A stretch of DNA of 64,000 nt, from positions 186,001 to 250,000 of the forward strand of contig RSEE01000076.1 in NCBI GenBank assembly GCA_003971905.1, given 5' to 3'. This DNA comes from Moniliella sp. 'wahieum' (Eukaryota; Basidiomycota; Moniliellomycetes; Moniliellales; Moniliellaceae). The position numbers and the translations under genes are program-made. The notes beneath the pieces are model-generated. The model was given only the letters and a program-made list of their open reading frames with translations. It had not been told where the DNA came from and did no database searches. Below, piece by piece: positions 1-64,000 of the stretch; the first letter of the stretch is position 1, and each line of letters begins with the position of its first letter.

Positions 1-805
1 CGCAGACCGCTAAGCCCTCGACCACGAGGCACAAGCCCTTCCAACGTCTTCCTCACCTCGAGCTTGCTGCCGCCAGCCGTCAGCGCCTTGCCCTCCCGCG
101 ACCCAGCTACCATCTCTCATCAAGGAAAAGGGGGTCGACCGTTTTTATCTACCAGCACCGACGTTTCGTCGGGCTGCAATTGGTTCAACAATTTATGGCC
201 TTGCCCCTTGCCAAGAATCGCCCCTATATGCGCCCCCCTACCGACACCCGCCCACATGGTGGGGCTGTCTGCGCGTATGGGGGAGCTGGCCGCCGCATGG
301 GGGGCTGCCCAACATTGCGTCTATTTTTACCAAGGCCATTTTCCCAACCACCCCCCTCGTCGGCGGGCCCATGGTCCAGGCGGAAGAGCAATGGTATATG
401 GCCTTTCCCTTTCAACTGGCTTACGCACCGTCATGCTGCCGCCTTCTCGCTCCAGCGCATACAGGCCAACGTCGCCTTTGGGCCAGCAACGCTCGGTGCA
501 CGCCTCGCAAACACAGCCGCCATCTCACGCTCTTCCCACCGCCCGCCCGAGGTCCCCCCCTGAGGAGGGGGGAGGCAGTCAAGAAGATGTTTCCCATCTC
601 GACGACTTTCATTCTGCGCACCACGCCTCTTCTCCACACGAGGCTGGTGGGGCTGTTCGACCGCGGCACCTCTGCCGTGCCCGTTCTTCATCGCCTCGTC
701 CGCATCCGGTCGTGGTGGGGCTGTTGGGGCGATGCCCCAATATTCAGCACGTCGACCTTACGCTAACGTTTAACGTAGTACCTTGTGGCAAGCTTCCAGC
801 TTTTA

Positions 806-833
806 GCGTTTAACGTTTAACGTTTAACGTAAC
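806..833. repeat. 7-bp tandem array, AACGTTT unit
   Basis: Three to four units of AACGTTT lie in tandem. Each unit is the palindrome AACGTT plus one T. A shorter relative is at 764-775. Related arrays occur at 32,238-32,285, 41,030-41,065 and 42,520-42,548. Confidence 0.85.
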
Positions 834-888
834 CTGCAACGGGTCACATGCGACGTCATAGAGTCACGCGTCATTGATTTTCACCCAG

Positions 889-914
889 TCATCGATCATC
901 GATCATCGATCATC
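889..914. repeat. 7-bp tandem array, ATCGATC unit
   Basis: About three and a half units of ATCGATC (palindrome ATCGAT plus C) run without interruption. A partial second array begins near 957. The build is the same as for the AACGTTT and ACATGTG arrays: a palindromic hexamer and one spacer base. Confidence 0.85.
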
Positions 915-1365
915 CGCGCCCGCCTGCCTCAGCGCCTTAGCGACAGCGCTGAGGCTCATCGATCATCGTGCATCGAAGGGGATCAGATCGATCAGCGCGC
1001 TCAGCCTGAGCGCTGCTCAGCCGCTCAGCCGCTCAGCCTTCAACGTTCATCCGTTCATCCTCTCATTCGCTCAACGCATTCGGTCTGGGATCCGAGTAGT
1101 GATCGATGATCCAGTGTTACATGTTAGGGACTCTATACTCAGTACATGTCAATCCGACCGAGGACAGGCCGAGGGCGGCGTGTCCCAACTGGCTGCCTCT
1201 GTGCGATTACAAAAAAGATGACTGTTATTTTCCCGCCGAGCCCGTTGGAGGTGCTTGCAGGTGCGGCGAGGTGCGAGGTGCGAGCTCCAGATTAGCGCCT
1301 CTAATTTTATGCGCGTCCAGCACGCCCAGCTTCTAGGTAACCAGTGTCGCGCGTAGCATGATGCA

Positions 1366-1430
1366 TGTGACCTGTGACATGTGACATATGCATGTGACGC
1401 GTGATGCGCGTGACGCGCCCCGCGTGAAGT
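1366..1430. repeat. degenerate 7-bp array of CATGTGA / GCGTGA units
   Basis: The stretch alternates ACATGTG-like units with ACATATG, ACGCGTG and GCGCGTG variants. Spacing is close to seven bases throughout, with GTGA kept as a linker. It looks like a mixed member of the palindrome-plus-one family. Confidence 0.7.
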
Positions 1431-2103
1431 GTGCATCGATTAATGCCCTGTGGAATTATATCAATCGATCGTCAGTGACATTCTCGCAGCCCACCTCCAC
1501 TCTTTTTGGCTTGCAAAACATTCCTGCGATCCCAGAGATTGAATATCCGGGCGTTCCAGGACATCCCGCCAACGCTCAACACGTGCAACGTGCAACGTTC
1601 AAAACAGTGAACTATGGCTAACGACAGCCATAATATCTCGCCGCTGTCATTGAACCCCCGCCACTGCGAATCCTCCATTGCGGTGGTATACATTACAGAG
1701 AAGATGCTTACTTAGTACCTACGCCTTGGCTCAAGGGGGTACGGTGGTGCAGTACAAGAATGGTAAGGCCGGTAAGGCTCACATGTCACATGTATAATCC
1801 CACGGTCGAAACCCATCACAAGAAACAACGTTCACAATCATTCCGTTCAACCACAGCACCTGCAATGGCTAACCACTACATCCGACACTCCTTGCGCGCC
1901 AACAGGGATGCAGAATGAGACTCACTGGATCGCGAAGGCGTTAAACGTTAATCCCGTGGTCGCTTGGTTAACTTGTTACCTCTTTTCCACGCGAATTTAT
2001 GATCGTTATCGTTGTCTCTTGTTTCCGCTTTCCTTGGTACATATACATATTAGGGTTCCTAAATGAACCTTACAATCCTCATAATACCAGCAAATCATAT
2101 GAT

Positions 2104-2203
2104 GTCGGGTTAGCTCAGATGGGAGAGCGTGAGATTGAAGCAGTCTTCAATAGCCGATCCTTTGGATTCCTCAAGGTCCCCGGTTCGATCCCGGGACACG
2201 ACA
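2104..2203 (+). tRNA. tRNA-Phe (GAA), intron-containing
   Basis: The gene folds as a tRNA: acceptor strands 2104-2110 and 2196-2202, a D-arm with GCTC/GAGC, and a T-arm CCCGG-TTCGATC-CCGGG. The anticodon loop reads TTGAAG, giving anticodon GAA. An intron of about 28 bases follows position 37 and contains CTTCAA, which can pair with the anticodon loop as in other eukaryotic tRNA introns. Two pairs are imperfect, acceptor pair 5-68 and anticodon-stem pair 31-39. They could be real or base errors. A T-run follows at 2205. Confidence 0.88.
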
Positions 2204-2718
2204 CTTTTTGGGACTACTCTTGGCACATGTTACACTATTTTGTCTAAACCGCTCATTGAACGTGAACGCGGGAACGTTGAACGTGTTCAACACCCCCCGA
2301 GTCATCGTGCCACCCCGCCTATTCGCGCTTACGAGTTACGAGTTACTAGAGTTACTTCGCATTTGGACATCTACCAGCAACGAGTTGAGCGCTCGGTGAG
2401 CCGCGTTGCACCAACCAACCGGGTGAAGACCGGCTAGCCGAGCCAACCAACCAGTTTGATGCTATCCACCACAAACACCCAAACACCCAAACACCTAGGC
2501 CCAAAGGGCGGCAAGGGCGCACGCTTGCGCGTTCCGATTCGGGTCCGGGAGGATGCATTTGCAGTTGCATTAGACTCGGCTTTACAGGGAGCACATGGAA
2601 AAAAGGGGGCAAGAAAAGGGGGCAAGAAAAGGATGAGAAAAGGATGAGAAAAGGAGGAGAAAATAGAGGGTCACCCTTACCGGCTACCAGCGCGACGGCG
2701 CAACGGCAGAGCGGTGGG
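2204..2718. other. spacer between tRNA-Phe and the SNF5 gene
   Basis: No gene is visible. A short AACGTG/AACGTTG-rich patch lies at about 2,264-2,295. A purine-rich GAAAAGG tandem at about 2,595-2,665 sits just downstream of the stop codon of the minus-strand SNF5 gene. Confidence 0.6.
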
Positions 2719-5700
2719 CTACTTGCTCAGCCGGGCAGTAACGTTAGCGCGATGGGACCGGTTCTTGAGATGGACTTCAAAGTTGGTTAGAGTTTCCCCC
2801 GGGCCAGGCGTGTAGAGTTTTCCAGGACAATCGAGGCAGCGTAAGCGCCATTCGTGCTGTCCTGCGGTATGGTGTCGACCCCCCCTCATGACAGGCACAA
2901 TGTGATCGTGGGGATAGTGGGCGCGCAACTTGGTGAGGTGGCGAGTGAGCCACTCAGGGGGCTCCATCACGGCCATGGGCGGGGCGGAACTAGTTTGGGG
3001 CGGAGGCGACGTCGCACCAGTGGAGGTGGTGACTGCTCGGTTGGACTGGACAGGGAACCTGTCTCGGGCTTTTCGGGAGGTGAGGGGGCCGTCTTGCCCT
3101 GCGGGAGGTTCGAAGGGGCAGAGGCAGGCGAGTGGGTAGGTGCCTCGGTAGTCGAAACGGTGGGAACGGGTGGGTCGCCATCATGCCGGGAAGCGAGAAG
3201 TGTCGCAGGTCCACGGGGGGTGGACTGTTCCTCCACCTCATCATCGCGGTAGTCAGGATCAACTTCCTTCGAAGCTGGTTTACCCCCAGCCGCGATAGGC
3301 GAATCTGCCTCCAATGTGTACTCGACAACACGTATCGTTTTGTTGTTCGCCCATACTGCGCCGCAAGGGACACAAAGTGTCCGGGGTGTCCCGAAGGACC
3401 GGTCCTGCGATTCGCAGCAACTGGGTTGAGTGCCCCACAAATAGCACAGTGCCAAATTCCATCGACCCAATTGGGGTGCAAACGTGGGTCGTCAACCAGA
3501 GTACTCCCGCCTACCGATGAACCCTCTGGACCTAACGGTCGACGCGGTCGACGCCTTGGAGGATCGAGATCTTGCATCCCATCGGATAGGGACTTCGTTT
3601 CGCCCTTTCCAAGCCCACCAGGATACGTAAAGTACATCTGCATGTCCCCAGCCCTTGAGGCGCGCTTGGGCGTTTCTTCCAAGGGCTCAGGGGCCGGTGT
3701 CGGGGTCGACTCGTTAAAGTGCGCATTGGCTGCGGCCGCAGCAGCACGGCGGGAATGGTGAGTACCACCTCCAGTTCCGCGGTCTGTTCCGGTACCCGTA
3801 AGGACCATGGCGGCAAGCACATCGGGGGCAACCGTTTGCCAACCGTACAGGGCTGGGGTTCGGAGGGTCTTTGCGGTTCGCGATCTGGCAGCGCCACAGC
3901 GCCCCTTCGGCCACGAGATTGGCGCTTCTTTCTCCGTGCATCCCGTTCGCGCTCGCGCTCTTGCAATTCCACCTCTGCCTCTGTCAGTTGAGCCAGAACA
4001 GGAGTATGCATCTCCGTTTCCGCTTCGGTACGGTATACGGTTTCGACAGGCGGAAGAAAAGAGGGGGCCAATTCGTCGTTTGGGACGGGTGCGCCATCAA
4101 AGGTGTATCCCACTGCAACGAGACTGCGCAGGTAAATGTCAACTTGTTCTCGAATTTGCTCTGCAATTGCCGTAACAAAGTCGCCTGATAAGCCAAGGTC
4201 GGCTGCCATAGCTTGTGAAAATTGTTCAGGTGCATCGGGGGGACTGGAGAGATCCCATTCAAACTGGTCGATTAGCTGGACCCCACCGATAGTGACGCCA
4301 AGCTACGCAAAATGGATTAGTATCCGAAAAGAAGGGTGAGAAGAGTCAATTCAACATACTTTGATGGGGATCCGCAGGTCTGCGTTGGTCCAACGAGTTG
4401 AGGCCTGCTCGGACTCATTTTTCAGCACGACTGGGTCATCCGCGGGAAGATCAGAGTCGATGACGTTCATGTCCTCGCCCGGGCTAGGATTTAACGCGGC
4501 AAATCGGTCCCGAACAGTTGTCCACCACTGAAGGTCGGCTTCAAGCTCGTGAGACTCGACTGGGGCAGAAACGTGATCATGAATGGCAGAGTGAGGTCGA
4601 ATCGAGGGGAGTGTTGAGGAAGAAGCCAAAAAGGTAGCATGTTGGGTCAACTGTTGATCCATTGCCTCGCGAATGGCCGGTATAAAGACAGAATGAGGCA
4701 GTCCAAGGTCATCACAGAGCATCTGAGCAAAGGACCCAATAGAGCTCAAAGGCTCATGTGCGTTCCAGGTAAATGTATCGGCCAAACGAAGCGGCTCAAT
4801 ATCAAGAGCCAATCGGATTGGAACCAAATCTTCTGCGAGGAGAGCAGAGGCAGAAGTCGCGGCCTCCTTTAAGGCGCTTGAAGAGCCTGGTCCAGGAGGC
4901 TGTGCACTAGGGGCAAGTACTAAAGGCGTAGTCTCACGTGTGGCTGCCGCCGTTGTGGTTGCAACGTTACGATTGCGTCCCCTCCGATTTGAAGTCGTAC
5001 CAGAGGAATTCTCCTGGCCGGTTGACAGAGCTGGTGGTACCAACAATCGGTTTGCTTGGCCCACATGCTTCTCCAACACCAGAGCTCGTCGCTCGGCAGG
5101 ATAAATAAGCTGAACAGACGAAGAACCACCTTTGGTCGTTACGCCCCGAGGCTCTGACATGTTGCACTCCCACCATTGTAGACCAGGCATACCAACTTGA
5201 TCGTGACTGATCTGGGTTGCGCGAGGGTCCGATACGCGCATCTTCTTGGACATTTGCACTGCTTGGCCGTAGACTTGGACCACCTCGCTCATTCGCCGCT
5301 TGGTGCGTTCAAATGCTTGTTGGTATGCTTGATCTCGACCCATAATTGCTAAAAGATCCTCCTCCTCTTGAGGTTTAAGGGGACCGACAACCCCCGCAGC
5401 CACCTGTTCCGAGGACACGGGAACAACGGAGGTATTGGACCTTGTGATGGGCATCCCAGAGGCACTGGTTGGGGGCAAATTCCCCCCCAGCACAGGAGGA
5501 AGTGCAGAATCAACTGCATTGTGAGATGGAGCATGGGGATGGGATGGGGGGGGTACCGGTACCGGGACCGGGACCGGCTCCTGGCCGCGCAGCACCAGAT
5601 GTACCAGCGCTGGGTGGACGTGATCGGCGCATAATCTCCGCTTGATACTGTTGTGACTGCAACTGTTGCTGATGCATCTGTGTGGCCTGCTCCTGAGGGG

Positions 5701-6662
5701 AGTAAGAGCTTTGAGCCAAAGGTGACGAAACGGCAGGGCTCTGGACCCGGGGAAGAGACTGTGTCTGAGCTTGAGCACGAGCTTGCGCCTGGGCCTGGGC
5801 CTGAGCTTGCGTGAGCTTGCGCCTGAGCCTGAGCCTGAGCTGAGCCTGAGCCTGAGCCTGAGCCTGCGCCTGAGCCTGCGCCTGAGCCGGGGACTGACCC
5901 TGAGCCTGAGCCTGAGCTTGAGCTTGAGCTTGAGCCTGAGCATGCGCTTGAGCGAGCTGAGCTTGGCGGAAACGCTCTTGCTGGAGACGGAGCTGTGTCT
6001 GCCTCTGCTGGGCATACGGGTCCGCCTGGTCGGGGGGAGAGATGTGCTGCGCCTGAACTTGAGCTTGAGCTTGAGCTTGAGCTTGAGCCTGAGCTTGAGC
6101 CTGAGCTTGGAGGTGGGCCTGGGCGGCTCGAGCTTGAGCTTGCATCTGCTGTTGCTGGTAGAGCGGCGCAAAGGAAGGGATGCCCGCAGGGTATGAGTCG
6201 TGAGAGGGAGAGGAAACATGGAGGCGGACAGACCCAGCGCCGACGCCTGGGGATGGAGACGACCAAGTTACCATCAGGAAGACGGGGGAGGGGAACGGCG
6301 GCGGCGGCGGCGGGCACCGCCTGGGCTGGGACAACGACGTGGCCCTGCTCCATCAAGAGCTGGAGCGGGGTTCGTGCCCCGCCCTCCCGCGCCGAAAGGG
6401 CAACAGCCTGGAAAAGCAGCCGACGCGGGTCGTTGCCGCTGGGGGCGTTGGAGGCGGGGGTGGGCGTGGGGCCAGGGGTGCCGGTGCCGGTGCCGGTGGC
6501 CGTGGGGCTGGCGGTGCTGGGGGCGGGGGCGGCATGCCCGACGGCACCAGCGCCAGGGCCTGCGCCAGGCGCGGCGGCGTACTGCGCATGCATGCTGCCG
6601 GAGGCGGGGCGTCTCGTCGGGGGCACGCGAGCGGACCAGGCCGGGGGCAAGTCAAGCGGCAA
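2719..6662 (-). CDS. SNF5/SMARCB1-type SWI/SNF chromatin remodelling subunit
   Basis: Core subunit of an ATP-dependent nucleosome remodeller, acting in the nucleus. The N-terminal third is low-complexity: a Gln-Ala repeat (about 5,760-6,150) and Pro/Ser stretches. SNF5 repeat 1 is at about 4,700-4,830, with [20 protein letters not shown] and LCDDLGLP. Repeat 2 begins DLRIPIK near 4,365, is split by an intron at 4302-4359 (GTATGT donor, TACTAAT branch site) and continues LGVTIGG...[13 protein letters not shown]-like zinc finger follows at about 3,345-3,450 (CAICG, then [12 protein letters not shown]). The tail [19 protein letters not shown] at about 2,775-2,835 matches the C-terminus I associate with basidiomycete SNF5 proteins. 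The frame breaks at about 6,245, 5,548 (run of eight G), 3,800, 3,397 and 2,985. The start at 6662 is the most upstream plausible Met and is uncertain. Confidence 0.88.
5760..6150 (-). repeat. imperfect hexamer repeat encoding (Gln-Ala)n in the SNF5 gene
   Basis: Tandem GAGCCT/GAGCTT hexamers on the plus strand read as Gln-Ala dipeptides in the gene's frame. The array is broken near 5,945-6,050 by a non-repeat segment containing [17 protein letters not shown]. Length change in whole hexamers would keep the frame. A related repeat lies in the KH-domain gene at about 56,900-57,005. Confidence 0.85.
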
Positions 6663-7159
6663 GCTTCAAGCGGCAAGCGGCCAGGCGCAGCGCAGCTGAT
6701 GGCGTCTGCCGCCTCCCCCGCTCGGCTCCCAGTCCAGTCCGAACAGCGCCGGCCCAAAGGCTGGCCGCCAGCTCACCGGTAGCGTCAGCCATCGTCGCTT
6801 CAAGCTTCACTAGTACTAGTCGCTGTCATGGCACTCTCCACTGGTTGCGCTGTCCACCACTGCCCCGTGCTGCCCTGGGTAGGGTTGCCTGCTGCTCTCT
6901 TCCGCTGCCCGCTCCCGCCTCTTCACAGGGCTACGTCCCGCACTCGCTAGTCGCAGTGGCGGCCGCCCCCGTCGCCAGACCGTGGCCTCGCTGGAGCAGT
7001 CGTGCAGGAGAGCGGGGGAGGACATAGGCTTCCTGCTGCTTACAACACACTCAGCTGCTTCGATCCGCCGGGCGCATCTGCCTCCGCCTCTGTCACCTCC
7101 TCCTCGCTGTTCGCGGGGGGGGAGGGGAAGTGTTAACAGGCGGCTTATGGTACACCACC
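6663..7159. other. spacer upstream of the SNF5 gene
   Basis: I see no supported gene. The interval holds the 5' flank of the minus-strand SNF5 gene and the 3' flank of the minus-strand Vps68-like gene. GC-rich open frames are present but lack recognisable motifs. Confidence 0.5.
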
Positions 7160-7791
7160 TCAAATCCGCAGTGCGTACGTTGTCTCGTCCGACACGCTCG
7201 TCGCCGTCCAGACCAGCCCACTCGCCAGCAACACGCCCATCGCTTGGCCCAAGTTGGCCACGCCGTACCCCTCGTACCCCTCCCAGGCAGGGACGAGGTA
7301 CTTGACGACCAACACAGCGATGCTGCCGGCGAGGTCGGAAGCGAGGAGGGTCAAGGCCAAGAACAAGCCAACGCGGGCGCATGCCACCTCACGCGCCTCC
7401 GACCCACCCCACTCGTCCCCGTCCTCAGAATGGTCTTGTCCAACGCACTGATCCCAACCAGGCCCAGCAGGCCCAGCACACCAGGTACCCAATCAACAAA
7501 GGAGATGCGCACCGGCGGAACCTTTCCTTCCGGCAAACCGTGCCGTACACGACCGGAACTGGTGATGCATGCGTCCAAGAAAATCCACCACCCGAGTGCG
7601 AAGCAAGCGCCCGCGAGGTACAGCAAGACGAGTGCCGGCTTGGCCAGAGGGAAGACGGTAGGGAGGGAAAAGCCACTCTGCACACCCGCGAGGGGTCTCC
7701 AGAAGACATCGGGGAAATGGGATTCGCCTCGGGGTGGGTGAGGAGTTGGGGGTGGCAAGGGGCCTGGGTAGAGCGGAGCGGCTGGTGGCAA
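7160..7791 (-). CDS. Vps68/TMEM50-family endosomal membrane protein
   Basis: Small tetraspan protein of the Vps68/TMEM50 family, which in yeast works with Vps55 in late endosome to vacuole traffic. The sequence shows a first membrane segment ending ALGWWIFLDACITSS, the family motif VRISFVDWVPGVLG, then GISALDK. Two further hydrophobic segments follow (ARVGLFLALTLLASDLAGS and YGVANLGQAMGVLLASG). The length, about 200 residues, fits the family. The frame changes once near 7,420, between ALDK and the third segment. I read this as a single-base indel, because the protein continues as expected in the next frame. The Met at 7791 is provisional; a proline-rich N-terminus precedes the first helix. 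Confidence 0.8.
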
Positions 7792-8746
7792 CCAAGGGAG
7801 GAGGAGAAGGAGGGTGGTTTGGTTCCATCCTACATGGTGCCGCTTGTCGCCGAGCCCACCGTGGGTGGCATCGCAATTGGCTCGGGCGCAGGGCTGAAAT
7901 GTTGAAAGAGGTGCTGCGTGTTAGAGCACACTCCGTCGTTGTTCATTTAATTGCGATGCAACGCCCTGGTTTGTGCCGCGAAGAACCTATCCACAACCTG
8001 CGTCTGTGGGTGCACACACGAACCCCCCCCACCCACCCGATCCCCTTCGCCGCAGCAACGGGCACAGAGGAGGTGCTGTGGACACCGCGCGTCTCGTGTT
8101 TCGGAAATCCATATGGAGCACGATGCCCAGTTGAAGCTCTCTGTATTCCGTAACCATATCATGGACAGGGCTTAAGGCTGGGACAGGGAAACGCTGCGCC
8201 TACTAAAACCGACCCGCTCATCGGAGCACATGTCGGGCCATCGGGCATCTCGTTTTGGGTTGTACGGTCCCACAGTTTCCTCCAACAGGAGCGCCTGTGC
8301 ACAGCAACCCAACTCCACCCACATCTCCCGTCTACAACTACACATGACTACTACAGGCTTCAGGTCTCCGGTGGTAAGCATTACTGCGCTGGTGGTCGTT
8401 CGCCGCGTACCTCGAAGGGAAAATGTCCAATACTACCCTCCACCGGGCCGTGGGCGGGCCCTCTGCCGTTGACACGACCACGATAGGGTACCATACGATA
8501 CCATACGGCGGGAATCGTGCCACACACAAAACCCACACAACGGTCCCGCTGCCTACTGTGTGGACGTTGAAGGGCCAAACAAACAAGGCATGCATGGGAA
8601 ACTCCCCCGAGCCCGCAGGCAGTCCAAGCAGACCGGCCCCGAACCCGAATCCGAACCGAACCCGACCAACCGATCCATTACGGCAGCCCCAGGGCAAACA
8701 AACGACAGACACGGCGACAAGCGCTACTAGGGCGCTGCAGGGCACA
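7792..8746. other. spacer with a solo fragment of the dispersed repeat
   Basis: No gene is supported. A 60-bp fragment of the dispersed repeat lies at 8162-8222. The rest is unique GC-rich sequence. Confidence 0.5.
8162..8222 (-). repeat. repeat copy C: 3'-flank fragment of the dispersed repeat
   Basis: The core GCTTAAGGCTGGGACAGGG, then AAACGCT..CGCCTA..AAACCGACCCG, matches the flank of copy B at about 44,370-44,412 and the reverse complement of copy A near 32,975-33,025. Only the flank downstream of the coding part is kept here. Confidence 0.85.
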
Positions 8747-11363
8747 TCAGCACCTACCTGGGCGCGTGCAAACACGCTGCGCGCCCACACGCATCTTAAG
8801 GCCAAGGCGTCTTGCCCAGCAACTTGAGCGGAGCTTCGGTCCCCCCTCGCCTTCCTCCTCCTCTTCTGCGTCCTGGGCGTCCGGTTCCGAGGCCAGCGGT
8901 CCCTCAGGTTCGGAGAGCCAACGGGTGGCCCGCGGCTGCTGGAACTTGGTCGGGGCGTGGAACTGCGGGACGTGTCAGTGGCATTGGCACTGGCACTGGC
9001 ACTGGCCACGCGGCGTGCCCTGTCGTCCTCTGCTCTACGCTGAGCAACCGAGTTGCCAAACATGGGCAAGAGGTATCGTTCGTCGATTTTTTGGAACCAT
9101 TGGCCGTCACGGAAGATGAGGCCAGCGCGGTCGATGAGGTGGCGGGCTGTTGCGCCGCCCGACCGGGCCTCAGTCAAGTCCAAGGCCGATGGCCCTTGAG
9201 CTTCGGCTTCGGCTTGGCCTTGACCTTCGCCTTCGGGGGCACCCCACGCATCGTCCTCGCCGCCATGCAGCATGGCGGCCGTGGTAGCAAGGAAGGAATT
9301 GTGTCGGCTGTGAGGGGAGCGTACTACGGCCGTATCCCTTCCCGGCAAACTTCTTGGTCGTCCACTCGGGTCCGGGGGCGGTAAGAGGGAGGCGGGTGGG
9401 TAGGCGCCCTCGTCGCCCTGTGCGCTGGACGAGGCAGGCGAAGCTTCATTGAGCAACTGTTCGCCCTCATCATCGTGGTACGAGCCACTGTGGCGCAATC
9501 CGTTGCGAGAACGGCGTCGACGGAGTGGGGGCCCCGAAACCGAAGCCAAGCGCACCGTGATCCCGTACCGGGCAAACAGGTTGCTCGTCGTCCGAATCGG
9601 CATCTTCGTCGTCGTCACGCCCATCCGAATCCCCAAATCTCCAACATTTGTGCCGTCGTACCACCAAAGATGATGACTGTCAATACGACCGTAACCAGCA
9701 CCGTGGTCTGCAGTGCCACCGCATGTTCTCCCTCAATCCCAGCCGATAGGGCAAACCCGACGGCCCCCGCAGGCCAGCCCAAAAGAGCATAATCTGGTAC
9801 TCGCGTGGCAACTCCTCCTTGTCCCCGGAGGATGTGGTGAGGGACGGGAGGGACGAGGTGCGTGGTGCCCGCCGGTGTCGGCGTACAAAGTTAACCACAT
9901 TGGCAATGGGGAACACGGCGCAGTAGCGCGACACACGACGGCAACGACGGTGATAATGATAAATAGGGGCTTGTAAACCAACTCGGCCTGAGTGAAGAGG
10001 GACAGACCAAGGTAGATGAAGATAAAGTTCTCGGATAACTTGAAGGGAATGGTCAGTATCAATGCTCAATGCATGACAATAATAAAAGTACAGAGTGCAG
10101 ACAAGGGAGCTGGGGCAACGTACGCTGGCCATGGTCTGAAGTGTGTACTTGGTTGTTTTTTGGGAGCGGCGGGACATGTTGTGGTAGGCATAATGTTTGA
10201 GAGTGATACCGCAAAAGAGAAGCGAGACGATACCGGACATGGTCACCGAGTTGGAAAAGAAGTAAGAGGTGTAGCGATAAGGATACCAGGCAGCTCTCCA
10301 GTTCGGGGTAGAGGGCCAAATTGGAGTGCTTGAGCATCAAGCTGCACGCCAGGCCAAAACAGACACCCAAAAGCATCGAAAGAGTAAAGATGATATGAAC
10401 AAGCCAAAGCCATGGAAGACGGAGCTGAGCATGATCTCCTTGCCTCGGAATTTGGAAAGTGTGTCAAACATCACAATCGACACGGCATCGTTCAAGATCG
10501 ATTCGCCAAAAATGACCGATAGAGCTGGGATCGACCTTGTAGACTTGAAGATGGCCAGGATGGTCACTGGGTCGGTCGCGCTGAGAGTCGAACCAAAAAT
10601 GAGGCAGTCAAGAAGGGTGAGAGGCAGGTGCTCAAGACGCAACAGGGACCATGCCCACACAATCACGCCTACCACGACAGCCGAGATGAATGTGCCGGCA
10701 AAGGCGAAGGCGAGGATGACTGCAAAATTGCGGAAGAAGTTGCCTTGGCGCAGTCGTAGCCTGATGCAAGGATGATAGGCGGGAGGAGGACGTTGAGCAT
10801 GATGGTGTTGGAAAAGGACAGCATATTTTGTACTTGGTCTCCAGGCGTAGGCGAAGGATGCACCCGACAAACATGCCGGCAAACAGGCCAACGATGGTTT
10901 CGTGCACGGCGGTGATCTTACGGACCTTGAGGTAGTAGCTTGTCCAGAACGACAAGATGAGCAGGGCGAGGACGAGGAAGAGAGCCAAGGAGGAGAAGCG
11001 CTCGGTCTGCTCTGCCTCAGGCGGCGGCGGCTCGGCGCTGCCTTGGCTGCCGTTGGTGGCACTGGGCAGTGGGGAGGAGGGCTGGCGGTGCCGAGGAGGA
11101 AGGGAGGGGGTGGCGGGTGTCGGGGTGGGCAGCACGACGGGTGCGCCGTTGCCTCCTCCGCCGGCAGCAACGAGAGTGGCGGCAGCGAGGATGGCCAGCG
11201 GCGAGCGCTGCTGCGCGCTGGACGAAGGCAGTCCTGCAGCGCCTGGATCGCCCAGGCGGGCCAGACGACGAGGGCATGGAGGGCAGGCGGGATGGATGCG
11301 CGGCGGCGCGGCGGTCGTGGCTGTGGTGCTGATGGCGCGGGCGCTGGGCCGGTGTGGTGGCAT
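8747..11363 (-). CDS. endosomal-type Na+/H+ exchanger (NHX1/SLC9A6-like)
   Basis: Cation/proton antiporter of endosome or vacuole membranes. After a Pro/Ser-rich N-terminus with a hydrophobic signal-like segment come the family motifs: VLLPPIILASGYD (~10,780), FGSTLSATDPVTILAIF (~10,560), FGESILNDAVSIVMFD (~10,480), HYAYHNMS (~10,170), SENFIFIYLGLSLF (~10,010) and YQIMLFWAGLRG (~9,790). The tail holds an Asp-rich stretch (~9,600) and DGQWFQKIDERYLLPMF (~9,080), which resembles the end of yeast Nhx1. An intron at 10039-10123 has a GTACGT donor and a TGATACTGAC branch region. One frameshift is exact: at 9763-9767 a run of five C should be six to restore RGAVGFALSAG. Others lie near 10,830, 10,760, 10,390 and 9,630. 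The 3' end is uncertain; I chose an acidic tail ending at 8747. Confidence 0.88.
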
Positions 11364-11693
11364 GCTGGGCCTGCTAAGCTAATTGGGTGGGATCGCCGCG
11401 CGGAACCAGCTGCGCGCCGCGTTCCGCCCTGCGCCCGCCGGGAGGATGTAGTGGCTGGCGAGACAGAAGACTGAGGTGAGGCATTATTGGGCTTGACGCA
11501 GCAACCGGCCGCAGCCGCCATTGCCAGTTTCAAAAACCCATCGTCCGTCCACTTTAACGTGGCAGTAAATTTGACTCGGCCCCCCTTCTTCTCCGCGCCG
11601 CTCCGTCCAGCCCGTGTCACCGTCACCCCTGCGCAGTCCAGTCAGGAAGCGCATTCGTCCCCGGCCTCTCTCCCACACACACCCCCCCCCATC
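11364..11693. promoter_or_regulatory. shared promoter region of exchanger and glutamate 5-kinase
   Basis: The 330 bp lie between two divergent start codons. The kinase side ends in a C-rich run just before ATCATGAC. I see no clear TATA box and no binding site I can name. Confidence 0.5.
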
Positions 11694-13054
11694 ATGACTG
11701 CCACGCTCCCCGAGAAGGACAAGCCCCATGCCCAGGTCGTCGTCATCAAGCTCGGCACCTCCTCCATCCTCAACGAGGCCACCTACATGACCCGTCTCGC
11801 CACCCTCTCTGCGCTGGTGGAGGCGTGTCGCGCGCTGCGCGAAGCCGGGCACAAAGTCCTCCTCGTCTGTTCCGGCGCCATCGGCGTGGGCAAAGTACAG
11901 ATGAACATGGCTGGTCGCCCGCCCCGCTCGCTCGGGGAGAAGCAAGCGCTGGCTGCGGTTGGCCAGTGTCGGCTGATGGCCTTGTGGAGCTCGCTCTTTG
12001 GTGCGCTCAACATGACGGTGGCCCAGGTCCTGATCACCAAGAACGACTTGGCGGACCGCGTTCGCTTCCGCAACGCTCGCAACACCCTCATGACCCTCCT
12101 GCACCAACTCGACGTGATCCCAATTGTGAATGAGAACGATACGGTGTCGACGGCCGAGCTGCGCTTTGGCGATAACGATACCCTCAGTGCTGTCACCGCC
12201 AGTCTTGTCGATGCCCACTTCCTTTTCCTTCTGACCGATGTCGATGGGTTGTACACGGGCAACCCACGAACCGACCCGTCGGCACGAAAACTGGCCGTCG
12301 TACATGACTTGGCCGCGGTACGGAAACTGGTCAATGTCAAGTCCGCCGGCTCATCCTTTGGCACGGGGGGGATGGAGACCAAACTGATTGCTGCTGAGCT
12401 GGCCACTGCGGCCGGGGTAGCAACGGTGATCATCAATGGCCAACACCCAGAGAACATTGCGACAGTGGTAAAAGAAGGGGTGCCCAGTTCCTCTTCCCCC
12501 TCGCCCGCTCGTAGCGGCCCGTCAGTTTCCTTGGCAGATTCCGTTTCCTCGCTGCGAATGGAAGCAGAGGAAGCGCATGCTGAGGCGGACAATGCTGCGC
12601 GATCCCATCTGCCGCCTCACACCATCTTTGTCCCGCAAGCCGAGCCTTTGTCCTCGCGCAAATGGAGCATCCTCCATGCCCTCCACCCTGCCGGGAGCGT
12701 GGTGGTTGATCTCGGTGCATACCGCGCCATCACGAGACACGACTCGGGGGGACGTTTGCTGCCGGCTGGGGTGGTGGCTGTGGAAGGCAACTTCCAGCGG
12801 ATGCAAGCGGTTCGGATCTTGGTCCGCAAGCCCGTTTCGGAGCAGGTGCGTGGTCCGACGCCCGATGGTCCTTTGGTGCCTGGCTCCGAGGCGGCTGGGC
12901 CTGGTCCGATGAGGAGGTGGGTCGTGGGATTGTCAACTACACTTCGATGGAGTGTGTCCGGATCCGAGGCTCTAAGACGTCTGAGATCAGCAAGATCCTG
13001 GGCTATGCCGACTCGGACTACATTACGGACCAAATCGTGCTGTATGAGAGTTAG
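11694..13054 (+). CDS. glutamate 5-kinase (proline biosynthesis, first step)
   Basis: Phosphorylates L-glutamate to gamma-glutamyl phosphate, the first step from glutamate to proline, in the cytosol. The ATG at 11694 directly precedes the kinase domain: VVIKLGTSSI (P-loop-like start), LLVCSGAIGVG, QVLITKNDL, IPIVNENDTVS, FGDNDTLSA, LLTDVDGLYTGNPR and FGTGGMETKL. These are the substrate and nucleotide motifs of the amino acid kinase fold. An unusual Ser/Glu-rich linker (about 12,480-12,610) leads to a C-terminal PUA domain. The frame breaks at about 12,907. In the next frame the PUA domain continues VGRGIVNYTSMECV...SEISKILGYADSDYI to a stop at 13052-13054. One missing base in GGTCCGATG explains this. 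No intron is seen. Corresponds to yeast PRO1. Confidence 0.93.
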
Positions 13055-13326
13055 GCTACAACAATCTCTCCTTTGACCTTTGACTCTTCTGTTCTCTTCC
13101 TCGTTTCATTTTTACCTTGGCAAGTGGAGCAATACCATGCAGTGCGCCTCTCCCCTCGCCCTGGCCTACGCAAACTCTGGACGGCAAAAGTCACCGGACC
13201 ATAAGGCTGTGTGCGAGAGAGGGAAAGAAAAAAAAATCAGCAAAAGGCAAAACAAAAAGCAGAACCTACGCACCTCGGTAGTGAGCGTCTGTTGGTTGTT
13301 GAGGGGTTCTGCGCTAATACGGCCGT

Positions 13327-14009
13327 TCAGAGGCCCTCCTTGACGGGTTTTCCCGCCTTGAGGTCATCAAGGAGCTTGACGACTGTCTCAGGGGTCAAGT
13401 CTTCGTAAAAGTCGTCGTTGATCTGGATCATGGGCGCGTTGGAGCAAGCACCGAGGCACTCCACCTCAACCAAGGTAAACACCTTGTCTTCGGTCGTCTG
13501 ACCCGGTTGGATGCCCAAGTGCTTAACGATCGCCTCGAGGATCGCTGTGCTGCCCACGCCGCCGAGCATGCAAGGGGTGGTGGTGCAAAGCTGGAGGAAG
13601 AACTTGCCGACAGGATCGCGGTTGAACATGTGTAGAATGTGGCGACCTCGTACACGCGCATCGGGGGCATGTCGAGCAACTTGGCCACATAGTTCATGCA
13701 GCTGATGCTTGTCCACCCCCCGTTCTGGCGCTGGGCCAAGTCGAGCACGGGGATGACAGCGGCCTTCTTGTACTGGGGGGGGTAGCGGGAGATGACCTCC
13801 TGGGCCTTGGCCATGTGGGCATCGTCAAATTCAAAGGGGATGCTGGGGTTGTTGATGGGCGAGTCGCGATGGACAAAAGGTGGTCGGAACGGAGCGCTGG
13901 GCTGGTGCTGAGGGCACGCGCAGGCAAGGCACCGCCGCGGCAGACAAGCGCGGAAGGAGCGCCGCTGAGCGCAGCAAGGTGCGGGGGAAGCAAGACGCAA
14001 TGCAGGCAT
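13327..14009 (-). CDS. NADH:ubiquinone oxidoreductase 24-kDa subunit (NDUFV2/NuoE)
   Basis: Peripheral subunit of mitochondrial complex I carrying the 2Fe-2S cluster N1a. From the Met at 14009 an Arg/Ala/Cys-rich presequence leads to [16 protein letters not shown], then [20 protein letters not shown] and [20 protein letters not shown], all typical of the family. The cluster ligands are visible as C-x4-C in LCTTTPC and C-x3-C in VECLGAC. The protein ends KPVKEGL. A single missing base near 13,630, between FYT and FNRDPVGKF, splits it into two frames. Repaired length is about 227 residues, slightly short for a mitochondrial precursor, so an upstream exon is possible. It is convergent with the glutamate 5-kinase gene, with 270 bp between the stops. 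Confidence 0.92.
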
Positions 14010-14630
14010 GGCAGATGTGACGAGGGCAGAGGAGAGGAGACGCAAACGCCGGCAGCAGACACAACCACGACGGTGGAGCTGCCTTTGCGGTGACTTAACC
14101 TTCAGATCCACTGGGATGGGATGGAGGGCCATTTGTAATCTCAACGTCTCTTATGTCAGCACCGGCGCCTCGCGGTGGCGCCTAATGAAATTAATGAAAT
14201 TTCATGCAGCAGCCAATCTGCCCTTCCGCGTCGCGTCTGTGCAAAAATGTGCTCCTGCCCTCGCCTGGGGTTATAGTACCTCAACGGAAGACCTCGGTCC
14301 TAGGGCAGCACCGCAATGCAAGCCCATCCCACTCCCACTTCCACTTCGCATGGATGAGCAGCACCCACCCTTACGTTGGCACAAGTGAACATGCGTCCTT
14401 CATCCGTACGACGCTCCTCACTTCTTGGGGTAAACTTCTTCTCAACGCAGCAGCTGTCTAGCTATACTATACGATGCACGATGCATCAATACATGGCAAA
14501 AATGGGGTATACCATAGCGCTCCATTCCCGCCTCGAACAACAATCCAGTGAGAAGAGACAGCAGAACATGCAAACACGTACGTATAGCAGCACAGACATT
14601 TAAGCCACTGTTTTCGTATCCTGAACGCTT
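14010..14630. other. spacer
   Basis: Nothing is recognised. It holds the 5' flank of the complex I gene and the 3' flank of the carrier gene, both on the minus strand. Short plus-strand ORFs lack motifs. Confidence 0.5.
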
Positions 14631-15838
14631 TCAAGTCGGCTTTGGCCAGCTTGTAGGATGACTACCCCCACATCCACGGGTAACGTTAGCCGCTTTGCTC
14701 GCTCCTGTAGAGCAGCACAAGAGGGAAGAACGTACCAAGTACACGTCATTCAGACTGAGTGTCAAAATGGTATGAGGCGCATCCGGAAAAAGTGAGCTGC
14801 TGCCCTTGTAGTACCCACGGAACCCTTCGGCTTTGGCAATCTTGCTCAACGCGTCGATCGGGCCACTGTACAGTGACCCGACCCGCCTACCAGTGGAGGA
14901 TCAACGTGGGTGGGTGGGGTGACCCGAGTCAAAACTACATCCATAGGCTGCATCACACGAGCACCACAGCGCCTGCGAAAGCAGAGCAAGTCAGTAGCGT
15001 AAGGAACGGGTGCTTGTCCCGGCCAACAGGGTGAGGGTTTACGGGTTCGAGTGAGGGTCAAGAGCAGCGATATGGGTTTTGGCCCAGTGATACGACGGAA
15101 GCTGCACTGTACTTCCCGAGCGGTGCGAAGGATGTTGGACGTAACACCCCGAGCCAAACCCGAAAATCCATCCAGACGGACAATCGTCCGGAGCCGTCCC
15201 ATCCATTCTTGTAGTGCCGTTTCTGCTTGCCAATATCATACACGGGGGAGTAAGCCTGCATACGCGCCTTGACCAAGTAAAAGGGTGACCTGTGCGCCAA
15301 ACGCACCGGACGCCGCACCGGCCAGCAGGGCCGTCGAGGCATACTTTCTTCCCGTGGAAGACCAAAGAGAGAGTTGAACGTTTGCCTCAGCGGTTCGTAC
15401 GTGCCCAAGCGTGCCCCGTTCATGGCGACTTGGTAGACCGCCGCTACACACCAGACCACGTTGCAGTCCACGCACACCTTCACCGCGGTACGTCTTTCGA
15501 AGGCAGTCGACAAAGTTATGAAGAGCTTGGAGACCGGCTTGCCATCCGTCGTAGTCGCCTTTTGCAGCTCACCTTGCAACTGCATCCGAGTCTTGGCCAC
15601 CTCTGTCAAGAAAGAAGGTTAGCCTAATAGGCCGAATCAAGAATGGTGCGACGCGGGTGGAGTTGCAGGGCTTACCCATCGGGTTTGTCGCCAGCACCGC
15701 CGTCACAGCCGCAGCCGAGCCCACAGCAAAGCCTTCGGCTGTGGTGAGCGGCTCCTTGTCGCCAGGAATCTTCCGGACAGGGTTGGCGTCCGGCCGCAGC
15801 TCGTGGTAGACGGCGTCGGTAGAGGAGCTGATGGGCAT
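14631..15838 (-). CDS. mitochondrial carrier, oxaloacetate/SLC25A34-35 type
   Basis: Inner-membrane solute carrier with three repeats of about 100 residues. The start MPISSSTDAVYHEL at 15838 is followed by the first helix AEGFAVGSAAAVTAVLATNP. After an intron (about 15,600-15,675) comes EVAKTRMQLQGEL, which resembles the yeast Oac1 motif. Later parts are GARLGTYEPLRQTFNSLFG, ALLAGAASGAFGAQV, YLVKARMQAYSPVY, MQPMDVVLTRV (third P-x-D motif) and the end GFRGYYKGSSSLFPDAPHTI. The M-x-P-x-DV-x-LTR signature and APHTI near the end favour the Oac1/SLC25A35 subgroup over dicarboxylate carriers. Substrate is therefore inferred as oxaloacetate or a related anion. The reading frame changes at several introns and at likely indels, so exon borders are approximate. 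Confidence 0.82.
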
Positions 15839-17160
15839 GTCTGGACAGGAGTCGTGGCAGCGCTGTGTGAAAGCTCTGATGGGATGGGTAAGAAGAAGGT
15901 GCAGTTCAAGGTCAAAGAGAGGGGCGTTTCTTATTTCTTCCCTTGTTCGTCGAATGTCATGCGTGCACTACTATACCTTGGTCTGGTTCTCACGGTTCAG
16001 CTCAGCTATGTTGATGTTTGTACGGCAGAGGCGCATGCCTGCCCTGCCTGCCAGCGCCCCGCCGGAGCATCCCGGGCGTCGGGGCTTGGGCGGCTTAGCC
16101 GGGATTAATGGAGAATGGTTGTCCGCGTGTGGCTAGGCCGGCGTGGATGTGTCTGGGCGGGATGGGGAATGGGCAACTCATGGGTTTCACAGTGGATGGA
16201 GACTCTTCGAGACCCTTCGAGACCCTCCTACATTTGATTTTTGGCGATTTAATCAGATTGCAGAACAAGCAAGCCGGCGCAACGGCACGCGCGGGCACGC
16301 CAGGGCACTGCCAACGGAGCCGCGTTTGCAGGAAGGCCACAGGACCCTTCTTGGACCCTACACCCTCCGGCCACTCCCGACACGGACCACCACGAGCACA
16401 CAGAACCGCAGTGTGCACCGGTGCCTGCGTACACTCGTCTTGAAGCCAGAGCCAAGGCCTCAGGTACTCGTTACTCAGTAGCTCAACATCACCTCCGTGT
16501 ATCAACAGCGCCATCAGGCATCAGCGCATCGGCCAGCGCTGAGCTCAGCACCTCAGTGCGCCACCAGCGCGCGTCACGCGCATCAACATGCTTGAAGCTT
16601 GACATGTGACATGCTTGACATGGGACATGTGACACCCCAACAATTACTCACCATCTCAGCACCAACAGCAGCACACTACCCAAACCGAGTGTTCTAAACG
16701 CTTTCTCCGCAATCGCAACCGCGCGCGCGGGCGCCCGAACACATTTACTGGCTCAGCGTGCGCTCAACACGTTCACAACCGTTACAAGAACAAGTTGCAT
16801 ATCACTGTGTTCCGTGTTGCACACGCTTTTTACGCTACAGCAACATCCATATCCTTGACTTTTTGCTGTGTCCTCTTCCATCCCTTCCCCCCACCCCTTC
16901 CCACCACCCTTCAAGCTTCATTCAAGATTCTTGTACCAACCAGTTACCTGTTCTCGGGACCAACAAGAGCCAACCTACCTGCCAAAAGAGACGCGCGAAG
17001 CGGGTACGTGTTGGTCCAGGATGGGCCTGGGGAGCAAGGCAGTGGGGGATAGGTTAGCCATCAGGAGATGGGCATGTTCAAGTGGCATGCGCATACAAGC
17101 ACCGAGCCTAAACGTTTTCCACTGCCGACCAAAGTCGCGGCCATGGGCAGCACTCTGTAC
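15839..17160. other. spacer with mixed repeats
   Basis: No gene is recognised. GACATGTGACATG-type 7-bp repeats are at 16,599-16,634. Plus-strand ORFs at 16,108-16,514 have no identifiable domain. Confidence 0.5.
16599..16634. repeat. 7-bp array of ACATGTG-like units
   Basis: Several ACATGTG and ACATGCT/ACATGGG variants lie at seven-base steps. Similar arrays are at 31,990-32,025, 42,035-42,115 and 60,457-60,490. Confidence 0.75.
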
Positions 17161-18470
17161 TTATGGCTCTGTGTACTCTGGGTTGGACACCCAACCCAAG
17201 TCCAGCCAGCAGCTAAACGAGCCAACAAGGGACAAGAAGAAACAACAACAACAAAACCTGATTTTGGGAAACCTACTGAGCCCCACCAAGATCGATCGAC
17301 CAATCAAGGCCGAGTATGGGGAGGGCATAGATCTTGAGTGTGGTGTCCCAACCAAACAGGGCAGGGTCTCAGGAAAATGCTCGCCAAACCCACGCGTCAA
17401 GGTCGTCCCAGGCGAAAGGACAATGTTGGTTTACAAGTCCCGTCGCAAGTCCAGGTTGACACGGAACACTCTGTCGTACACCGCCTGGTGAACAATAACT
17501 GGGTACTGGAGCCCGACTAGGTCCGGGTTGAACAGGATCTCCAGCTCACGGAAAAGGGTTCGGGCCCGAGCCACGCAACAGGTACCGTGACCGGGTACCG
17601 GGTACCCGGTAGCGCTCAGCGTCATCCCTCGCCCCACCCCACTCCTCTCCCCGTCCCTCAGGGGGAAGGATACCATGCACCTTGGCGCTGTTTCCATCTG
17701 GGAGTTTGAATTCTTGGGTTTCGTGCGAAGTGCCAACATTGGTTTCTGCCTTGGCCTGGTTGAAGGGGGCTTAACCGCACTGTTCTTCTTTGATTGTCGC
17801 ATCACATCTTTATCTGCCAAGAGGTGCGGAGGCTCTTGATCCGTACCCTGTGGAGTCTTGCATCGGCACCTGCTCCACCACATCCCTCCTGGCCACGTCG
17901 ATCCTGCGCATAGCGTGGGGCATCGAGAACTAAGCCGGTAGTGGGACCTGTCGAGAGTAGAGGGTCAAGATGGCTTGGATGGAGGTAAAGACCACAAGTA
18001 CGTTGACCGTTTGGAAAGGCACTTGGGCTGCAACCTCGCAGGTTTGGCGTGGGTTGAGTGATGAGTACTGAGTCACAGTACTGAGCGGAGCCTGGGTGAG
18101 CAACACGGTATATGCCTCCGACAAACCGTCTTCAGTTCCTCGTCGTCAATGTGGGTCAAAATGTTTCCATGTCTTCCCAGTCGGTCATCAAACGTCATGT
18201 TCCATTGGGTAGCGGACCTGGTGCAGCCCGCGCAACTCTTCTGCCCGACAACCAACGAACATGTATCGCCCCTCTATGCCGCCCACCATGACGCGCGGGT
18301 ACTTGGGTCGGCCCACAAACTAAAGAAGGGAAGAAACAGTTGGGCTGCTCCTAGCCAGCAAAAAACCACTCTTAATGGTGCCTGCTCCATTGTCGATGAC
18401 GACACGACGGCTGGTTGGTGGGCAGTGGCGTCGGCAAAGTTGCCGGGTGTGCTCAGGGATGGGTGCTGTT
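17161..18470 (-). pseudogene. ARP1/centractin-like actin-related gene, broken
   Basis: In order on the minus strand I can read: VVIDNGAGTIKSGF (~18,400), VGRPKYPRVMVGG (~18,300), RYPMEHDV (~18,205), DWEDMETF and HIDDEELKTV (~18,140), FTSIQAILTLYS (~17,975), MRRIDVA, ELEILFNPDLVGL (~17,530), DLDLRRDL, TTLTRGFGEHF (~17,400), GRSILVGLS, and after a probable intron WVSNPEYTEP (stop near 17,161). This order and wording fit ARP1, the dynactin filament subunit, better than actin itself. Besides single-base frameshifts there is a foreign insertion of about 24-27 bp at 18,058-18,087. About 16-18 conserved residues (the SGDGVTH phosphate-binding region) are missing near 17,920. Introns seem kept, so it is not a processed copy. 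Those two lesions make a pseudogene more likely than bad sequence alone. Confidence 0.68.
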
Positions 18471-19349
18471 GTTGGGGGAGGAGCGGCACAGGAGCAGCAA
18501 GCACTCCGGTGGATGCACACCTGTCTCCCCTAGGCTGGTAGGCTCAGTGGGACGTAAGAGGGCGGTACGCCTCACGGCTTTAAGCTTTATGGGCCTTGAG
18601 CCTAAGCCTTGGGCCGTAGGCCTTGTGAAGCTAGCAGGGGTGGCATTGGTGCTACGCTGTCTCCCACTCCGCCTGTAAATTCCGCCGGCACGAAGTGCAA
18701 TTAATACAGCTCCTGCAGCCATGTCGATGACTGATGAACAGCTTCATCGACTTCATCGTTGGACTTCAACTTCATCCAAGTTGATAACCGGATGAACTCT
18801 AAGAACAGTGAATCGATGAACGTGGAACTTCAACTTGAACGTTGAACCGATCAGATGATCGATAACTTCATCGTTGACTCAATAAACTTCATCGGGTTCA
18901 ACTCACCGCGTGTCTTCGTCCACATGGTACACGTTGAACGTTGAACTTCAACGTTGAATTGAGGGCGAAGAGGCTGAAGCCCGCAACCACGTTTATGGGC
19001 AGCACCAGGCAGCGAAACTCTATAAGCAACAAACAACTTACCCGGGGGAGAAAAAGAGGGAGGGCTAGGGAAAATGGTTCGTTGGATAGGAGACGGGGCC
19101 CGAAGATGAGACCGTTGCACAAAAGACAAGAAGACTGGGATGGAACTCAACCAATAGGCAAAAGTGTATCGCATCAAGGATGCCAACCAACTGCTTGCAA
19201 CAGCTCTGGACCCTCAATGGAGGATGGGAGGAAATGAGTAGAAAGGTGGAGGAAAAGAGTAAAGGGGATGGTTGGTTCCGGGACCAAGCTGCCTCTGCCG
19301 AGGTTGCTCAGTCAGGGAGCTTTGGGCAAAGTGCTCAGCGGCTCGGCCT
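18471..19349. other. spacer rich in AACGTTG/AACTTCAACG motifs
   Basis: Between about 18,740 and 18,960 the sequence is built largely of short GTTGAAC, AACTTCAAC and CATCGAT-type words, including AACGTTGAACGTTGAACTTC near 18,933. No coding sequence is recognised. Confidence 0.6.
18925..18960. repeat. 7-bp array of AACGTTG units
   Basis: Two to three AACGTTG units (palindrome AACGTT plus G) are followed by an inverted AACTTCAACGTTG segment. A looser relative lies at 18,805-18,850. Confidence 0.75.
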
Positions 19350-20533
19350 TCAGGGGTCCCGCACGTAGTTGCCAGGGAAGATGCCCTGAACCCCATTCAC
19401 CACTCCGGTCCACCAATCGTCTGCCGAGCCCGTACGCTGCACCACCTCGATCCGATCGCCCGCGGCAAACGTAAGGTCACCATCAGCCTGGGCCGTGTAA
19501 TCGTACAGCGCAATGACATATTCCGGTGCAGATTCCATCCCCGGTTTCTTTCCCGGGATGGGGGGAGGCGGCTTTTTTGCCGAGGGTGCTGCTGCGTCCA
19601 ATAGCAGCTCCACCACCCTTACTCGGCGCATTGGCTGCCATACCGTGACCGCTGCCGCCGCGGGCCGTCGGTCCAAGCGACCGCCCATTCTGGCTCAGCA
19701 CGCGGACGGACGATGTAGCCGGCTTGCGGATGGACAGGTTTTCCAGCTGCTCTGTCACATCCCCCATCGCCGCCTGGTAATCGGACTCGATCTGGCCATG
19801 GGCCATTGAGTTCGTATCTGCCCTGCGCAAAGGCTTGGATGCGGTCAAGAGTGAGGTAGAGCACGTTGAGTTGCATGTAGTAAAAGGAGTGGAAGAGGGG
19901 CTTGACAAAGGTAGCGGCCAGTTCAAAGAACTGGGGCATCTCCTCCTTGAGGGTATTGTTAAAGTACTCGTAGTCTGCCATGGACGTTTCATACTCCTGC
20001 TCGACTTTGAACAAGTTTTGTTCATCCTTGAGCGACTTTTCCTTTTTGTTCTTGAGCTTCTCATAGCTGTTCTTGTGGCGGTCGTAATCCACAGCTTATG
20101 GTCGCGCTTCGTGATGTTCTTCCGGATGGCCAGGGCCACAGTGGAAGTCCTTGAGCGGTCCAACAATGCGGTTCTCAATGAGCTCAATCTCGGGGGTAAG
20201 CGTGTCGCGCAGACTGGCGAGCATGGCGTCGTACTCAGGGAGACTGGCAAGGGTGTGAGCGGCCTCGGGGTGGTGGTGCAGCAGGTCGCCCTCGGATCCA
20301 ATGGGGGAAAGAGGGCTTGGAACGTAGTGCCGAACGCGGCGCCAGACACGAGCATGTTCTGCACGCTGTTGCGGTACTCAACAGCATCCTTCTGGAGCTT
20401 CTCGGCCGTCTTCTCAAAGGTGCCGAAGCGGCGGGCAAGCTCGTCGAACTGGGCATCGGTGCTCTGTGGGACATGCCGACCTTGGAGGTCACATGTGGGG
20501 TGCGCGGCTGAATGCCTTGGAGATACCACGCAT
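19350..20533 (-). CDS. BAR-SH3 protein (Rvs167/Hob1/amphiphysin family)
   Basis: Membrane-curving adaptor of endocytosis and the actin cortex. The Met at 20533 gives MRGISKAFSRAPHM, then TSKVGMSH, the canonical N-terminus of fungal Rvs167/Hob1 proteins. The N-BAR domain includes DAQFDELARRFGTFEKTAEK, then KLQKDAVEYRNSVQNMLVSG, HKNSYEKLKNKKEKSL, EYETSMADYEYFNNTLKEE and FFELAATFVKPLFHSFYYMQ. A Gly/Ser/Pro-rich linker follows. The C-terminal SH3 domain has ALYDYTAQADGDLTF, the DDWW motif and GIFPGNYV, ending at 19350. Frames change near 20,493 (ATGTGACC should carry one more G), 20,465, about 20,270, 20,080 and in the linker (~19,620-19,800), each consistent with a lost base. I see no certain intron. 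Confidence 0.92.
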
Positions 20534-21833
20534 GGTGGCTGGCAGGGGGGGGGGGGGGGAGGGGGCGCTGGTGTGGGTGGAGGAGCAGGGGTGCGCTCGG
20601 CGGCCTGCCGATGTGTGTGGCCGATGCGTGGCACATCAAGCTGAAGTCTGGGCGTGACCGGTGACGGGGAGCGCTCAGGCTGAGCACGGCTGGCTCAGGA
20701 GCTGACGTCAGCCAGGGCAGTTTGGCGGACCTAGATCCCAATAACCCCTTTCGGCCTCAGGCGTGCCAAGGTTTTTAGGAACGGCGAGGGTTGAAGTCCA
20801 ACATTCAAACGTTCAGCGTTGAAGTTCAACTTGAACATCCAACGCACATCCCGCATCGTCCATCGCAGATCGTAATCTCCCGCGCTGACGTACGCGCATC
20901 GATGTGCTTTCACTGTTTCAATGCTCCTGCTTCGGCCGCGATTGACGAGCTCAGGCACCAAAGTGCTGGGAGAAGTTGCGATGGCGAGCGTCGCCCGTGA
21001 CCGCGTTGTGGCCATACACGGAGCTTTGCAATGCGAATCTCCTTCCAAGGAAGGCTCAGAGAAGAGCATAGCCGGTGTAGGTGGCTGCCCCGCAACGGCT
21101 ATTGCAGTGAGATAAAGGCCGAACGGATATTCCATCCCATCAGCAATTGTGCATTAGTATATAGCCACACAATCGTCGTCATATATATAGCACTCCTTTT
21201 TCAGCATCAGGCCCTAAGAGTAAGGAACACCAACTAGAGATCTTTTGGGGTGTGTATCTCGACAGACCATCCACTACCGCATAACAAGCAAGTGTGTGAT
21301 GCAATCGCTTGTGACATAGAAGCACAAGGTGCTATATGGATCGCGCGATAGCAATATCGTGTGTTAGTACTCCACACATACTATACGCAAACAGTCCGCG
21401 GGCCCTCATCGGCCCATCGCTTTACCACAAGAGCCGAGATGGAAAGGGTGAAAATACGAACACATCAGGTACGAATATGGAGCTTCAAGCTTCATTACTC
21501 ATTGTTGAAGCACGCGGTGCGAAGAAAAGTCCATCATGTGATGGTCGGACAAGCGCTGTGAGCGCCACACAGGGGTTGAAGCTATCATCACCACATTTAT
21601 GTTTTGTATGCAGTCCTGTTGTGCTCTACTCTGTAGTGTAGCTTAAACATGCCCCAGGAACGCTGTCACGCACTATAGATTGGGGCATGGTGTTTGTTAC
21701 CCTCGGATAGAGACATCTCTATACCGAGATTATCATTCCATATGCCTTGACTCATGCTTATAAAACGAGTTTTCTCTCTCTGTGCCACAGACTAAACCTT
21801 CCTTCTTCCCCCCCATTAACGACATTTAACGGC
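20534..21833. other. spacer
   Basis: A 15-base G run (20,545-20,559) lies just upstream of the BAR gene start. AACGTT/TTCAAC words cluster at 20,803-20,850. Near 21,768 a TATAAAA box followed by CT-rich sequence precedes the permease gene and may be its core promoter. No gene is recognised. Confidence 0.5.
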
Positions 21834-23857
21834 ATGCCTTTCACCGTGCGCCCTCGCCGACGCCATCGTCACCTGCGGTGGCATACGTCCCAACACCGTC
21901 TTCGACCCTCGAGCTGAACAGGTATCCGAGCTGGACGAAAATCCCAACAGGACGAAAAGTTTGAAGAGAAGGTAGAGGTCAAGCTAGCGCGGTGGATCGC
22001 TTTGCCGGCAAGGTTAAAACATTTGGCGACCTCTCCAACATTGATCCCGACGTTGCGAAGAAACTGTTCGATCAGGATGAGGTGAGAGAAGCGTTCACCT
22101 CCCGCCAACTGGCCATGATCTCCCTTGCTGGTACGTTTCACAACACCCTCATGTGATGACTTTTTGTCGTCAAGGATCGAGGATTAATGAATGACTTTTT
22201 GCTGTGATGCAGGTTCGGTGGGTACAGTGTCTTCCTTGGAGTGGGAAAAGCTTTGGCCCATGCAGGCCCCCTTTCCCTGTTCCTCGGGTACTTGATTGTG
22301 GGCGTATTTGCCTGCTCATGCTCTTTTGTCAGGCAGAGGTACGTCTCTTATACTACCCGAACCTCTCTCTTCGTATACTGCCACTGCCGATATAGAGACT
22401 GACTTATGATTTATTAATAGCTAACCACCTGGCGCCCGTGAGCGGTTACTATGTTCGACACGCAGGAATGTTTGTTCCCAAGCACTTGCTTTCTCATCTG
22501 GATGGGCCACCGTGTACGGTTCTTTCGTTGGCTTACCGGGCGAGATTTCGGCCGCGTCGGCGCTAGCGCAGTACTGGAACTCCACACTGAATCCGGCGGT
22601 GATCGTGTCCATTTTTGGTGTAGTGCTCATGGTCTCCACGCTTCTTTACACGTCTACAGCGAGACAGAGTACGCATTTTCTATCATCAAGCTTACTACTG
22701 CGATTGGGCTTGTGATCTTCTGCATATGCATCGATCTTGGTGCCGGGCCTAACGGGCACATGACTGGATTTCAATACTGGCGGAACCAGGCCCTATGGTG
22801 TCGTACCTCGCCAAAGGGTCAGCTGGCCGTTGGTATGGTCTGTGGTACACACTCACCAACGCCGCGTATAGCTACCAGGGTATGGAGACCATCTGTGCGG
22901 CCGCAGCTGAAACGAGGAACCGCGCCAAGCCTTACCACGAGCAGCCAAACGCGTCTTCATTCGTGTAGTTGCAATCTACCTCTCGCTCGTTTTGTGTTGG
23001 CCTGATTGTCCCCTCTAATGACCCGCGTCTAATCAGCTCTTTGGGTAACGCATCAGCATCTCCCTTTGTCGTGGCTGCCACCAATGCCGGGGTGAAAGGC
23101 TTGTCAAGTCTACTAAATGTGGTTTTTATCACGTCCGCCTACAGCTCCCTCTCGTCGGGCACGCTATCTGGATCCCGCTCGGTAATGGCTCTGGCCAACA
23201 TGGGGTTTGCCCCCAAGATCTTCCGCAAAACCCAGGTGGGGCGTTCCCTATGTGGCAATCCTTGTCGTCATCGCTGGGTGGCCCTTGGGGTACACAGCAG
23301 TCAGTTCAAGTGCAACCAACGTGTTTGGGTACTTCCAAAGCTTGACTGCATCCTTGGCACTGTACCAGTGGTTCGTCACATGCTTGATTTTTCTCCGAGT
23401 ATACTATGCCATGCGAGCACAAGGGATTCCCCGTTCAGCGCTCCCGTGGCAGGCGTGGGGGCAGCCGTATTTGGGATGGATTGGATTGGCTGGCTCCTTT
23501 TTCTGTCTTATCACGGGCGGGTTTCCCTTCTTCATCCCCGGTAACCAAGAGCCACAGACGTTCATTTCGGCCTACTGTGCTCCCATCATCAATGTTTTCC
23601 TTCTGCTAGGATACAAGTTTTACACTGGCACCTCTCTGGATCCCACTCAAGGATGTCCCAATCCAACCATGGCTCACACGCAGTACCGTCAAAACCCGGA
23701 GCCAGAAGAACCCAAGCCCAAGGGGTGGATTCATCATCAGTTGGATTTGGTTCTAGTTACTAACACTGCACAAGCGATGGTGCTTAAATTACGTTCTTTG
23801 CTGGTGTCATATACAAATCTGTCCAAAAGCAACAGACCGAAGAGTATTACATTGTAG
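21834..23857 (+). CDS. amino acid permease (APC superfamily, fungal AAP type)
   Basis: Twelve-helix plasma-membrane amino acid importer. Segments seen in order: FGDLSNIDPDVAKKLFDQDE and REAFTSRQLAMISLAG; intron 22131-22212; FLGVGKALAHAGPLSLFLGY; intron 22339-22420; LTTWRPVSGYYVRHAGMFV; VGLPGEISAASALAQYWNS; VYSETEYAFSIIKLTTAIGL; then NAAYSYQGMETICAAAAETR, the consensus E-A of family helix 6. Next are NAGVKGLSSLLNVVFITSAY, SSGTLSGSRSVMALANMGFA (typical S-R--A-M), FGYFQSLTASLALYQWF and ITGGFPFFIPGN. The downstream tail PEPEEPKPKGWI is hydrophilic. Both introns have GTACGT donors. At least five single-base frame changes occur (near 22,230, 22,490, 22,790, 23,000 and 23,235). Substrate cannot be told from sequence. 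The start is uncertain. Confidence 0.88.
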
Positions 23858-25548
23858 CGACTTCGTGATCCGGGCGGTTATGGAGACAGCAACTATGGCT
23901 GCTGAAGGCGCTGAAGTATGTACGAAGGACACGATCAGAGTAGGGTAGGCGATCGATTGCGGAGAAATAGGCGTTTGGTGGTAGGATGAGGTCGATCAGG
24001 GCGAGAGGAAGACTACTCAGAAAAAAGAAGACTACTGTAGTTGTCGCTGGGGCTTACGTGGCTGCGCGCGCGCCACCAGCCTTCTCGGAGTCCGCGCAGC
24101 CCCGGGGGCTGGTGAGGCTGAAAGTGCTTAATTCACGACCGATGAAGTCAGCCGCCGCAACAACATGCAGCTAACAGTGAGTAGTGGGCGCCATAGCTAT
24201 AGCGGACCATAGCACTTTTAGTATAGCGCTTAGCGAGCAGCCATTTTTCACAACGTTTTTGTTCACTCCATCACCTCGTCTGTTGCTTTGAGCACCTAGT
24301 TTTGTTTACATGTTGTACCTGTGCATGTATGGCGGATCGCTAGCTGACTTGCTGACCTGCGCCTGCGACTGGCCGCTGTGCGAATATAGGAACAATTGAC
24401 GTGCAGGACATGGACCAAGGGTCTGAGGACCACAGCCCCCTCCGACCAGATCACTTTGATCTTCTTTACACATGCGGGCGCCATGCCAGTATCCCTATCC
24501 TCTCTGGCCTAGTGCCACACTCTCCTTTTAAATTATCCTTTTCTGCTGTTTCTCACTGCCAGGATTCAACGTGCTTAGCGCAGCGCTCAAGCTCAACTCA
24601 GCTCCAGTCTTCCCTTCAAGCTTCACCACTGCATAACTGTTCTTCGGACGTCGCTGGGGAACCACGATCATCGATCAGTAGGACACAGCCTATCGACTAT
24701 TCCCTTTGCATTTGTGTCAATGGAGGGGTATATATACACGTGATTCTGAGGCCGTGGGATTTACACCCAGTGGCGAAAACCCGATCAGGGGTTGGAGACA
24801 AGTTAGTATAGTGGTGTGACGATAACAGGCATAGGGGCAGTGTTGTTGCGTGGCGTTCTGCCGCGCTCTCGCGCACGCGCGCTCAGCCACGCCTGCGCCG
24901 AGCTGCTCCGAATCGGAGTACTGTCCCAGCCTGTGCCGCGGCCACTGCCACGCCAGCTACCCCGCACCAGCACAACACAGAACATACACAGCCATCTGCT
25001 GCCCGTGCGAACAACACGCAGGCGCAGGCCGTTACTCATTTGCAACTTAATTTTGATAATTGCCGCTGCGCGCGCATTGCGGACGGCGGGAAACCATGCG
25101 GGCTTGGTGCAGAAGACGGCCTGCTCTCGCACAGACAGCAGCACGGTAACCTCGTTACATGCATTGCACCGCCTCCCTGCGATGCTTAGATCTGTTGAGA
25201 GGTATGGACTTCTTATACCGGGTCGGGAGATGGCAGGGTATGTACCTGGATGTATACTCCTCGTGCAGCACCGCTTGGCTCCCATGATCGAATGTTAATG
25301 CTGATCTCCTCAACGTGTTCAACCGTTCAGCGTAATAGTAACAGCCTCGCAAACGCCTCATCTCACCGTTTTCAGCGAACGACAGGCGTCCAACCTGCCG
25401 CGCTTTGTGCTCGTTCCATTCGGCTCTCTCTTCAAAACCACCACCACATCTTCTTGCTTGTGTTCTTTTACCGCACGGCTCTTCATCTTCCTTGTCCCCT
25501 GCGCGTGGCCTTTTCTTCTCTCTTCAGTTGTTTTCAAGCCACCATATC
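23858..25548. other. spacer upstream of the glycosidase-like gene
   Basis: No gene is recognised. An 8-bp inverted repeat CACCAGCC/GGCTGGTG lies at 24,074-24,114. The last 250 bp are CT-rich and probably hold the promoter and 5' UTR of the next gene. Confidence 0.5.
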
Positions 25549-27173
25549 ATGCTTCTCTTCGCTACTGGGGCCGCATACTCGGTCGTTTACTTGCTCATCC
25601 TTGCCATCGCCATCGCACAAGCATGGGCTGCACCCCAAGCGTCCATTCGGTCGTCCCACCCACAACCTACTTCTTTTTCTGTCCCCCACTCCAAATCGCC
25701 CGAACTCCCGTCGACCAGTCACGATGGGTCGAAGACATGGCCAGGCGCCTGGGCCCCATCGCAGGACGGGTTTTGTTCGAAAATTACTCATCGGCCCCGA
25801 TCTTTTGATATGGGGTTCAACATTGATTTGGTGGCACAGCGTGCACAAGAACTTGCTTCCCACAGCTGGGAGTACGGTGCCAACGCCGAGGCACTTCTGG
25901 AACTATATTCCCCGACTCAAGCCGTCTTTTCCAAGTCATCTTTCCCTCAAGGAACGATTCCGAAGAACGCCCAAGTTTCTAGCACTCCAGCGTTGGCATA
26001 CATTGCGCCCAAGATCTACACTAACAATTCCGACGTTTTATCAACGGGGCTGGTTCCTCGGGTGACCCTTGCTCCTGGGAGTGAGCGCTGTTCTTCTTTC
26101 CTACCATGCGTCCAATGATTCTTCCTACCCACCTGCCCAGGCATATCAAAATGCTGTCCACCGCCAGCTTCACCATCTGTTGGGTGGTGTGCCCCGTTAT
26201 CCTTCGGGTGCGATCAGCTCGCGTGAACATAACCTAGAAATGTGGTCGGACTTTGTCGTACGTTCTGCCTGATACTTTTTGCTGCTTTGAAAAAAAGGTA
26301 ACAAAGATCCTAACAACTTTTCTCTCTTATACCACAGTATATGACGTTCCCTTTCATGGCGTACCAAGCCGCTGCAGCCAACGATACCAGTCTGCTCCAG
26401 CTAACTGTGAGCCAAATACAGTCGTATCAGCAAACACTGGAGTACCACTCACAGGGACCAAACCAATGGAGTCATCCCCAGCTGGCTGGGATTTGGCAGC
26501 ACATTATTGGCGGAGGGGATCGATCTGCGGGTTTGTGGACGACAGGGAATGCTTGGGCGCTTAATGGCCTGCTGCGGGTACTGGCCGTTCTGAAAAACTG
26601 GCCTGGGGCAGCACAACTCAGCTCATCAGCAACCCAAGTCGAGGCATGGTGAACAGTATCTTGAACCCGATCGCCACTTGCTTTGCACAAGCTGGGTGCA
26701 CCATGGTGGATGCACAAACGGGACTGCTCAAGGGCTATTTGGCCGGCGGGCCCCAAGGACCTGACGATAACTCCATCTGGCCTGGGGATGTGGCAGGTAG
26801 CGCAGGGGTAGCCAGTGCCATTTATCGTATGGCCCAGCTGGGTCTGGGCAACAATACCCATCTCACTCTTGCCCACCATCTCCGCACCACGATCTCATCC
26901 AACGGCCATATTGATTCGCAAGGATACGCTTCCCCAGCCATGAACCCTTACGACTGGACTAGCAACGTCTCCACCTCCCGTTCCCCCGAGGCGCAAGCAT
27001 TTGTCGTGCTCATGGGCAGCGTATCGCGGATGTGCGACGACCAAGACTTGCTAAGATCGTTGGCGGCTTTTCCTATACTCCATTCCCTTACACTTCTTTG
27101 CCAGGATTTATCATTTTGGCCAACTCCAGGCCCAATATACCGAGCTGGGCTCACTCCTCTTTTGTTGTCCTAA
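25549..27173 (+). CDS. secreted six-hairpin glycosidase-like protein (GH88/GH105-related)
   Basis: Predicted secreted sugar-active enzyme with an alpha/alpha toroid fold. The ATG at 25549 begins a signal peptide (MLLFATGAAYSVVYLLILAI, then AIAQAWA). The mature part has SWEYGANAEALLELYSP, ALAYIAPKIYTN, LGVSAVLLSYHASN, GVPRYPSGAISSREHNLEMW, then the intron at 26258-26337 (GTACGT donor, CTAACAAC branch). Exon 2 starts YMTFPFMAYQAAAANDTSLL and continues AGIWQHIIGGGDRSAGLWTT, GNAWALNGLLRVLAVLKNW, NSIWPGDVAGSAGVASAIYR, SQGYASPAMNPYDW and SPEAQAFVVLM. This pattern is that of a fungal family in the six-hairpin glycosidase superfamily; the true substrate is unknown. Frames shift near 26,033, 26,066 and 26,645. 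The last 40 residues may be read in the wrong frame. Confidence 0.78.
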
Positions 27174-28224
27174 TCTCTCTATCTCTGCTGAAGGTCGAGA
27201 TGTAAACTGTCTTTTACCCTGTTGCTCTCTCTGTATATCTTCCATCTCGGGTCTCCCCTTTGTATAGCATCGACGTTCTTGGAGATGCAGCCCCACCCAA
27301 CACCTGGCGTCTTGGCAATTTCCATATTGGGAGAGGACACTCTAAGACTGGATCTTAGTCAAGTGGATCCCGAAGATTCTCGCCTCAAAATGCTGCATGT
27401 GCTGGTCACTATTATATGTGCTGGACACTATATCCGTTGTGGAATCACACATAGTTGGGGCACTGGTCCCTTTTCTCTCTAAACCCCTTTCCCCTCGGTT
27501 ACTGCCTGTGACTACTACTTTGTATGAAGAGGAAAGGCTGAGGCCTGGCTGCCTCTCTCTCTCCTCTTCATCAGCCTCATCATCGAGGTTCACTATGACG
27601 TCTCACAGGGAGATGGGATTGGTCGAAATTAATGATCGACGAGATGGGAGAGACATGTTAACTCTCCCTCGAGCTGGTCTCGGTTGTCTCTCTCTCATCT
27701 GGGCGGCAGCGGAGGCTCCCCATTACGCTCTTTTCCCCCCGGTTTGGCTACTGCGGGTAGGGTGAGAACCTCTATAGTGTTGTGGACGAAACGCTGGGTG
27801 AGTCGTTTGCTCGACGGAACAGCCAATGCGGTGTGCACGTCCGATGGGATCGATGAGGCCATTGATACTGGCAAGGAGGATGCACACCCAAGTTGGGGCA
27901 GCGATGCGTGACGATGCTAAATTGGCGGGTGATGCATGCGGTGCTTAGCTGAGATCAGGCTGATCCTGCTGGTACTGTGGGGCGTGCGTGGACTAAGTAC
28001 TGAGGCGAGTCCTGGACTTCCGCCACTAGCCCTGACTAGCCGCGGCGCCGGCTTCGGAACGGATCCCACCGGCCACCTCTCTAACCGGTGCCCGGTGCCC
28101 CCCCCCACACACCTGGGGAGGAGTAGAGGCGCGGTGGTGCTTTGGGGCATTCTTTCCTTCTTCTGGCACATCACCTCCTTTCCGTTCTCCCTCCCCGCCT
28201 CTGCTCGTCCCCTCCACGATCAAC
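27174..28224. other. spacer
   Basis: No gene is recognised. CT-rich tracts occur around 27,215-27,240 and 27,550-27,570. A single AAGTACTGAG palindromic word lies at 27,992. Confidence 0.5.
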
Positions 28225-29276
28225 ATGTCTGTTGCGCACGGTATTACTCACGTGGGTGTTGTTGGTGCTGGGCAGATGGGGCTTGGGATTGCGTACGTGT
28301 GCGCGACGCGAGCCAAGGTGGCCCAAGTGAGTGTGTGCGACACGAGTTCGGCGCAGCTGGCCAAGGGCGTCTTTCTTTGAACAGCTCCTGGCCAAGGACG
28401 TGGCCAAAGGCCGAATGACCCAGGAAGACGCCACGGCTGCCCGCGCACGTCTCGTCACCATTGGGGGGATCCCTGAATTTGAAGCGGCCAAGCCTGAGAT
28501 GGTCATCGAGGTCTGTCTTGGTTCTTCCCCTCCCACACGAACAGAGCGAGGGCAAAGGAAGCTAACAACTAACCGTTTTCTTGCATGCAGGCTGCAACGG
28601 AGTCGCTGTCAATCAAAGAAAAGATCTTTACTGCACTCGCTCAGGCCTGCCTCTCCAGACGATTTTGGCCACCAACACTTCCTCCATCAGTGTGACCAAG
28701 ATTGCCGCGGCGGCGGTAGTCCCTTCGCAGACACCGCTGGCCTCTGGTGCTCTCCCAAAGGCCCCGAGCGTGTAGTGGGTCTCCACTTTTTCAATCCGGT
28801 GCCGGTGATGAAATTGGTGGAGCTCATTCCGGCGCTGCAAACGTCGGATGAAGTTTTGGCTCGTGCCAAGGCATTTGCCGAAGCTTGCGGCAAGACAGTC
28901 ACCCAGTCCAAAGATGTCCCTGGCTTTGTTTCGAACCGACTACTGATGCCTTTCATTAACGAGGCCATCATTGCGCTCGAGACTGGAGTGAGCAGCAAGG
29001 AGGATATTGATACCTGCCTCAAGCTTGGCATGGCCCATCCTATGGGTCCTCTTCAGTTGGCCGACTTTATCGGTCTGGACACTTGCCTGTATATCATGCA
29101 AACACTGTATGCCGAAACTGCCGATTCCAAGTACCGCCCTTCCATTCTGTTGGGCCGCATGGTTAATGCCGGTTGGCTCGGGAAAAAGAGCGGCAAGGTT
29201 CGTTCGTTCTTGTGCTGGGCGCTGCGGATGCTGACGATATGTTGGGCTATACAAACAGGGCTTCTACGACTACTAG
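28225..29276 (+). CDS. 3-hydroxyacyl-CoA / 3-hydroxybutyryl-CoA dehydrogenase
   Basis: NAD-dependent oxidation of 3-hydroxyacyl-CoA in fatty-acid or butanoate breakdown. The start at 28225 gives MSVAHGITHVGVVGAGQMG, with GAGQMG as the Rossmann NAD-binding motif. Then FEQLLAKDVAKGRMTQEDAT, PEMVIE, intron about 28,512-28,590 (ends GCATGCAG), AATESLSIKEKIFTALAQA, ATNTSSISVTKIA, VVGLHFFNPVPVMKLVE (catalytic His), DVPGFVSNRLLMPFINEAI, MGPLQLADFIGLDTCLYIMQ and AGWLGKKSGK. The intron at 29198-29258 precedes the terminal exon GFYDY with stop TAG at 29274. Roughly 300 residues, right for the single-domain family. Frames change near 28,370, 28,650 and 28,765. No peroxisomal C-terminal tripeptide is seen and no clear mitochondrial presequence, so location is open. 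Confidence 0.92.
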
Positions 29277-30734
29277 TCGACTGCCTTCCAAACTGGCACA
29301 ATGTTATGCCATCAACGCATTCTGTGTACGTCAGCCATAGGATAACAAGATGTCCGTTCCCCCTGAAAGGGGGGGGGGGGGGATTACTGCATGCACAACG
29401 CGATGCACCATAGAACGAGTCGCTGTGAGCAAATTTGCAGCTCTTTTGATGTCACGACTGAAGATACTACTGCTGTCACCCCATCACTGCCTTACACGGC
29501 GTTCTCTCTGCTGTTGTGGATGTTGGCCGGTAATGAATGTTGCTTCTTTTGGACTTCGCTCGAACCGCATGCGCTTTTCTTCACGCGAGAATGGCGGGTC
29601 TCCTGATTGGGCTTGGTCGTGAAATTCGGAACCTGTATTCCTCTCCATCTGTTGCTTACCCCCTGTGCTCGCCATCTGTGACTTCGTGGGCGTCACGCGT
29701 CACCTCGTTCCGTTCTGCCAGGCGGGAAGGTTCGTATTTGGTCGTGCTTCTCGTACCTCTCCAGCGATCTCGGTGTTCTCGGTAATCTCCAAGAGTCGGA
29801 AGAAGAGCGTAAGATGATAACTCCCACGGCAGGCAACCCGGTTTTCGCTGAAGTATGACGCTTTCGCACCCTCATCCTCGTTGGTCTTCTCCTCCTCTTC
29901 CTCTTCCTCTTCCTCTTCCTCTTCCTCTTCCTCTTCCTCTTCCTCTTCCTCTTCTCTTCCTCTTCCTCTTCCTCTCCTCTTCCTCTTCCTCTTCCTCTTC
30001 CTCTTCCTCTTCCTCTTCCTCTCCTTCCTCTTCCTTTTCCTCTTCCGAGTTAGGGAGCTACCAAGTCATACCTTCTCCCCAACAGGAGATGGACGAGCGA
30101 TGCAATTAATCTGACTACCCCACAATGCTGTACTCATCCGAGCTCTTCATCCCTGATCTCTGTGCTACAGACCAAGGGGCGGGCAGGACGATTGATGCGT
30201 AGGAGCACACGCTCTACGGCGATTTTGATCCGCACAATGATGCTATCCATTGTGACACGCGCACTCGACTCCCTGCTGCGGGGCGATGATTGACACACGT
30301 GGATCGACTTCGCCGCCCTTTTTTGTCTGAGTTCCCCAGGCTTGGCCGGCTCAAGCCTCACTTTGCCCTGGCCAGTGAAGCGGAGTACAATATGCTTTCG
30401 CTAGAGGCAGTAGAGTGCATGTGCCAACCTGCTCCAATGACTAGTGACTAGAGTGACTGCACTCCGCATCACGAAAACAGCTGGGAGACAAAGGCGAGCC
30501 CCGCTCTGTCATCCATGCTCTTGCCTCCTTTCATTCCGCTCGTGTGGGAGCCACCACGTCGCCTCAACCCGATCCCTCACCTGCATCACCACCATTCAAT
30601 AACATTGATGAAAGAGTACGTGGCTCGAATAGTGTACAGAGGGGTAAGAGGAATAGCTGGGTAAGTAAGGAAAGGTGTGCGCTGCAGAGGGGGATCTTCC
30701 AAAGGCCAGGCGAATGGTCGGTGGGGGACACCGG
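29277..30734. other. spacer with long pyrimidine microsatellite
   Basis: A 13-base G run lies near 29,370. The CT-rich hexamer array at 29,886-30,050 dominates the middle. I see no supported gene in the rest. Confidence 0.5.
29886..30050. repeat. (TTCCTC)n polypyrimidine microsatellite
   Basis: About 165 bp of nearly pure pyrimidine strand built of TCCTCT hexamers, with a few phase slips (for example CTTCTCTTCC near 29,952 and 30,022). Plus-strand frames read poly-Ser or Leu-Pro repeats, but no start or domain suggests coding use. Confidence 0.95.
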
Positions 30735-31670
30735 TCACGAGTCAAGCACGAGACAAGGCGCGCCGGTTGAGATCTGAGAAGCGCCGAGGTGGTCTCGTTT
30801 CAAGCGGAGATGGGCTTGAACGAGGTGCTGGACCGGGCTGAGGAGATGTGGGGACGAGTCCTGCCTTGGGAAGGGTGGTGGTTGGGGACAGGGGAAGAGG
30901 AAGACGAGGGAGCGTCGAGGCAAGCAAGGCCTGAGGCCAATTGAGAGAAAAGGGGTTGGTGGGCACCTCGGACGAGGTGGGAGCGGGGCGGCCCGAGGGG
31001 CTCTTGGGAGAGTTGGAGCGGCGCGTCTTGGAGCGAGAGCGGGAAGAGTTGGGCTTGGCCGAGTGAGAGGAGGACAGGGCCTTGCTGCCCTCGTCGGTAT
31101 CCGAGCACGTGGACGGGCCAAGGGGAGCGGGGCAACGTAGGTCATCGAGGCCCTTGATGTGCTGGTGGTAGGCGCCAGACGAGGCTTAGCGCGGTCGCTG
31201 GTGCTGCTGCCGCCACAAAGGCTGGCGCGCTTGTCGGAGGGAGGCGAGGAGGGGGACGAGGAGCGATGCAGGTCCTTGGGGCTGGGGGGGGGCGAGGGCG
31301 ACGAGGAAGGCGGCGATGGCTGCGGCCGCAGATGGCCGAAAAAACGCGCGAGCGGGGGCATGGGAGCAAGGAGGACCGAGGAGGCCGGGCGGGGGCGCGC
31401 GGGGGGACACGGGAGCAAGTGAGCGGACGGAGCGGGTGTGGTAGGGGCGGAGGTGGGAGCGTCAACCGCACCCAAGGCGCTGGCAAGGGTGGACGAGCGC
31501 TGGCGGCGGGAAGGGTGGGCTGGGCGTGCATGTGATTGGGCATGCTGTGGCATTGGCTGCTGGGCTTGGCGCCAAGCCCAGCAGCTGCTGCGCCGTGCCA
31601 GCCGTGCTGTGTACTGCCTTGCCGGCCCACCTGCGGCCCCGTGCCTCTGCACCGCCGTCCTGGTGCCCAC
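30735..31670 (-). CDS. hypothetical Ser/Pro-rich protein (weak)
   Basis: A 311-codon frame on the minus strand. The middle part is Ser/Pro-rich (SPSPPPSPKDLHRSSSPSSP), followed by SDKRASLCGGSSTSDRAKP. Near 31,090 a neighbouring frame looks more protein-like, with SHSAKPNSSRSRSKTRRSNS, then PKSPSGRPAPTSSEVPTNP and an end FSDLNRRALSRA at about 30,742. A frameshift there is likely. No domain is recognised. It resembles disordered, phosphorylation-prone fungal proteins. GC-rich DNA often has long chance frames, so the gene is tentative. Confidence 0.35.
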   Translation of the reverse strand: MGTRTAVQRHGAAGGPARQYTARLARRSSCWAWRQAQQPMPQHAQSHARPAHPSRRQRSSTLASALGAVDAPTSAPTTPAPSAHLLPCPPARPRPASSVLLAPMPPLARFFGHLRPQPSPPSSSPSPPPSPKDLHRSSSPSSPPSDKRASLCGGSSTSDRAKPRLAPTTSTSRASMTYVAPLPLARPRARIPTRAARPCPPLTRPSPTLPALAPRRAAPTLPRAPRAAPLPPRPRCPPTPFLSIGLRPCLPRRSLVFLFPCPQPPPFPRQDSSPHLLSPVQHLVQAHLRLKRDHLGASQISTGAPCLVLDS

Positions 31671-32237
31671 GGCTTGCCAAAGTCTTAGGCTGGCCTGGTG
31701 CCGGTGCCATTACGTCAGCCGCCCATCTCCTTACGCGTTACGGCTGTCCGTTGCCTCGGGGTTTCGCCCAAGTCTCAGCGCTTAGCCTGAGCGCCTGAGC
31801 GCCTCAACCTCCCTCAAGCTTCAAGCCTCCAGTCTCCTCCTCCTCCTCCCGGGTGAGTCCGAAGTGATGCCGGTGATGGACACGACACGAGCAGTGCCCT
31901 GGGCGTTGTTAGTCCCTTGCATATTGATGCGCCTGGCTCCGCTGGGTCGTAGAACGTGTGGATCACTTGATGGCGCACGTGACTGTCCCGTATCACATGT
32001 CACATGCAGTACTCACATGCTGTCACTAAGGCTATAGGAAGAGGAGACGCGCTGCACCATGCACACCATGGCACCACCACACTCGCTCGGCAAACGTTTG
32101 TGAACGAATCGGGCTAACAATCCGCGCAAGGCATGCACTTGCAGCTTGCAGGACGATCCCTGAGGGATCTGAGGCCGAGGCCCGAGGAGATCACCCGGGT
32201 AACCCTAATAAAGGGGAGAGCATATGGTTTCGCGTTA

Positions 32238-32285
32238 CGCGTTAACGTTTCGGTTTAACGTTTAACGTCGAACGCGTTTAACCGA
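32238..32285. repeat. 7-bp array of AACGTTT / ACGCGTT units
   Basis: Tandem ACGCGTT and AACGTTT units, both palindromic hexamers plus T, form a mixed array and end in a second ACGCGTTT. Confidence 0.75.
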
Positions 32286-32707
32286 GAGGATATACAGCCT
32301 GTGCTTCCATACATATCAAGGTCAAACTCAACGTGGTATGCTTTACGCGTTACGCTACGGAAGATTGTATACTGGGCAAGGTGGAGAGGAAACACAGTCA
32401 GAGATACAATAGCTTCGTACAAGCTCCTGACGCTAATTTGACATTTGTATGTATAGCGATGTTCTTCTCCCGACGCGGCTCTCCTCCTCTCCCCGGCCCT
32501 GGTCTTCAATGCACGTCCGATGACGCTATTAGTCATGGGAAAGTACTGGTGCGGATGATGAGCCTGGGTCCAATACATGCCTTTTTTGTTTTGGTCGTTT
32601 GCCACGAACCAATATCCCCTCAACTTTTACCTTTTTGGCCTTCTTGATAGCAAGTTTTTGTTGGCATTATAGTTTCTTGGTAACGCCTAAGGTTTCTTGA
32701 TAGAAGA

Positions 32708-33050
32708 GGACGTTCTTCCCTCTGGTTTTGACGAGACGCGAGGATACTACGGTACCAAGACAGCGGGCAAGATATTTGCGCATTGGAAGAATTTGGCTAC
32801 TGAGAGTCTCAATGGAAATGGTTCCTCGCTCGGATGTCTACCACGTTCATCCGTGTCCACACGCGCTTCCTAAGGTACGGGACCGGATGGCGACCACCGG
32901 AGGGTCCTGATATCCTGGCGATCCCCCTGGTTCCTTAATCTTGGTGGCTCTTCCAAGTAACCCCCGCAGATGAACGGTTCGGTTTAGACGTAGCGTTCCC
33001 CCTGTCCCAGCCTTAAGTTCTGTCAATGGTATGGATGCAGAAGAGGATGA
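32708..33050 (+). repeat. repeat copy A: degraded copy of a coding dispersed repeat
   Basis: This stretch matches the reverse complement of 44,324-44,675 over its whole length, both in the coding part and in the flank past the stop. With one frame change near 32,800 it reads FAHWKNLATES, then SQWKWFLARMSTTFIRVHTR and RPPEGPDILAIPLVP with stop TAA. That is clearly the same protein tail as in copy B. The differences are mostly substitutions, many synonymous or conservative, so the copies seem to have diverged as protein-coding paralogues before this one broke. Confidence 0.88.
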
Positions 33051-33765
33051 AGAGAAGACGCCGAAGTATACTACTTACAATTGGGAAATGATCAGGAAAA
33101 TGATGGCTCGAGTCGATTAGGAATCGATCCCTGAATTTCTAGCAACCATCATTCATGCATCATGCATAGTGACCCTGGCACATTGAGCCCCCTTGTCTCC
33201 TATCGCTCTAGCTGTCTACCACACTCCCTATACGATCTTCCCCTACTAACGGCCTCATCCTCTCCTTGAATAGCATCCCCATCTTCCCTCTCTTTCTCTC
33301 TCTCTCAGTCCATTATAACTCTTCACAATGGACCTCATGATTTCGCCTCTTGGCCAGGGAAACGAAACCACAATTTACTCAAAGTTAAGCCTATATAAAC
33401 GGTTGTCCGTCTCGGCATGCCACCATGGTCACCCGTTGCTGCTGTATCGATCATTGACACCCCTGGTCAAGGGACCACCTACGTGTTATCAAAAGCGGTC
33501 CCTACCCACTCGGCCATCGTGTGCAGAACATTCAAAAAGCTACTTCCACAAGCCCCTATGAGGGATGTTACATCTTACATCTTACGCGCGCCAATGGTGA
33601 TGGCGCGACGACAGCGCATCCGGGCATGGAGCTGGAACATATCCATTTTTGAATGCATCGAAAGATGCGGGCATAACAAGGACGTGCAACCGACTACGAT
33701 CCCATACCGAATGGGGATGTTTTTGCCGAACACACACGTCCTTACGAGAGGGCAAAGACAACACC

Positions 33766-34569
33766 TTAGTTGTTCTCGAGGGCAGCAACCGTGGTGCCAG
33801 CGGCCTTGGCACGCTTGCGGAGCTTGTCGGCCGATTTGTTGCCACGGACACCACCGCCCCAGTGGCGGCGGACTCCTCGTACTTGTCAACGTAGTTGGCC
33901 TTGGCCGCCGCGACGAGGTTGGCGAGCTCGCGCTGGTCCTCAGCGCGCACGTCCTGAACCACAGCAATGGCCGCGGTCTTCTTGTGGACCACCTGGCCCA
34001 GACGGGCCTTGCCGCCCTTGACAATGACCCAAGGGATGCCCATCTTGCGGCAGAGCGCGGGCACAGCGACGACGAGCTCAATCGGGTCCACATCGTCGGC
34101 GAGAACGACGAGGGAAGCCTTCTTGGCCTCAATCAGAGCAATGGCGTGGTTCAGACCGTACTTGACAAACAGGGGCTTGCCGTCGGCCTTAGGGTCAGCC
34201 TTCTTGCCGGCCGCGACAATCGGCGGCAACAGCTGCCAGGCGAGCCTTCTTCTCCTGCTTGCTCTCGGGGCGGTACTTGTTGAGCAACTTGAACAGGGCA
34301 GTGGCCGTGTTCTTGTCAAGCGTGTTGCTGAACTGGGCAAGCGCAGGGGGGACCTTCAAGCGCGAGTTGAGGATAACGCGCTGGCGCTGGAGACGAATGT
34401 ACTCGGGCCACTTGACGAAGCGGGTCAGGTCGCGGGCAGGCTGGATGTTCTGGCCAATGCCAAAGTGGCGAGGGCGAGCCTCGAACAGGGGGTTGGCCTG
34501 CTTCTTGCTAGCCGAAGACGCCGCCTTGAGGTTGGACGGGAGCTTGGGGTTCTTCTTGGAGGGCGCCAT
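33766..34569 (-). CDS. RPL8: 60S ribosomal protein eL8 (L7a/Rpl8)
   Basis: Large-subunit ribosomal protein of the L7Ae family. From the Met at 34569 it reads [55 protein letters not shown] and [17 protein letters not shown], closely like yeast Rpl8. The L7Ae core is [20 protein letters not shown], then [34 protein letters not shown] and [20 protein letters not shown]. The C-terminus [20 protein letters not shown] ends TVAALENN with stop TAA at 33766-33768. No intron is needed, unusual for a ribosomal protein gene in a basidiomycete. Length about 265 residues. Two single-base frame changes, near 34,220 and 33,871, interrupt it. Decay of an essential gene is unlikely, so they look like sequence errors. 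Confidence 0.95.
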
Positions 34570-34904
34570 TGTTGTTGCTAGCAGGGTCGGGGACAAGAAC
34601 GAGAGTAGGGGCAAAGCAGACAAGAGTAAGGAAACACTTGCGTAACCCTAAACAATGTGAACTGCGGCCATTTTACGCCGCTTATTTTCACCCATAACTA
34701 GGGTTGGTTGATTCCGGACCCAAGTGCTAGTGAGCCACATTCTGTTTTGAAAGTTGCACAGCACGGGGTTCCGGCCCCGTCGGCTTTTGGTTCCTTCTGA
34801 AGAGGTTGGTGCCACAGAGGTATTGGACCGCAGGGATGGCACGGTGGCGGTCCTGATGCAACAAAAACGGTTTCGTCAAGTCTCCTACACGGTCATGCTG
34901 GGCA

Positions 34905-34936
<32 letters not shown>

Positions 34937-35640
34937 ATGTGCGGAGTGTCAGTCGAGGGCGATGATCGGTGAGAGGAAGAGAATAGTGCAAAGGAGGGAG
35001 AGCAACACATGTTGCGGAGACGTGGAAGCCAGTATTGCAATTGAATACGATTTCGCGCGCCTCCGTCCTGTGCCCTTGAGGGTGACGTGATTTACGTGTA
35101 GAAAACAGCAGCGGTCTGCCTCATGCTACCACCTGTCGCTTGTTCCCCCCATCTTCCATACGTCCTGGGCCAGCAAGAGGGTATGGATACTCCATACCCT
35201 GCTTTTCTGGTTCATCTCGTTGCGCACAGGTTATGTGTTGAGACGACACCACCTTGTGCGTACGGTAATCGCGCGGGGCACAGCGGCACATGCAGAATTC
35301 TATAATCCGATCGAGACGTGTTCGCACTGTTGTCCTCAGTGCTGCGTTTCCTCACTCTCCTTCGGCATGTATGTGTGCGATGAAGGGGGCACACGAGCGT
35401 GAGGATCGGTTCTTGTTCTGCTTCCTTGCATGCCCCGTATGCAGATTTGGACGTAGTTGCAGGCCAAGATACATAGTATGCCCTCTTGTTAGCTGGTCTA
35501 ATCTTTCGACACTCGGACAGTCGCACTGGGTTAGAAAATCTCATCCCGCCCGTGTGCGTTGCTTGATACATCGAAACATCTACTGACTCTGCCTCTGTTA
35601 GCTCTGTCCAGCCCGAAGCCGCACCAGAGACTACGATGAT
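34570..35640. other. spacer with long G run
   Basis: This holds the 5' flank of the eL8 gene and a G run of about 29 bases at 34,906-34,934. No gene is recognised. Short plus-strand ORFs near 35,120-35,590 lack motifs. Confidence 0.5.
34906..34934. repeat. poly-G tract
   Basis: About 29 consecutive G on the plus strand. Such runs form G-quadruplexes and are hard to sequence, so the exact length is uncertain. Confidence 0.9.
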
Positions 35641-38038
35641 CTACGTAGGCGTATTTAGGTGGACGTGGAGAGGCAATGCAACAGGGAACTTTGAACTTTC
35701 CGCCTCGTTAACGCGAAGGGGGCGCTGCCGCCGCGGGCGAGACGAAGGCAAAGGTGCACTCCGCTCAAGACAGGCGGAAGCTGGGAGGGGGCCATCGAAG
35801 CCCCGGTCGATGAAGGACGAGAGGCATCTACGTTGGAGGAGGAGGGAATTGTACTCGTCATGCGTGGCACGCGGGCGAGGGGGAGGGGGCGGAGAAGGGG
35901 GGGAAGCAGTTTGTAACAGGGAAGGGGCCGGACGAGTGCGGGAAGACACAGACACGCGGGCGTCAGGCACTTGAATGGGGGGGGGGCGGTGGCGGTAGAT
36001 GAGTCCGAGTCGAGCCGGATAGGTGGGTCTCGCGGAGGCAACGAAAAGCCCGACGAGATCGAGTCGTCAATGGCTCGCGGGGTCGCCAGCGGTTCAGGGG
36101 CAACGGAGGTGGCGCGCTGGGGACGGGGCCGAAGGCTGGGCAGGTGCAGGACTAAACGGCCCATAACTCACCGGGTTCACTAGCGCACTGAGCTGGCCTA
36201 AGCTGAGGTTGTCCAACCCTGTGCGAAGCGCATGCAAGCCTGGTGACGCCGGCACCAGGTCTGGGTACCCCCCCGTGACACCCGCAGGACTGGTAGCGGA
36301 CAAGCTGCTGGTCGAAGCCGATGCGCTGGCAGCAGCATGACTCGCAGTGGAAGCCCGGAGACAGAACGGGACAAGAGCTCAGAGTTGTCCTCGGAAGGGC
36401 GTTGGTAACTCAGGTCCACTCCTGTCGACCAGCCTGACCAGCCGGCGCTAGCGCCACCCTCACTCGGGGCACTTGCCCCTTCCTCCTCCCCTTCCCTATC
36501 CCTTTCTCGTTGTACTCGTTGTCGTCTTCCTCCCCTTCGTCATCATCATCATCGTCGTCATCGTCGTCGTCGTCGTTGTCCGAGCCCTCGTTCAGCATCT
36601 CATCGATCGTCTGCATCACTTCCTCGAACTGCGCCCGCAGAATGGCTTGTCCCTCTGGAACGCTTCCATCGGCCGCAAGCCATTTGCGCACGCCCGTGTC
36701 CTTGCCGTCTTTGTCTTTGATCTCGGTTCGCATCGCGTCAATCTGGTGGAGGGCAAGGCGGTAGGGATACAGGTCGCGCATCGTGTACGGCCCGCCGTAC
36801 TTGGACACCTCCTTGAGACACTTGGAAATTGTTGACAATTGTTGCTCACCGGCATCAACTCTTCGCCAATCGGCTCACTCGATGCCACGAGGCGGTAGAT
36901 CAGACCGTAGCAGCGACGCAGGAGATACAAAAGAACAGGTTGGCCCTCAGGTTGCTTGCCCTCGGCATCGACAAACTTGCCATTCACCCGCAGCCGATCA
37001 ATCTTTGAGCGTCACTTGGTAATTCCACAGATCCGTTCTCGAAGGGTCCATCGATGGGTGAGCACAAGGTGCTCCAACTCCTTCTTGATCCCCACCAAGC
37101 GGTCATAGATGGGCTGCAGGGTCATGGGCACCTCGTCGTTGCGCACATTAATTTCGTGGCAAATCTCAAAGCATTCCTCCAAGATGCCTACCAGGATCGC
37201 TTGGCCGGCCGGGACACTGGATCCACCCGGACCTAAGAACTTGCCATCGACGCGCGCTTTCCATCGATCCGACGCAGCTCTTCTTGCAACTGTTTGATCT
37301 CGGCCGCGGGATCTTGGGCTTGGCTGCAGCTGCGATGATCTGCCTCCGGACAGCAATCAGGCGTTTGTGGATGGGGACCAGTTCGACCGACAAGACCTTG
37401 AGGGTGCTCTGCAAGTTCTTCAGAACCCGATCGCAATTTTCCAACTTGCGCATCATGAGCTTGGTCAGTGCAGGCGGGTGTTTGCCCAGGTCAGCATCTT
37501 TGCGAATCATCGCACGCAGTTGCGCCAACCGCGACGCAAACGGTTCCAGATCCGCTTCAGTGTAGACCCCGCCCTCGCTCAAATGGTCCAGCAGCTGTTT
37601 CATGCAACTCAGCTGGCAGAACGCGGCGGGTGTCTCCGGTTCCTACCAATCGTGAGGAAGAAAAGGGAGAGAAGGGAAAAGACACGTTCAGGTGTCGTCT
37701 ACCCGGTTGAGCGCAGGACGTCTGGGTAGGTGTGGCTTCCTGCAAGGCCGAGGGGGCAGGGCTGTCGGTCGCAGCGGCCACGGTATCTGCGGCGGAAGAG
37801 GGCGGGCAGTCGGGAGCAGGATCGCCGTCGGGAGAAGAGGCAGTGTCGGCGGCCGCTTCGTCGCGCACGGCGTTGAGGCGGGTGACCTGCTTAATCACGG
37901 CCTTGTAGATGTCGAGCACATCGTGGGCACGAATGTACTCGCCAGAGTCCTTCTGAGGGCTGTGAGACGGTTGCGGATGTGGACGAGGGCCTCGAGGATG
38001 GGGAGCTCAGCAGCGGGGATGGCAGAGGCGACGGGCAT
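35641..38038 (-). CDS. DUF2408 family protein (function unknown)
   Basis: Fungal protein with the repeated alpha-helical DUF2408 module. From the Met at 38038: AAELPILEALVHIRNRLTAL, then after a frame change MLDIYKAVIKQVTRLNAVRD, an Ala/Ser/Asp-rich linker, MKQLLDHLSEGGVYTEADLE, STLKVLSVELVPIHKRLIAV, DGKFLGPGGSSVPAGQAILV, LEECFEICHEINVRN, LEHLVLTHRWTLRE, NGKFVDAEGKQPEGQPVLLY, LLRRCYGLIYRLVASSEPIG and KYGGPYTMRDLYPYRLALHQ. The recurrent DGKF..GS.P.GQ unit is diagnostic. An Asp run (about 14 residues, 36,540-36,590) follows the last module, then a disordered Ser/Pro tail. Frames change at many points (near 37,960, 37,640, 37,290, 37,010, 36,840, 36,420 and the G run at 35,978). The end at 35641 is a guess. 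No function is known to me. Confidence 0.82.
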
Positions 38039-38490
38039 GAGCCGGTGGAGAGGCGGTGGTGGTGGGGTGGTGTGGTGTGGTACGAGAGTGTGGTGATGCC
38101 GGTGATGATTCATCCGTGCCCCGAGGCCATGCCAGGGACTGCCAGCAGCCGCCGCGAGACAGCCCAATGCCCGCCGGGGGGTTCGGGGCGCGGGTGGGGC
38201 AGGCACTGGCGCAGTGTAGCGCTGGCCCCGGCACACACGCCGCTGGGCCGCGGGTGCGGGCGGCGGCATAATGCAACGCAGGCACACTGGCGCAGTGCAC
38301 CCCCTCCAGCATGCATCCCACCCATCACCCATCCCCACGCCCAGCGCTGATCCCCCGCTTCCAACTTTCAGGTGCGCTTGGGCTGCCCTGCCCCTTGCGC
38401 CAGCATGCATCATGCATCCCGCATCATCCATCCCTCGCATGCGCCACCACCGACCCCTCCCCCCCCACCACCCCTCGGGCCGTCGCCACG
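38039..38490. promoter_or_regulatory. shared 5' region of the DUF2408 and PX genes
   Basis: The 452 bp lie between divergent starts. They contain CATGCATC/GCATCATGCATC words near 38,310-38,440 and a C-rich stretch just before ATGGACGATG. No TATA box is evident. Confidence 0.5.
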
Positions 38491-40579
38491 ATGGACGATG
38501 CGCTGCTGGGCGCCCAGCTCCAAGCTGCCGCCGCGGAGCTCCTTCCCCACCGCCCTCCCTCGGCCGGGCCCAACAGCAACCCCTCTTCTCCCTCAGTCCT
38601 CCTCGCCTCCCCACCGCCCTGGCCCAACTCGGCCTCGACACGCGCACCAGCGACGCCGATGCACTGCGTCTGCTGAAGCGCCAGCAATCCATACGCGCCT
38701 CAGTCCGCCGCCGCTCTCCTTGCTGCCGGAGGGCGTCCGGCTCCCGCCATCGCGCACTCCCGACATCTTTGCCACCGCCCTCACCTCTTAATCTCGCTAG
38801 CCCCCTGTCCTCTGCGTCTCCTACCTATCCTGCCTCTTCCCGGCTCGTGCGCCTGCCCAATGATGGTCCCGATGCTCCTCCATCCCGCACGTCAACCCCT
38901 CAGGTTGCACCCCCTCATCGCGCTGAGACGATGCCCGATGAGCGACTGTATGCTTCCACCGCACTCGGCGTGCCCCGCACCCCGAGTCCACGCCTGCCGC
39001 GTGCCCCTTCTCCCGGCTCGCCCAGCCACCCAAGTCCACTGTCTCTGCAGCAGAGTCCGCGGTCCCAGCGAGATGAAGAACGGGGACACGCCTCACGTCT
39101 CCCTATGGCCACGTACCCTTCCGCCCCGGACCCGATCGGCCTGGCAGCCGAACCCCCATCGGTCGCACCAAGTCCCCCCTCTTGGACGACGCCTTTAAGG
39201 GCATCTGGCTCAACTCGCGGGGTGAAAAAGTGGTGGAGGGGCAGGTGGTGGGCACACTGGACTTGGCGCCCTACCGATCCCGTCCTACCTCGCCTCAGTC
39301 CCACCACGGTCTGAGTCCCGCTTTCACCCGGCTGCCCTCGCCGCTATCGAGCGACAAGTCGTCTGCGTGGAAACTGTTGGAAGAGACACCAGGCTCGCGC
39401 GACCCCCACCTCTCAAGCTCAGCATGCGTATACCCCCCTTTTTCACCCACACTTTTCCCCATGCCATCCCCGGTCGACGGGGCAGCCTGGACTTGAGCAA
39501 CCCGACGGCCGCGCGCAATCTTCTAGTCCCACAAAGAACGATAAGAGAGGCAAGTCCAAGATGCCGTTCTGCTTCAGTCCCATCCGATGCCTGCGGCAGC
39601 TCTGCGAGCACGGATATTCTCAGCCCCCTGCACCATCGTCGGATACCTTACTTTTACTGCCCGACCCGGAGCGTGGCGAGCGTGATTCGCGTTCGGTGCC
39701 TACCACACCCCACCTGGGCCGGTCGAGGAGCACTACGCCTGTGCCCCTTTTGTCCGACGGGATGTCTTCGTCGGGTGTGGCGTGGGCGTCGGAGTGGAAC
39801 CGTCTTCTTCTCAGGTTGGTAGCCGCTGCCAACCCACCACAACCCGACTCGCAACCCGACTCGCAACCCCACGATCGCCTCGAACCTCATTCTCGTCGTA
39901 GCTCTGCCTCATCGGCTGCCTCCTCTCTCGTCTCGCTTCCGGTATCGGTGGTGACAGTTGCATCTGAGGGTCCGTTTGCCGAGCCCCGTCGGCGGCCAGC
40001 CAAGTGGGCCACGTGGTTTGCCGGGGTGGGTACCAACCTGTTTGGTGCGCGTGCGCCCGCTCCGCCGGCTCCGTCCGCTCCCGCCGCCTCGGGCGCATAT
40101 TTACCCACGAGGTGCGCATCCGGGGCTGGTCCGAAGTAGGTGGGGGGTGGGCGGGTTCGTGGTCTATCATGTTGTGATTGTGCTCAAGACGGGTCGAAGA
40201 TTGAGTTGGTAAAGCGGTACTCGTCGTTTGTTCGGCTGCGGCAAGCGTTAGCGACGGAACGGCCGGATGCGGCGGGGCAGACTACCACTCGATCGGCACG
40301 TCCGCGTTTGCCCGCCTTGCCTCCTAACACCCGCTACACAAGTATGCGGCTACGTATCTCGAGACGCGACGACGTACGTTCTGCTGCTCTGTTGTTGAGT
40401 GCTGACTAGGGACTAGTTATTGGTTATTGCTGCCAAGTCTGCCCTCTGCCCCGTACTGAGTACTGATACTGACCTTGATCTTCCCCGGCGCACTCCAAAC
40501 GTGGCTTAACACAATCATGCTGGACCCGGTTTGGGCCTCGTGCGCTTCGTTGCAAGAGTGGATTGTGGATGCTGGGTAA
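38491..40579 (+). CDS. PX (phox homology) domain protein
   Basis: Probable phosphoinositide-binding protein of endosome or vacuole surfaces. The ATG at 38491 gives MDDALLGAQLQAAAAELLPH. A long disordered Ser/Pro-rich region follows across three frames, including DDAFKGIWLNSRGEKVVEGQ at about 39,185. The PX domain is C-terminal: EVRIRGWSEV, FVVYHVVIVL, DGSKIELVKRYSSFVRLRQA (the R-Y-S/D-F phosphoinositide site), PRLPALPP, and ATYLETRRR at about 40,345. An intron begins GTACGT at 40375. After it come ALQTWLNTIMLDPVW and SLQEWIVDAG, completing the PX fold, with stop TAA at 40577. Its acceptor is unclear, and the intron contains a GTACTGAGTACTG palindromic word. Among yeast proteins the arrangement is nearest Ypt35, but this protein is far longer. 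Confidence 0.8.
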
Positions 40580-41295
40580 GACCGATAAGAGCCAAGAGCG
40601 GGTTCGGCCGAGACGGCACCCCGGCTGCCCACACGCGCGGTAATAGTGACACGTGATACGCATGCTCTGCCTTTTGGCGTTCGGATCCGAGTACCGATTC
40701 TTTACCCCTTAGATATCCCCGCCTAACCTTGTTGGTTCTGAATTGGACTGTCGACGTTGCGTTGATGATGCAAGATGCATGATGATGATGACGGATGGAT
40801 GGATGGATGGTGGATGCTGGAGAGTTCTGAGATGACGGATGCTCGATGCACCCCTTGAAGCTTGACCTCCATAAGCTCCCATGCATCCTGGTCGATGGTG
40901 TGTGTAAGATGAGGCCATGGGCGAGGGGTGCGATCGAAAGGTGACCGTGAGAGGGCGAGGAGGCCGTCACCGCGTCACCTGAGAGCGGTCGGGATCGTCG
41001 AGAACGTTACGGCGTTTGCGTAAGCGTTTAGACTTTAACGTTTTAGCGTTTAAGGTTTAACCCCCGCATAGCTACGAGCTTGCAAAATGGGCTGGAGACC
41101 TGTGCACTCAAAATGTGTACAAGAGAATCTGAGCAAAGTGAGAGAAGCTTTTATATAAGTTCTGATGTCAGGCCGGCTAAGCGCTAATCCAATCTTACGT
41201 GCCAGAGGGAGAGAAAAGGGAGAAGGAGAGGGAGAGGCGCGCCGCTGTCTGGCTGGATTCGGTAGGCTCGGGTCGCAGAACGCAGCGGCTCTTCA

Positions 41296-41353
41296 CTTAG
41301 CGCTTACTGGGCTTTTGGCGCTTAGCGCTTAGCTTACCGGTTACCGGTTACCA
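41296..41353. repeat. adjacent AGCGCTT and ACCGGTT 7-bp arrays
   Basis: CTTAGCGCTTAC, then GGCGCTTAGCGCTTAGC, then CCGGTTACCGGTTACC. Two different palindromic hexamers, AGCGCT and ACCGGT, each in 7-bp tandem with a T spacer, lie end to end. Confidence 0.85.
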
Positions 41354-42034
41354 GCGACTTGGCTGGTACAACCATGCCAACTGAGTGGTGCCACATGCCA
41401 TTTCGCATAATACACTCTAACAGATGGCGAAGATAATGCTAGAGATGCTAGAGATGCTAGAGATGCTACACATTGGGGGGGGCCGTGGGGTGTAATGGCA
41501 CCGGTACCCCAAGCGTGTGGTCCCCCGTTCCGTGCATTCCTTCCAATATTCCTTCCTGGAGGGCAGGAATATTCTCTGGATATAGCCTCTGTAGCTCATG
41601 TGCAATGCCAAATACACCATCATGTCAACTGTGCCCGCAATGCTCTCTGTCTTCTACAAAGAAATGGAATAGATGTAACAGATGGACAGAACAGATGGAA
41701 CAGTTGAATGGAACAGCAGAACGTGTGCGTGGATGCATCTGGCATCTGGCATCTCTATCTCCCCATACGGGGGGCAGCACTACGCCCCTCTGACAACGCG
41801 AGCTTCTCTGGTGCTCGGGACTCAGTACTCAGTGTACTCACACGCGTTTTTCCGGGGGCTTTCCTTTTCGGGGAATTGAGGTGGGGGGAGCCGGTGGCCT
41901 TGTCCCGTAGGGTCTTTCTAGGACGCCCGCAGGTCTCGCCGCCATCGCCGCGCCCATGTCCGGGAGAGTGGGCTGGTGCGGTGTGCTGCATGATTGGCTG
42001 GGATCACGATCACGCGTCACGCCGATCATGATCG

Positions 42035-42115
42035 ATTACGTCGATCACATGGGACATGTGATGTCGCAGCCCGTGTCACGTATATCACATGTCACATGTC
42101 ATATTCATATGGCAT
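42035..42115. repeat. 7-bp array of ACATGTC / CACATGG units
   Basis: Several ACATGTG and ACATGTC units plus CACGTAT and CATATGG variants, many at seven-base spacing, run through this stretch. The related CATATG palindrome lies at its end. Confidence 0.75.
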
Positions 42116-42918
42116 GCCAGGGCATGCCCGCCTTGCCTGCCGCCTGCCGCCCCGCCTGCCCAGCCACGGCCAGCCTCCTTTGCAATAGTGATACACTAAT
42201 CGACACGCCAAGCCATGGCTGGCACGGACATGACATTCACATTGCTCTGGGCCCCCGTGCGTATGAGCAGCAGTCTGTCTGCCCTGCGGCCTCGCGCAAG
42301 CAAGCGCGCACCAGCGGGTATAGCACGCCGCGGAGCCGCTGAGCGACTTGGCGCTCGCTTCTCACCACTGGTACTAGTTGCTGACGCTCAGCCCTCCCCG
42401 CTCGCTTCTCATCAACTCATCACTCGCGGCTTGCTCAGTATTCGGGACGCACCACTGGGCGCCTGATGGGTGCGATATCTGGTTGGCTGGGCCCAAACCG
42501 CCATATATCAATCCCGCGGCTCAACGTTTAACGTTTTAACGTTCAACAGTGCCCAGACGCCGTGGTTTCGGCAGCGATTTCCGTCTTCTTACATGGCCGA
42601 CGGCCATACCCACGGAACGTCGACCCAGCTTGTGGTGCGGGGCCCCTCAGGCCCTTCAGGCCGCAGGATAACGCGCCACAGGGTCACGGTCACGGGCCAC
42701 AGGGTTTCGGGCTGCAGGGTCTCGAGCTAACCTGTCTAGCCCGAGCGAGAGACTGGTCACTACTGACCCATATGTCCGCCCAATCAGCCCATCTTTTTGT
42801 CATTTCCTCTGCGTGGCAAGTCCTTGCGGACATCCTCTGCTTTACTCTTAAACCCCCTCGCCACCCCCCTTTGACCTTCCTACTCCACACGCGTCGCTAC
42901 ACTTTTGCCCCCACCTCC

Positions 42919-43948
42919 ATGAAACACGTACCGGTCCACGGCTATTACTGGGTGCTGCCTGTCCTCACCGCCTTGGTGTGGTTCGCCACCCTGGTGACCA
43001 TGCTGGGTCTCTGGGCCCACGATGGCCACCGAAGATACAAGGACGATGAGCCCATTCCTGTCTTCCTCTCTGATGTCGGCGCTGCCCACCACCATGCATT
43101 TGAGGGTTTGTGCATCACCACCGCTGCCCTCTACATGGCTACCATTCTCACCGAACGATGGTTGCGCCACCGTCGCCGCATCCCTGGTTCCATCCGGCCC
43201 ATTTCCACCTATTTTGACTGGGCTTGTGTGTTTTGCACGTGGATTGGCTGCCTTGCTCTCATGTTCCTGTCCATCTTTAACGCGTTCCAGTACAGTACTC
43301 CACGTACGTTTCCTTGCTTTTCTTTCTTGTTCCCCTGGGTCCTCTTGCTCCTTTTTGGCCGGGTGGGGGTACGAAGGAAACGTCCCCTTCGTACCCCTCC
43401 CCACCTGGCTGTCGTGCCCCTATGCTAGTGCCTGTGCTAATTTTCTTTTCGCGTTGCCTCTACCGTGCTCAACAGATTGGACAATGACCGTGGTCTTTCT
43501 CGTGGGCATCTTGCTTGGTGTCTTTTTCCAATGTTGCGAGATCTACACCTTGGCCAAATCGCACCGTGGAACCGACCAAAAAGTGTTCCATACGCTGTTT
43601 ATTATTGGCACGGTCAAAGCAAGTATGTTGGCCGTTGCCATCAGTTTGGCCATCACCTTTGCCGCGCTCTACCACTACTGCGACGGCAAGACCACCTCGC
43701 CTAAGCACTCCAACTGCGTCACGGTCACTGATACCGCAGCGGGCATCGAATGGACATTGGGATTTGTCCTGTTTGTCTATTACTTTAGCCATGTGGCCGA
43801 CTTTTGGGATGCGCGTCACCGCTACAACCTCATGCCTCCCCCTCAGCCGGAAGAGGTGAGTGAAACGGAGGAGGTCAAGGTGGCCGACGAACAGCTCTAC
43901 TCGCTCTCCAAATCGGACGCGGCGGTGGCAGCCTCGTCCTGGGATTAG
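42919..43948 (+). CDS. Sfk1/TMEM150/Frag1-family membrane protein
   Basis: Six-helix membrane protein of the Frag1/DRAM/Sfk1 family. In yeast Sfk1 acts at the plasma membrane with the PI4-kinase Stt4. The ATG at 42919 gives MKHVPVHGYYWVLPVLTALV; the ORF is open upstream, but this Met sits right before helix 1. Visible segments: VWFATLVTMLGLWAH, PIPVFLSDVGAAHHHAFEGL (the first extracellular loop with a conserved S-D-G-A pattern), CITTAALYMATILTER, FDWACVFCTWIGCLALMFLS, then the intron at 43304-43475 (GTACGT donor, CTAAT branch, CAACAG acceptor). Exon 2: WTMTVVFLVGILLGVFFQCC, EIYTLAKS, IIGTVKASMLAVAISLAITF, TDTAAGIEWTLGFVLFVYYF and a hydrophilic Glu-rich tail to stop at 43948. Unlike its neighbours this gene shows no frameshift. 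Confidence 0.87.
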
Positions 43949-44323
43949 ACTACATCATTCCTAGCTTCGAGTTGACGGCTCGTTTCCCCCAACGCCTCTC
44001 TCACCTATTCTGCTCCCGGCTTGATTACCTTCTTCGTCTCTTCGTCTTCGTCTTCGTCTTCGCCATCGTCTTCGCCTTCGCCTTTGCCTTCACCTCTCTC
44101 GCTCCCGCAGTTTCACTTGCCCGAACGTTTTGTTTCTGAAAGGAAGAGACGGATCCCCCTCTCCCATTGGGAGAGCAGGAGGAGGGATCCGCGTTGCCCA
44201 ATGCCCCTGACCTGGTTATTTGTCTTGTGGGACCACAGCTGTATTATGGTCAGTTGTACACTTGACCTCTCTAAATCTCTCTTCTGCATCCATATCATTA
44301 TTGAAAGAGCTTAAGGCTGGGAC
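43949..44323. other. spacer with TCTTCG microsatellite
   Basis: CTTCGT/CTTCGC triplet-hexamer repeats fill about 44,027-44,100, downstream of the Sfk1-like stop. No gene is seen. Confidence 0.6.
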
Positions 44324-44412
44324 AGGGAAACGCTATACGCCTCTCTTCTCTTCATCCATACCATTGACAGAGCTTAAGGCTGGGACAGGGAAACGCTACG
44401 CCTAAACCGACC
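44303..44412. repeat. 62-bp direct duplication at the edge of repeat copy B
   Basis: The 26-base core from GCTTAAGGCTGGGACAGGG through AAACGCT occurs twice, starting near 44,310 and 44,372, with shared CTCTTCTTCATCCAT flank. The unit is the 3' flank of the dispersed repeat. Confidence 0.9.
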
Positions 44413-44675
44413 CGTTCACCTTGCGTGTGTTGCTTAGTAGCGCCACCCCTCCGTTAAGGAACCAGGGGAATCGCCAGGAGATCAGGACCCTCTGGTGCCC
44501 GCCATCCGTTCCCACACCCGAGGTAGTGCGTGTGGACACGGATGAACGTGGTTGACATCCGAATGAGGAACCATTTCCATGGAGAGTCAATAGCCAAACC
44601 CTTCCAGTGCGCAAACATCTCTTGCCCGCTGTCTTGGTTCCGTAGTATCATCGCGTCGTCAAAACCAGGGGGAAA
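44324..44675 (-). repeat. repeat copy B, homologous to copy A in inverse orientation
   Basis: The stretch is homologous to 32,708-33,050 in reverse orientation. It covers the end of the small ORF (44,454-44,855) and about 110 bp beyond its stop codon. Confidence 0.88.
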
Positions 44676-44855
44676 ACGGCTCTTGAGTGCGTCCCCGTCC
44701 TTGGCGTTCTTGTCGCATTCTGCTTGTTCCAGCAGCCGAAGCAGCTCCTTCCCCCGGCGTTCCAGAGGCGTCGCGGTGCTGTAATGCACCACCCTCCGGT
44801 ACGCACTCTGCGCCTCCTGCGTTCCCGTGTCGCGCAGCGGGTGGTCCACCTCCAT
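44454..44855 (-). CDS. small protein encoded by repeat copy B, unknown function
   Basis: A 133-residue frame starting MEVDHPLRDTGTQEAQSAYR and ending GPDLLAIPLVP. The central part RRGKELLRLLEQAECDKNAK is likely helical, and the aromatic-rich part SPWKWFLIRMSTTFIRVHTH is the best conserved against copy A. I recognise no domain. That substitutions against copy A largely keep the residues (I/L, R/H, D/D) argues it is or was a real coding gene. It may be an exon of a longer mobile-element or multigene-family protein, because the homology begins inside the frame, at about codon 61. Confidence 0.55.
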   Translation of the reverse strand: MEVDHPLRDTGTQEAQSAYRRVVHYSTATPLERRGKELLRLLEQAECDKNAKDGDALKSRFPPGFDDAMILRNQDSGQEMFAHWKGLAIDSPWKWFLIRMSTTFIRVHTHYLGCGNGWRAPEGPDLLAIPLVP

Positions 44856-46209
44856 TCCTGATCATCCGATTGCTCCAGACCCCATCACGCGGTAGTTGGT
44901 GCGCTGTGCCCTCCGTCCGCACCTCGTCCCACCCTCTAATAAAGTGTGATGGGTATACAGATAGGTTGATCAGGCTGATCCAGGACGCCTCAGTGCGCTG
45001 GGTCATTGGGCAAGGCATTCCGGACGCGCTCCCGGCCTCCTCTCCCGGCCTCCCCTTCCTCTCCTTTACTTCGTGTTCAGTGTGTGTCGCGGCCACCACG
45101 CTTGTCGCACTTCACTCGATTCAGTACTTTACTATCGCCCTTATTTTCTGGTTTGCTACTCAGGAAGACACTAACCATGAGTGCGGCTAGTATGAGACCC
45201 ACAGCGCAAAACAGTAACTGTCTCTAATACCTCGTCTGTTTAGCTCCTGTGGGCTTTGGTGAGATCCAATCGCTAGTCGACACAATACACAATATTTGGC
45301 CACAGTGACGTATTGAGCTTCCTTTTCTTTCTTCCTTCCTTCCCTGCCTGACTAGTGACTGCCCTCAAAAGTGCTAAACGAGCTGCTAAATTCGCTCATC
45401 TCTTCGCTTGCGACCTTCCAAATAAACGAGAGGGCATCCCTGCGACCAAGGTTGCTTTGGCGAAAGGTACTGGAATATATCCTTCTTGCCCATATTACTA
45501 CTCTGCCTTACTAGGGGAGAGTAAGAGAAGGTTGTTTGGGGGTTGTAGCATCGGGGTATCTGGCCCGGCCTGGGCCACAGTAAGTTCTCGCTCACACGGA
45601 GGATGAGGACGGCGAGGTCTCACCAAATCGGATTGCCATGTAGTAAGTAGCTTACACGCAGAGAACAGGTAGGGTGGGATTCGCGTCGACCGCCATTACT
45701 GCGGCAGCAGAAGAGAGAGATGATGCTATGGCCATGACCACTGGAGAACCCTGCTGAGCAAGCGGGATGCCATGGTACAGCCAACTAGAGATCATGATCA
45801 CGAACGTACCGGATTTGACCCAGACATGGGCTCACGCGCCGAAGTACAAGAGAAAAACGGAGAGAAGTAAACACTACTACACCGGTCCCCCTCGTCCACT
45901 TGCCGCCGCCAGCCTGGCCTAGAAGACGAGGAGGGCGGGTCGAAGGAGGAGGGGGTATTGAGATCCATCAGTTGATCGTCAAGCTTCATCGACCATCGAT
46001 CGACCATTGCTCATGCATCACGCATCACCCGTGGCAGATGGGAGGTGCGACGGTCAGATGTCACGTGTCACAACCCTAGCCGCCGAGCCCGGTGCACAGG
46101 CGGGACACTGACGTAGTGCTTTCCGCCCGCACGGACCGTTGCGCGGGCGAGCTGAGCCGCTGGAGCTTGCTGCCGCCCCACCACCGCCTCCCCCTGCCTG
46201 CCTGTGCCG
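44856..46209. other. spacer
   Basis: No gene is recognised in 1.35 kb. ATCGACC/ATCGATCG words occur near 45,985-46,005 and GTCACGTGTCAC at 46,058, shortly before the capping protein gene. Confidence 0.5.
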
Positions 46210-47830
46210 ATGGAGAGCCTGGATTCGTCAGTGACGGCGTTGGCGGCGCTACTGCGCCAGACGCCGCCTGGGCAAGTGGCCAAGGTGTACCATGACCTGC
46301 GTCTGTTGCTCGAGGGCAGTGCGGTACCCGCTGCGTCGGAGCAGTTGCGCGCGGCAGCCTGGCCCGTGCTGAGCCAGTACAACACCGAGCAACTTATCAC
46401 TGTCAAGCCCCCCGACCAACCGGGCGCCGCGCCAGCCCATCCGCTCATCATTTCCCCCGCTGGAATCATCTCTCCCTCTACCACCGATGCCGACACGGAG
46501 GAGGCGGCACGCTTTGCCGACCCGCGCACCCAGACCAGTTATGCGTTTGACCCTCTCCGCTTGGTACGTTGGACATTGGGCCCTCTCCCCCCCTCTCCCC
46601 CTCCCTCCCAGCACGAACCAGGTCCTGGACTGACTCAAGGGCGTGTGTGAATGTCCTGCAGCGCTTGTCAGATCCACAGCCGATCGTAGTGAACGAGGCG
46701 TACGAGCAGTTACGCCAGGCCCTCGATACTGCCGCGAGCCAGTACGCGAGCCACTTTTACCAAGATGGCGTCACGTGCACCTTTGTCCAGGCCGCGGTCG
46801 AGCCCGAGGCAGAACCGGAGCCCGAGCTGCCGACGGAGCCAGCGGCGGATGGTGTGGATGGCGCAACGGAGGTTGAAGTCCAAGCGGAGAAGGAGGGCCA
46901 TGTACCGGTTCCCCAACCCGCGGAGGCAGAGGACGCTGACGTGGCTGGAGAGTCGGATCCGACGCTGGCAGCGCCCAAGGCGGAGTTGGAGACAGAGTCG
47001 TTCCAGGAGCAGGAGAAGGAGGAGGCGCAAGAGGAAGCACAGGACAAGGCGCAGGAGGAGGAGCAGGAGATACTTTCCTAGCCAAGGAATTGGAACAGAC
47101 TCACCTGGACCCTGAAGGCGCTGAGCAACAGGCCAAGATTGAGGCGATCGAGCGGGGTCAGCCTGGCGACCTCCCGAGCCCAGGAGAGGAAGGCAAGGCG
47201 GAGGAGCAAGTGGAAGCACAACCGAAGCGGAAGCCGAAGCGCAGCCCGTTTCGCCAGCTGCACCTCGCGTCCCCTCTGGCGCACCCACGTTTACCGTACA
47301 CTTGGTTGGCAACCGGTACAACCTGGTCAACTTTTGGGCTGGCCGGTGGCGCTCCAGCTACGTGTTGGCCCTGCCTAGTGCCGCGGAGGCCGCGGAGGCG
47401 GGGACGGAGATCAAGTCGGTAACGGTGCGGGGTACGGTGCAAGTGCATGTGCATTACTTTGAGGAGGGAAATGTCCAACTGTCTGCCGAGCATGCGCCCG
47501 TGCTCACCGTGCCGACGCAGGTGGATGTGGCAGCGGTGCTGGCTGGCTCGGCGGCGGGGGAGGCGTACACAACCTTAGCCAACGAGGTGGTGCGTGCGAT
47601 CAAGGCGGACGAGCAGGCGTACCATGCGGCACTGGAGACAACGCTGACCGAGTTGTCGGAACGTACGTTCCGCGCTCTGCGTCGGCAGCTGCCTGTCACC
47701 AAGCAGAAGGTTGACTGGAATCGGGTATGTGGCGCTCCTCCTCCTGTGGCGAGTTGTGGAACTGACGTGTAGGTACGTGCTTGTGTCGCAGGCGGTGAGC
47801 TACAATCTGGCGGACGACCTCAAACGGTAG
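46210..47830 (+). CDS. F-actin capping protein alpha subunit with acidic insert
   Basis: Caps actin barbed ends as a heterodimer with the beta subunit. The ATG at 46210 gives MESLDSSVTALAALLRQTPP, then AKVYHDLRLLLEG, SQYNTEQLITVK, HPLIISPAGIISPS and RFADPRTQTSYAFDPLRL. Intron 46564-46661 is followed by RLSDPQPIVVNEAYEQLRQA and QYASHFYQDGVTCTFVQ. An insert of about 160 residues (46,793-47,285) rich in Glu, Ala and Pro follows, for example EQEKEEAQEEAQDKAQEEEQ. The family fold then resumes: PTFTVHLVGNRYNLVNFWAG, RWRSSYVL, GTVQVHVHYFEEGNVQL and LPVTKQKVDWNR. Intron 47725-47791 precedes the last exon AVSYNLADDLKR, stop at 47828. Two frame changes lie inside the insert (~47,078 and 47,230). Total about 485 residues against roughly 270 in other species. 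Confidence 0.9.
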
Positions 47831-48059
47831 CGCTTGCTCCCTTCCAATCTACTAGTCTTCTCTCCATGCAAGGCAGAGACCATTTGTTACAGCGTTGGTA
47901 TGAACATGACACAGAAGCACGTGGCAGGGGTGAGGTGAGGAGAGAGGCAGCTGGTCCCGGCCATGGACGAGTGCAAGGCAAGTTAAGAATAGAACAGGCA
48001 TATAGGGGCAAGTGAACTGCACAAAAGAAGTTCCAGTCTCAATCACATCACGGTCCATC

Positions 48060-49881
48060 TTAGGGCAGCGGAACGTTGTGCGAGGTCCAGTGCTCGGTTT
48101 TGATTAGGTCGGCAGCGCGCTCGGCGACCATGAGAATGGTGAGCATGGGGTTCACAGTGGGCAGGACGGGGAGGACCGACGCATCACAGACACGCAACCC
48201 CTTGAGCCCGACCACGCGCAAATCCTTCTCGTCCACCACCACCGTTTCGTCCGGCTTGCCCTGTTCGGCCGTGACAATGCCATCCCGGCGCACGGCACCT
48301 GGCGTACCCATGCGGCAGGTACCGGCAGGGTGGTAGACCGTGTGGTGGGCAGCGCGGGCAAATGCACTGAGCTCCTCGTCAGTCTGCACCTTGGGTCCAG
48401 GCGCAATCTCTTCGAGCAAGTGGTGTTCCAGGGGTTCGGTCTGCGCAATCTTGCGGCAGGCCTTGATGCCCTCAACGAGAATACGTTCGTCGTACTTGCG
48501 CTCGTCTTCAAAGTAGTTAAAGTCAATCAAGGGCTTGTCGCGCGGGTTGTTGCTGGCCAACGTCAGCTCGCCACGGGCCTGCGAACGGGGAATGTTGGGC
48601 GTCATGCAGAACGCATAGGGAGGCAACTTGTACCCCATTGGCTCCAAGTTCATGCCAAACACGACTTGGTAGCAGTGCGCCATCAGGTTAGGCTGTTTCT
48701 TGTGCAGTTCCTCGCTCGGCTCGAATTCCGACGGCACGCGGAGGAAAAAGGCAGCATCCGACGTCATCACCGTCTCGTCCGGCTTGGGCGCGTCCTTTTC
48801 AGCCACCGACCACATGCAGATCGTCTCGGGGTGGTCGGACAAGTGCTTGCCCACACCGGGCAAGTCGTGCTTAACTGGAACGCCCACCTTGTTGAGCTCG
48901 GCCGCAGGACCAATACCACTGAGCAACAGCAGACGCGGCGAGTCAATCGCGCCCGCACACACAATCACATCGTGCTTAGCATGAATGCTGAACCGACTCT
49001 GCTCCACCCCGCTGACGCATTGGACGCCACTGACGCGCTTGGCGTCGGTCGGGTCAAAGAGCAGCTTCTCGGCCCACGTCTCGAGGAACAGGTGAAGGTT
49101 GCGACGGGCACTCCGACCGGCGTGGGGCATGATGGGGTGCAAGTAGGCGGTAGATGCGCTGCTGCGGTCGTGGTTGTAAGGGTCGTAACTGATCGAAAGG
49201 AAGCCAACGCCATTGCCGCCAGCGGGGGCAAACCCGTCGTTGTGCACGATAGCAGCGTTGAAGTCGGACATGATGGGCGCATTGCATGCGGTGCTGGTCG
49301 CGGCGACCCAGTCACGAGTAATCTCGTTGCGGTGCTGGCCCTGGACAGGGACGGTGTTGAGCTTGAGCTTATCGCCGTAGGGCTGGATCTTGCTCGCCGC
49401 CCACGAGGGGCAGTTGTGTTGCTGGGCCCACCAGTCCAGATCCTCCTTTAGCGGGCGGAAGGAGATGAGGGTGTGTGGCTGGAGCAGCCACCGAGGACAC
49501 GAGCGCGACTGTGGTGGATGTTGCTGTTACCGCGGGGCTGCTCGGTGGTGGTGTAGTTGTAGTCGTACGGGCCCTCGAGCATCTCGAGCCAGCGACCCAG
49601 GTTCAGGGCCACGTCCAGGCCGACGTCCGAGGGGCCGCCTTCAATGACCGCAACACTGACATTTTTGTTCTCCGTCAACCGGTTGGCCAGCACCGCACCA
49701 GCCGTACCTCCACCAACGATGACTAGGCACGGGTAGGATTAGCAGCAAGCGAGCAGGACGGAGAGGAGCGGGGACATACCATAGTCAACTCGAGACGGTC
49801 GCCAGCCTTGGGTGCGGCAGCAAGGTGGCCGCTGATGGTGGCCAGGCGGGCAGCAGCCGCAGCAGCGGTGGGGGACGACAT
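48060..49881 (-). CDS. GMC oxidoreductase (choline dehydrogenase/alcohol oxidase-like)
   Basis: FAD-dependent oxidase or dehydrogenase of the glucose-methanol-choline family. Exon 1 from the Met at 49881 reads MSSPTAAAAAARLATISGHL and ends LELTMDY. The intron at 49723-49779 (GTATGT donor) interrupts just before VIVGGGTAGAVLANRL, the FAD dinucleotide fold. Then VAVIEGGPSDVG, RVLGGCSSHN, HDVIVCAGAIDSPRLLLLSG (GMC signature 2), DLPGVGKHLSDHPE, NNPRDKPLIDFNYFEDERKY, HHTVYHPAGTCRMG (catalytic His region) and VNPMLTILMVAERAADLI. About 590 residues, normal for the family. One base is missing near 49,474, between GGCSSH and LISFRP. No signal peptide is seen, so a cytosolic or peroxisomal site is possible. 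Substrate cannot be assigned: HPAGT and the overall pattern fit choline dehydrogenase-like or aryl-alcohol oxidase-like members. Confidence 0.9.
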
Positions 49882-50608
49882 TGGGGGGGGGTACAAGCAG
49901 ACGGAGACGAAGGGGGAGGGGGGGCGGAGGGGCAGGCGGCGAGAGAGGGAGCGGGGGTTTATATCTGTGTGGTACTTGGGGGGCCGAAGAAAGAGTTCGG
50001 TGAGCTGGGTATTGACGACGGAGGACCGGGTCCTGCGATAGTCGAACGCCCGTCCGACCGGGCCAGCGTTCGCAGGGACACAGCGCTGGTGCGGCGGGCG
50101 GGGGCTGCCGCCTGCTGCCTTCGCGTTCGCTGGGCACAATACACACACTGGCCTCGTGCGGCGCCCGGCAGCGCTTTGCTACCAGCGGCGGTGAGGTTAG
50201 AGTGCATCTGGGCGCAGCGCCAGTCTTGCCTGGTGTGCCGGCTGGCGCTGAGCCTCAGCCTTCCCTGCATTCCCCAGGCACGGGGGCACTCAGCGGGCCT
50301 GCCGCTTCCCACGACACTTGCAGTACTTGCAGGGCTCCAGCAAGTCCCATCGCTGGGGCCGCGGGCTAACTCCTTGCAGCCGCCCCTAGCATTTCAATGT
50401 TGCAGCTGGCCACCTGCCCCAGTAATCATTTCATTTCGATTTAATTTCGCCTGTTTTTTCGCTCCTTTTTTGACGCTGAGCGCAGGCGGCGTAGCCGTGG
50501 CTGGTGGGTGGATGATAGGATGGATCGAGGGAGGGATCGATGGACAGACGCATGGCGGCGGGCAGATGGATGCCCGACAGACCGCTACCATTCGCCAGCC
50601 TTCCCCCC
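49882..50608. promoter_or_regulatory. shared 5' region of GMC oxidoreductase and E2 genes
   Basis: The 727 bp lie between divergent starts. A G-rich run (49,885-49,892) flanks the oxidoreductase start. GATGGATCGAGGGAGGGATCGATGG words lie near 50,518-50,545. A long plus-strand frame crosses the region but has no recognisable protein until the E2 domain begins. Confidence 0.5.
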
Positions 50609-51190
50609 ATGTCTGGTGCAGCCGGGAAGCGCATTGTCAAGGAACTGCGTGCGCTGCGCACCAAGGGCTGCCCGCCGGCATTGCGTTGGTGAGCGTCAGC
50701 GACGAAGCCGCTGGCGGTGGGGCCAGCGCGCTGCCCGAATGGATCTTTTCGCTGCGCGTGCTGGGCAGCTCTGTGTTTGACGGCGAAGAGTTTCGGGTGC
50801 GCGTCAAGTTCGATGCCCACTACCCCTTTGAGCCGCCCGAGGTGACCTTCGTTACCTCCCCGCCGCCCTGGCAAGCACCCATGCACCCCCACATCTACAC
50901 CAATGGTCACATTTGCGCCAACATCCTCGCCGACGAGTGGTCCCCGGCGCTCAGTGTGGAGGCCATTCTTCTCACGCTCCAGAGCATGCTTGCATCGTGC
51001 AAGGTACGCCCCCCCCCCCCCCCTCTGCACGTTTCCCTTCCCCGCCTGCCTCCTTTGTTCCCTCATGGTAGCCCAAGGACTGACGCTCCTTTCAGAACAA
51101 GGAATGGCCACAGGGCAACGACCGATACGTGCGCACCGCACCGAGTAACCCTAAGAAGACACAGTGGGCGTTCCATGATGACACTGTTAG
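50609..51190 (+). CDS. ubiquitin-conjugating enzyme E2, UBE2W-like
   Basis: E2 enzyme; UBE2W members attach ubiquitin to protein N-termini. The ATG at 50609 gives MSGAAGKRIVKELRALRTKG. One base is lost near 50,671, and the next frame continues AGIALVSVSDEA, LPEWIFSLRVLGSSVFDGEE, FRVRVKFDAHYPFEPPEVTF and HPHIYTNGHICANILADEWS. The Cys of HICANIL is the expected active site. Then PALSVEAILLTLQSMLASCK. The intron at 51004-51095 has a GTACG donor followed by a 14-base C run. The last exon reads NKEWPQGNDRYVRTAPSNPK, then KTQWAFHDDT. The HDDT end, where most E2s differ, is typical of UBE2W. The stop is probably the TAG at 51,191-51,193, one base out of frame; if the frame is as written, the protein runs to 51,356. 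Confidence 0.88.
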
Positions 51191-52072
51191 CTTCTGCCCC
51201 TCCCGTTTCCTGCCTTTCCCACATGTACCTCTTTTCCTTGGTTTCGGACACAGCCTCTTGTCTCTTTCCCACTCGGCTGGGACTTGGTGTCGCGGTTCCA
51301 GTCCAAGTCCAGTGGGTCATCTTCTCACTTTCTTCCACATTATGATTGCATCTTGACCGCATTTTGATCTGGCCTACGCGCCTTGTGAACGTACAAATGT
51401 CCATTTTTGCCACATGGGGTAGATTACTGTGGTGTCAGATTACTGTGGTGTCGTGCCCCTCCAAACACACGTTGCTTTTTGCGTCGGGAGTTGTACCCCC
51501 TGGGGCTGCATGAAGAACAGGAGCCAATCGAGGCGACACGTTAGGCAGGAAGGGTAGGCGAGCAGTACAAGCACACATGTTAAGAGGGGGCTGTATAGAG
51601 CAGAGTGAGGGTAAACGCGAGAGGATGAGAATGAGGATGAGCATGAGCATGAGAGTGAAGGTAAGGGTGAGGGCGAGGAGGCAGGGTCGGTGACCCTATA
51701 TAGGTACAGGTCCTACGGGCACTTTTCTGCCTAATCTTTCTTGCGACGAAAGAGCGGGATGTTAGGTTCTGGGGGGTGCAAAGCAGTCAGTAAAAAGAAA
51801 GGGAAAGGGAAAAGGACGAGTGGATAGGGGCAAGACATGAGGCGAATGTGCCTAGAACAGTGTGCACCCCAGAGCACAACATATTATGCATCTCATCGTA
51901 GTGTTCCCATTGCATGCCGGCGTCTGCTGGATACTGGCCAGGCCTCAAACCAACGTCAAGTCCCAGTCCAAAAGACGCTGGTAGGTCTAACAAAGCCGGT
52001 TCCCGGTGGACGCCTGTTTGCCCTGGAACGAATCCCTTCGCCTGCAGGATGTGAGGATGACAGTGGGTCAGA
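51191..52072. other. spacer
   Basis: A GATGAG/GAGCAT tandem lies near 51,620-51,675. No gene is recognised, though the 3' end of the minus-strand gene at 52-53 kb may extend into it. Confidence 0.45.
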
Positions 52073-53335
52073 TCATCGACAAAGTGAAGGATCAGAGATC
52101 CGATCGACAACGCATAGGATCCAGTCGTCCTGTGTGTAATGAAGCATGTCATTGTTTCGGCCCGCTGCTGTCGACAATACGCAAAGCATCTTCCTCCTCG
52201 ATAACAGCCCTGCTGAGGTTTGGCAAAGGAACGTTGCACGGCGGGGTAGAGCAGACGAGCAAACCCGAGCGAGACAAGGAGTAGGACCAACATGCGCACA
52301 CCACCGTTTGGGTAGTAGTCCCCACTGCAACCGCTCAATCACCACTGTTACCGGTGCCCCTGAAAAGCCCGAGAGAGAAGAAGTTACAAATGCCGACTGG
52401 CACGCCCGGCCATCGTCCCACGCCAGTCGGTCGTACCACCTTTCCCACCACGCCCTCGGCTCACACGGGCGCGCAGGGATGGGGATGGCAGGGGAATGGG
52501 GCACAATGTGCAGGTACACAACCGCGCACGGAGCTTCCTCCACGGCAGGGAGGGATTTGGCCTCCTCAGCATGGGCGCGGGCTCGGCGCTGCGCATGCTC
52601 ATGCGCATGGTGCGCAACATAGTACCGGGACCGGTCGTGAGCCAGAGCGGAGGCCGAGGTAGCACTGACATTACCCTGTGGGGGAAAAGCATCGCGTGCG
52701 CCCCCTGTCGTCACATTTGCCTCAGAGGAGGGGGAGACGATGGATCGGGCGGATTCAGCTCTGCCTGCGCGCTAGGAAGAACGATCGCGCCCGGCTCCTG
52801 ACTGCTGGCTAGCAACATTTTGCGCGGCGAAAGTAATTGCAGATCGAGGTAGATGGGGATGTTGGCCGTGTACTGGCACGCACCGTATAACTCGCTGTGT
52901 GGAAAACCACGAGATCCACCTCAGGGCCCGATCGCGTGGGCTGGATGGGCTGGAGGCAGGGACGGGCAGGGAGGAGGGGAAGTTCGAGGCGCAGCCAGGC
53001 TCCGGAACTGCTGCTGCCGTGTTGACCTTCCAGCTCGGCCGGGACCAAAGAAAACGTACCCATCGGATTGGTGTCGACGTTGAGGGTGGGCCTGCCACAG
53101 AGCCGCTGCAAAATTAGGCCGCTGCACGTCGCAGGAGGGGGAAGCACACGGCACGTACCAGTCTCGGGCTACTTGTTCAGCCGCTTGGGTGTACGCCTGG
53201 CCCGTCTCGTCCAACGGGCAGCAGCGGCCCAAAGCCGCCCATGTCCACATTGGCCCATGAGGTTGGGGCAACGGCCAGGCCAGTGGCCAGGAAGAGGAGG
53301 GTCCATTTCCTCGCCCGGTGTGCCGAGCGCCTCAT
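52073..53335 (-). CDS. unrecognised secretory-pathway membrane protein
   Basis: The Met at 53335 begins MRRSAHRARKWTLLFLATGL, then AVAPTSWA: a basic start, a hydrophobic core and a small-residue cleavage site, so a signal peptide. Next are NVDMGGFGPLLP and ETGQAYTQAAEQVARDW. A probable intron (GTACGT donor near 53,158, CTAATTTTGCAG acceptor near 53,108) leads to LCGRPTLNVDTNPM. Later parts read LYGACQYTANIPIYLDLQLL and a His/Ala/Arg-rich stretch near 52,600. Near 52,270-52,310 the segment RMLVLLLVSLGFARLLYP could be a C-terminal membrane helix, making a type I membrane protein. I do not recognise the family. Frames change several times, so parts of the middle may be read wrongly and the 3' end is not fixed. 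Confidence 0.45.
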
Positions 53336-54275
53336 CTGGGAAAAAGGGGCAGTGGCTGCTGTTGGTGCGGGCTGGCAAAGTACGCCCTTTGTGTTGTGGT
53401 GGTGGTGGGTGCTAGGTGCCCCCCCAGTCGCTTACCTAACGCATGGAGATGGCGGGGGCATTTTACCGTTTCAAAGAGGGCTTTGGAATCTGAAGACAAC
53501 GCGCAGTGGCCCGTGCGTTGTAGTTCGCAGTGCCACCAGGGCTGCTCTTGCTCAAAACGTTCAAGCTTCGGGTGAATGAGCCTGTGTACTCCTGGTGGCC
53601 TGTTGCGCAGTCCTCGGTTGTGGGTCCCAGGTTCGACCGACGGGGCCTGTCGAAGCTTGAAGGTCAGGCTGACCGTTCTCGTTCGATATTCAGTGCGCCC
53701 CCCCAGTCTGGGGTGTGTTGGCTGGATTCGTCGGGAACAAAAGAACACAGCGCGACCCAAAAAAGGCCCAAGGCCTGACTTCTGAGGTCTCGGATGGCAC
53801 ATGCCCCAAACGATGCAAAAGACAGCCTAGTAATCATTAATCATTGCCATCAGTGTGACTATTAGTGACTGGCTGTGCGGCAAGTAGAAACCGGCTGCTT
53901 GCATCATCGTTCGTGGGGGCGGAGTGCCCCGGAGGGCAGTGCGGATTCGATGAGGATCGGATGATCGAGATGATCTCGGTGGTCTGAGATGGAGATGTGA
54001 AAAGGTCGCACAAGGTCACGTGGCCGGAGGGAGACGCCCAGCAGCTACTGAGCCGGTGCTTCACAGCCTCCATCCTACAGACCGGCTGGGTTGCTGGTGC
54101 TGACTGGGAGCGAGAGACGCGAGACGAGCCTGGTGGTTGCTGGTTGCTGGCGAGTGGTTGTGGTTGGTGGCTGTTGCTTCCTGGTTGCTGACTGCTGGCT
54201 GCTGGCTTCTGCGACCGGTTCCTTGTTGCTGGCCCTGCGCATCCTCGCCGCCCAGAGCAGCAGGCAACCCCCCAG
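53336..54275. other. spacer upstream of the KH-domain gene
   Basis: No gene is recognised. A GTTGCTGGTTGCTGGCG-type tandem of TGGTTGC words lies at about 54,085-54,235, possibly in the 5' UTR of the KH gene. Confidence 0.5.
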
Positions 54276-57200
54276 ATGGCCTCGGCGACGGCTGCGTCGT
54301 CGTGGCCGCGGGCACGGCGGCCACGCAGCTCCAAGCCGCCCTCACCGCCCTCGCCGACGCGACCTCCACGCCCCTCCCCCCCTCGCCCCCATCCCCACCC
54401 CCACCCCCCCCCTGCCTCTGCCCCCCTCCTCCCCTTCCCCCCTCCCTCCCCCCCCCCACCCCCTCAGCTTGTCTGGCAGCTCACTGCCCCCCCCTGTCCT
54501 CGCCCGCCCCGCACCCACCTCCTCCGCGACGCGCCGCAGCACACCCACACGCCCCTCCGTGTCCCTCCCGCCTGCGCCCGCTCGCCCCGCGCCTCTCCGC
54601 CATCGCCTCCGCTACCGCCACCGACGTTGTCCTGTCCGACGCTGCGTGTGATACCCCCGTCGCTGCCTTGGCCCAGGCCGAGGACGAACGTTTGCCCAGA
54701 TCGACATCCGCGGTTCCTCCGATGCGGTGGCCCTGGCCTGTCCGCGTTTTGGTTCTGTGCGACCAACTGGTACGCCATCCCCCCCCCTTCCCACGCTTCT
54801 TCCCCTTGTCGTGGAAATGGACTGACGCAGCTACGATCGACTGGCAGAACGGGCTGGAAACTGATACGTGCGAGCTGGACTGCACCTTGCTCAACATCCT
54901 TGGTGGGCGCAAACGGTGTGTGATCCAGACATCCAGGCCGACACTGTACCTCAATTACTTTGCGCCCACTACCTTTGGCTGGGTCCGCCCCCCCGATACC
55001 AGTGAGGATGCACGCTTGGCGCAGGAAGCCCACCTGGTTTACATCACCGGTCCCTCCAGTGGGGTGACGCGGGCCAAGGAGATGTTGTTGCAGATTGCGC
55101 AGCTCAAGAGCGCTGCCTTGCTTCCAAGGAAGCGGAAATGCTACCGTGCAAGTTGGACTGGCTCTTGTTGCACAAGAGGGACGAGCTGAGGTGCATCGCG
55201 ATCGACAATGGAACCCACATCTCTTTTCCTCCTTTGGGCAGCGCCCAGGGCCGCATCCAAGTACTGGGAGACAATCGCACGTCCATGGAGCGCACCCTGC
55301 GCGCCTGATGGCACTTGCTTCTCTCTTTTATCTTGCCAGCGTTGCGCTGCTGGATATGGGCGCCACGCTGAACAACAAGAGGTGGCGACGCTGGTGACGG
55401 ATGTGGCGCTCGTATCGGGTGCCGAGGTGCATTTACACCCTCTGCGCCGCTGCGGGGCGACTGGACAGGCGAGGCCCTGGCGCCCTCGGCCAGCCGAGTC
55501 GAGCTGCGCGGTACTTCGTCCGAAGTTCGAAAGGGTCTTGCTCACCTTCTCTCTCATCACCCGCCATCCAGCGCACCTACCCCCGCGCCGAGGTGACCGT
55601 CCATATTGAGCTTGCGGCGGAACACCGCGACTTTATCTGGGCAAGAAGAATGGCAAGGTCAACAAGATTATGAAGTTGGCCAACGTCCAGGTCAAGTACG
55701 ATACGTTCAACGAATACAATTTTGTGATTGAGTTGGGTGCGTTTGGAACCCCCCTTGAGCTCACTGCGCCGCCCATGGCTTCCGCCGCCTCGTTGGCCGG
55801 GTTGGAGGGCCCGTGCGAGGGAAGCAACGTTCTTCTCGGACTGGCTTGCTTGGAAGAAGAATTGCCCGCCGAGATTTCCTTCCATGTACCCGAGACGTAC
55901 CATAAGCGTATCATTGGTGTGGGGGGCAAGAACATTCAGCGTATCATGAAACGGTATGGGGTGTACGTCAAATTCTCTTCGGCCGAGGAGTTTGCCTCCT
56001 TGGGCGGCTACCTCAGTAACGAGGACAATGTCGTGGCACGCACTCCGGGCAAGAATACTGCTTCCTTGTTGCACCTGAAAGCTGCTGTGTTGGAGATGGT
56101 TGCCCCCAAAGACCGAGATTACACCACCACGACTCTTCCTATTGCGCGTTGGTTCCATCGCAGTCTGGCCTCGGAGCGCGCCATGTTATTACACGACCTC
56201 GAGACCCGGAATAGCTGTGCCGTCCGTTTCCCCCCGCGCGAGACGGCATTGGATGAGGTGACAATCTATGGTCCTGCCTCCAATTGCCCGGGGCTGCGCA
56301 GTTGCTGGAGCAAGTACCATACGAGGGCGTACACACCTTCCGCCTAGCACCTATGTCGCCTCGCATGAGTTTACGATCCTGACGGATATTTTGCGACGCG
56401 AGTTCAACCTTCGTCTCTCGTTCTTACCCAATCCCGAGGACCGGGAGGACGCGTCCCTACATCTGCACCTGTTTACCACCCGTTCCCACGCGCCTCTTCT
56501 ACCGACAGTACGAGCCATGTTCGATGTGTTCTTCCAGGCGCCTAGCCCGGCTGCCGGGCTGGCTCTCGCCACGCCCGTATCCCCCCGCCTTACGGCTACC
56601 CCCTTCCGTCCCCTACCACCAGTACCACCACACCTTCCCCTGCCACGCGGAGCCTGGCACTTTCCGCTTCGGCACTTCCCCTCCCCGACTCGCCCACCTG
56701 GAGCCGAAGGGGAGTCCGGAGCGGACCTCCGCCCTTGGCTTCGCCGGCCACGGAGGCGCATCCTACCCTCCATCTCGATGAGAGCCAGAGGGTGCGCACG
56801 GCTAGCTCGACTGCAACACCACATCCATCCTCGGCTCGCGCACCTCGTCAGGAGCTGGCTCGGCGGTGCAGGCAGCGCAAACGGCCCAGGCAGTCACGCT
56901 GCCCAAGCTCACGCTCACGCTCACGCTCAAGCTCAAGCTCAAGCCCAAGCCCAAGCCCAAGCAAGCTCAAGCTCAAGCCCAAGCCCAAGCCCAAGCTCGC
57001 CCAGGCCCGCCACGCTCACACTGTATCTGGTCCTGTTCTCACACCCCTTCGTACTTCGCCTTACCTTGAGCGAGCGCCGCTGCCCGACTTTTGGCGTCGA
57101 AACGGGCACCAAGTCGCGCACAGTTTCTCCTATGTCCGCGACGCCTGCACGAGGGTGGGAAGCGCCACCGCCTTCGTGGACGCAGGACGTGCGGCGCGTG

Positions 57201-57559
57201 GGGCACCGGGCGCAATCGTTGGATGTGGGCGGACGGGTGCCCGCCCGTGCCGAGTACCAAGCGTTCGATGGCGCGCTGTACGACCCGCCGTTTGATCCCA
57301 CCTTGGACCAAGGCCAGCTTGGTTACGAACCGTTCGAGCCGTATGACGCTCCTGCCCTCGGCCTCCACTCGGGCCCGAGCGTCTTGCCTCCCCTCATGAG
57401 TTCCAACCTGCCGAGACCGAGTTCCCCGATGCCCAACAAATTGTACGTTTGCGCTCCTCCGCTCCTCATCCCTTTGCTGCAAAGGAGACTAACATGGAAC
57501 CCACCCGCGCTCAGTCGGAGATGAACCGAGCGATGCAACTCTGGTCCCTCAATCCTTGA
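54276..57559 (+). CDS. multi-KH-domain RNA-binding protein (Khd4/bicaudal-C-like)
   Basis: Probable mRNA-binding regulator, cytoplasmic. Conserved parts: NGLETDTCELDCTLLNILGG, AHLVYITGPSSGVTRAKEML, CKLDWLLLHKRDELRCIAID with a GTHISFPPLG strand, HRDFIW followed by GKVNKIMKLANVQVKYDTF (a KH GxxG loop), FHVPETYHKRIIGVGGKNIQ then RIMKRYGVYVKFSS (the clearest KH domain), FPPRETALDEVTIYG, EFTILTDILRREFNLRLSFL, and a disordered tail with (Gln-Ala)n and Pro/Ser runs. The last intron is 57443-57514, and the final exon reads SEMNRAMQLWSLNP, stop TGA at 57557. The protein resembles the fungal KH family that includes Ustilago Khd4. The start is uncertain because the N-terminal 170 codons are Pro-rich and shift frame. 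Other frame changes lie near 55,135, 55,315, 55,590, 56,300 and 56,700. Confidence 0.82.
56895..57005 (+). repeat. hexamer repeat encoding (Gln-Ala)n/(Lys-Pro/Leu)n in the KH gene
   Basis: CTCACG, CTCAAG and CCCAAG hexamers run in tandem. In one frame they read His-Ala/Gln-Ala, in another Lys-Leu/Lys-Pro. The same dipeptide type is found in the SNF5 gene 51 kb away. Confidence 0.8.
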
Positions 57560-58099
57560 GCTTATAGCATTCCTATCGTACCCGCCTATCTCCCCCCGCG
57601 ACCTGTCTCCCGCCTCGTCTTTCTCTCTCTCTCTTTCTCTCTCTCTCTCTCCCGTTGCCCGTTGCCGTTGCCCGTATTGCCGTTACCAGGATGTGGTTTA
57701 CCCTCTGATTCCCCCCCCTATGCGTCTACCACGGAAGCTAGTTCCTTTTGATGCCCCCAATCTCGGTTGATCAATGATCGTTAAATGTCCTGGGGCTTGT
57801 CCCCCTAGTCCCCCCCCGGCCTTAACCGGTAACCGTTAACCCTCCTAGCCCCTCTTTGTACGCCCTCCGGAGTCTGCTTTACCTGATTCCCATCCTGTCG
57901 CAGCTTGGGACTCCTCCCCGCTGCCTGGCGAGTCCAAATGGACCACGTCGAGCCCGAGTGGTCAGAACTTTGGAGAAGGCTACAACATCTATGCATATTG
58001 CAATCCTCCTCACCAACCTGTTAAACGATTGGAACGTCATTAATCATTAGGCTTGTAGACGATCGCCTGCCATCATCGATTCGGATCTACATTTAACAT
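57560..58099. other. intergenic region between convergent KH and GAD genes
   Basis: A CTCTCTTT tract (57,620-57,655) and CCGTTGCCGTTGCC words (57,650-57,690) follow the KH gene. An ACCGGTAACCGTTAACC word lies at 57,825-57,842. No gene is recognised. Confidence 0.6.
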
Positions 58100-59748
58100 T
58101 TAGCACGCGTGGCCGTAGCCCGAGGGCTTGCTGTGGGCATGGTCATGCTTCTGGGCCGAGGCACGAACGTGCTTGCCTGGGTGGAACAGGTCGGAGCGGT
58201 GCGTGCGACCTGTGCCCGTAGCGTTGGCCGCCTTGGCCGCCACGGTGGCCGAGGGATTGAGGGCAGCTGTGGCGACATGGTCGTCGGTCAAGGCGTCGGT
58301 GACATCGAGCAAGTCCTCGACCAAGCTGACCACCATATCTTCGCTCATTGAGTTGCGGACGACGATGCGGAGAATTTCCTGGTCAGTGAGCGGTTCGGGC
58401 AACGGGTAGTTGGGTACGATCCAGCCTTTGCTGCGCAACATGGTTTGGACCCACTTTTGCTGCAAGTGCGGGTACTTGGTACGGAACTCCTTGGTCCAGC
58501 GGAACGCGACAACGGGCAAAGAAGGCTTGTAGTACCGCTTGGGCTTCGTCCTTGGTGGGGCGGTAGGAGCCTGGGCTAGGCTTTCGGAAACCACCTCGTA
58601 CACACCACTCTTTTCAATGGCACGGGCAAACATGCGCGCATTGCGCAAGTCGGCTTCGACCACTTGCTTGTACCCTTCCTGGCCCAACTTGATGAAGTTG
58701 TAGTACTGCACCACCATTTGGCCCGCCGGACGGGAAAAGTTGAGATTAAAGTCAATCTGGTCCGAACCGAGATAGGAGAGTTCAAACAACAGTTCCTTGG
58801 GCAAGTGGTCCGGCGTACGCCACACCACCCACCCCAATCCCACTGGCGCCAGACCAAACTTATGCCCGGACGAGTTGATGGACGCTACGCGCTTAACGCG
58901 GAAATCCCACTCGAGCTCCGGCCACGCAAAGGGCAACACGAACCCGCCCGAGGCCGCATCGACGTGAATGGGGATATCGAGTCCGGTCTTGGCCTGCAGG
59001 TCGTCCAACAAGTCGGACATCTCCTTGACCGGCTCAATCGCACCGGTGTAGGTGGAGCCAGCAATGACAAACACAGCAATCGTGTTTTCGTCCACCATCT
59101 CGATCGCCTTTTTGGTGTCGAGACGGTAGTGCGATTCCTCGCTAACCGGCACCAGGCGCAGTTCAATGTCAAAGTACTTGGCCGCCTTTTCCACACACAC
59201 TTGGGTGTTGGCACCGACAATCAGGTTGGGCTTGTCAGTGGGCTTGCCCTCGGCTTTGCGCCGTTGCTGCCACTGTTTCTTGAGCGCCAAAGCCCCCAGC
59301 ATGATCGCTTCAGAGGAGCCCGTGGTGGCCGTGCCCAGCGCACGGACCGTCTCACCGTCCTCGGAATGCGTTTTGGGCGCATGCCACAGATCCGCCACCA
59401 TCGACACACAGCGTCCGTGTAAGTTGATGGTGGAAGGGTACTCGTCCCCGTCGGCAAGGTTGATGTTCCAATGCTCTTGGAACAGCCGCTGGGCATAATC
59501 GTCCACCTGCGTCGAGACAAACGAGGCCAAGTTGAGGGTCGGCTTGCCGTCCCGCGCCAACTCGCCACGCACGGCCGAATACGCATCCACACCGCCACAC
59601 CGCGCTTGGGAATGTGCGTCTGGGGCAAACCAATGCTCTGGTACTTGCCAGCCAGGGGACCGGTGCCGTCGCGGTCGCTCAGGCGCAGGCCGTGTTCGGC
59701 AGCGAGCTCGAACAGGTCATGGGCATCGACGTGAGCAGCAAGTCCCAT
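58100..59748 (-). CDS. glutamate decarboxylase
   Basis: PLP enzyme converting L-glutamate to GABA and CO2, in the cytosol. The Met at 59748 gives MGLAAHVDAHDLFELAAEHG. One lost base near 59,597 shifts the frame before DAYSAVRGELARDGKPTLNL. From there the gene is open to its stop: CVSMVADLWHAP, TTGSSEAIMLGALALKKQWQ, IPIHVDAASGGFVLPFAWPE, SINSSGHKFGLAPVGLGWVV (the Lys of SGHKFG binds PLP) and SRPAGQMVVQYYNFIKLGQE. The C-terminal tail is rich in His, Ser and Lys and ends SKPSGYGHAC, a pattern I know from other fungal GADs. About 548 residues. No intron is needed. The start is shared by both the motif position and the usual length. Confidence 0.95.
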
Positions 59749-60217
59749 GTTGGTGCTTCGTCTAGTGGTGTGGGGATGAGGGGGGAGGGGGGATAGGGAC
59801 GCAGTAGGGTGGTATTACTAAGTACTTCTCAATATGGTATGCTTTGTGGGCGAACAACGCAACAATGGGGGCCGGGAGAGGAGGGGGGGGAGAGAGGAGG
59901 GCGGCGCACGGGCGGGGCCGGAGCGGCGGCAGGAGGTGTGTGACATGTGATGCGGCCCAAGGCCACGGACCACGACGCTCCCCACGCGTCCCCGTCCGTG
60001 GACCGGAGTGCACATTGCGGCATGTGGATGAGGCGGGCCGGTGGAGGGGGCGGCGTGATGGTCGATTGTGGAAGCGCAGGATGCGGCGTTTGGTTGAGCC
60101 GGCGATGAGCGGGGGATGCAGATGGGCAGAGGCGAAGCTGGCGAAGCTAGCGAAGCTTGAAGAGGGCCACGGAGTGCGGAGTGTGCGTAGTGAGTACGAA
60201 AACGTCTGTAGACTGTG

Positions 60218-60234
60218 GACTGAGTACTGAGTAC
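60218..60234. repeat. 7-bp array of AGTACTG units
   Basis: ACTGAGTACTGAGTAC consists of AGTACT palindromes at seven-base steps with a G spacer. The same word lies inside the ARP1-like pseudogene, in the PX-gene intron and at 41,820-41,841. Confidence 0.8.
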
Positions 60235-60456
60235 ATTTGCCGCTGGCCAGCAGCTGTGTGTGCGTGCCTGTGTGCTGACGTCACTGTCACATGTCACCCA
60301 GCCCGCCGCTGAACATTTCAGCTGGAGCTCATGCGTCTGGCTCTCGCACGGAGGCCACAGGGGCTGTGCACACTGGCCAGATGCGGCGATGCCCGCCGAG
60401 CCACTCGATTCCGAGGCGCTGCGACTGGCAGTAGGAGGGCAGTGTCTGGGGGAGCG

Positions 60457-60490
60457 TCCGTGTCACATGTCACATGCCACATGCCACGTG
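60457..60490. repeat. 7-bp array of ACATGTC / ACATGCC units
   Basis: ACATGTC, ACATGCC, ACATGCC and ACGTGTC follow one another at exact seven-base steps, so the period is kept while the hexamer mutates. Confidence 0.85.
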
Positions 60491-60748
60491 TCGACTATCG
60501 GTTCAATATGCAATGCCCGCTCGGCGCCAGCCAGCCGTTCGCCCTCGCTTCGTTCCGCACAGCACCGCACAGCCTCGCACCGCACCGGCCACTACTCAGC
60601 ACTCGGCCTGTGTGCTCAGCCACTCAGGTGAACCTTCCAACGCACCAACACGCAGTCTGTGTACTCGATCCAACCGCAAGAGCAACACATCCGAGCTCCG
60701 CCACACCCACACAACTACTCCCCCTCCACCACACCTACCACCTCCCCC

Positions 60749-61339
60749 ATGTCTGGCCCCAACGAGGACAAGCGTCCCCCCCGGGTGGACCAAGCAGTTT
60801 GACAGCAACTATGGCCGCTGGTTCTACGTCGACACCAAGAGCCAGCCCCCGCGTTCGATCTGGGTCCACCCGCTGGACGAGCATCCGCCCCAGCAGCAAC
60901 AGCAGCAATATGCCCCGCCCCCTGGGCCCCCGGCCTCGGATCCTTCCCGCGGATACGGCCCGAGCAACTATGGTGGTCCCCCGCAGGGCGGCTACGGAGG
61001 CCCGCAAGGCCCCTCTGGCTACGGTGCCCCCAGGGCGGCTACGGTGGTCCGCCGCCCCAGCGCCAGAACTATAGTCCGCCACCACAAATGTACCAGCAGC
61101 CAGTCTACCAGCAGCCCCCTCCTCCTCAGGTCATCCAAGCTGCCCCGGCCAAGAAGAAGCATGGTCTGGGCGGATGGGGGGGTGCAGCCCTCGGGCTGGG
61201 AGGTGGCCTGTTGGGAGGCATGCTGCTTGACGACGTGATTGATCACAAGGAAGACGAAGCGTACGACCAGGGCTATGACAATGGCATGGACAATGGCGGC
61301 GACTTTGGCGGCGGAGACTTTGGCGGCGGAGACTGGTGA
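60749..61339 (+). CDS. WW-domain protein with glycine-zipper-like tail
   Basis: Small adaptor-like protein. The ATG at 60749 gives MSGPNEDKRPP. A C run at 60,775-60,782 seems one base short, after which the WW domain reads PGWTKQFDSNYGRWFYVDTK, then PPRSIWVHPLDEHPP. The two Trp and the final Pro are in place. A Gln/Gly/Tyr/Pro-rich linker (QQQQQQYAPPPGPPASD, GYGGPQGPSGYGAPQ) follows, with a second frame change near 61,030. The C-terminus AKKKHGLGGWGGAALGLGGG, then LLGGMLLDDVIDHKEDEAYD, combines a Gly-rich hydrophobic stretch with an acidic end, and stops at 61339 after repeated GGDFGGGD. About 195 residues. Its partners are unknown; WW domains bind proline-rich peptides. Confidence 0.82.
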
Positions 61340-61812
61340 TTAAGATTTCGCTTTGGCCGTCTCCCGCTCTATCCTCCACCTTACCTTGGCCTCGTCGAAC
61401 AATCTAGTCTCCCTTGCTCCGTATATGGTTGCTCTCTAAACTAAAGAGGATGGGTCCGCCGTTGGTGCTGCCCCTCTTGCCCAGGACCAAGTCTTGCCTG
61501 CTTTGTCCATTTCGCCTCGATTGCGCTGAATTCATGCCATTGATCCATTGGACCTTCCTTTTCACCGCCCACACCCAAAGGTTCGTCGCGTCTTGGCGCA
61601 GTCGCTGCTTACATAGTACACTCACCGCGTCAATCCCCGGAAGGCCGCATACCGGGTCTACCCTCCTCTTTTCCCAACTGAAACGTGCTGACAGGCCCAA
61701 AAGGTCTTTAGCGTCTTTACGTTAGGCGGATTAGGTCCACAGCATGCAAGGAGCGCTTACACTTTACGTCTGTCCCAGGTACTCCTCATTGTGCGGATCA
61801 CAATGTCATTGC
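61340..61812. other. spacer
   Basis: This holds the 3' flank of the WW gene. Nothing else is recognised. Confidence 0.5.
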
Positions 61813-61917
61813 GCACTCGTGATCAAGTGGTTAAGATGCAACTTTCCCATAACATTGGGGTTCCATCATGAGGAGCTAGCACAAGTTGTTGCCCGGGTTC
61901 GAATCCCGGCGAGTGCA
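61813..61917 (+). tRNA. tRNA-Gly (CCC), intron-containing
   Basis: Acceptor strands GCACTCG (61813-61819) and CGAGTGC (61910-61916) pair fully. The anticodon stem CAACT/AGTTG and T-arm CCGGG-TTCGAAT-CCCGG are perfect. The anticodon loop TTCCCA gives CCC, and an intron of about 33 bases after position 37 contains TGGG, able to pair with the anticodon. Confidence 0.92.
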
Positions 61918-62636
61918 CCTTTTTTGTTCTTCTTGGTCTCCCACCAATCTTCCCCTGCCCCAGCTTTCAGGCTCATCTGTCTCTCCATTTCCCGAGACAA
62001 AATCTGCACGAAGATGGGGTTGCACGACAACTCTTCTATATAGGCTCACCTCCACGTCGACAGCCAAGTGCGTTGTTTCGACTGAGCTCACAGTGCGACA
62101 ATACAACAAGTCCAGACTGATCTCCGTCATGCTCTGTGCCCTGTTGCGTTCTTCACGCAACAAGTGCAAATGTAGACTGAGGTCATCTCGTAGGGGTACG
62201 TCTTTGGGTGCGTGATGCACCTGTGCGCGCCCAGAAAATTAAAGTTCGGGGGCGGGGGACGTTGCACATGAAGCTCTGTGCGATAGCCGATCCTCAACAA
62301 GCTGATTGTGCGCTCCATCAGGAACACCCCTCATCTTCTCAAAGAGCTGGGCACACTCATTTCTCAAGGAACCGACTGATGTAGAGGAAGAAGAGGATGA
62401 AACGCGGCTCGAGAGGAAGGCCATTGCAGGTGGCCCGCATTATCATGGAGTGAGTGGAGACCCCGAGCGTTTTGGAGGACCACCAAGAATGGAAGAGGAG
62501 GCTCACGCTTTGAGGGGCTTTTGGCGTAAAAGAAGGGCAAGAGTGCGTACCGGAAGGTGAGGTACATGCGGAAAAACACCTGGAACGTATTGGAACGGCC
62601 CCGTTGCGATGGAAGTCACGAAGGCTATTTCATCGG
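61918..62636. other. spacer between two tRNA-Gly genes
   Basis: A T-run directly follows the first tRNA (61,921-61,926), the expected RNA polymerase III stop. No gene is recognised in the rest. Confidence 0.55.
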
Positions 62637-62729
62637 GCTTCAATGGGTTAGTGGTATACTATATCGTTGCCAAGCAGCTTCAAGCTTCTTCGCCTCGATA
62701 TGACAGGGGTTCGATTCCCCTTTGAAGCA
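62637..62729 (+). tRNA. tRNA-Gly (GCC), intron-containing
   Basis: Acceptor strands GCTTCAA (62637-62643) and TTGAAGC (62722-62728) pair fully. The D-loop GGGTTAGTGGTATA is typical of eukaryotic tRNA-Gly(GCC). The stem TATCG/CGATA encloses the loop TTGCCA, so the anticodon is GCC. An intron of about 22-24 bases contains AAGCTTC hairpin-forming words. T-arm AGGGG-TTCGATT-CCCCT is perfect, and ATTTTT follows at 62,731. Confidence 0.92.
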
Positions 62730-64000
62730 TATTTTTGGTCGTTCACCGCCCTAGGCAACACGACAGAACCAACGAAGGTACAGTAGGGGATTTGGGGTTG
62801 GGGATCTGTGAAAAGTGAATGGACGCAATACTGCGCGCCACTGTAACGTATATATTAGAGCCGTTCGCCTGCGCATCTTTGGAACAGGTTTTTTTCATTC
62901 CACAAGTGGACCAGAACCCGACGGAGGGCAGCGTAAAGGTACTTTCCGTTTCCTTTCATACGACACTTTGCTGGTCGCATAAATCCCCCAGGAGAGCGCA
63001 GTATTATATGTTTTTCCTTCAACGGCTGGCCCACAGTAGACACCCGGCTATCTTGGAGGGTGGAAACCGCAGAGCAACAGACGTTTTGATCATGTATAGC
63101 TGAGCTGTACACACGAGCTTAGGAAATATTCCATCCCTCCAGAAAAAGGGAGAACACCGGAAGGACTGTGCAACAAGCTGGGCCTGGGATGCCATCATGC
63201 CATATAGAAACCTTGCGCCATGATATATGGACCATACTGCCCCGTGCTGGATGACGAGACAAGAGGTGATGCATGATGCATGACGCAGACCAACAGCAGC
63301 CGGGGTAAATTTTAAAGCCCGTCTCCTTGCCAGGCGGGCCAATGCCGTGGGCTGCCATGGCTTGGAGCCAAAGAGGAGGCCTGACGAGGCTCTCGCTGCA
63401 TGTCTTCCTCCCATGGGACAAGACCGTGGAATCGATGCCGTCTCAATCGGCAGCAACGTGATACTTTAGGGTTAGGGTTGGCATGGCGAGACAGTGAGTT
63501 TTTTGTGGTTGCAACAATCCACCATCAGCTTCCGGCCCGGACAACGATCCAAAGAGGCCAACAGTAGGCTTATCGATCAAAGTCATCCTCACTGGCCTCC
63601 ATTGCGGGTGCGTTCCTAACAGGTCGAGTCAACTATGGCATCCACTATCAAGACTGGTCCCACGCACTAAGCCACTGGCCTTGGCGCCCTCACAATCGCA
63701 AGCAGAAGAGAAGGGAGAGATTACTGTTCAATAGGTTGGCTACTCCCCACCGACTTGTCTGGTCCTCCAACGCAGTCCACTCGCCAAAGGGATCAATCCG
63801 GCCCAACCACAACGAGCACGTCCCGGGGACGGATGAAAAGACCGACGGATTTTGTGCTGTCCCGCTGCGGCACCATGACCGACAGGGGGGAAGTGCTGCG
63901 GAACGAAAGAGGTGGCGAATCGGTCAAGGAACGCGTGCCTGGGCCCGACGATGCACCCGACCACCTCCGTCCGCCTGCCCGACCCAAGGGGTGGAGAGGC
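62730..64000. other. terminal region without a supported gene
   Basis: A GGGTTAGGG word lies at 63,468, too short to call telomeric. Minus-strand frames at 63,740-63,987 (VGCIVGPRHAFLDRF, then LSVMVPQRDSTKSVGLFIRP and RDVLVVVGPD) look like conserved protein with a frameshift and may be the end of a gene reaching beyond the window. I cannot name it. Confidence 0.4.

Follow-up and report, generated by a model that had tools for sequence, protein, structure and literature searches.

The window analysed here, the whole 64-kb stretch of DNA from Moniliella sp. 'wahieum', contains the short units and tandem arrays listed in Table 1. The unit is a TNA triplet repeated, with the same N, on both sides of a palindromic tetramer (TNA-XYyx-TNA). 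This is a sharper description than the A(palindrome)T plus one base of the original prediction, which is the same object read in another register but leaves out that the constant part is a duplicated TNA triplet. Arrays do lie at or near the coordinates that were cited for them, although some places are imperfect: the ACATGT tandem placed at 42,035 is present but its true position is 42,085-42,101, and at 18,058, where an AGTACT array had been reported, there is one TGAGTACTGA plus a second AGTACT out of register. The assembly also contains a second haplotype, so that filled and empty alleles of the same site can be read.

Table 1. Motif units, arrays and allelic sites in the window (strand '.' throughout)
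Positions	Feature	Evidence
810..826	Array, three TTA triplets, core ACGT	Motif scan
889..912	Array, four TCA triplets, core TCGA	Motif scan
1375..1384	TGACATGTGA unit	Motif scan
16593..16609	Mixed-core array TGA-AGCT-TGA-CATG-TGA; triplet kept, core varies	Motif scan
18062..18071	TGAGTACTGA unit	Motif scan
18935..18944	TGAACGTTGA unit	Motif scan
24228..24234	Empty GCTTAGC (nnTNAnn); other haplotype GCTTAGC-GCTA-GCTTAGC, 11-bp insertion	Alleles, hand-parsed
24564..24568	Empty ATTCA; other haplotype ATTCA-AT-ATTCA	Alleles
29693..29702	Filled CGTCA-CG-CGTCA (motif part TCACGCGTCA); empty in other haplotype	Alleles
31731..31742	Filled TTACG-CG-TTACG; other haplotype empty, reading TTGCG	Alleles
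31814..31825	Filled TCAAG-CT-TCAAG; empty in other haplotype	Alleles
31993..32002	TCACATGTCA unit	Motif scan
32235..32244	TTACGCGTTA unit	Motif scan
32253..32266	Filled GTTTA-AC-GTTTA-AC; empty form GTTTAAC itself a mirror; other haplotype empty	Alleles
33455..33459	Empty TGACA; other haplotype TGACA-TG-TGACA	Alleles
40457..40466	TGAGTACTGA unit; one extra unit in other haplotype	Alleles
40584..40588	Empty GATAA; other haplotype GATAA-TC-GATAA	Alleles
40870..40876	Empty CATAAGC (nnTNAnn); other haplotype CATAAGC-G-CATAAGC, 8-bp insertion	Alleles
41297..41350	TTA arrays, cores GCGC then CCGG; unit number varies by haplotype	Scan and alleles
41822..41831	TCAGTACTCA unit within 16-bp stretch missing in other haplotype	Alleles
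42085..42101	TCACATGTCACATGTCA array, both haplotypes	Scan and alleles
50511..50517	GATGATA; other haplotype GATGATG-CA-GATGATG, 9-bp insertion, nnTNAnn duplicated	Alleles
60221..60230	TGAGTACTGA unit	Motif scan
60463..60472	TCACATGTCA unit	Motif scan

The window has 51 exact period-7 arrays of 14 bp or more, where dinucleotide shuffles give 3.45; for arrays with a 6-bp palindrome in the unit the figures are 25 and 0.45. Arrays with such palindromes number 2 (0.8 shuffled) at period 6 and 1 (0.0) at period 8. The expected preference for period 7 over 6 or 8 therefore holds for palindromic arrays only; across all arrays period 6 is commoner (85 against 12.35), and other periods are also in excess.

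A larger sample of 264 kb, consisting of the window and 20 ten-kb samples of the same assembly, holds 223 TNA-XYyx-TNA motifs, against about 7.5-8.9 in dinucleotide shuffles. The remaining 15 flank pairs around a palindromic core reach 0.25-2.8 times the shuffle, with triplets closed by C-G, G-C and A-T showing no excess (0.95, 1.19 and 0.25), and two TNA triplets with unlike N reach 1.6-2.4 times. Between same-N triplets a palindromic core gives a 25-fold excess and a non-palindromic core 1.46-fold, an imbalance that the original prediction had anticipated for palindromic heptamers. Core length is equally restricted, with an excess of 29.7-fold at length 4 and 0.7- to 5.7-fold at lengths 0-3 and 5-9; the signal at length 11 represents two consecutive units. 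All 16 possible palindromic tetramers occur as cores. Most palindromic period-7 units in this sample have the form A-XYyx-T plus one base, CACGTG and CCATGG being examples of the few exceptions, and short tandem repeats are in excess at every period from 5 to 14. By a codon-usage mask 218 of the 223 motifs are noncoding, and outside the mask these 218 compare with means of 3.6-13.3 under Markov chains of order 1 to 5. Genome-wide, TCACATG repeated three times in tandem is found 118 + 97 times (overlapping placements counted), and the pattern read backwards is found 0 times.

The core is related to the DNA beside it. A match to either flank is seen in 119 of 147 single scars, and in 8 of 35 multi-unit arrays the core switches while TNA stays constant. 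Around the TNA of 94 one-sided scars the bases are near background, with a weak preference for C/G at -4, -5 and +4.

Comparison of the two haplotypes reveals a copying rule. At 12 single events, which were chosen by inspection because they fit it, nnTNA has become nnTNA, the reverse complement of nn, and nnTNA again, or the mirror image of this; the left nn is copied in five, the right nn in six and both in one. These events start from one copy of the block, as the empty alleles show, and two of the 12 empty alleles read TNG instead of TNA (at 31731 and at position 701 of sample L021). Among the 18 seven-bp gaps between haplotypes, nine are single events of this type, three are changes of unit number in arrays and six are of other kinds; three of the 12 single events sit within gaps of other lengths. 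Four rarer alleles duplicate nTNAnn or nnTNAnn (2 of 10 eight-bp, 1 of 6 nine-bp and 1 of 5 eleven-bp gaps), most gaps of 8, 9 and 11 bp falling outside the rule. Only one event is polarised, being filled in L044 and empty in L045, L021 and L043; for the unpolarised events, losses via the 5-bp direct repeat could be an alternative to gains. Mismatches between haplotypes occupy 5 of 310 positions inside 31 aligned motif instances and 74 of 1955 in their flanks, although counting only instances whose motif is intact in one haplotype would be expected to lower the inside rate by about half; the scars show no sign of conservation beyond neutral in these two haplotypes. The occurrence of all 16 cores around a constant TNA speaks against one drifting microsatellite motif and, with the same copying rule at 12 sites, for one shared process behind the arrays, as had been proposed on both counts.

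The extent of the duplicated block was examined in the maximal repeats of the 264 kb that contain TNA and a 2-base mirrored filler (75.0 weighted counts). In 59.0 of these there are exactly two bases before TNA, followed after TNA by 0 (44.0), 1 (4.5) or 2 (10.5) bases. Beyond these limits lie 12.2 with fewer than two bases before TNA, a class in which other flank pairs score equal or higher, 3.0 with more than two before and 1.5 with more than two after. With a one-base filler the limits are less clean, since 3 repeats against 0.2 with two bases before TNA, and 10 against 0.4 with none, reach three bases past it. When scars are sorted by end processing in the nnTNAnn frame, the cells, which overlap so that a single scar may count in several, hold 126 against 0.8 for (-2,+2), 126 against 0.5 for (+2,-2) and 30 against 0.1 for (0,+2) and (+2,0) jointly; the (+2,+2) product is missing (0 against 0.0), and six control flank pairs give 0-15 in the four populated cells. 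The duplicated target at the joint lies mostly within nnTNAnn and is usually 5, sometimes 6 or 7 bp long. In most cases the mirrored bases that separate the copies are the reverse complement of the two bases at the end of one copy.

We propose, giving it about an even chance, that the arrays are micro-insertions that arose when double-strand breaks, staggered across the 7-bp target nnTNAnn, were repaired. Fill-in of a 7-nt stagger would place a copy of nnTNAnn on each side; the ends would be sealed as hairpins, and nicks two bases away from the tip would then leave 4-nt palindromic overhangs. With the recessed strand of one end joined to the other end's overhang, one side would gain two bases (P nucleotides) and the other would lose two, giving the main product, and further events on an old array would lengthen it, turning single scars into tandem arrays. 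As the excision footprints of hairpin-forming DNA transposons look much like these scars, the most likely agent would be a transposase that duplicates a 7-bp target and acts from an element unseen here. The genome has one SNM1/Pso2-type DRMBL match (27.7 bits, E 1.3e-4).

The P nucleotides that V(D)J joining leaves at broken ends form even-centred palindromes about two bases long; the scars are like them in this, and here also hold a target duplication. Transposon footprints share two features with the scars, palindromic bases copied from the end of the flank (223 motifs against 8.9; 119 of 147 scars; 9 of 18 gaps) and a duplicated target of fixed length at the joint (59.0 of 75.0 weighted, with which the alleles agree). 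Footprints of Ds excision in Candida are short deletions or palindromic P-nucleotide insertions, centred on a single base that is the complement of the element-adjacent base (PMC5873905). These Ac/Ds (hAT) footprints resemble the scars in their one-sided short deletions and palindromic joint bases, which are explained by hairpin ends (PMC5873905), whereas the scars here have a 7-bp target with TNA at its centre and a single dominant product, occur at very many sites and were seen without an element; the one-base-centred hairpin of hAT type does not apply, the mirrors here being even-centred. The fungal hAT7 (rusts) and Kyakuja (Laccaria) elements, also of basidiomycete hosts, make 7-bp target duplications (PMC12730594), a length matched by the nnTNAnn limits, although in most scars only 5 bp are present twice. 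NuwaII PIF/Harbinger-like transposons also have TNA at the target, preceded by C and followed by G, but duplicate 3 bp (PMC4482050) as opposed to 5-7 bp here, where C and G next to TNA are not preferred and there is no DDE_Tnp_4 match. Fungal Helitrons insert between TNAT and A (PMC5148889), and were set aside because Helitrons make no target duplication. The A/T mononucleotide palindromes of mitochondria (PMC7218506) are a different phenomenon. The titles and abstract openings examined contained no description of the TNA-XYyx-TNA motif, which does not prove its absence from print.

A scan for elements bounded by terminal inverted repeats found none with a target duplication of at least 7 bp; it could miss Kyakuja, since that element is without such repeats (PMC12730594). 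None of the seven haplotype gaps of at least 49 bp has an nnTNAnn repeat at its junctions, and repeat families are few in the sample. The genome gave 0 matches to DDE_Tnp_4, hAT dimer, KDZ, CxC2, hAT RNase H and MULE, with the control genomes silent for four of these six families, including those searched for hAT7 and Kyakuja, so that a transposase may have escaped detection; the termini of hAT7 and Kyakuja were not found either. The repeat of about 130 bp at 41,489-41,622 was rejected as a mobile source, as it looks like a tRNA-derived SINE, which its boxes resemble, and not like an inverted-repeat element. A pair of repeats of about 330 bp (32,704-33,041 and 44,353-44,678) was also examined. 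Another possibility, that only TNA is duplicated as a 3-bp target and that the ends of an element supply the four core bases, was rejected in view of the occurrence of all 16 cores and the match of these bases to the flank.

Two alternatives to transposon excision deserve weight, both of them improbable in our view. A sequence-specific endonuclease or domesticated transposase might cut nnTNAnn directly, without a mobile element ever lying between the copies, the scar then being written by end joining. Such cutting is favoured by the many, often polymorphic scars, for which no resident elements were seen and no transposase families detected (with weak controls); we know of no enzyme that makes a 7-nt stagger at TNA, however, and none was identified here. 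Replication template switching, to which we assign a similarly low likelihood, would have the growing strand pause past TNA, its last five bases peel off, snap back on the TNA loop, copy two bases, return and recopy the five. It yields exactly nnTNA-rc(nn)-nnTNA on either strand with the same N, and needs no element, in agreement with the negative inverted-repeat scan and the scarcity of repeats. It misses the 8-, 9- and 11-bp alleles, where the duplicated block is nTNAnn or nnTNAnn with the mirror point at its end, and the 10.5 static cases with two bases after TNA; nor does it account for the lack of excess in triplets closed by C-G, G-C or A-T, and we know of no cause for a fixed five-base peel in replication. 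The self-priming hairpin synthesis suggested originally captures the inverted copying of the neighbouring two bases; in pure form, on a TNA loop, it accounts for the 7-bp scars but misses the same longer alleles. Ordinary slippage on chance palindromes may act on existing arrays, whose unit numbers differ between haplotypes, and fits the excess at all periods from 5 to 14, but as the source it is very improbable: microsatellites have no preference for palindromic units, slippage takes no account of TNA or of cores that switch while TNA is kept, and the empty alleles show single events starting from one block copy. Selected paired binding sites for a DNA-binding protein, also raised originally, are hardly credible, given the free core, free N, frequent presence/absence polymorphism and the absence of any sign of the selection on position or sequence expected of conserved regulatory elements (two haplotypes only); the noncoding bias that favours them would be expected anyway, as 7-bp insertions in reading frames would be purged.

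Break repair across nnTNAnn remains our preferred reading. A bolder version of it, in which a resident enzyme (a domesticated transposase or an unknown nuclease) cuts nnTNAnn across the noncoding genome without an element and end joining writes self-copying 7-bp insertions, we hold tentatively, as something rather less than probable. Were it true, sequence-specific micro-insertion would steadily lengthen intergenic DNA and make its own tandem arrays. Extrapolation from 223 per 264 kb to 69.5 Mb (both haplotypes) gives an estimated 59,000 or so motifs. A transposon behind the scars would be one that has left very many marks and, within the stretches examined, few copies or none; should no element be needed, the process would be a mutational one of a new kind, creating short palindromes and tandem repeats. 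An insertion rule that is tight and genome-wide, and whose filled and empty alleles can be read from a single assembly, offers a direct readout of natural break and repair. In both cases it accounts for arrays of a class that one would otherwise take to be binding sites or microsatellites, and comparison of strains can test it.

The motif TNA-XYyx-TNA, in which the same triplet stands on both sides of a palindromic tetramer core, was counted in 264 kb comprising the window (G000:C76:186001-250000) and twenty 10-kb pieces from contigs C1–C20 of the 69.5-Mb, 223-contig assembly. It occurs 223 times against 8.9 expected. With N kept the same and the core palindromic, the remaining fifteen flank pairs reach 0.25–2.8 times expectation, and the TNA motif reaches 1.6 times with complementary N, 2.4 with other N and 1.46 with a non-palindromic core; cores of length four are enriched 29.7-fold, lengths 0–3 and 5–9 0.7–5.7-fold. 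All 16 possible cores are found (extremes AGCT 42, TATA 1), and N is C in 100, G in 89, T in 21 and A in 13; in 94 one-sided scars N is close to the background of TNA sites. Five motifs lie inside the coding mask (33% of the sequence; 3.4% on shuffles), and 218 lie outside, against means of 3.6–13.3 under Markov chains of order 1–5 trained on unmasked sequence. Judged by its gene content, such as an amino-acid kinase carrying a PUA domain, the window is probably fungal. One of the twenty 10-kb samples (L017) has no motif, and the rest have 2–21.

Exact period-7 arrays of at least 14 bp number 51 in the window (3.45 in shuffles), and 25 contain a 6-bp palindrome (0.45 in shuffles), most palindromic heptamers in the 264 kb having the form A-XYyx-T plus one base. 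Period-6 arrays are more numerous overall (85 vs 12.35 in shuffles), and just two of these hold such a palindrome. The 223 motifs fall into 182 arrays, of which 147 have just two triplets and 35 have more. In the 147 two-triplet arrays, the dinucleotide preceding the first TNA matches yx 74 times and the one following the second TNA matches XY 70 times; both sides match in 25 arrays and at least one side in 119. The typical scar is therefore a 5-bp block nnTNA, the reverse complement of its first two bases, and nnTNA again.

All three stretches used as queries recur elsewhere in the assembly at 89–93% identity, so both haplotypes are included. Window positions 23,822–52,566 were aligned with the matching stretch of C1, giving 27,949 aligned positions with 894 mismatches, and 437 gaps; two further short haplotype pairs, L014/L042 and L021/L043, were aligned as well. 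Divergence in the aligned part is 3.7% outside the coding mask and 2.1% inside. By strict string match, 41 of 95 motif instances over both haplotypes are shared, 21 are empty in the other haplotype and 33 are unclear. Inspection of the three alignments yielded twelve single events with both filled and empty strings located; the left nn is copied in five, the right in six and both in one, and two empty alleles read TNG instead of TNA. Nine of the 18 seven-bp gaps in these alignments belong to this class (six flagged by script; 31814, 32253 and L021 640 added on reading). In three more, an array already present differs in its number of units, and the last six, among them a C run and a GATGAAG tandem, are of different kinds.

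Single events, longer-target alleles and other features of the window and assembly
Feature	Location	Observation
Single events	window 24564, 29691, 31731, 31814, 32253, 33455, 40581	filled and empty strings located
Single events	L014 1322, 1871	filled and empty strings located
Single events	L021/L043 564, 640, 701	filled and empty strings located; one extra base at 564
Longer-target allele		CATAAGC-G-CATAAGC
Longer-target allele		GATGATG-CA-GATGATG
Longer-target allele		CTGAGG-CC-CTGAGG
Longer-target allele		GCTTAGC-GCTA-GCTTAGC
~130-bp repeat	window 41489-41622	resembles a tRNA-derived SINE; matched by nearly all of the 40 scored matches listed of 163 genome-wide candidates
~330-bp repeat	window 32704-33041, 44353-44678; L033 1112-1407	window copies in inverted orientation
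Extra 2,315 bp in other haplotype	window 32028	no direct repeat at junctions
Extra 989 bp in other haplotype	window 33391	adjoins further 77 bp; no direct repeat at junctions
tRNA, 93 bases	window 62637-62729	Rfam match, no ARAGORN match; given this and its length, perhaps intron-bearing
TCTTCC hexamer array	window 29885-30046	97- and 15-bp gaps in other haplotype
29-G run	window 34906-34934	far shorter in other haplotype

The longer-target alleles (two of ten eight-bp, one of six nine-bp and one of five eleven-bp gaps) duplicate more of the same target as the single events. In the samples, maximal repeats whose block contains TNA and whose copies are separated by two mirrored bases have 75.0 weighted counts, and in 59.0 of these TNA is preceded by exactly two bases and followed by 0, 1 or 2 (44.0, 4.5 and 10.5, vs 0.4, 0.1 and 0.0 in shuffles); the remainder have fewer than two before (12.2), more than two before (3.0) or more than two after (1.5). 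The limits become less sharp when a single base is mirrored. The limits in repeats and alleles thus define a 7-bp frame nnTNAnn, with one end gaining two bases and the other changing by -2, -1 or 0.

Both flank matches are absent from 7 of 41 shared scars and 0 of 21 scars empty in the other haplotype, which hints that the latter are younger. One event was polarised, from a paralogous pair, being filled in L044 and empty in L045, L021 and L043. Mismatches (5/310 inside aligned motifs vs 74/1955 in flanks) appear close to the neutral prediction, given that one haplotype must be intact.

Duplication, mirrored bases, block limits and balanced orientations can be read directly from these sequences. 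We infer a mechanism in which a transposase would make a 7-nt stagger, whose fill-in would leave nnTNAnn on each side of the break; ends closed as hairpins and then nicked two bases from the tip would give 4-nt palindromic overhangs, and joining of the recessed strand to an overhang would lengthen one side by two bases (+2) and shorten the opposite side by two (-2), with either side able to take either role. The two orientations count 126 and 126 (overlapping cells of the end-processing table), and five and six among single events. The even-centred palindromes are one observation that does not fit this picture. We also count as misfits the two TNG empty alleles, the absence of a +2/+2 product from the end-processing table, the lack of any element in an inverted-repeat scan or at the edges of seven large haplotype gaps, and the absence of a transposase match in six families (DDE_Tnp_4, hAT dimer, KDZ, CxC2, hAT RNase H and MULE; controls silent for four). 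Ds footprints in Candida are of the same general type as these scars (PMC5873905), and 7-bp target duplications occur with the fungal transposons hAT7 and Kyakuja (PMC12730594).

The longer arrays keep a constant core in 27 of 35 cases and change it, with TNA kept, in eight. New events landing on the triplets of an old array would repeat the core in three of four combinations and change it in one, a ratio close to this 27:8; slippage may also add units.
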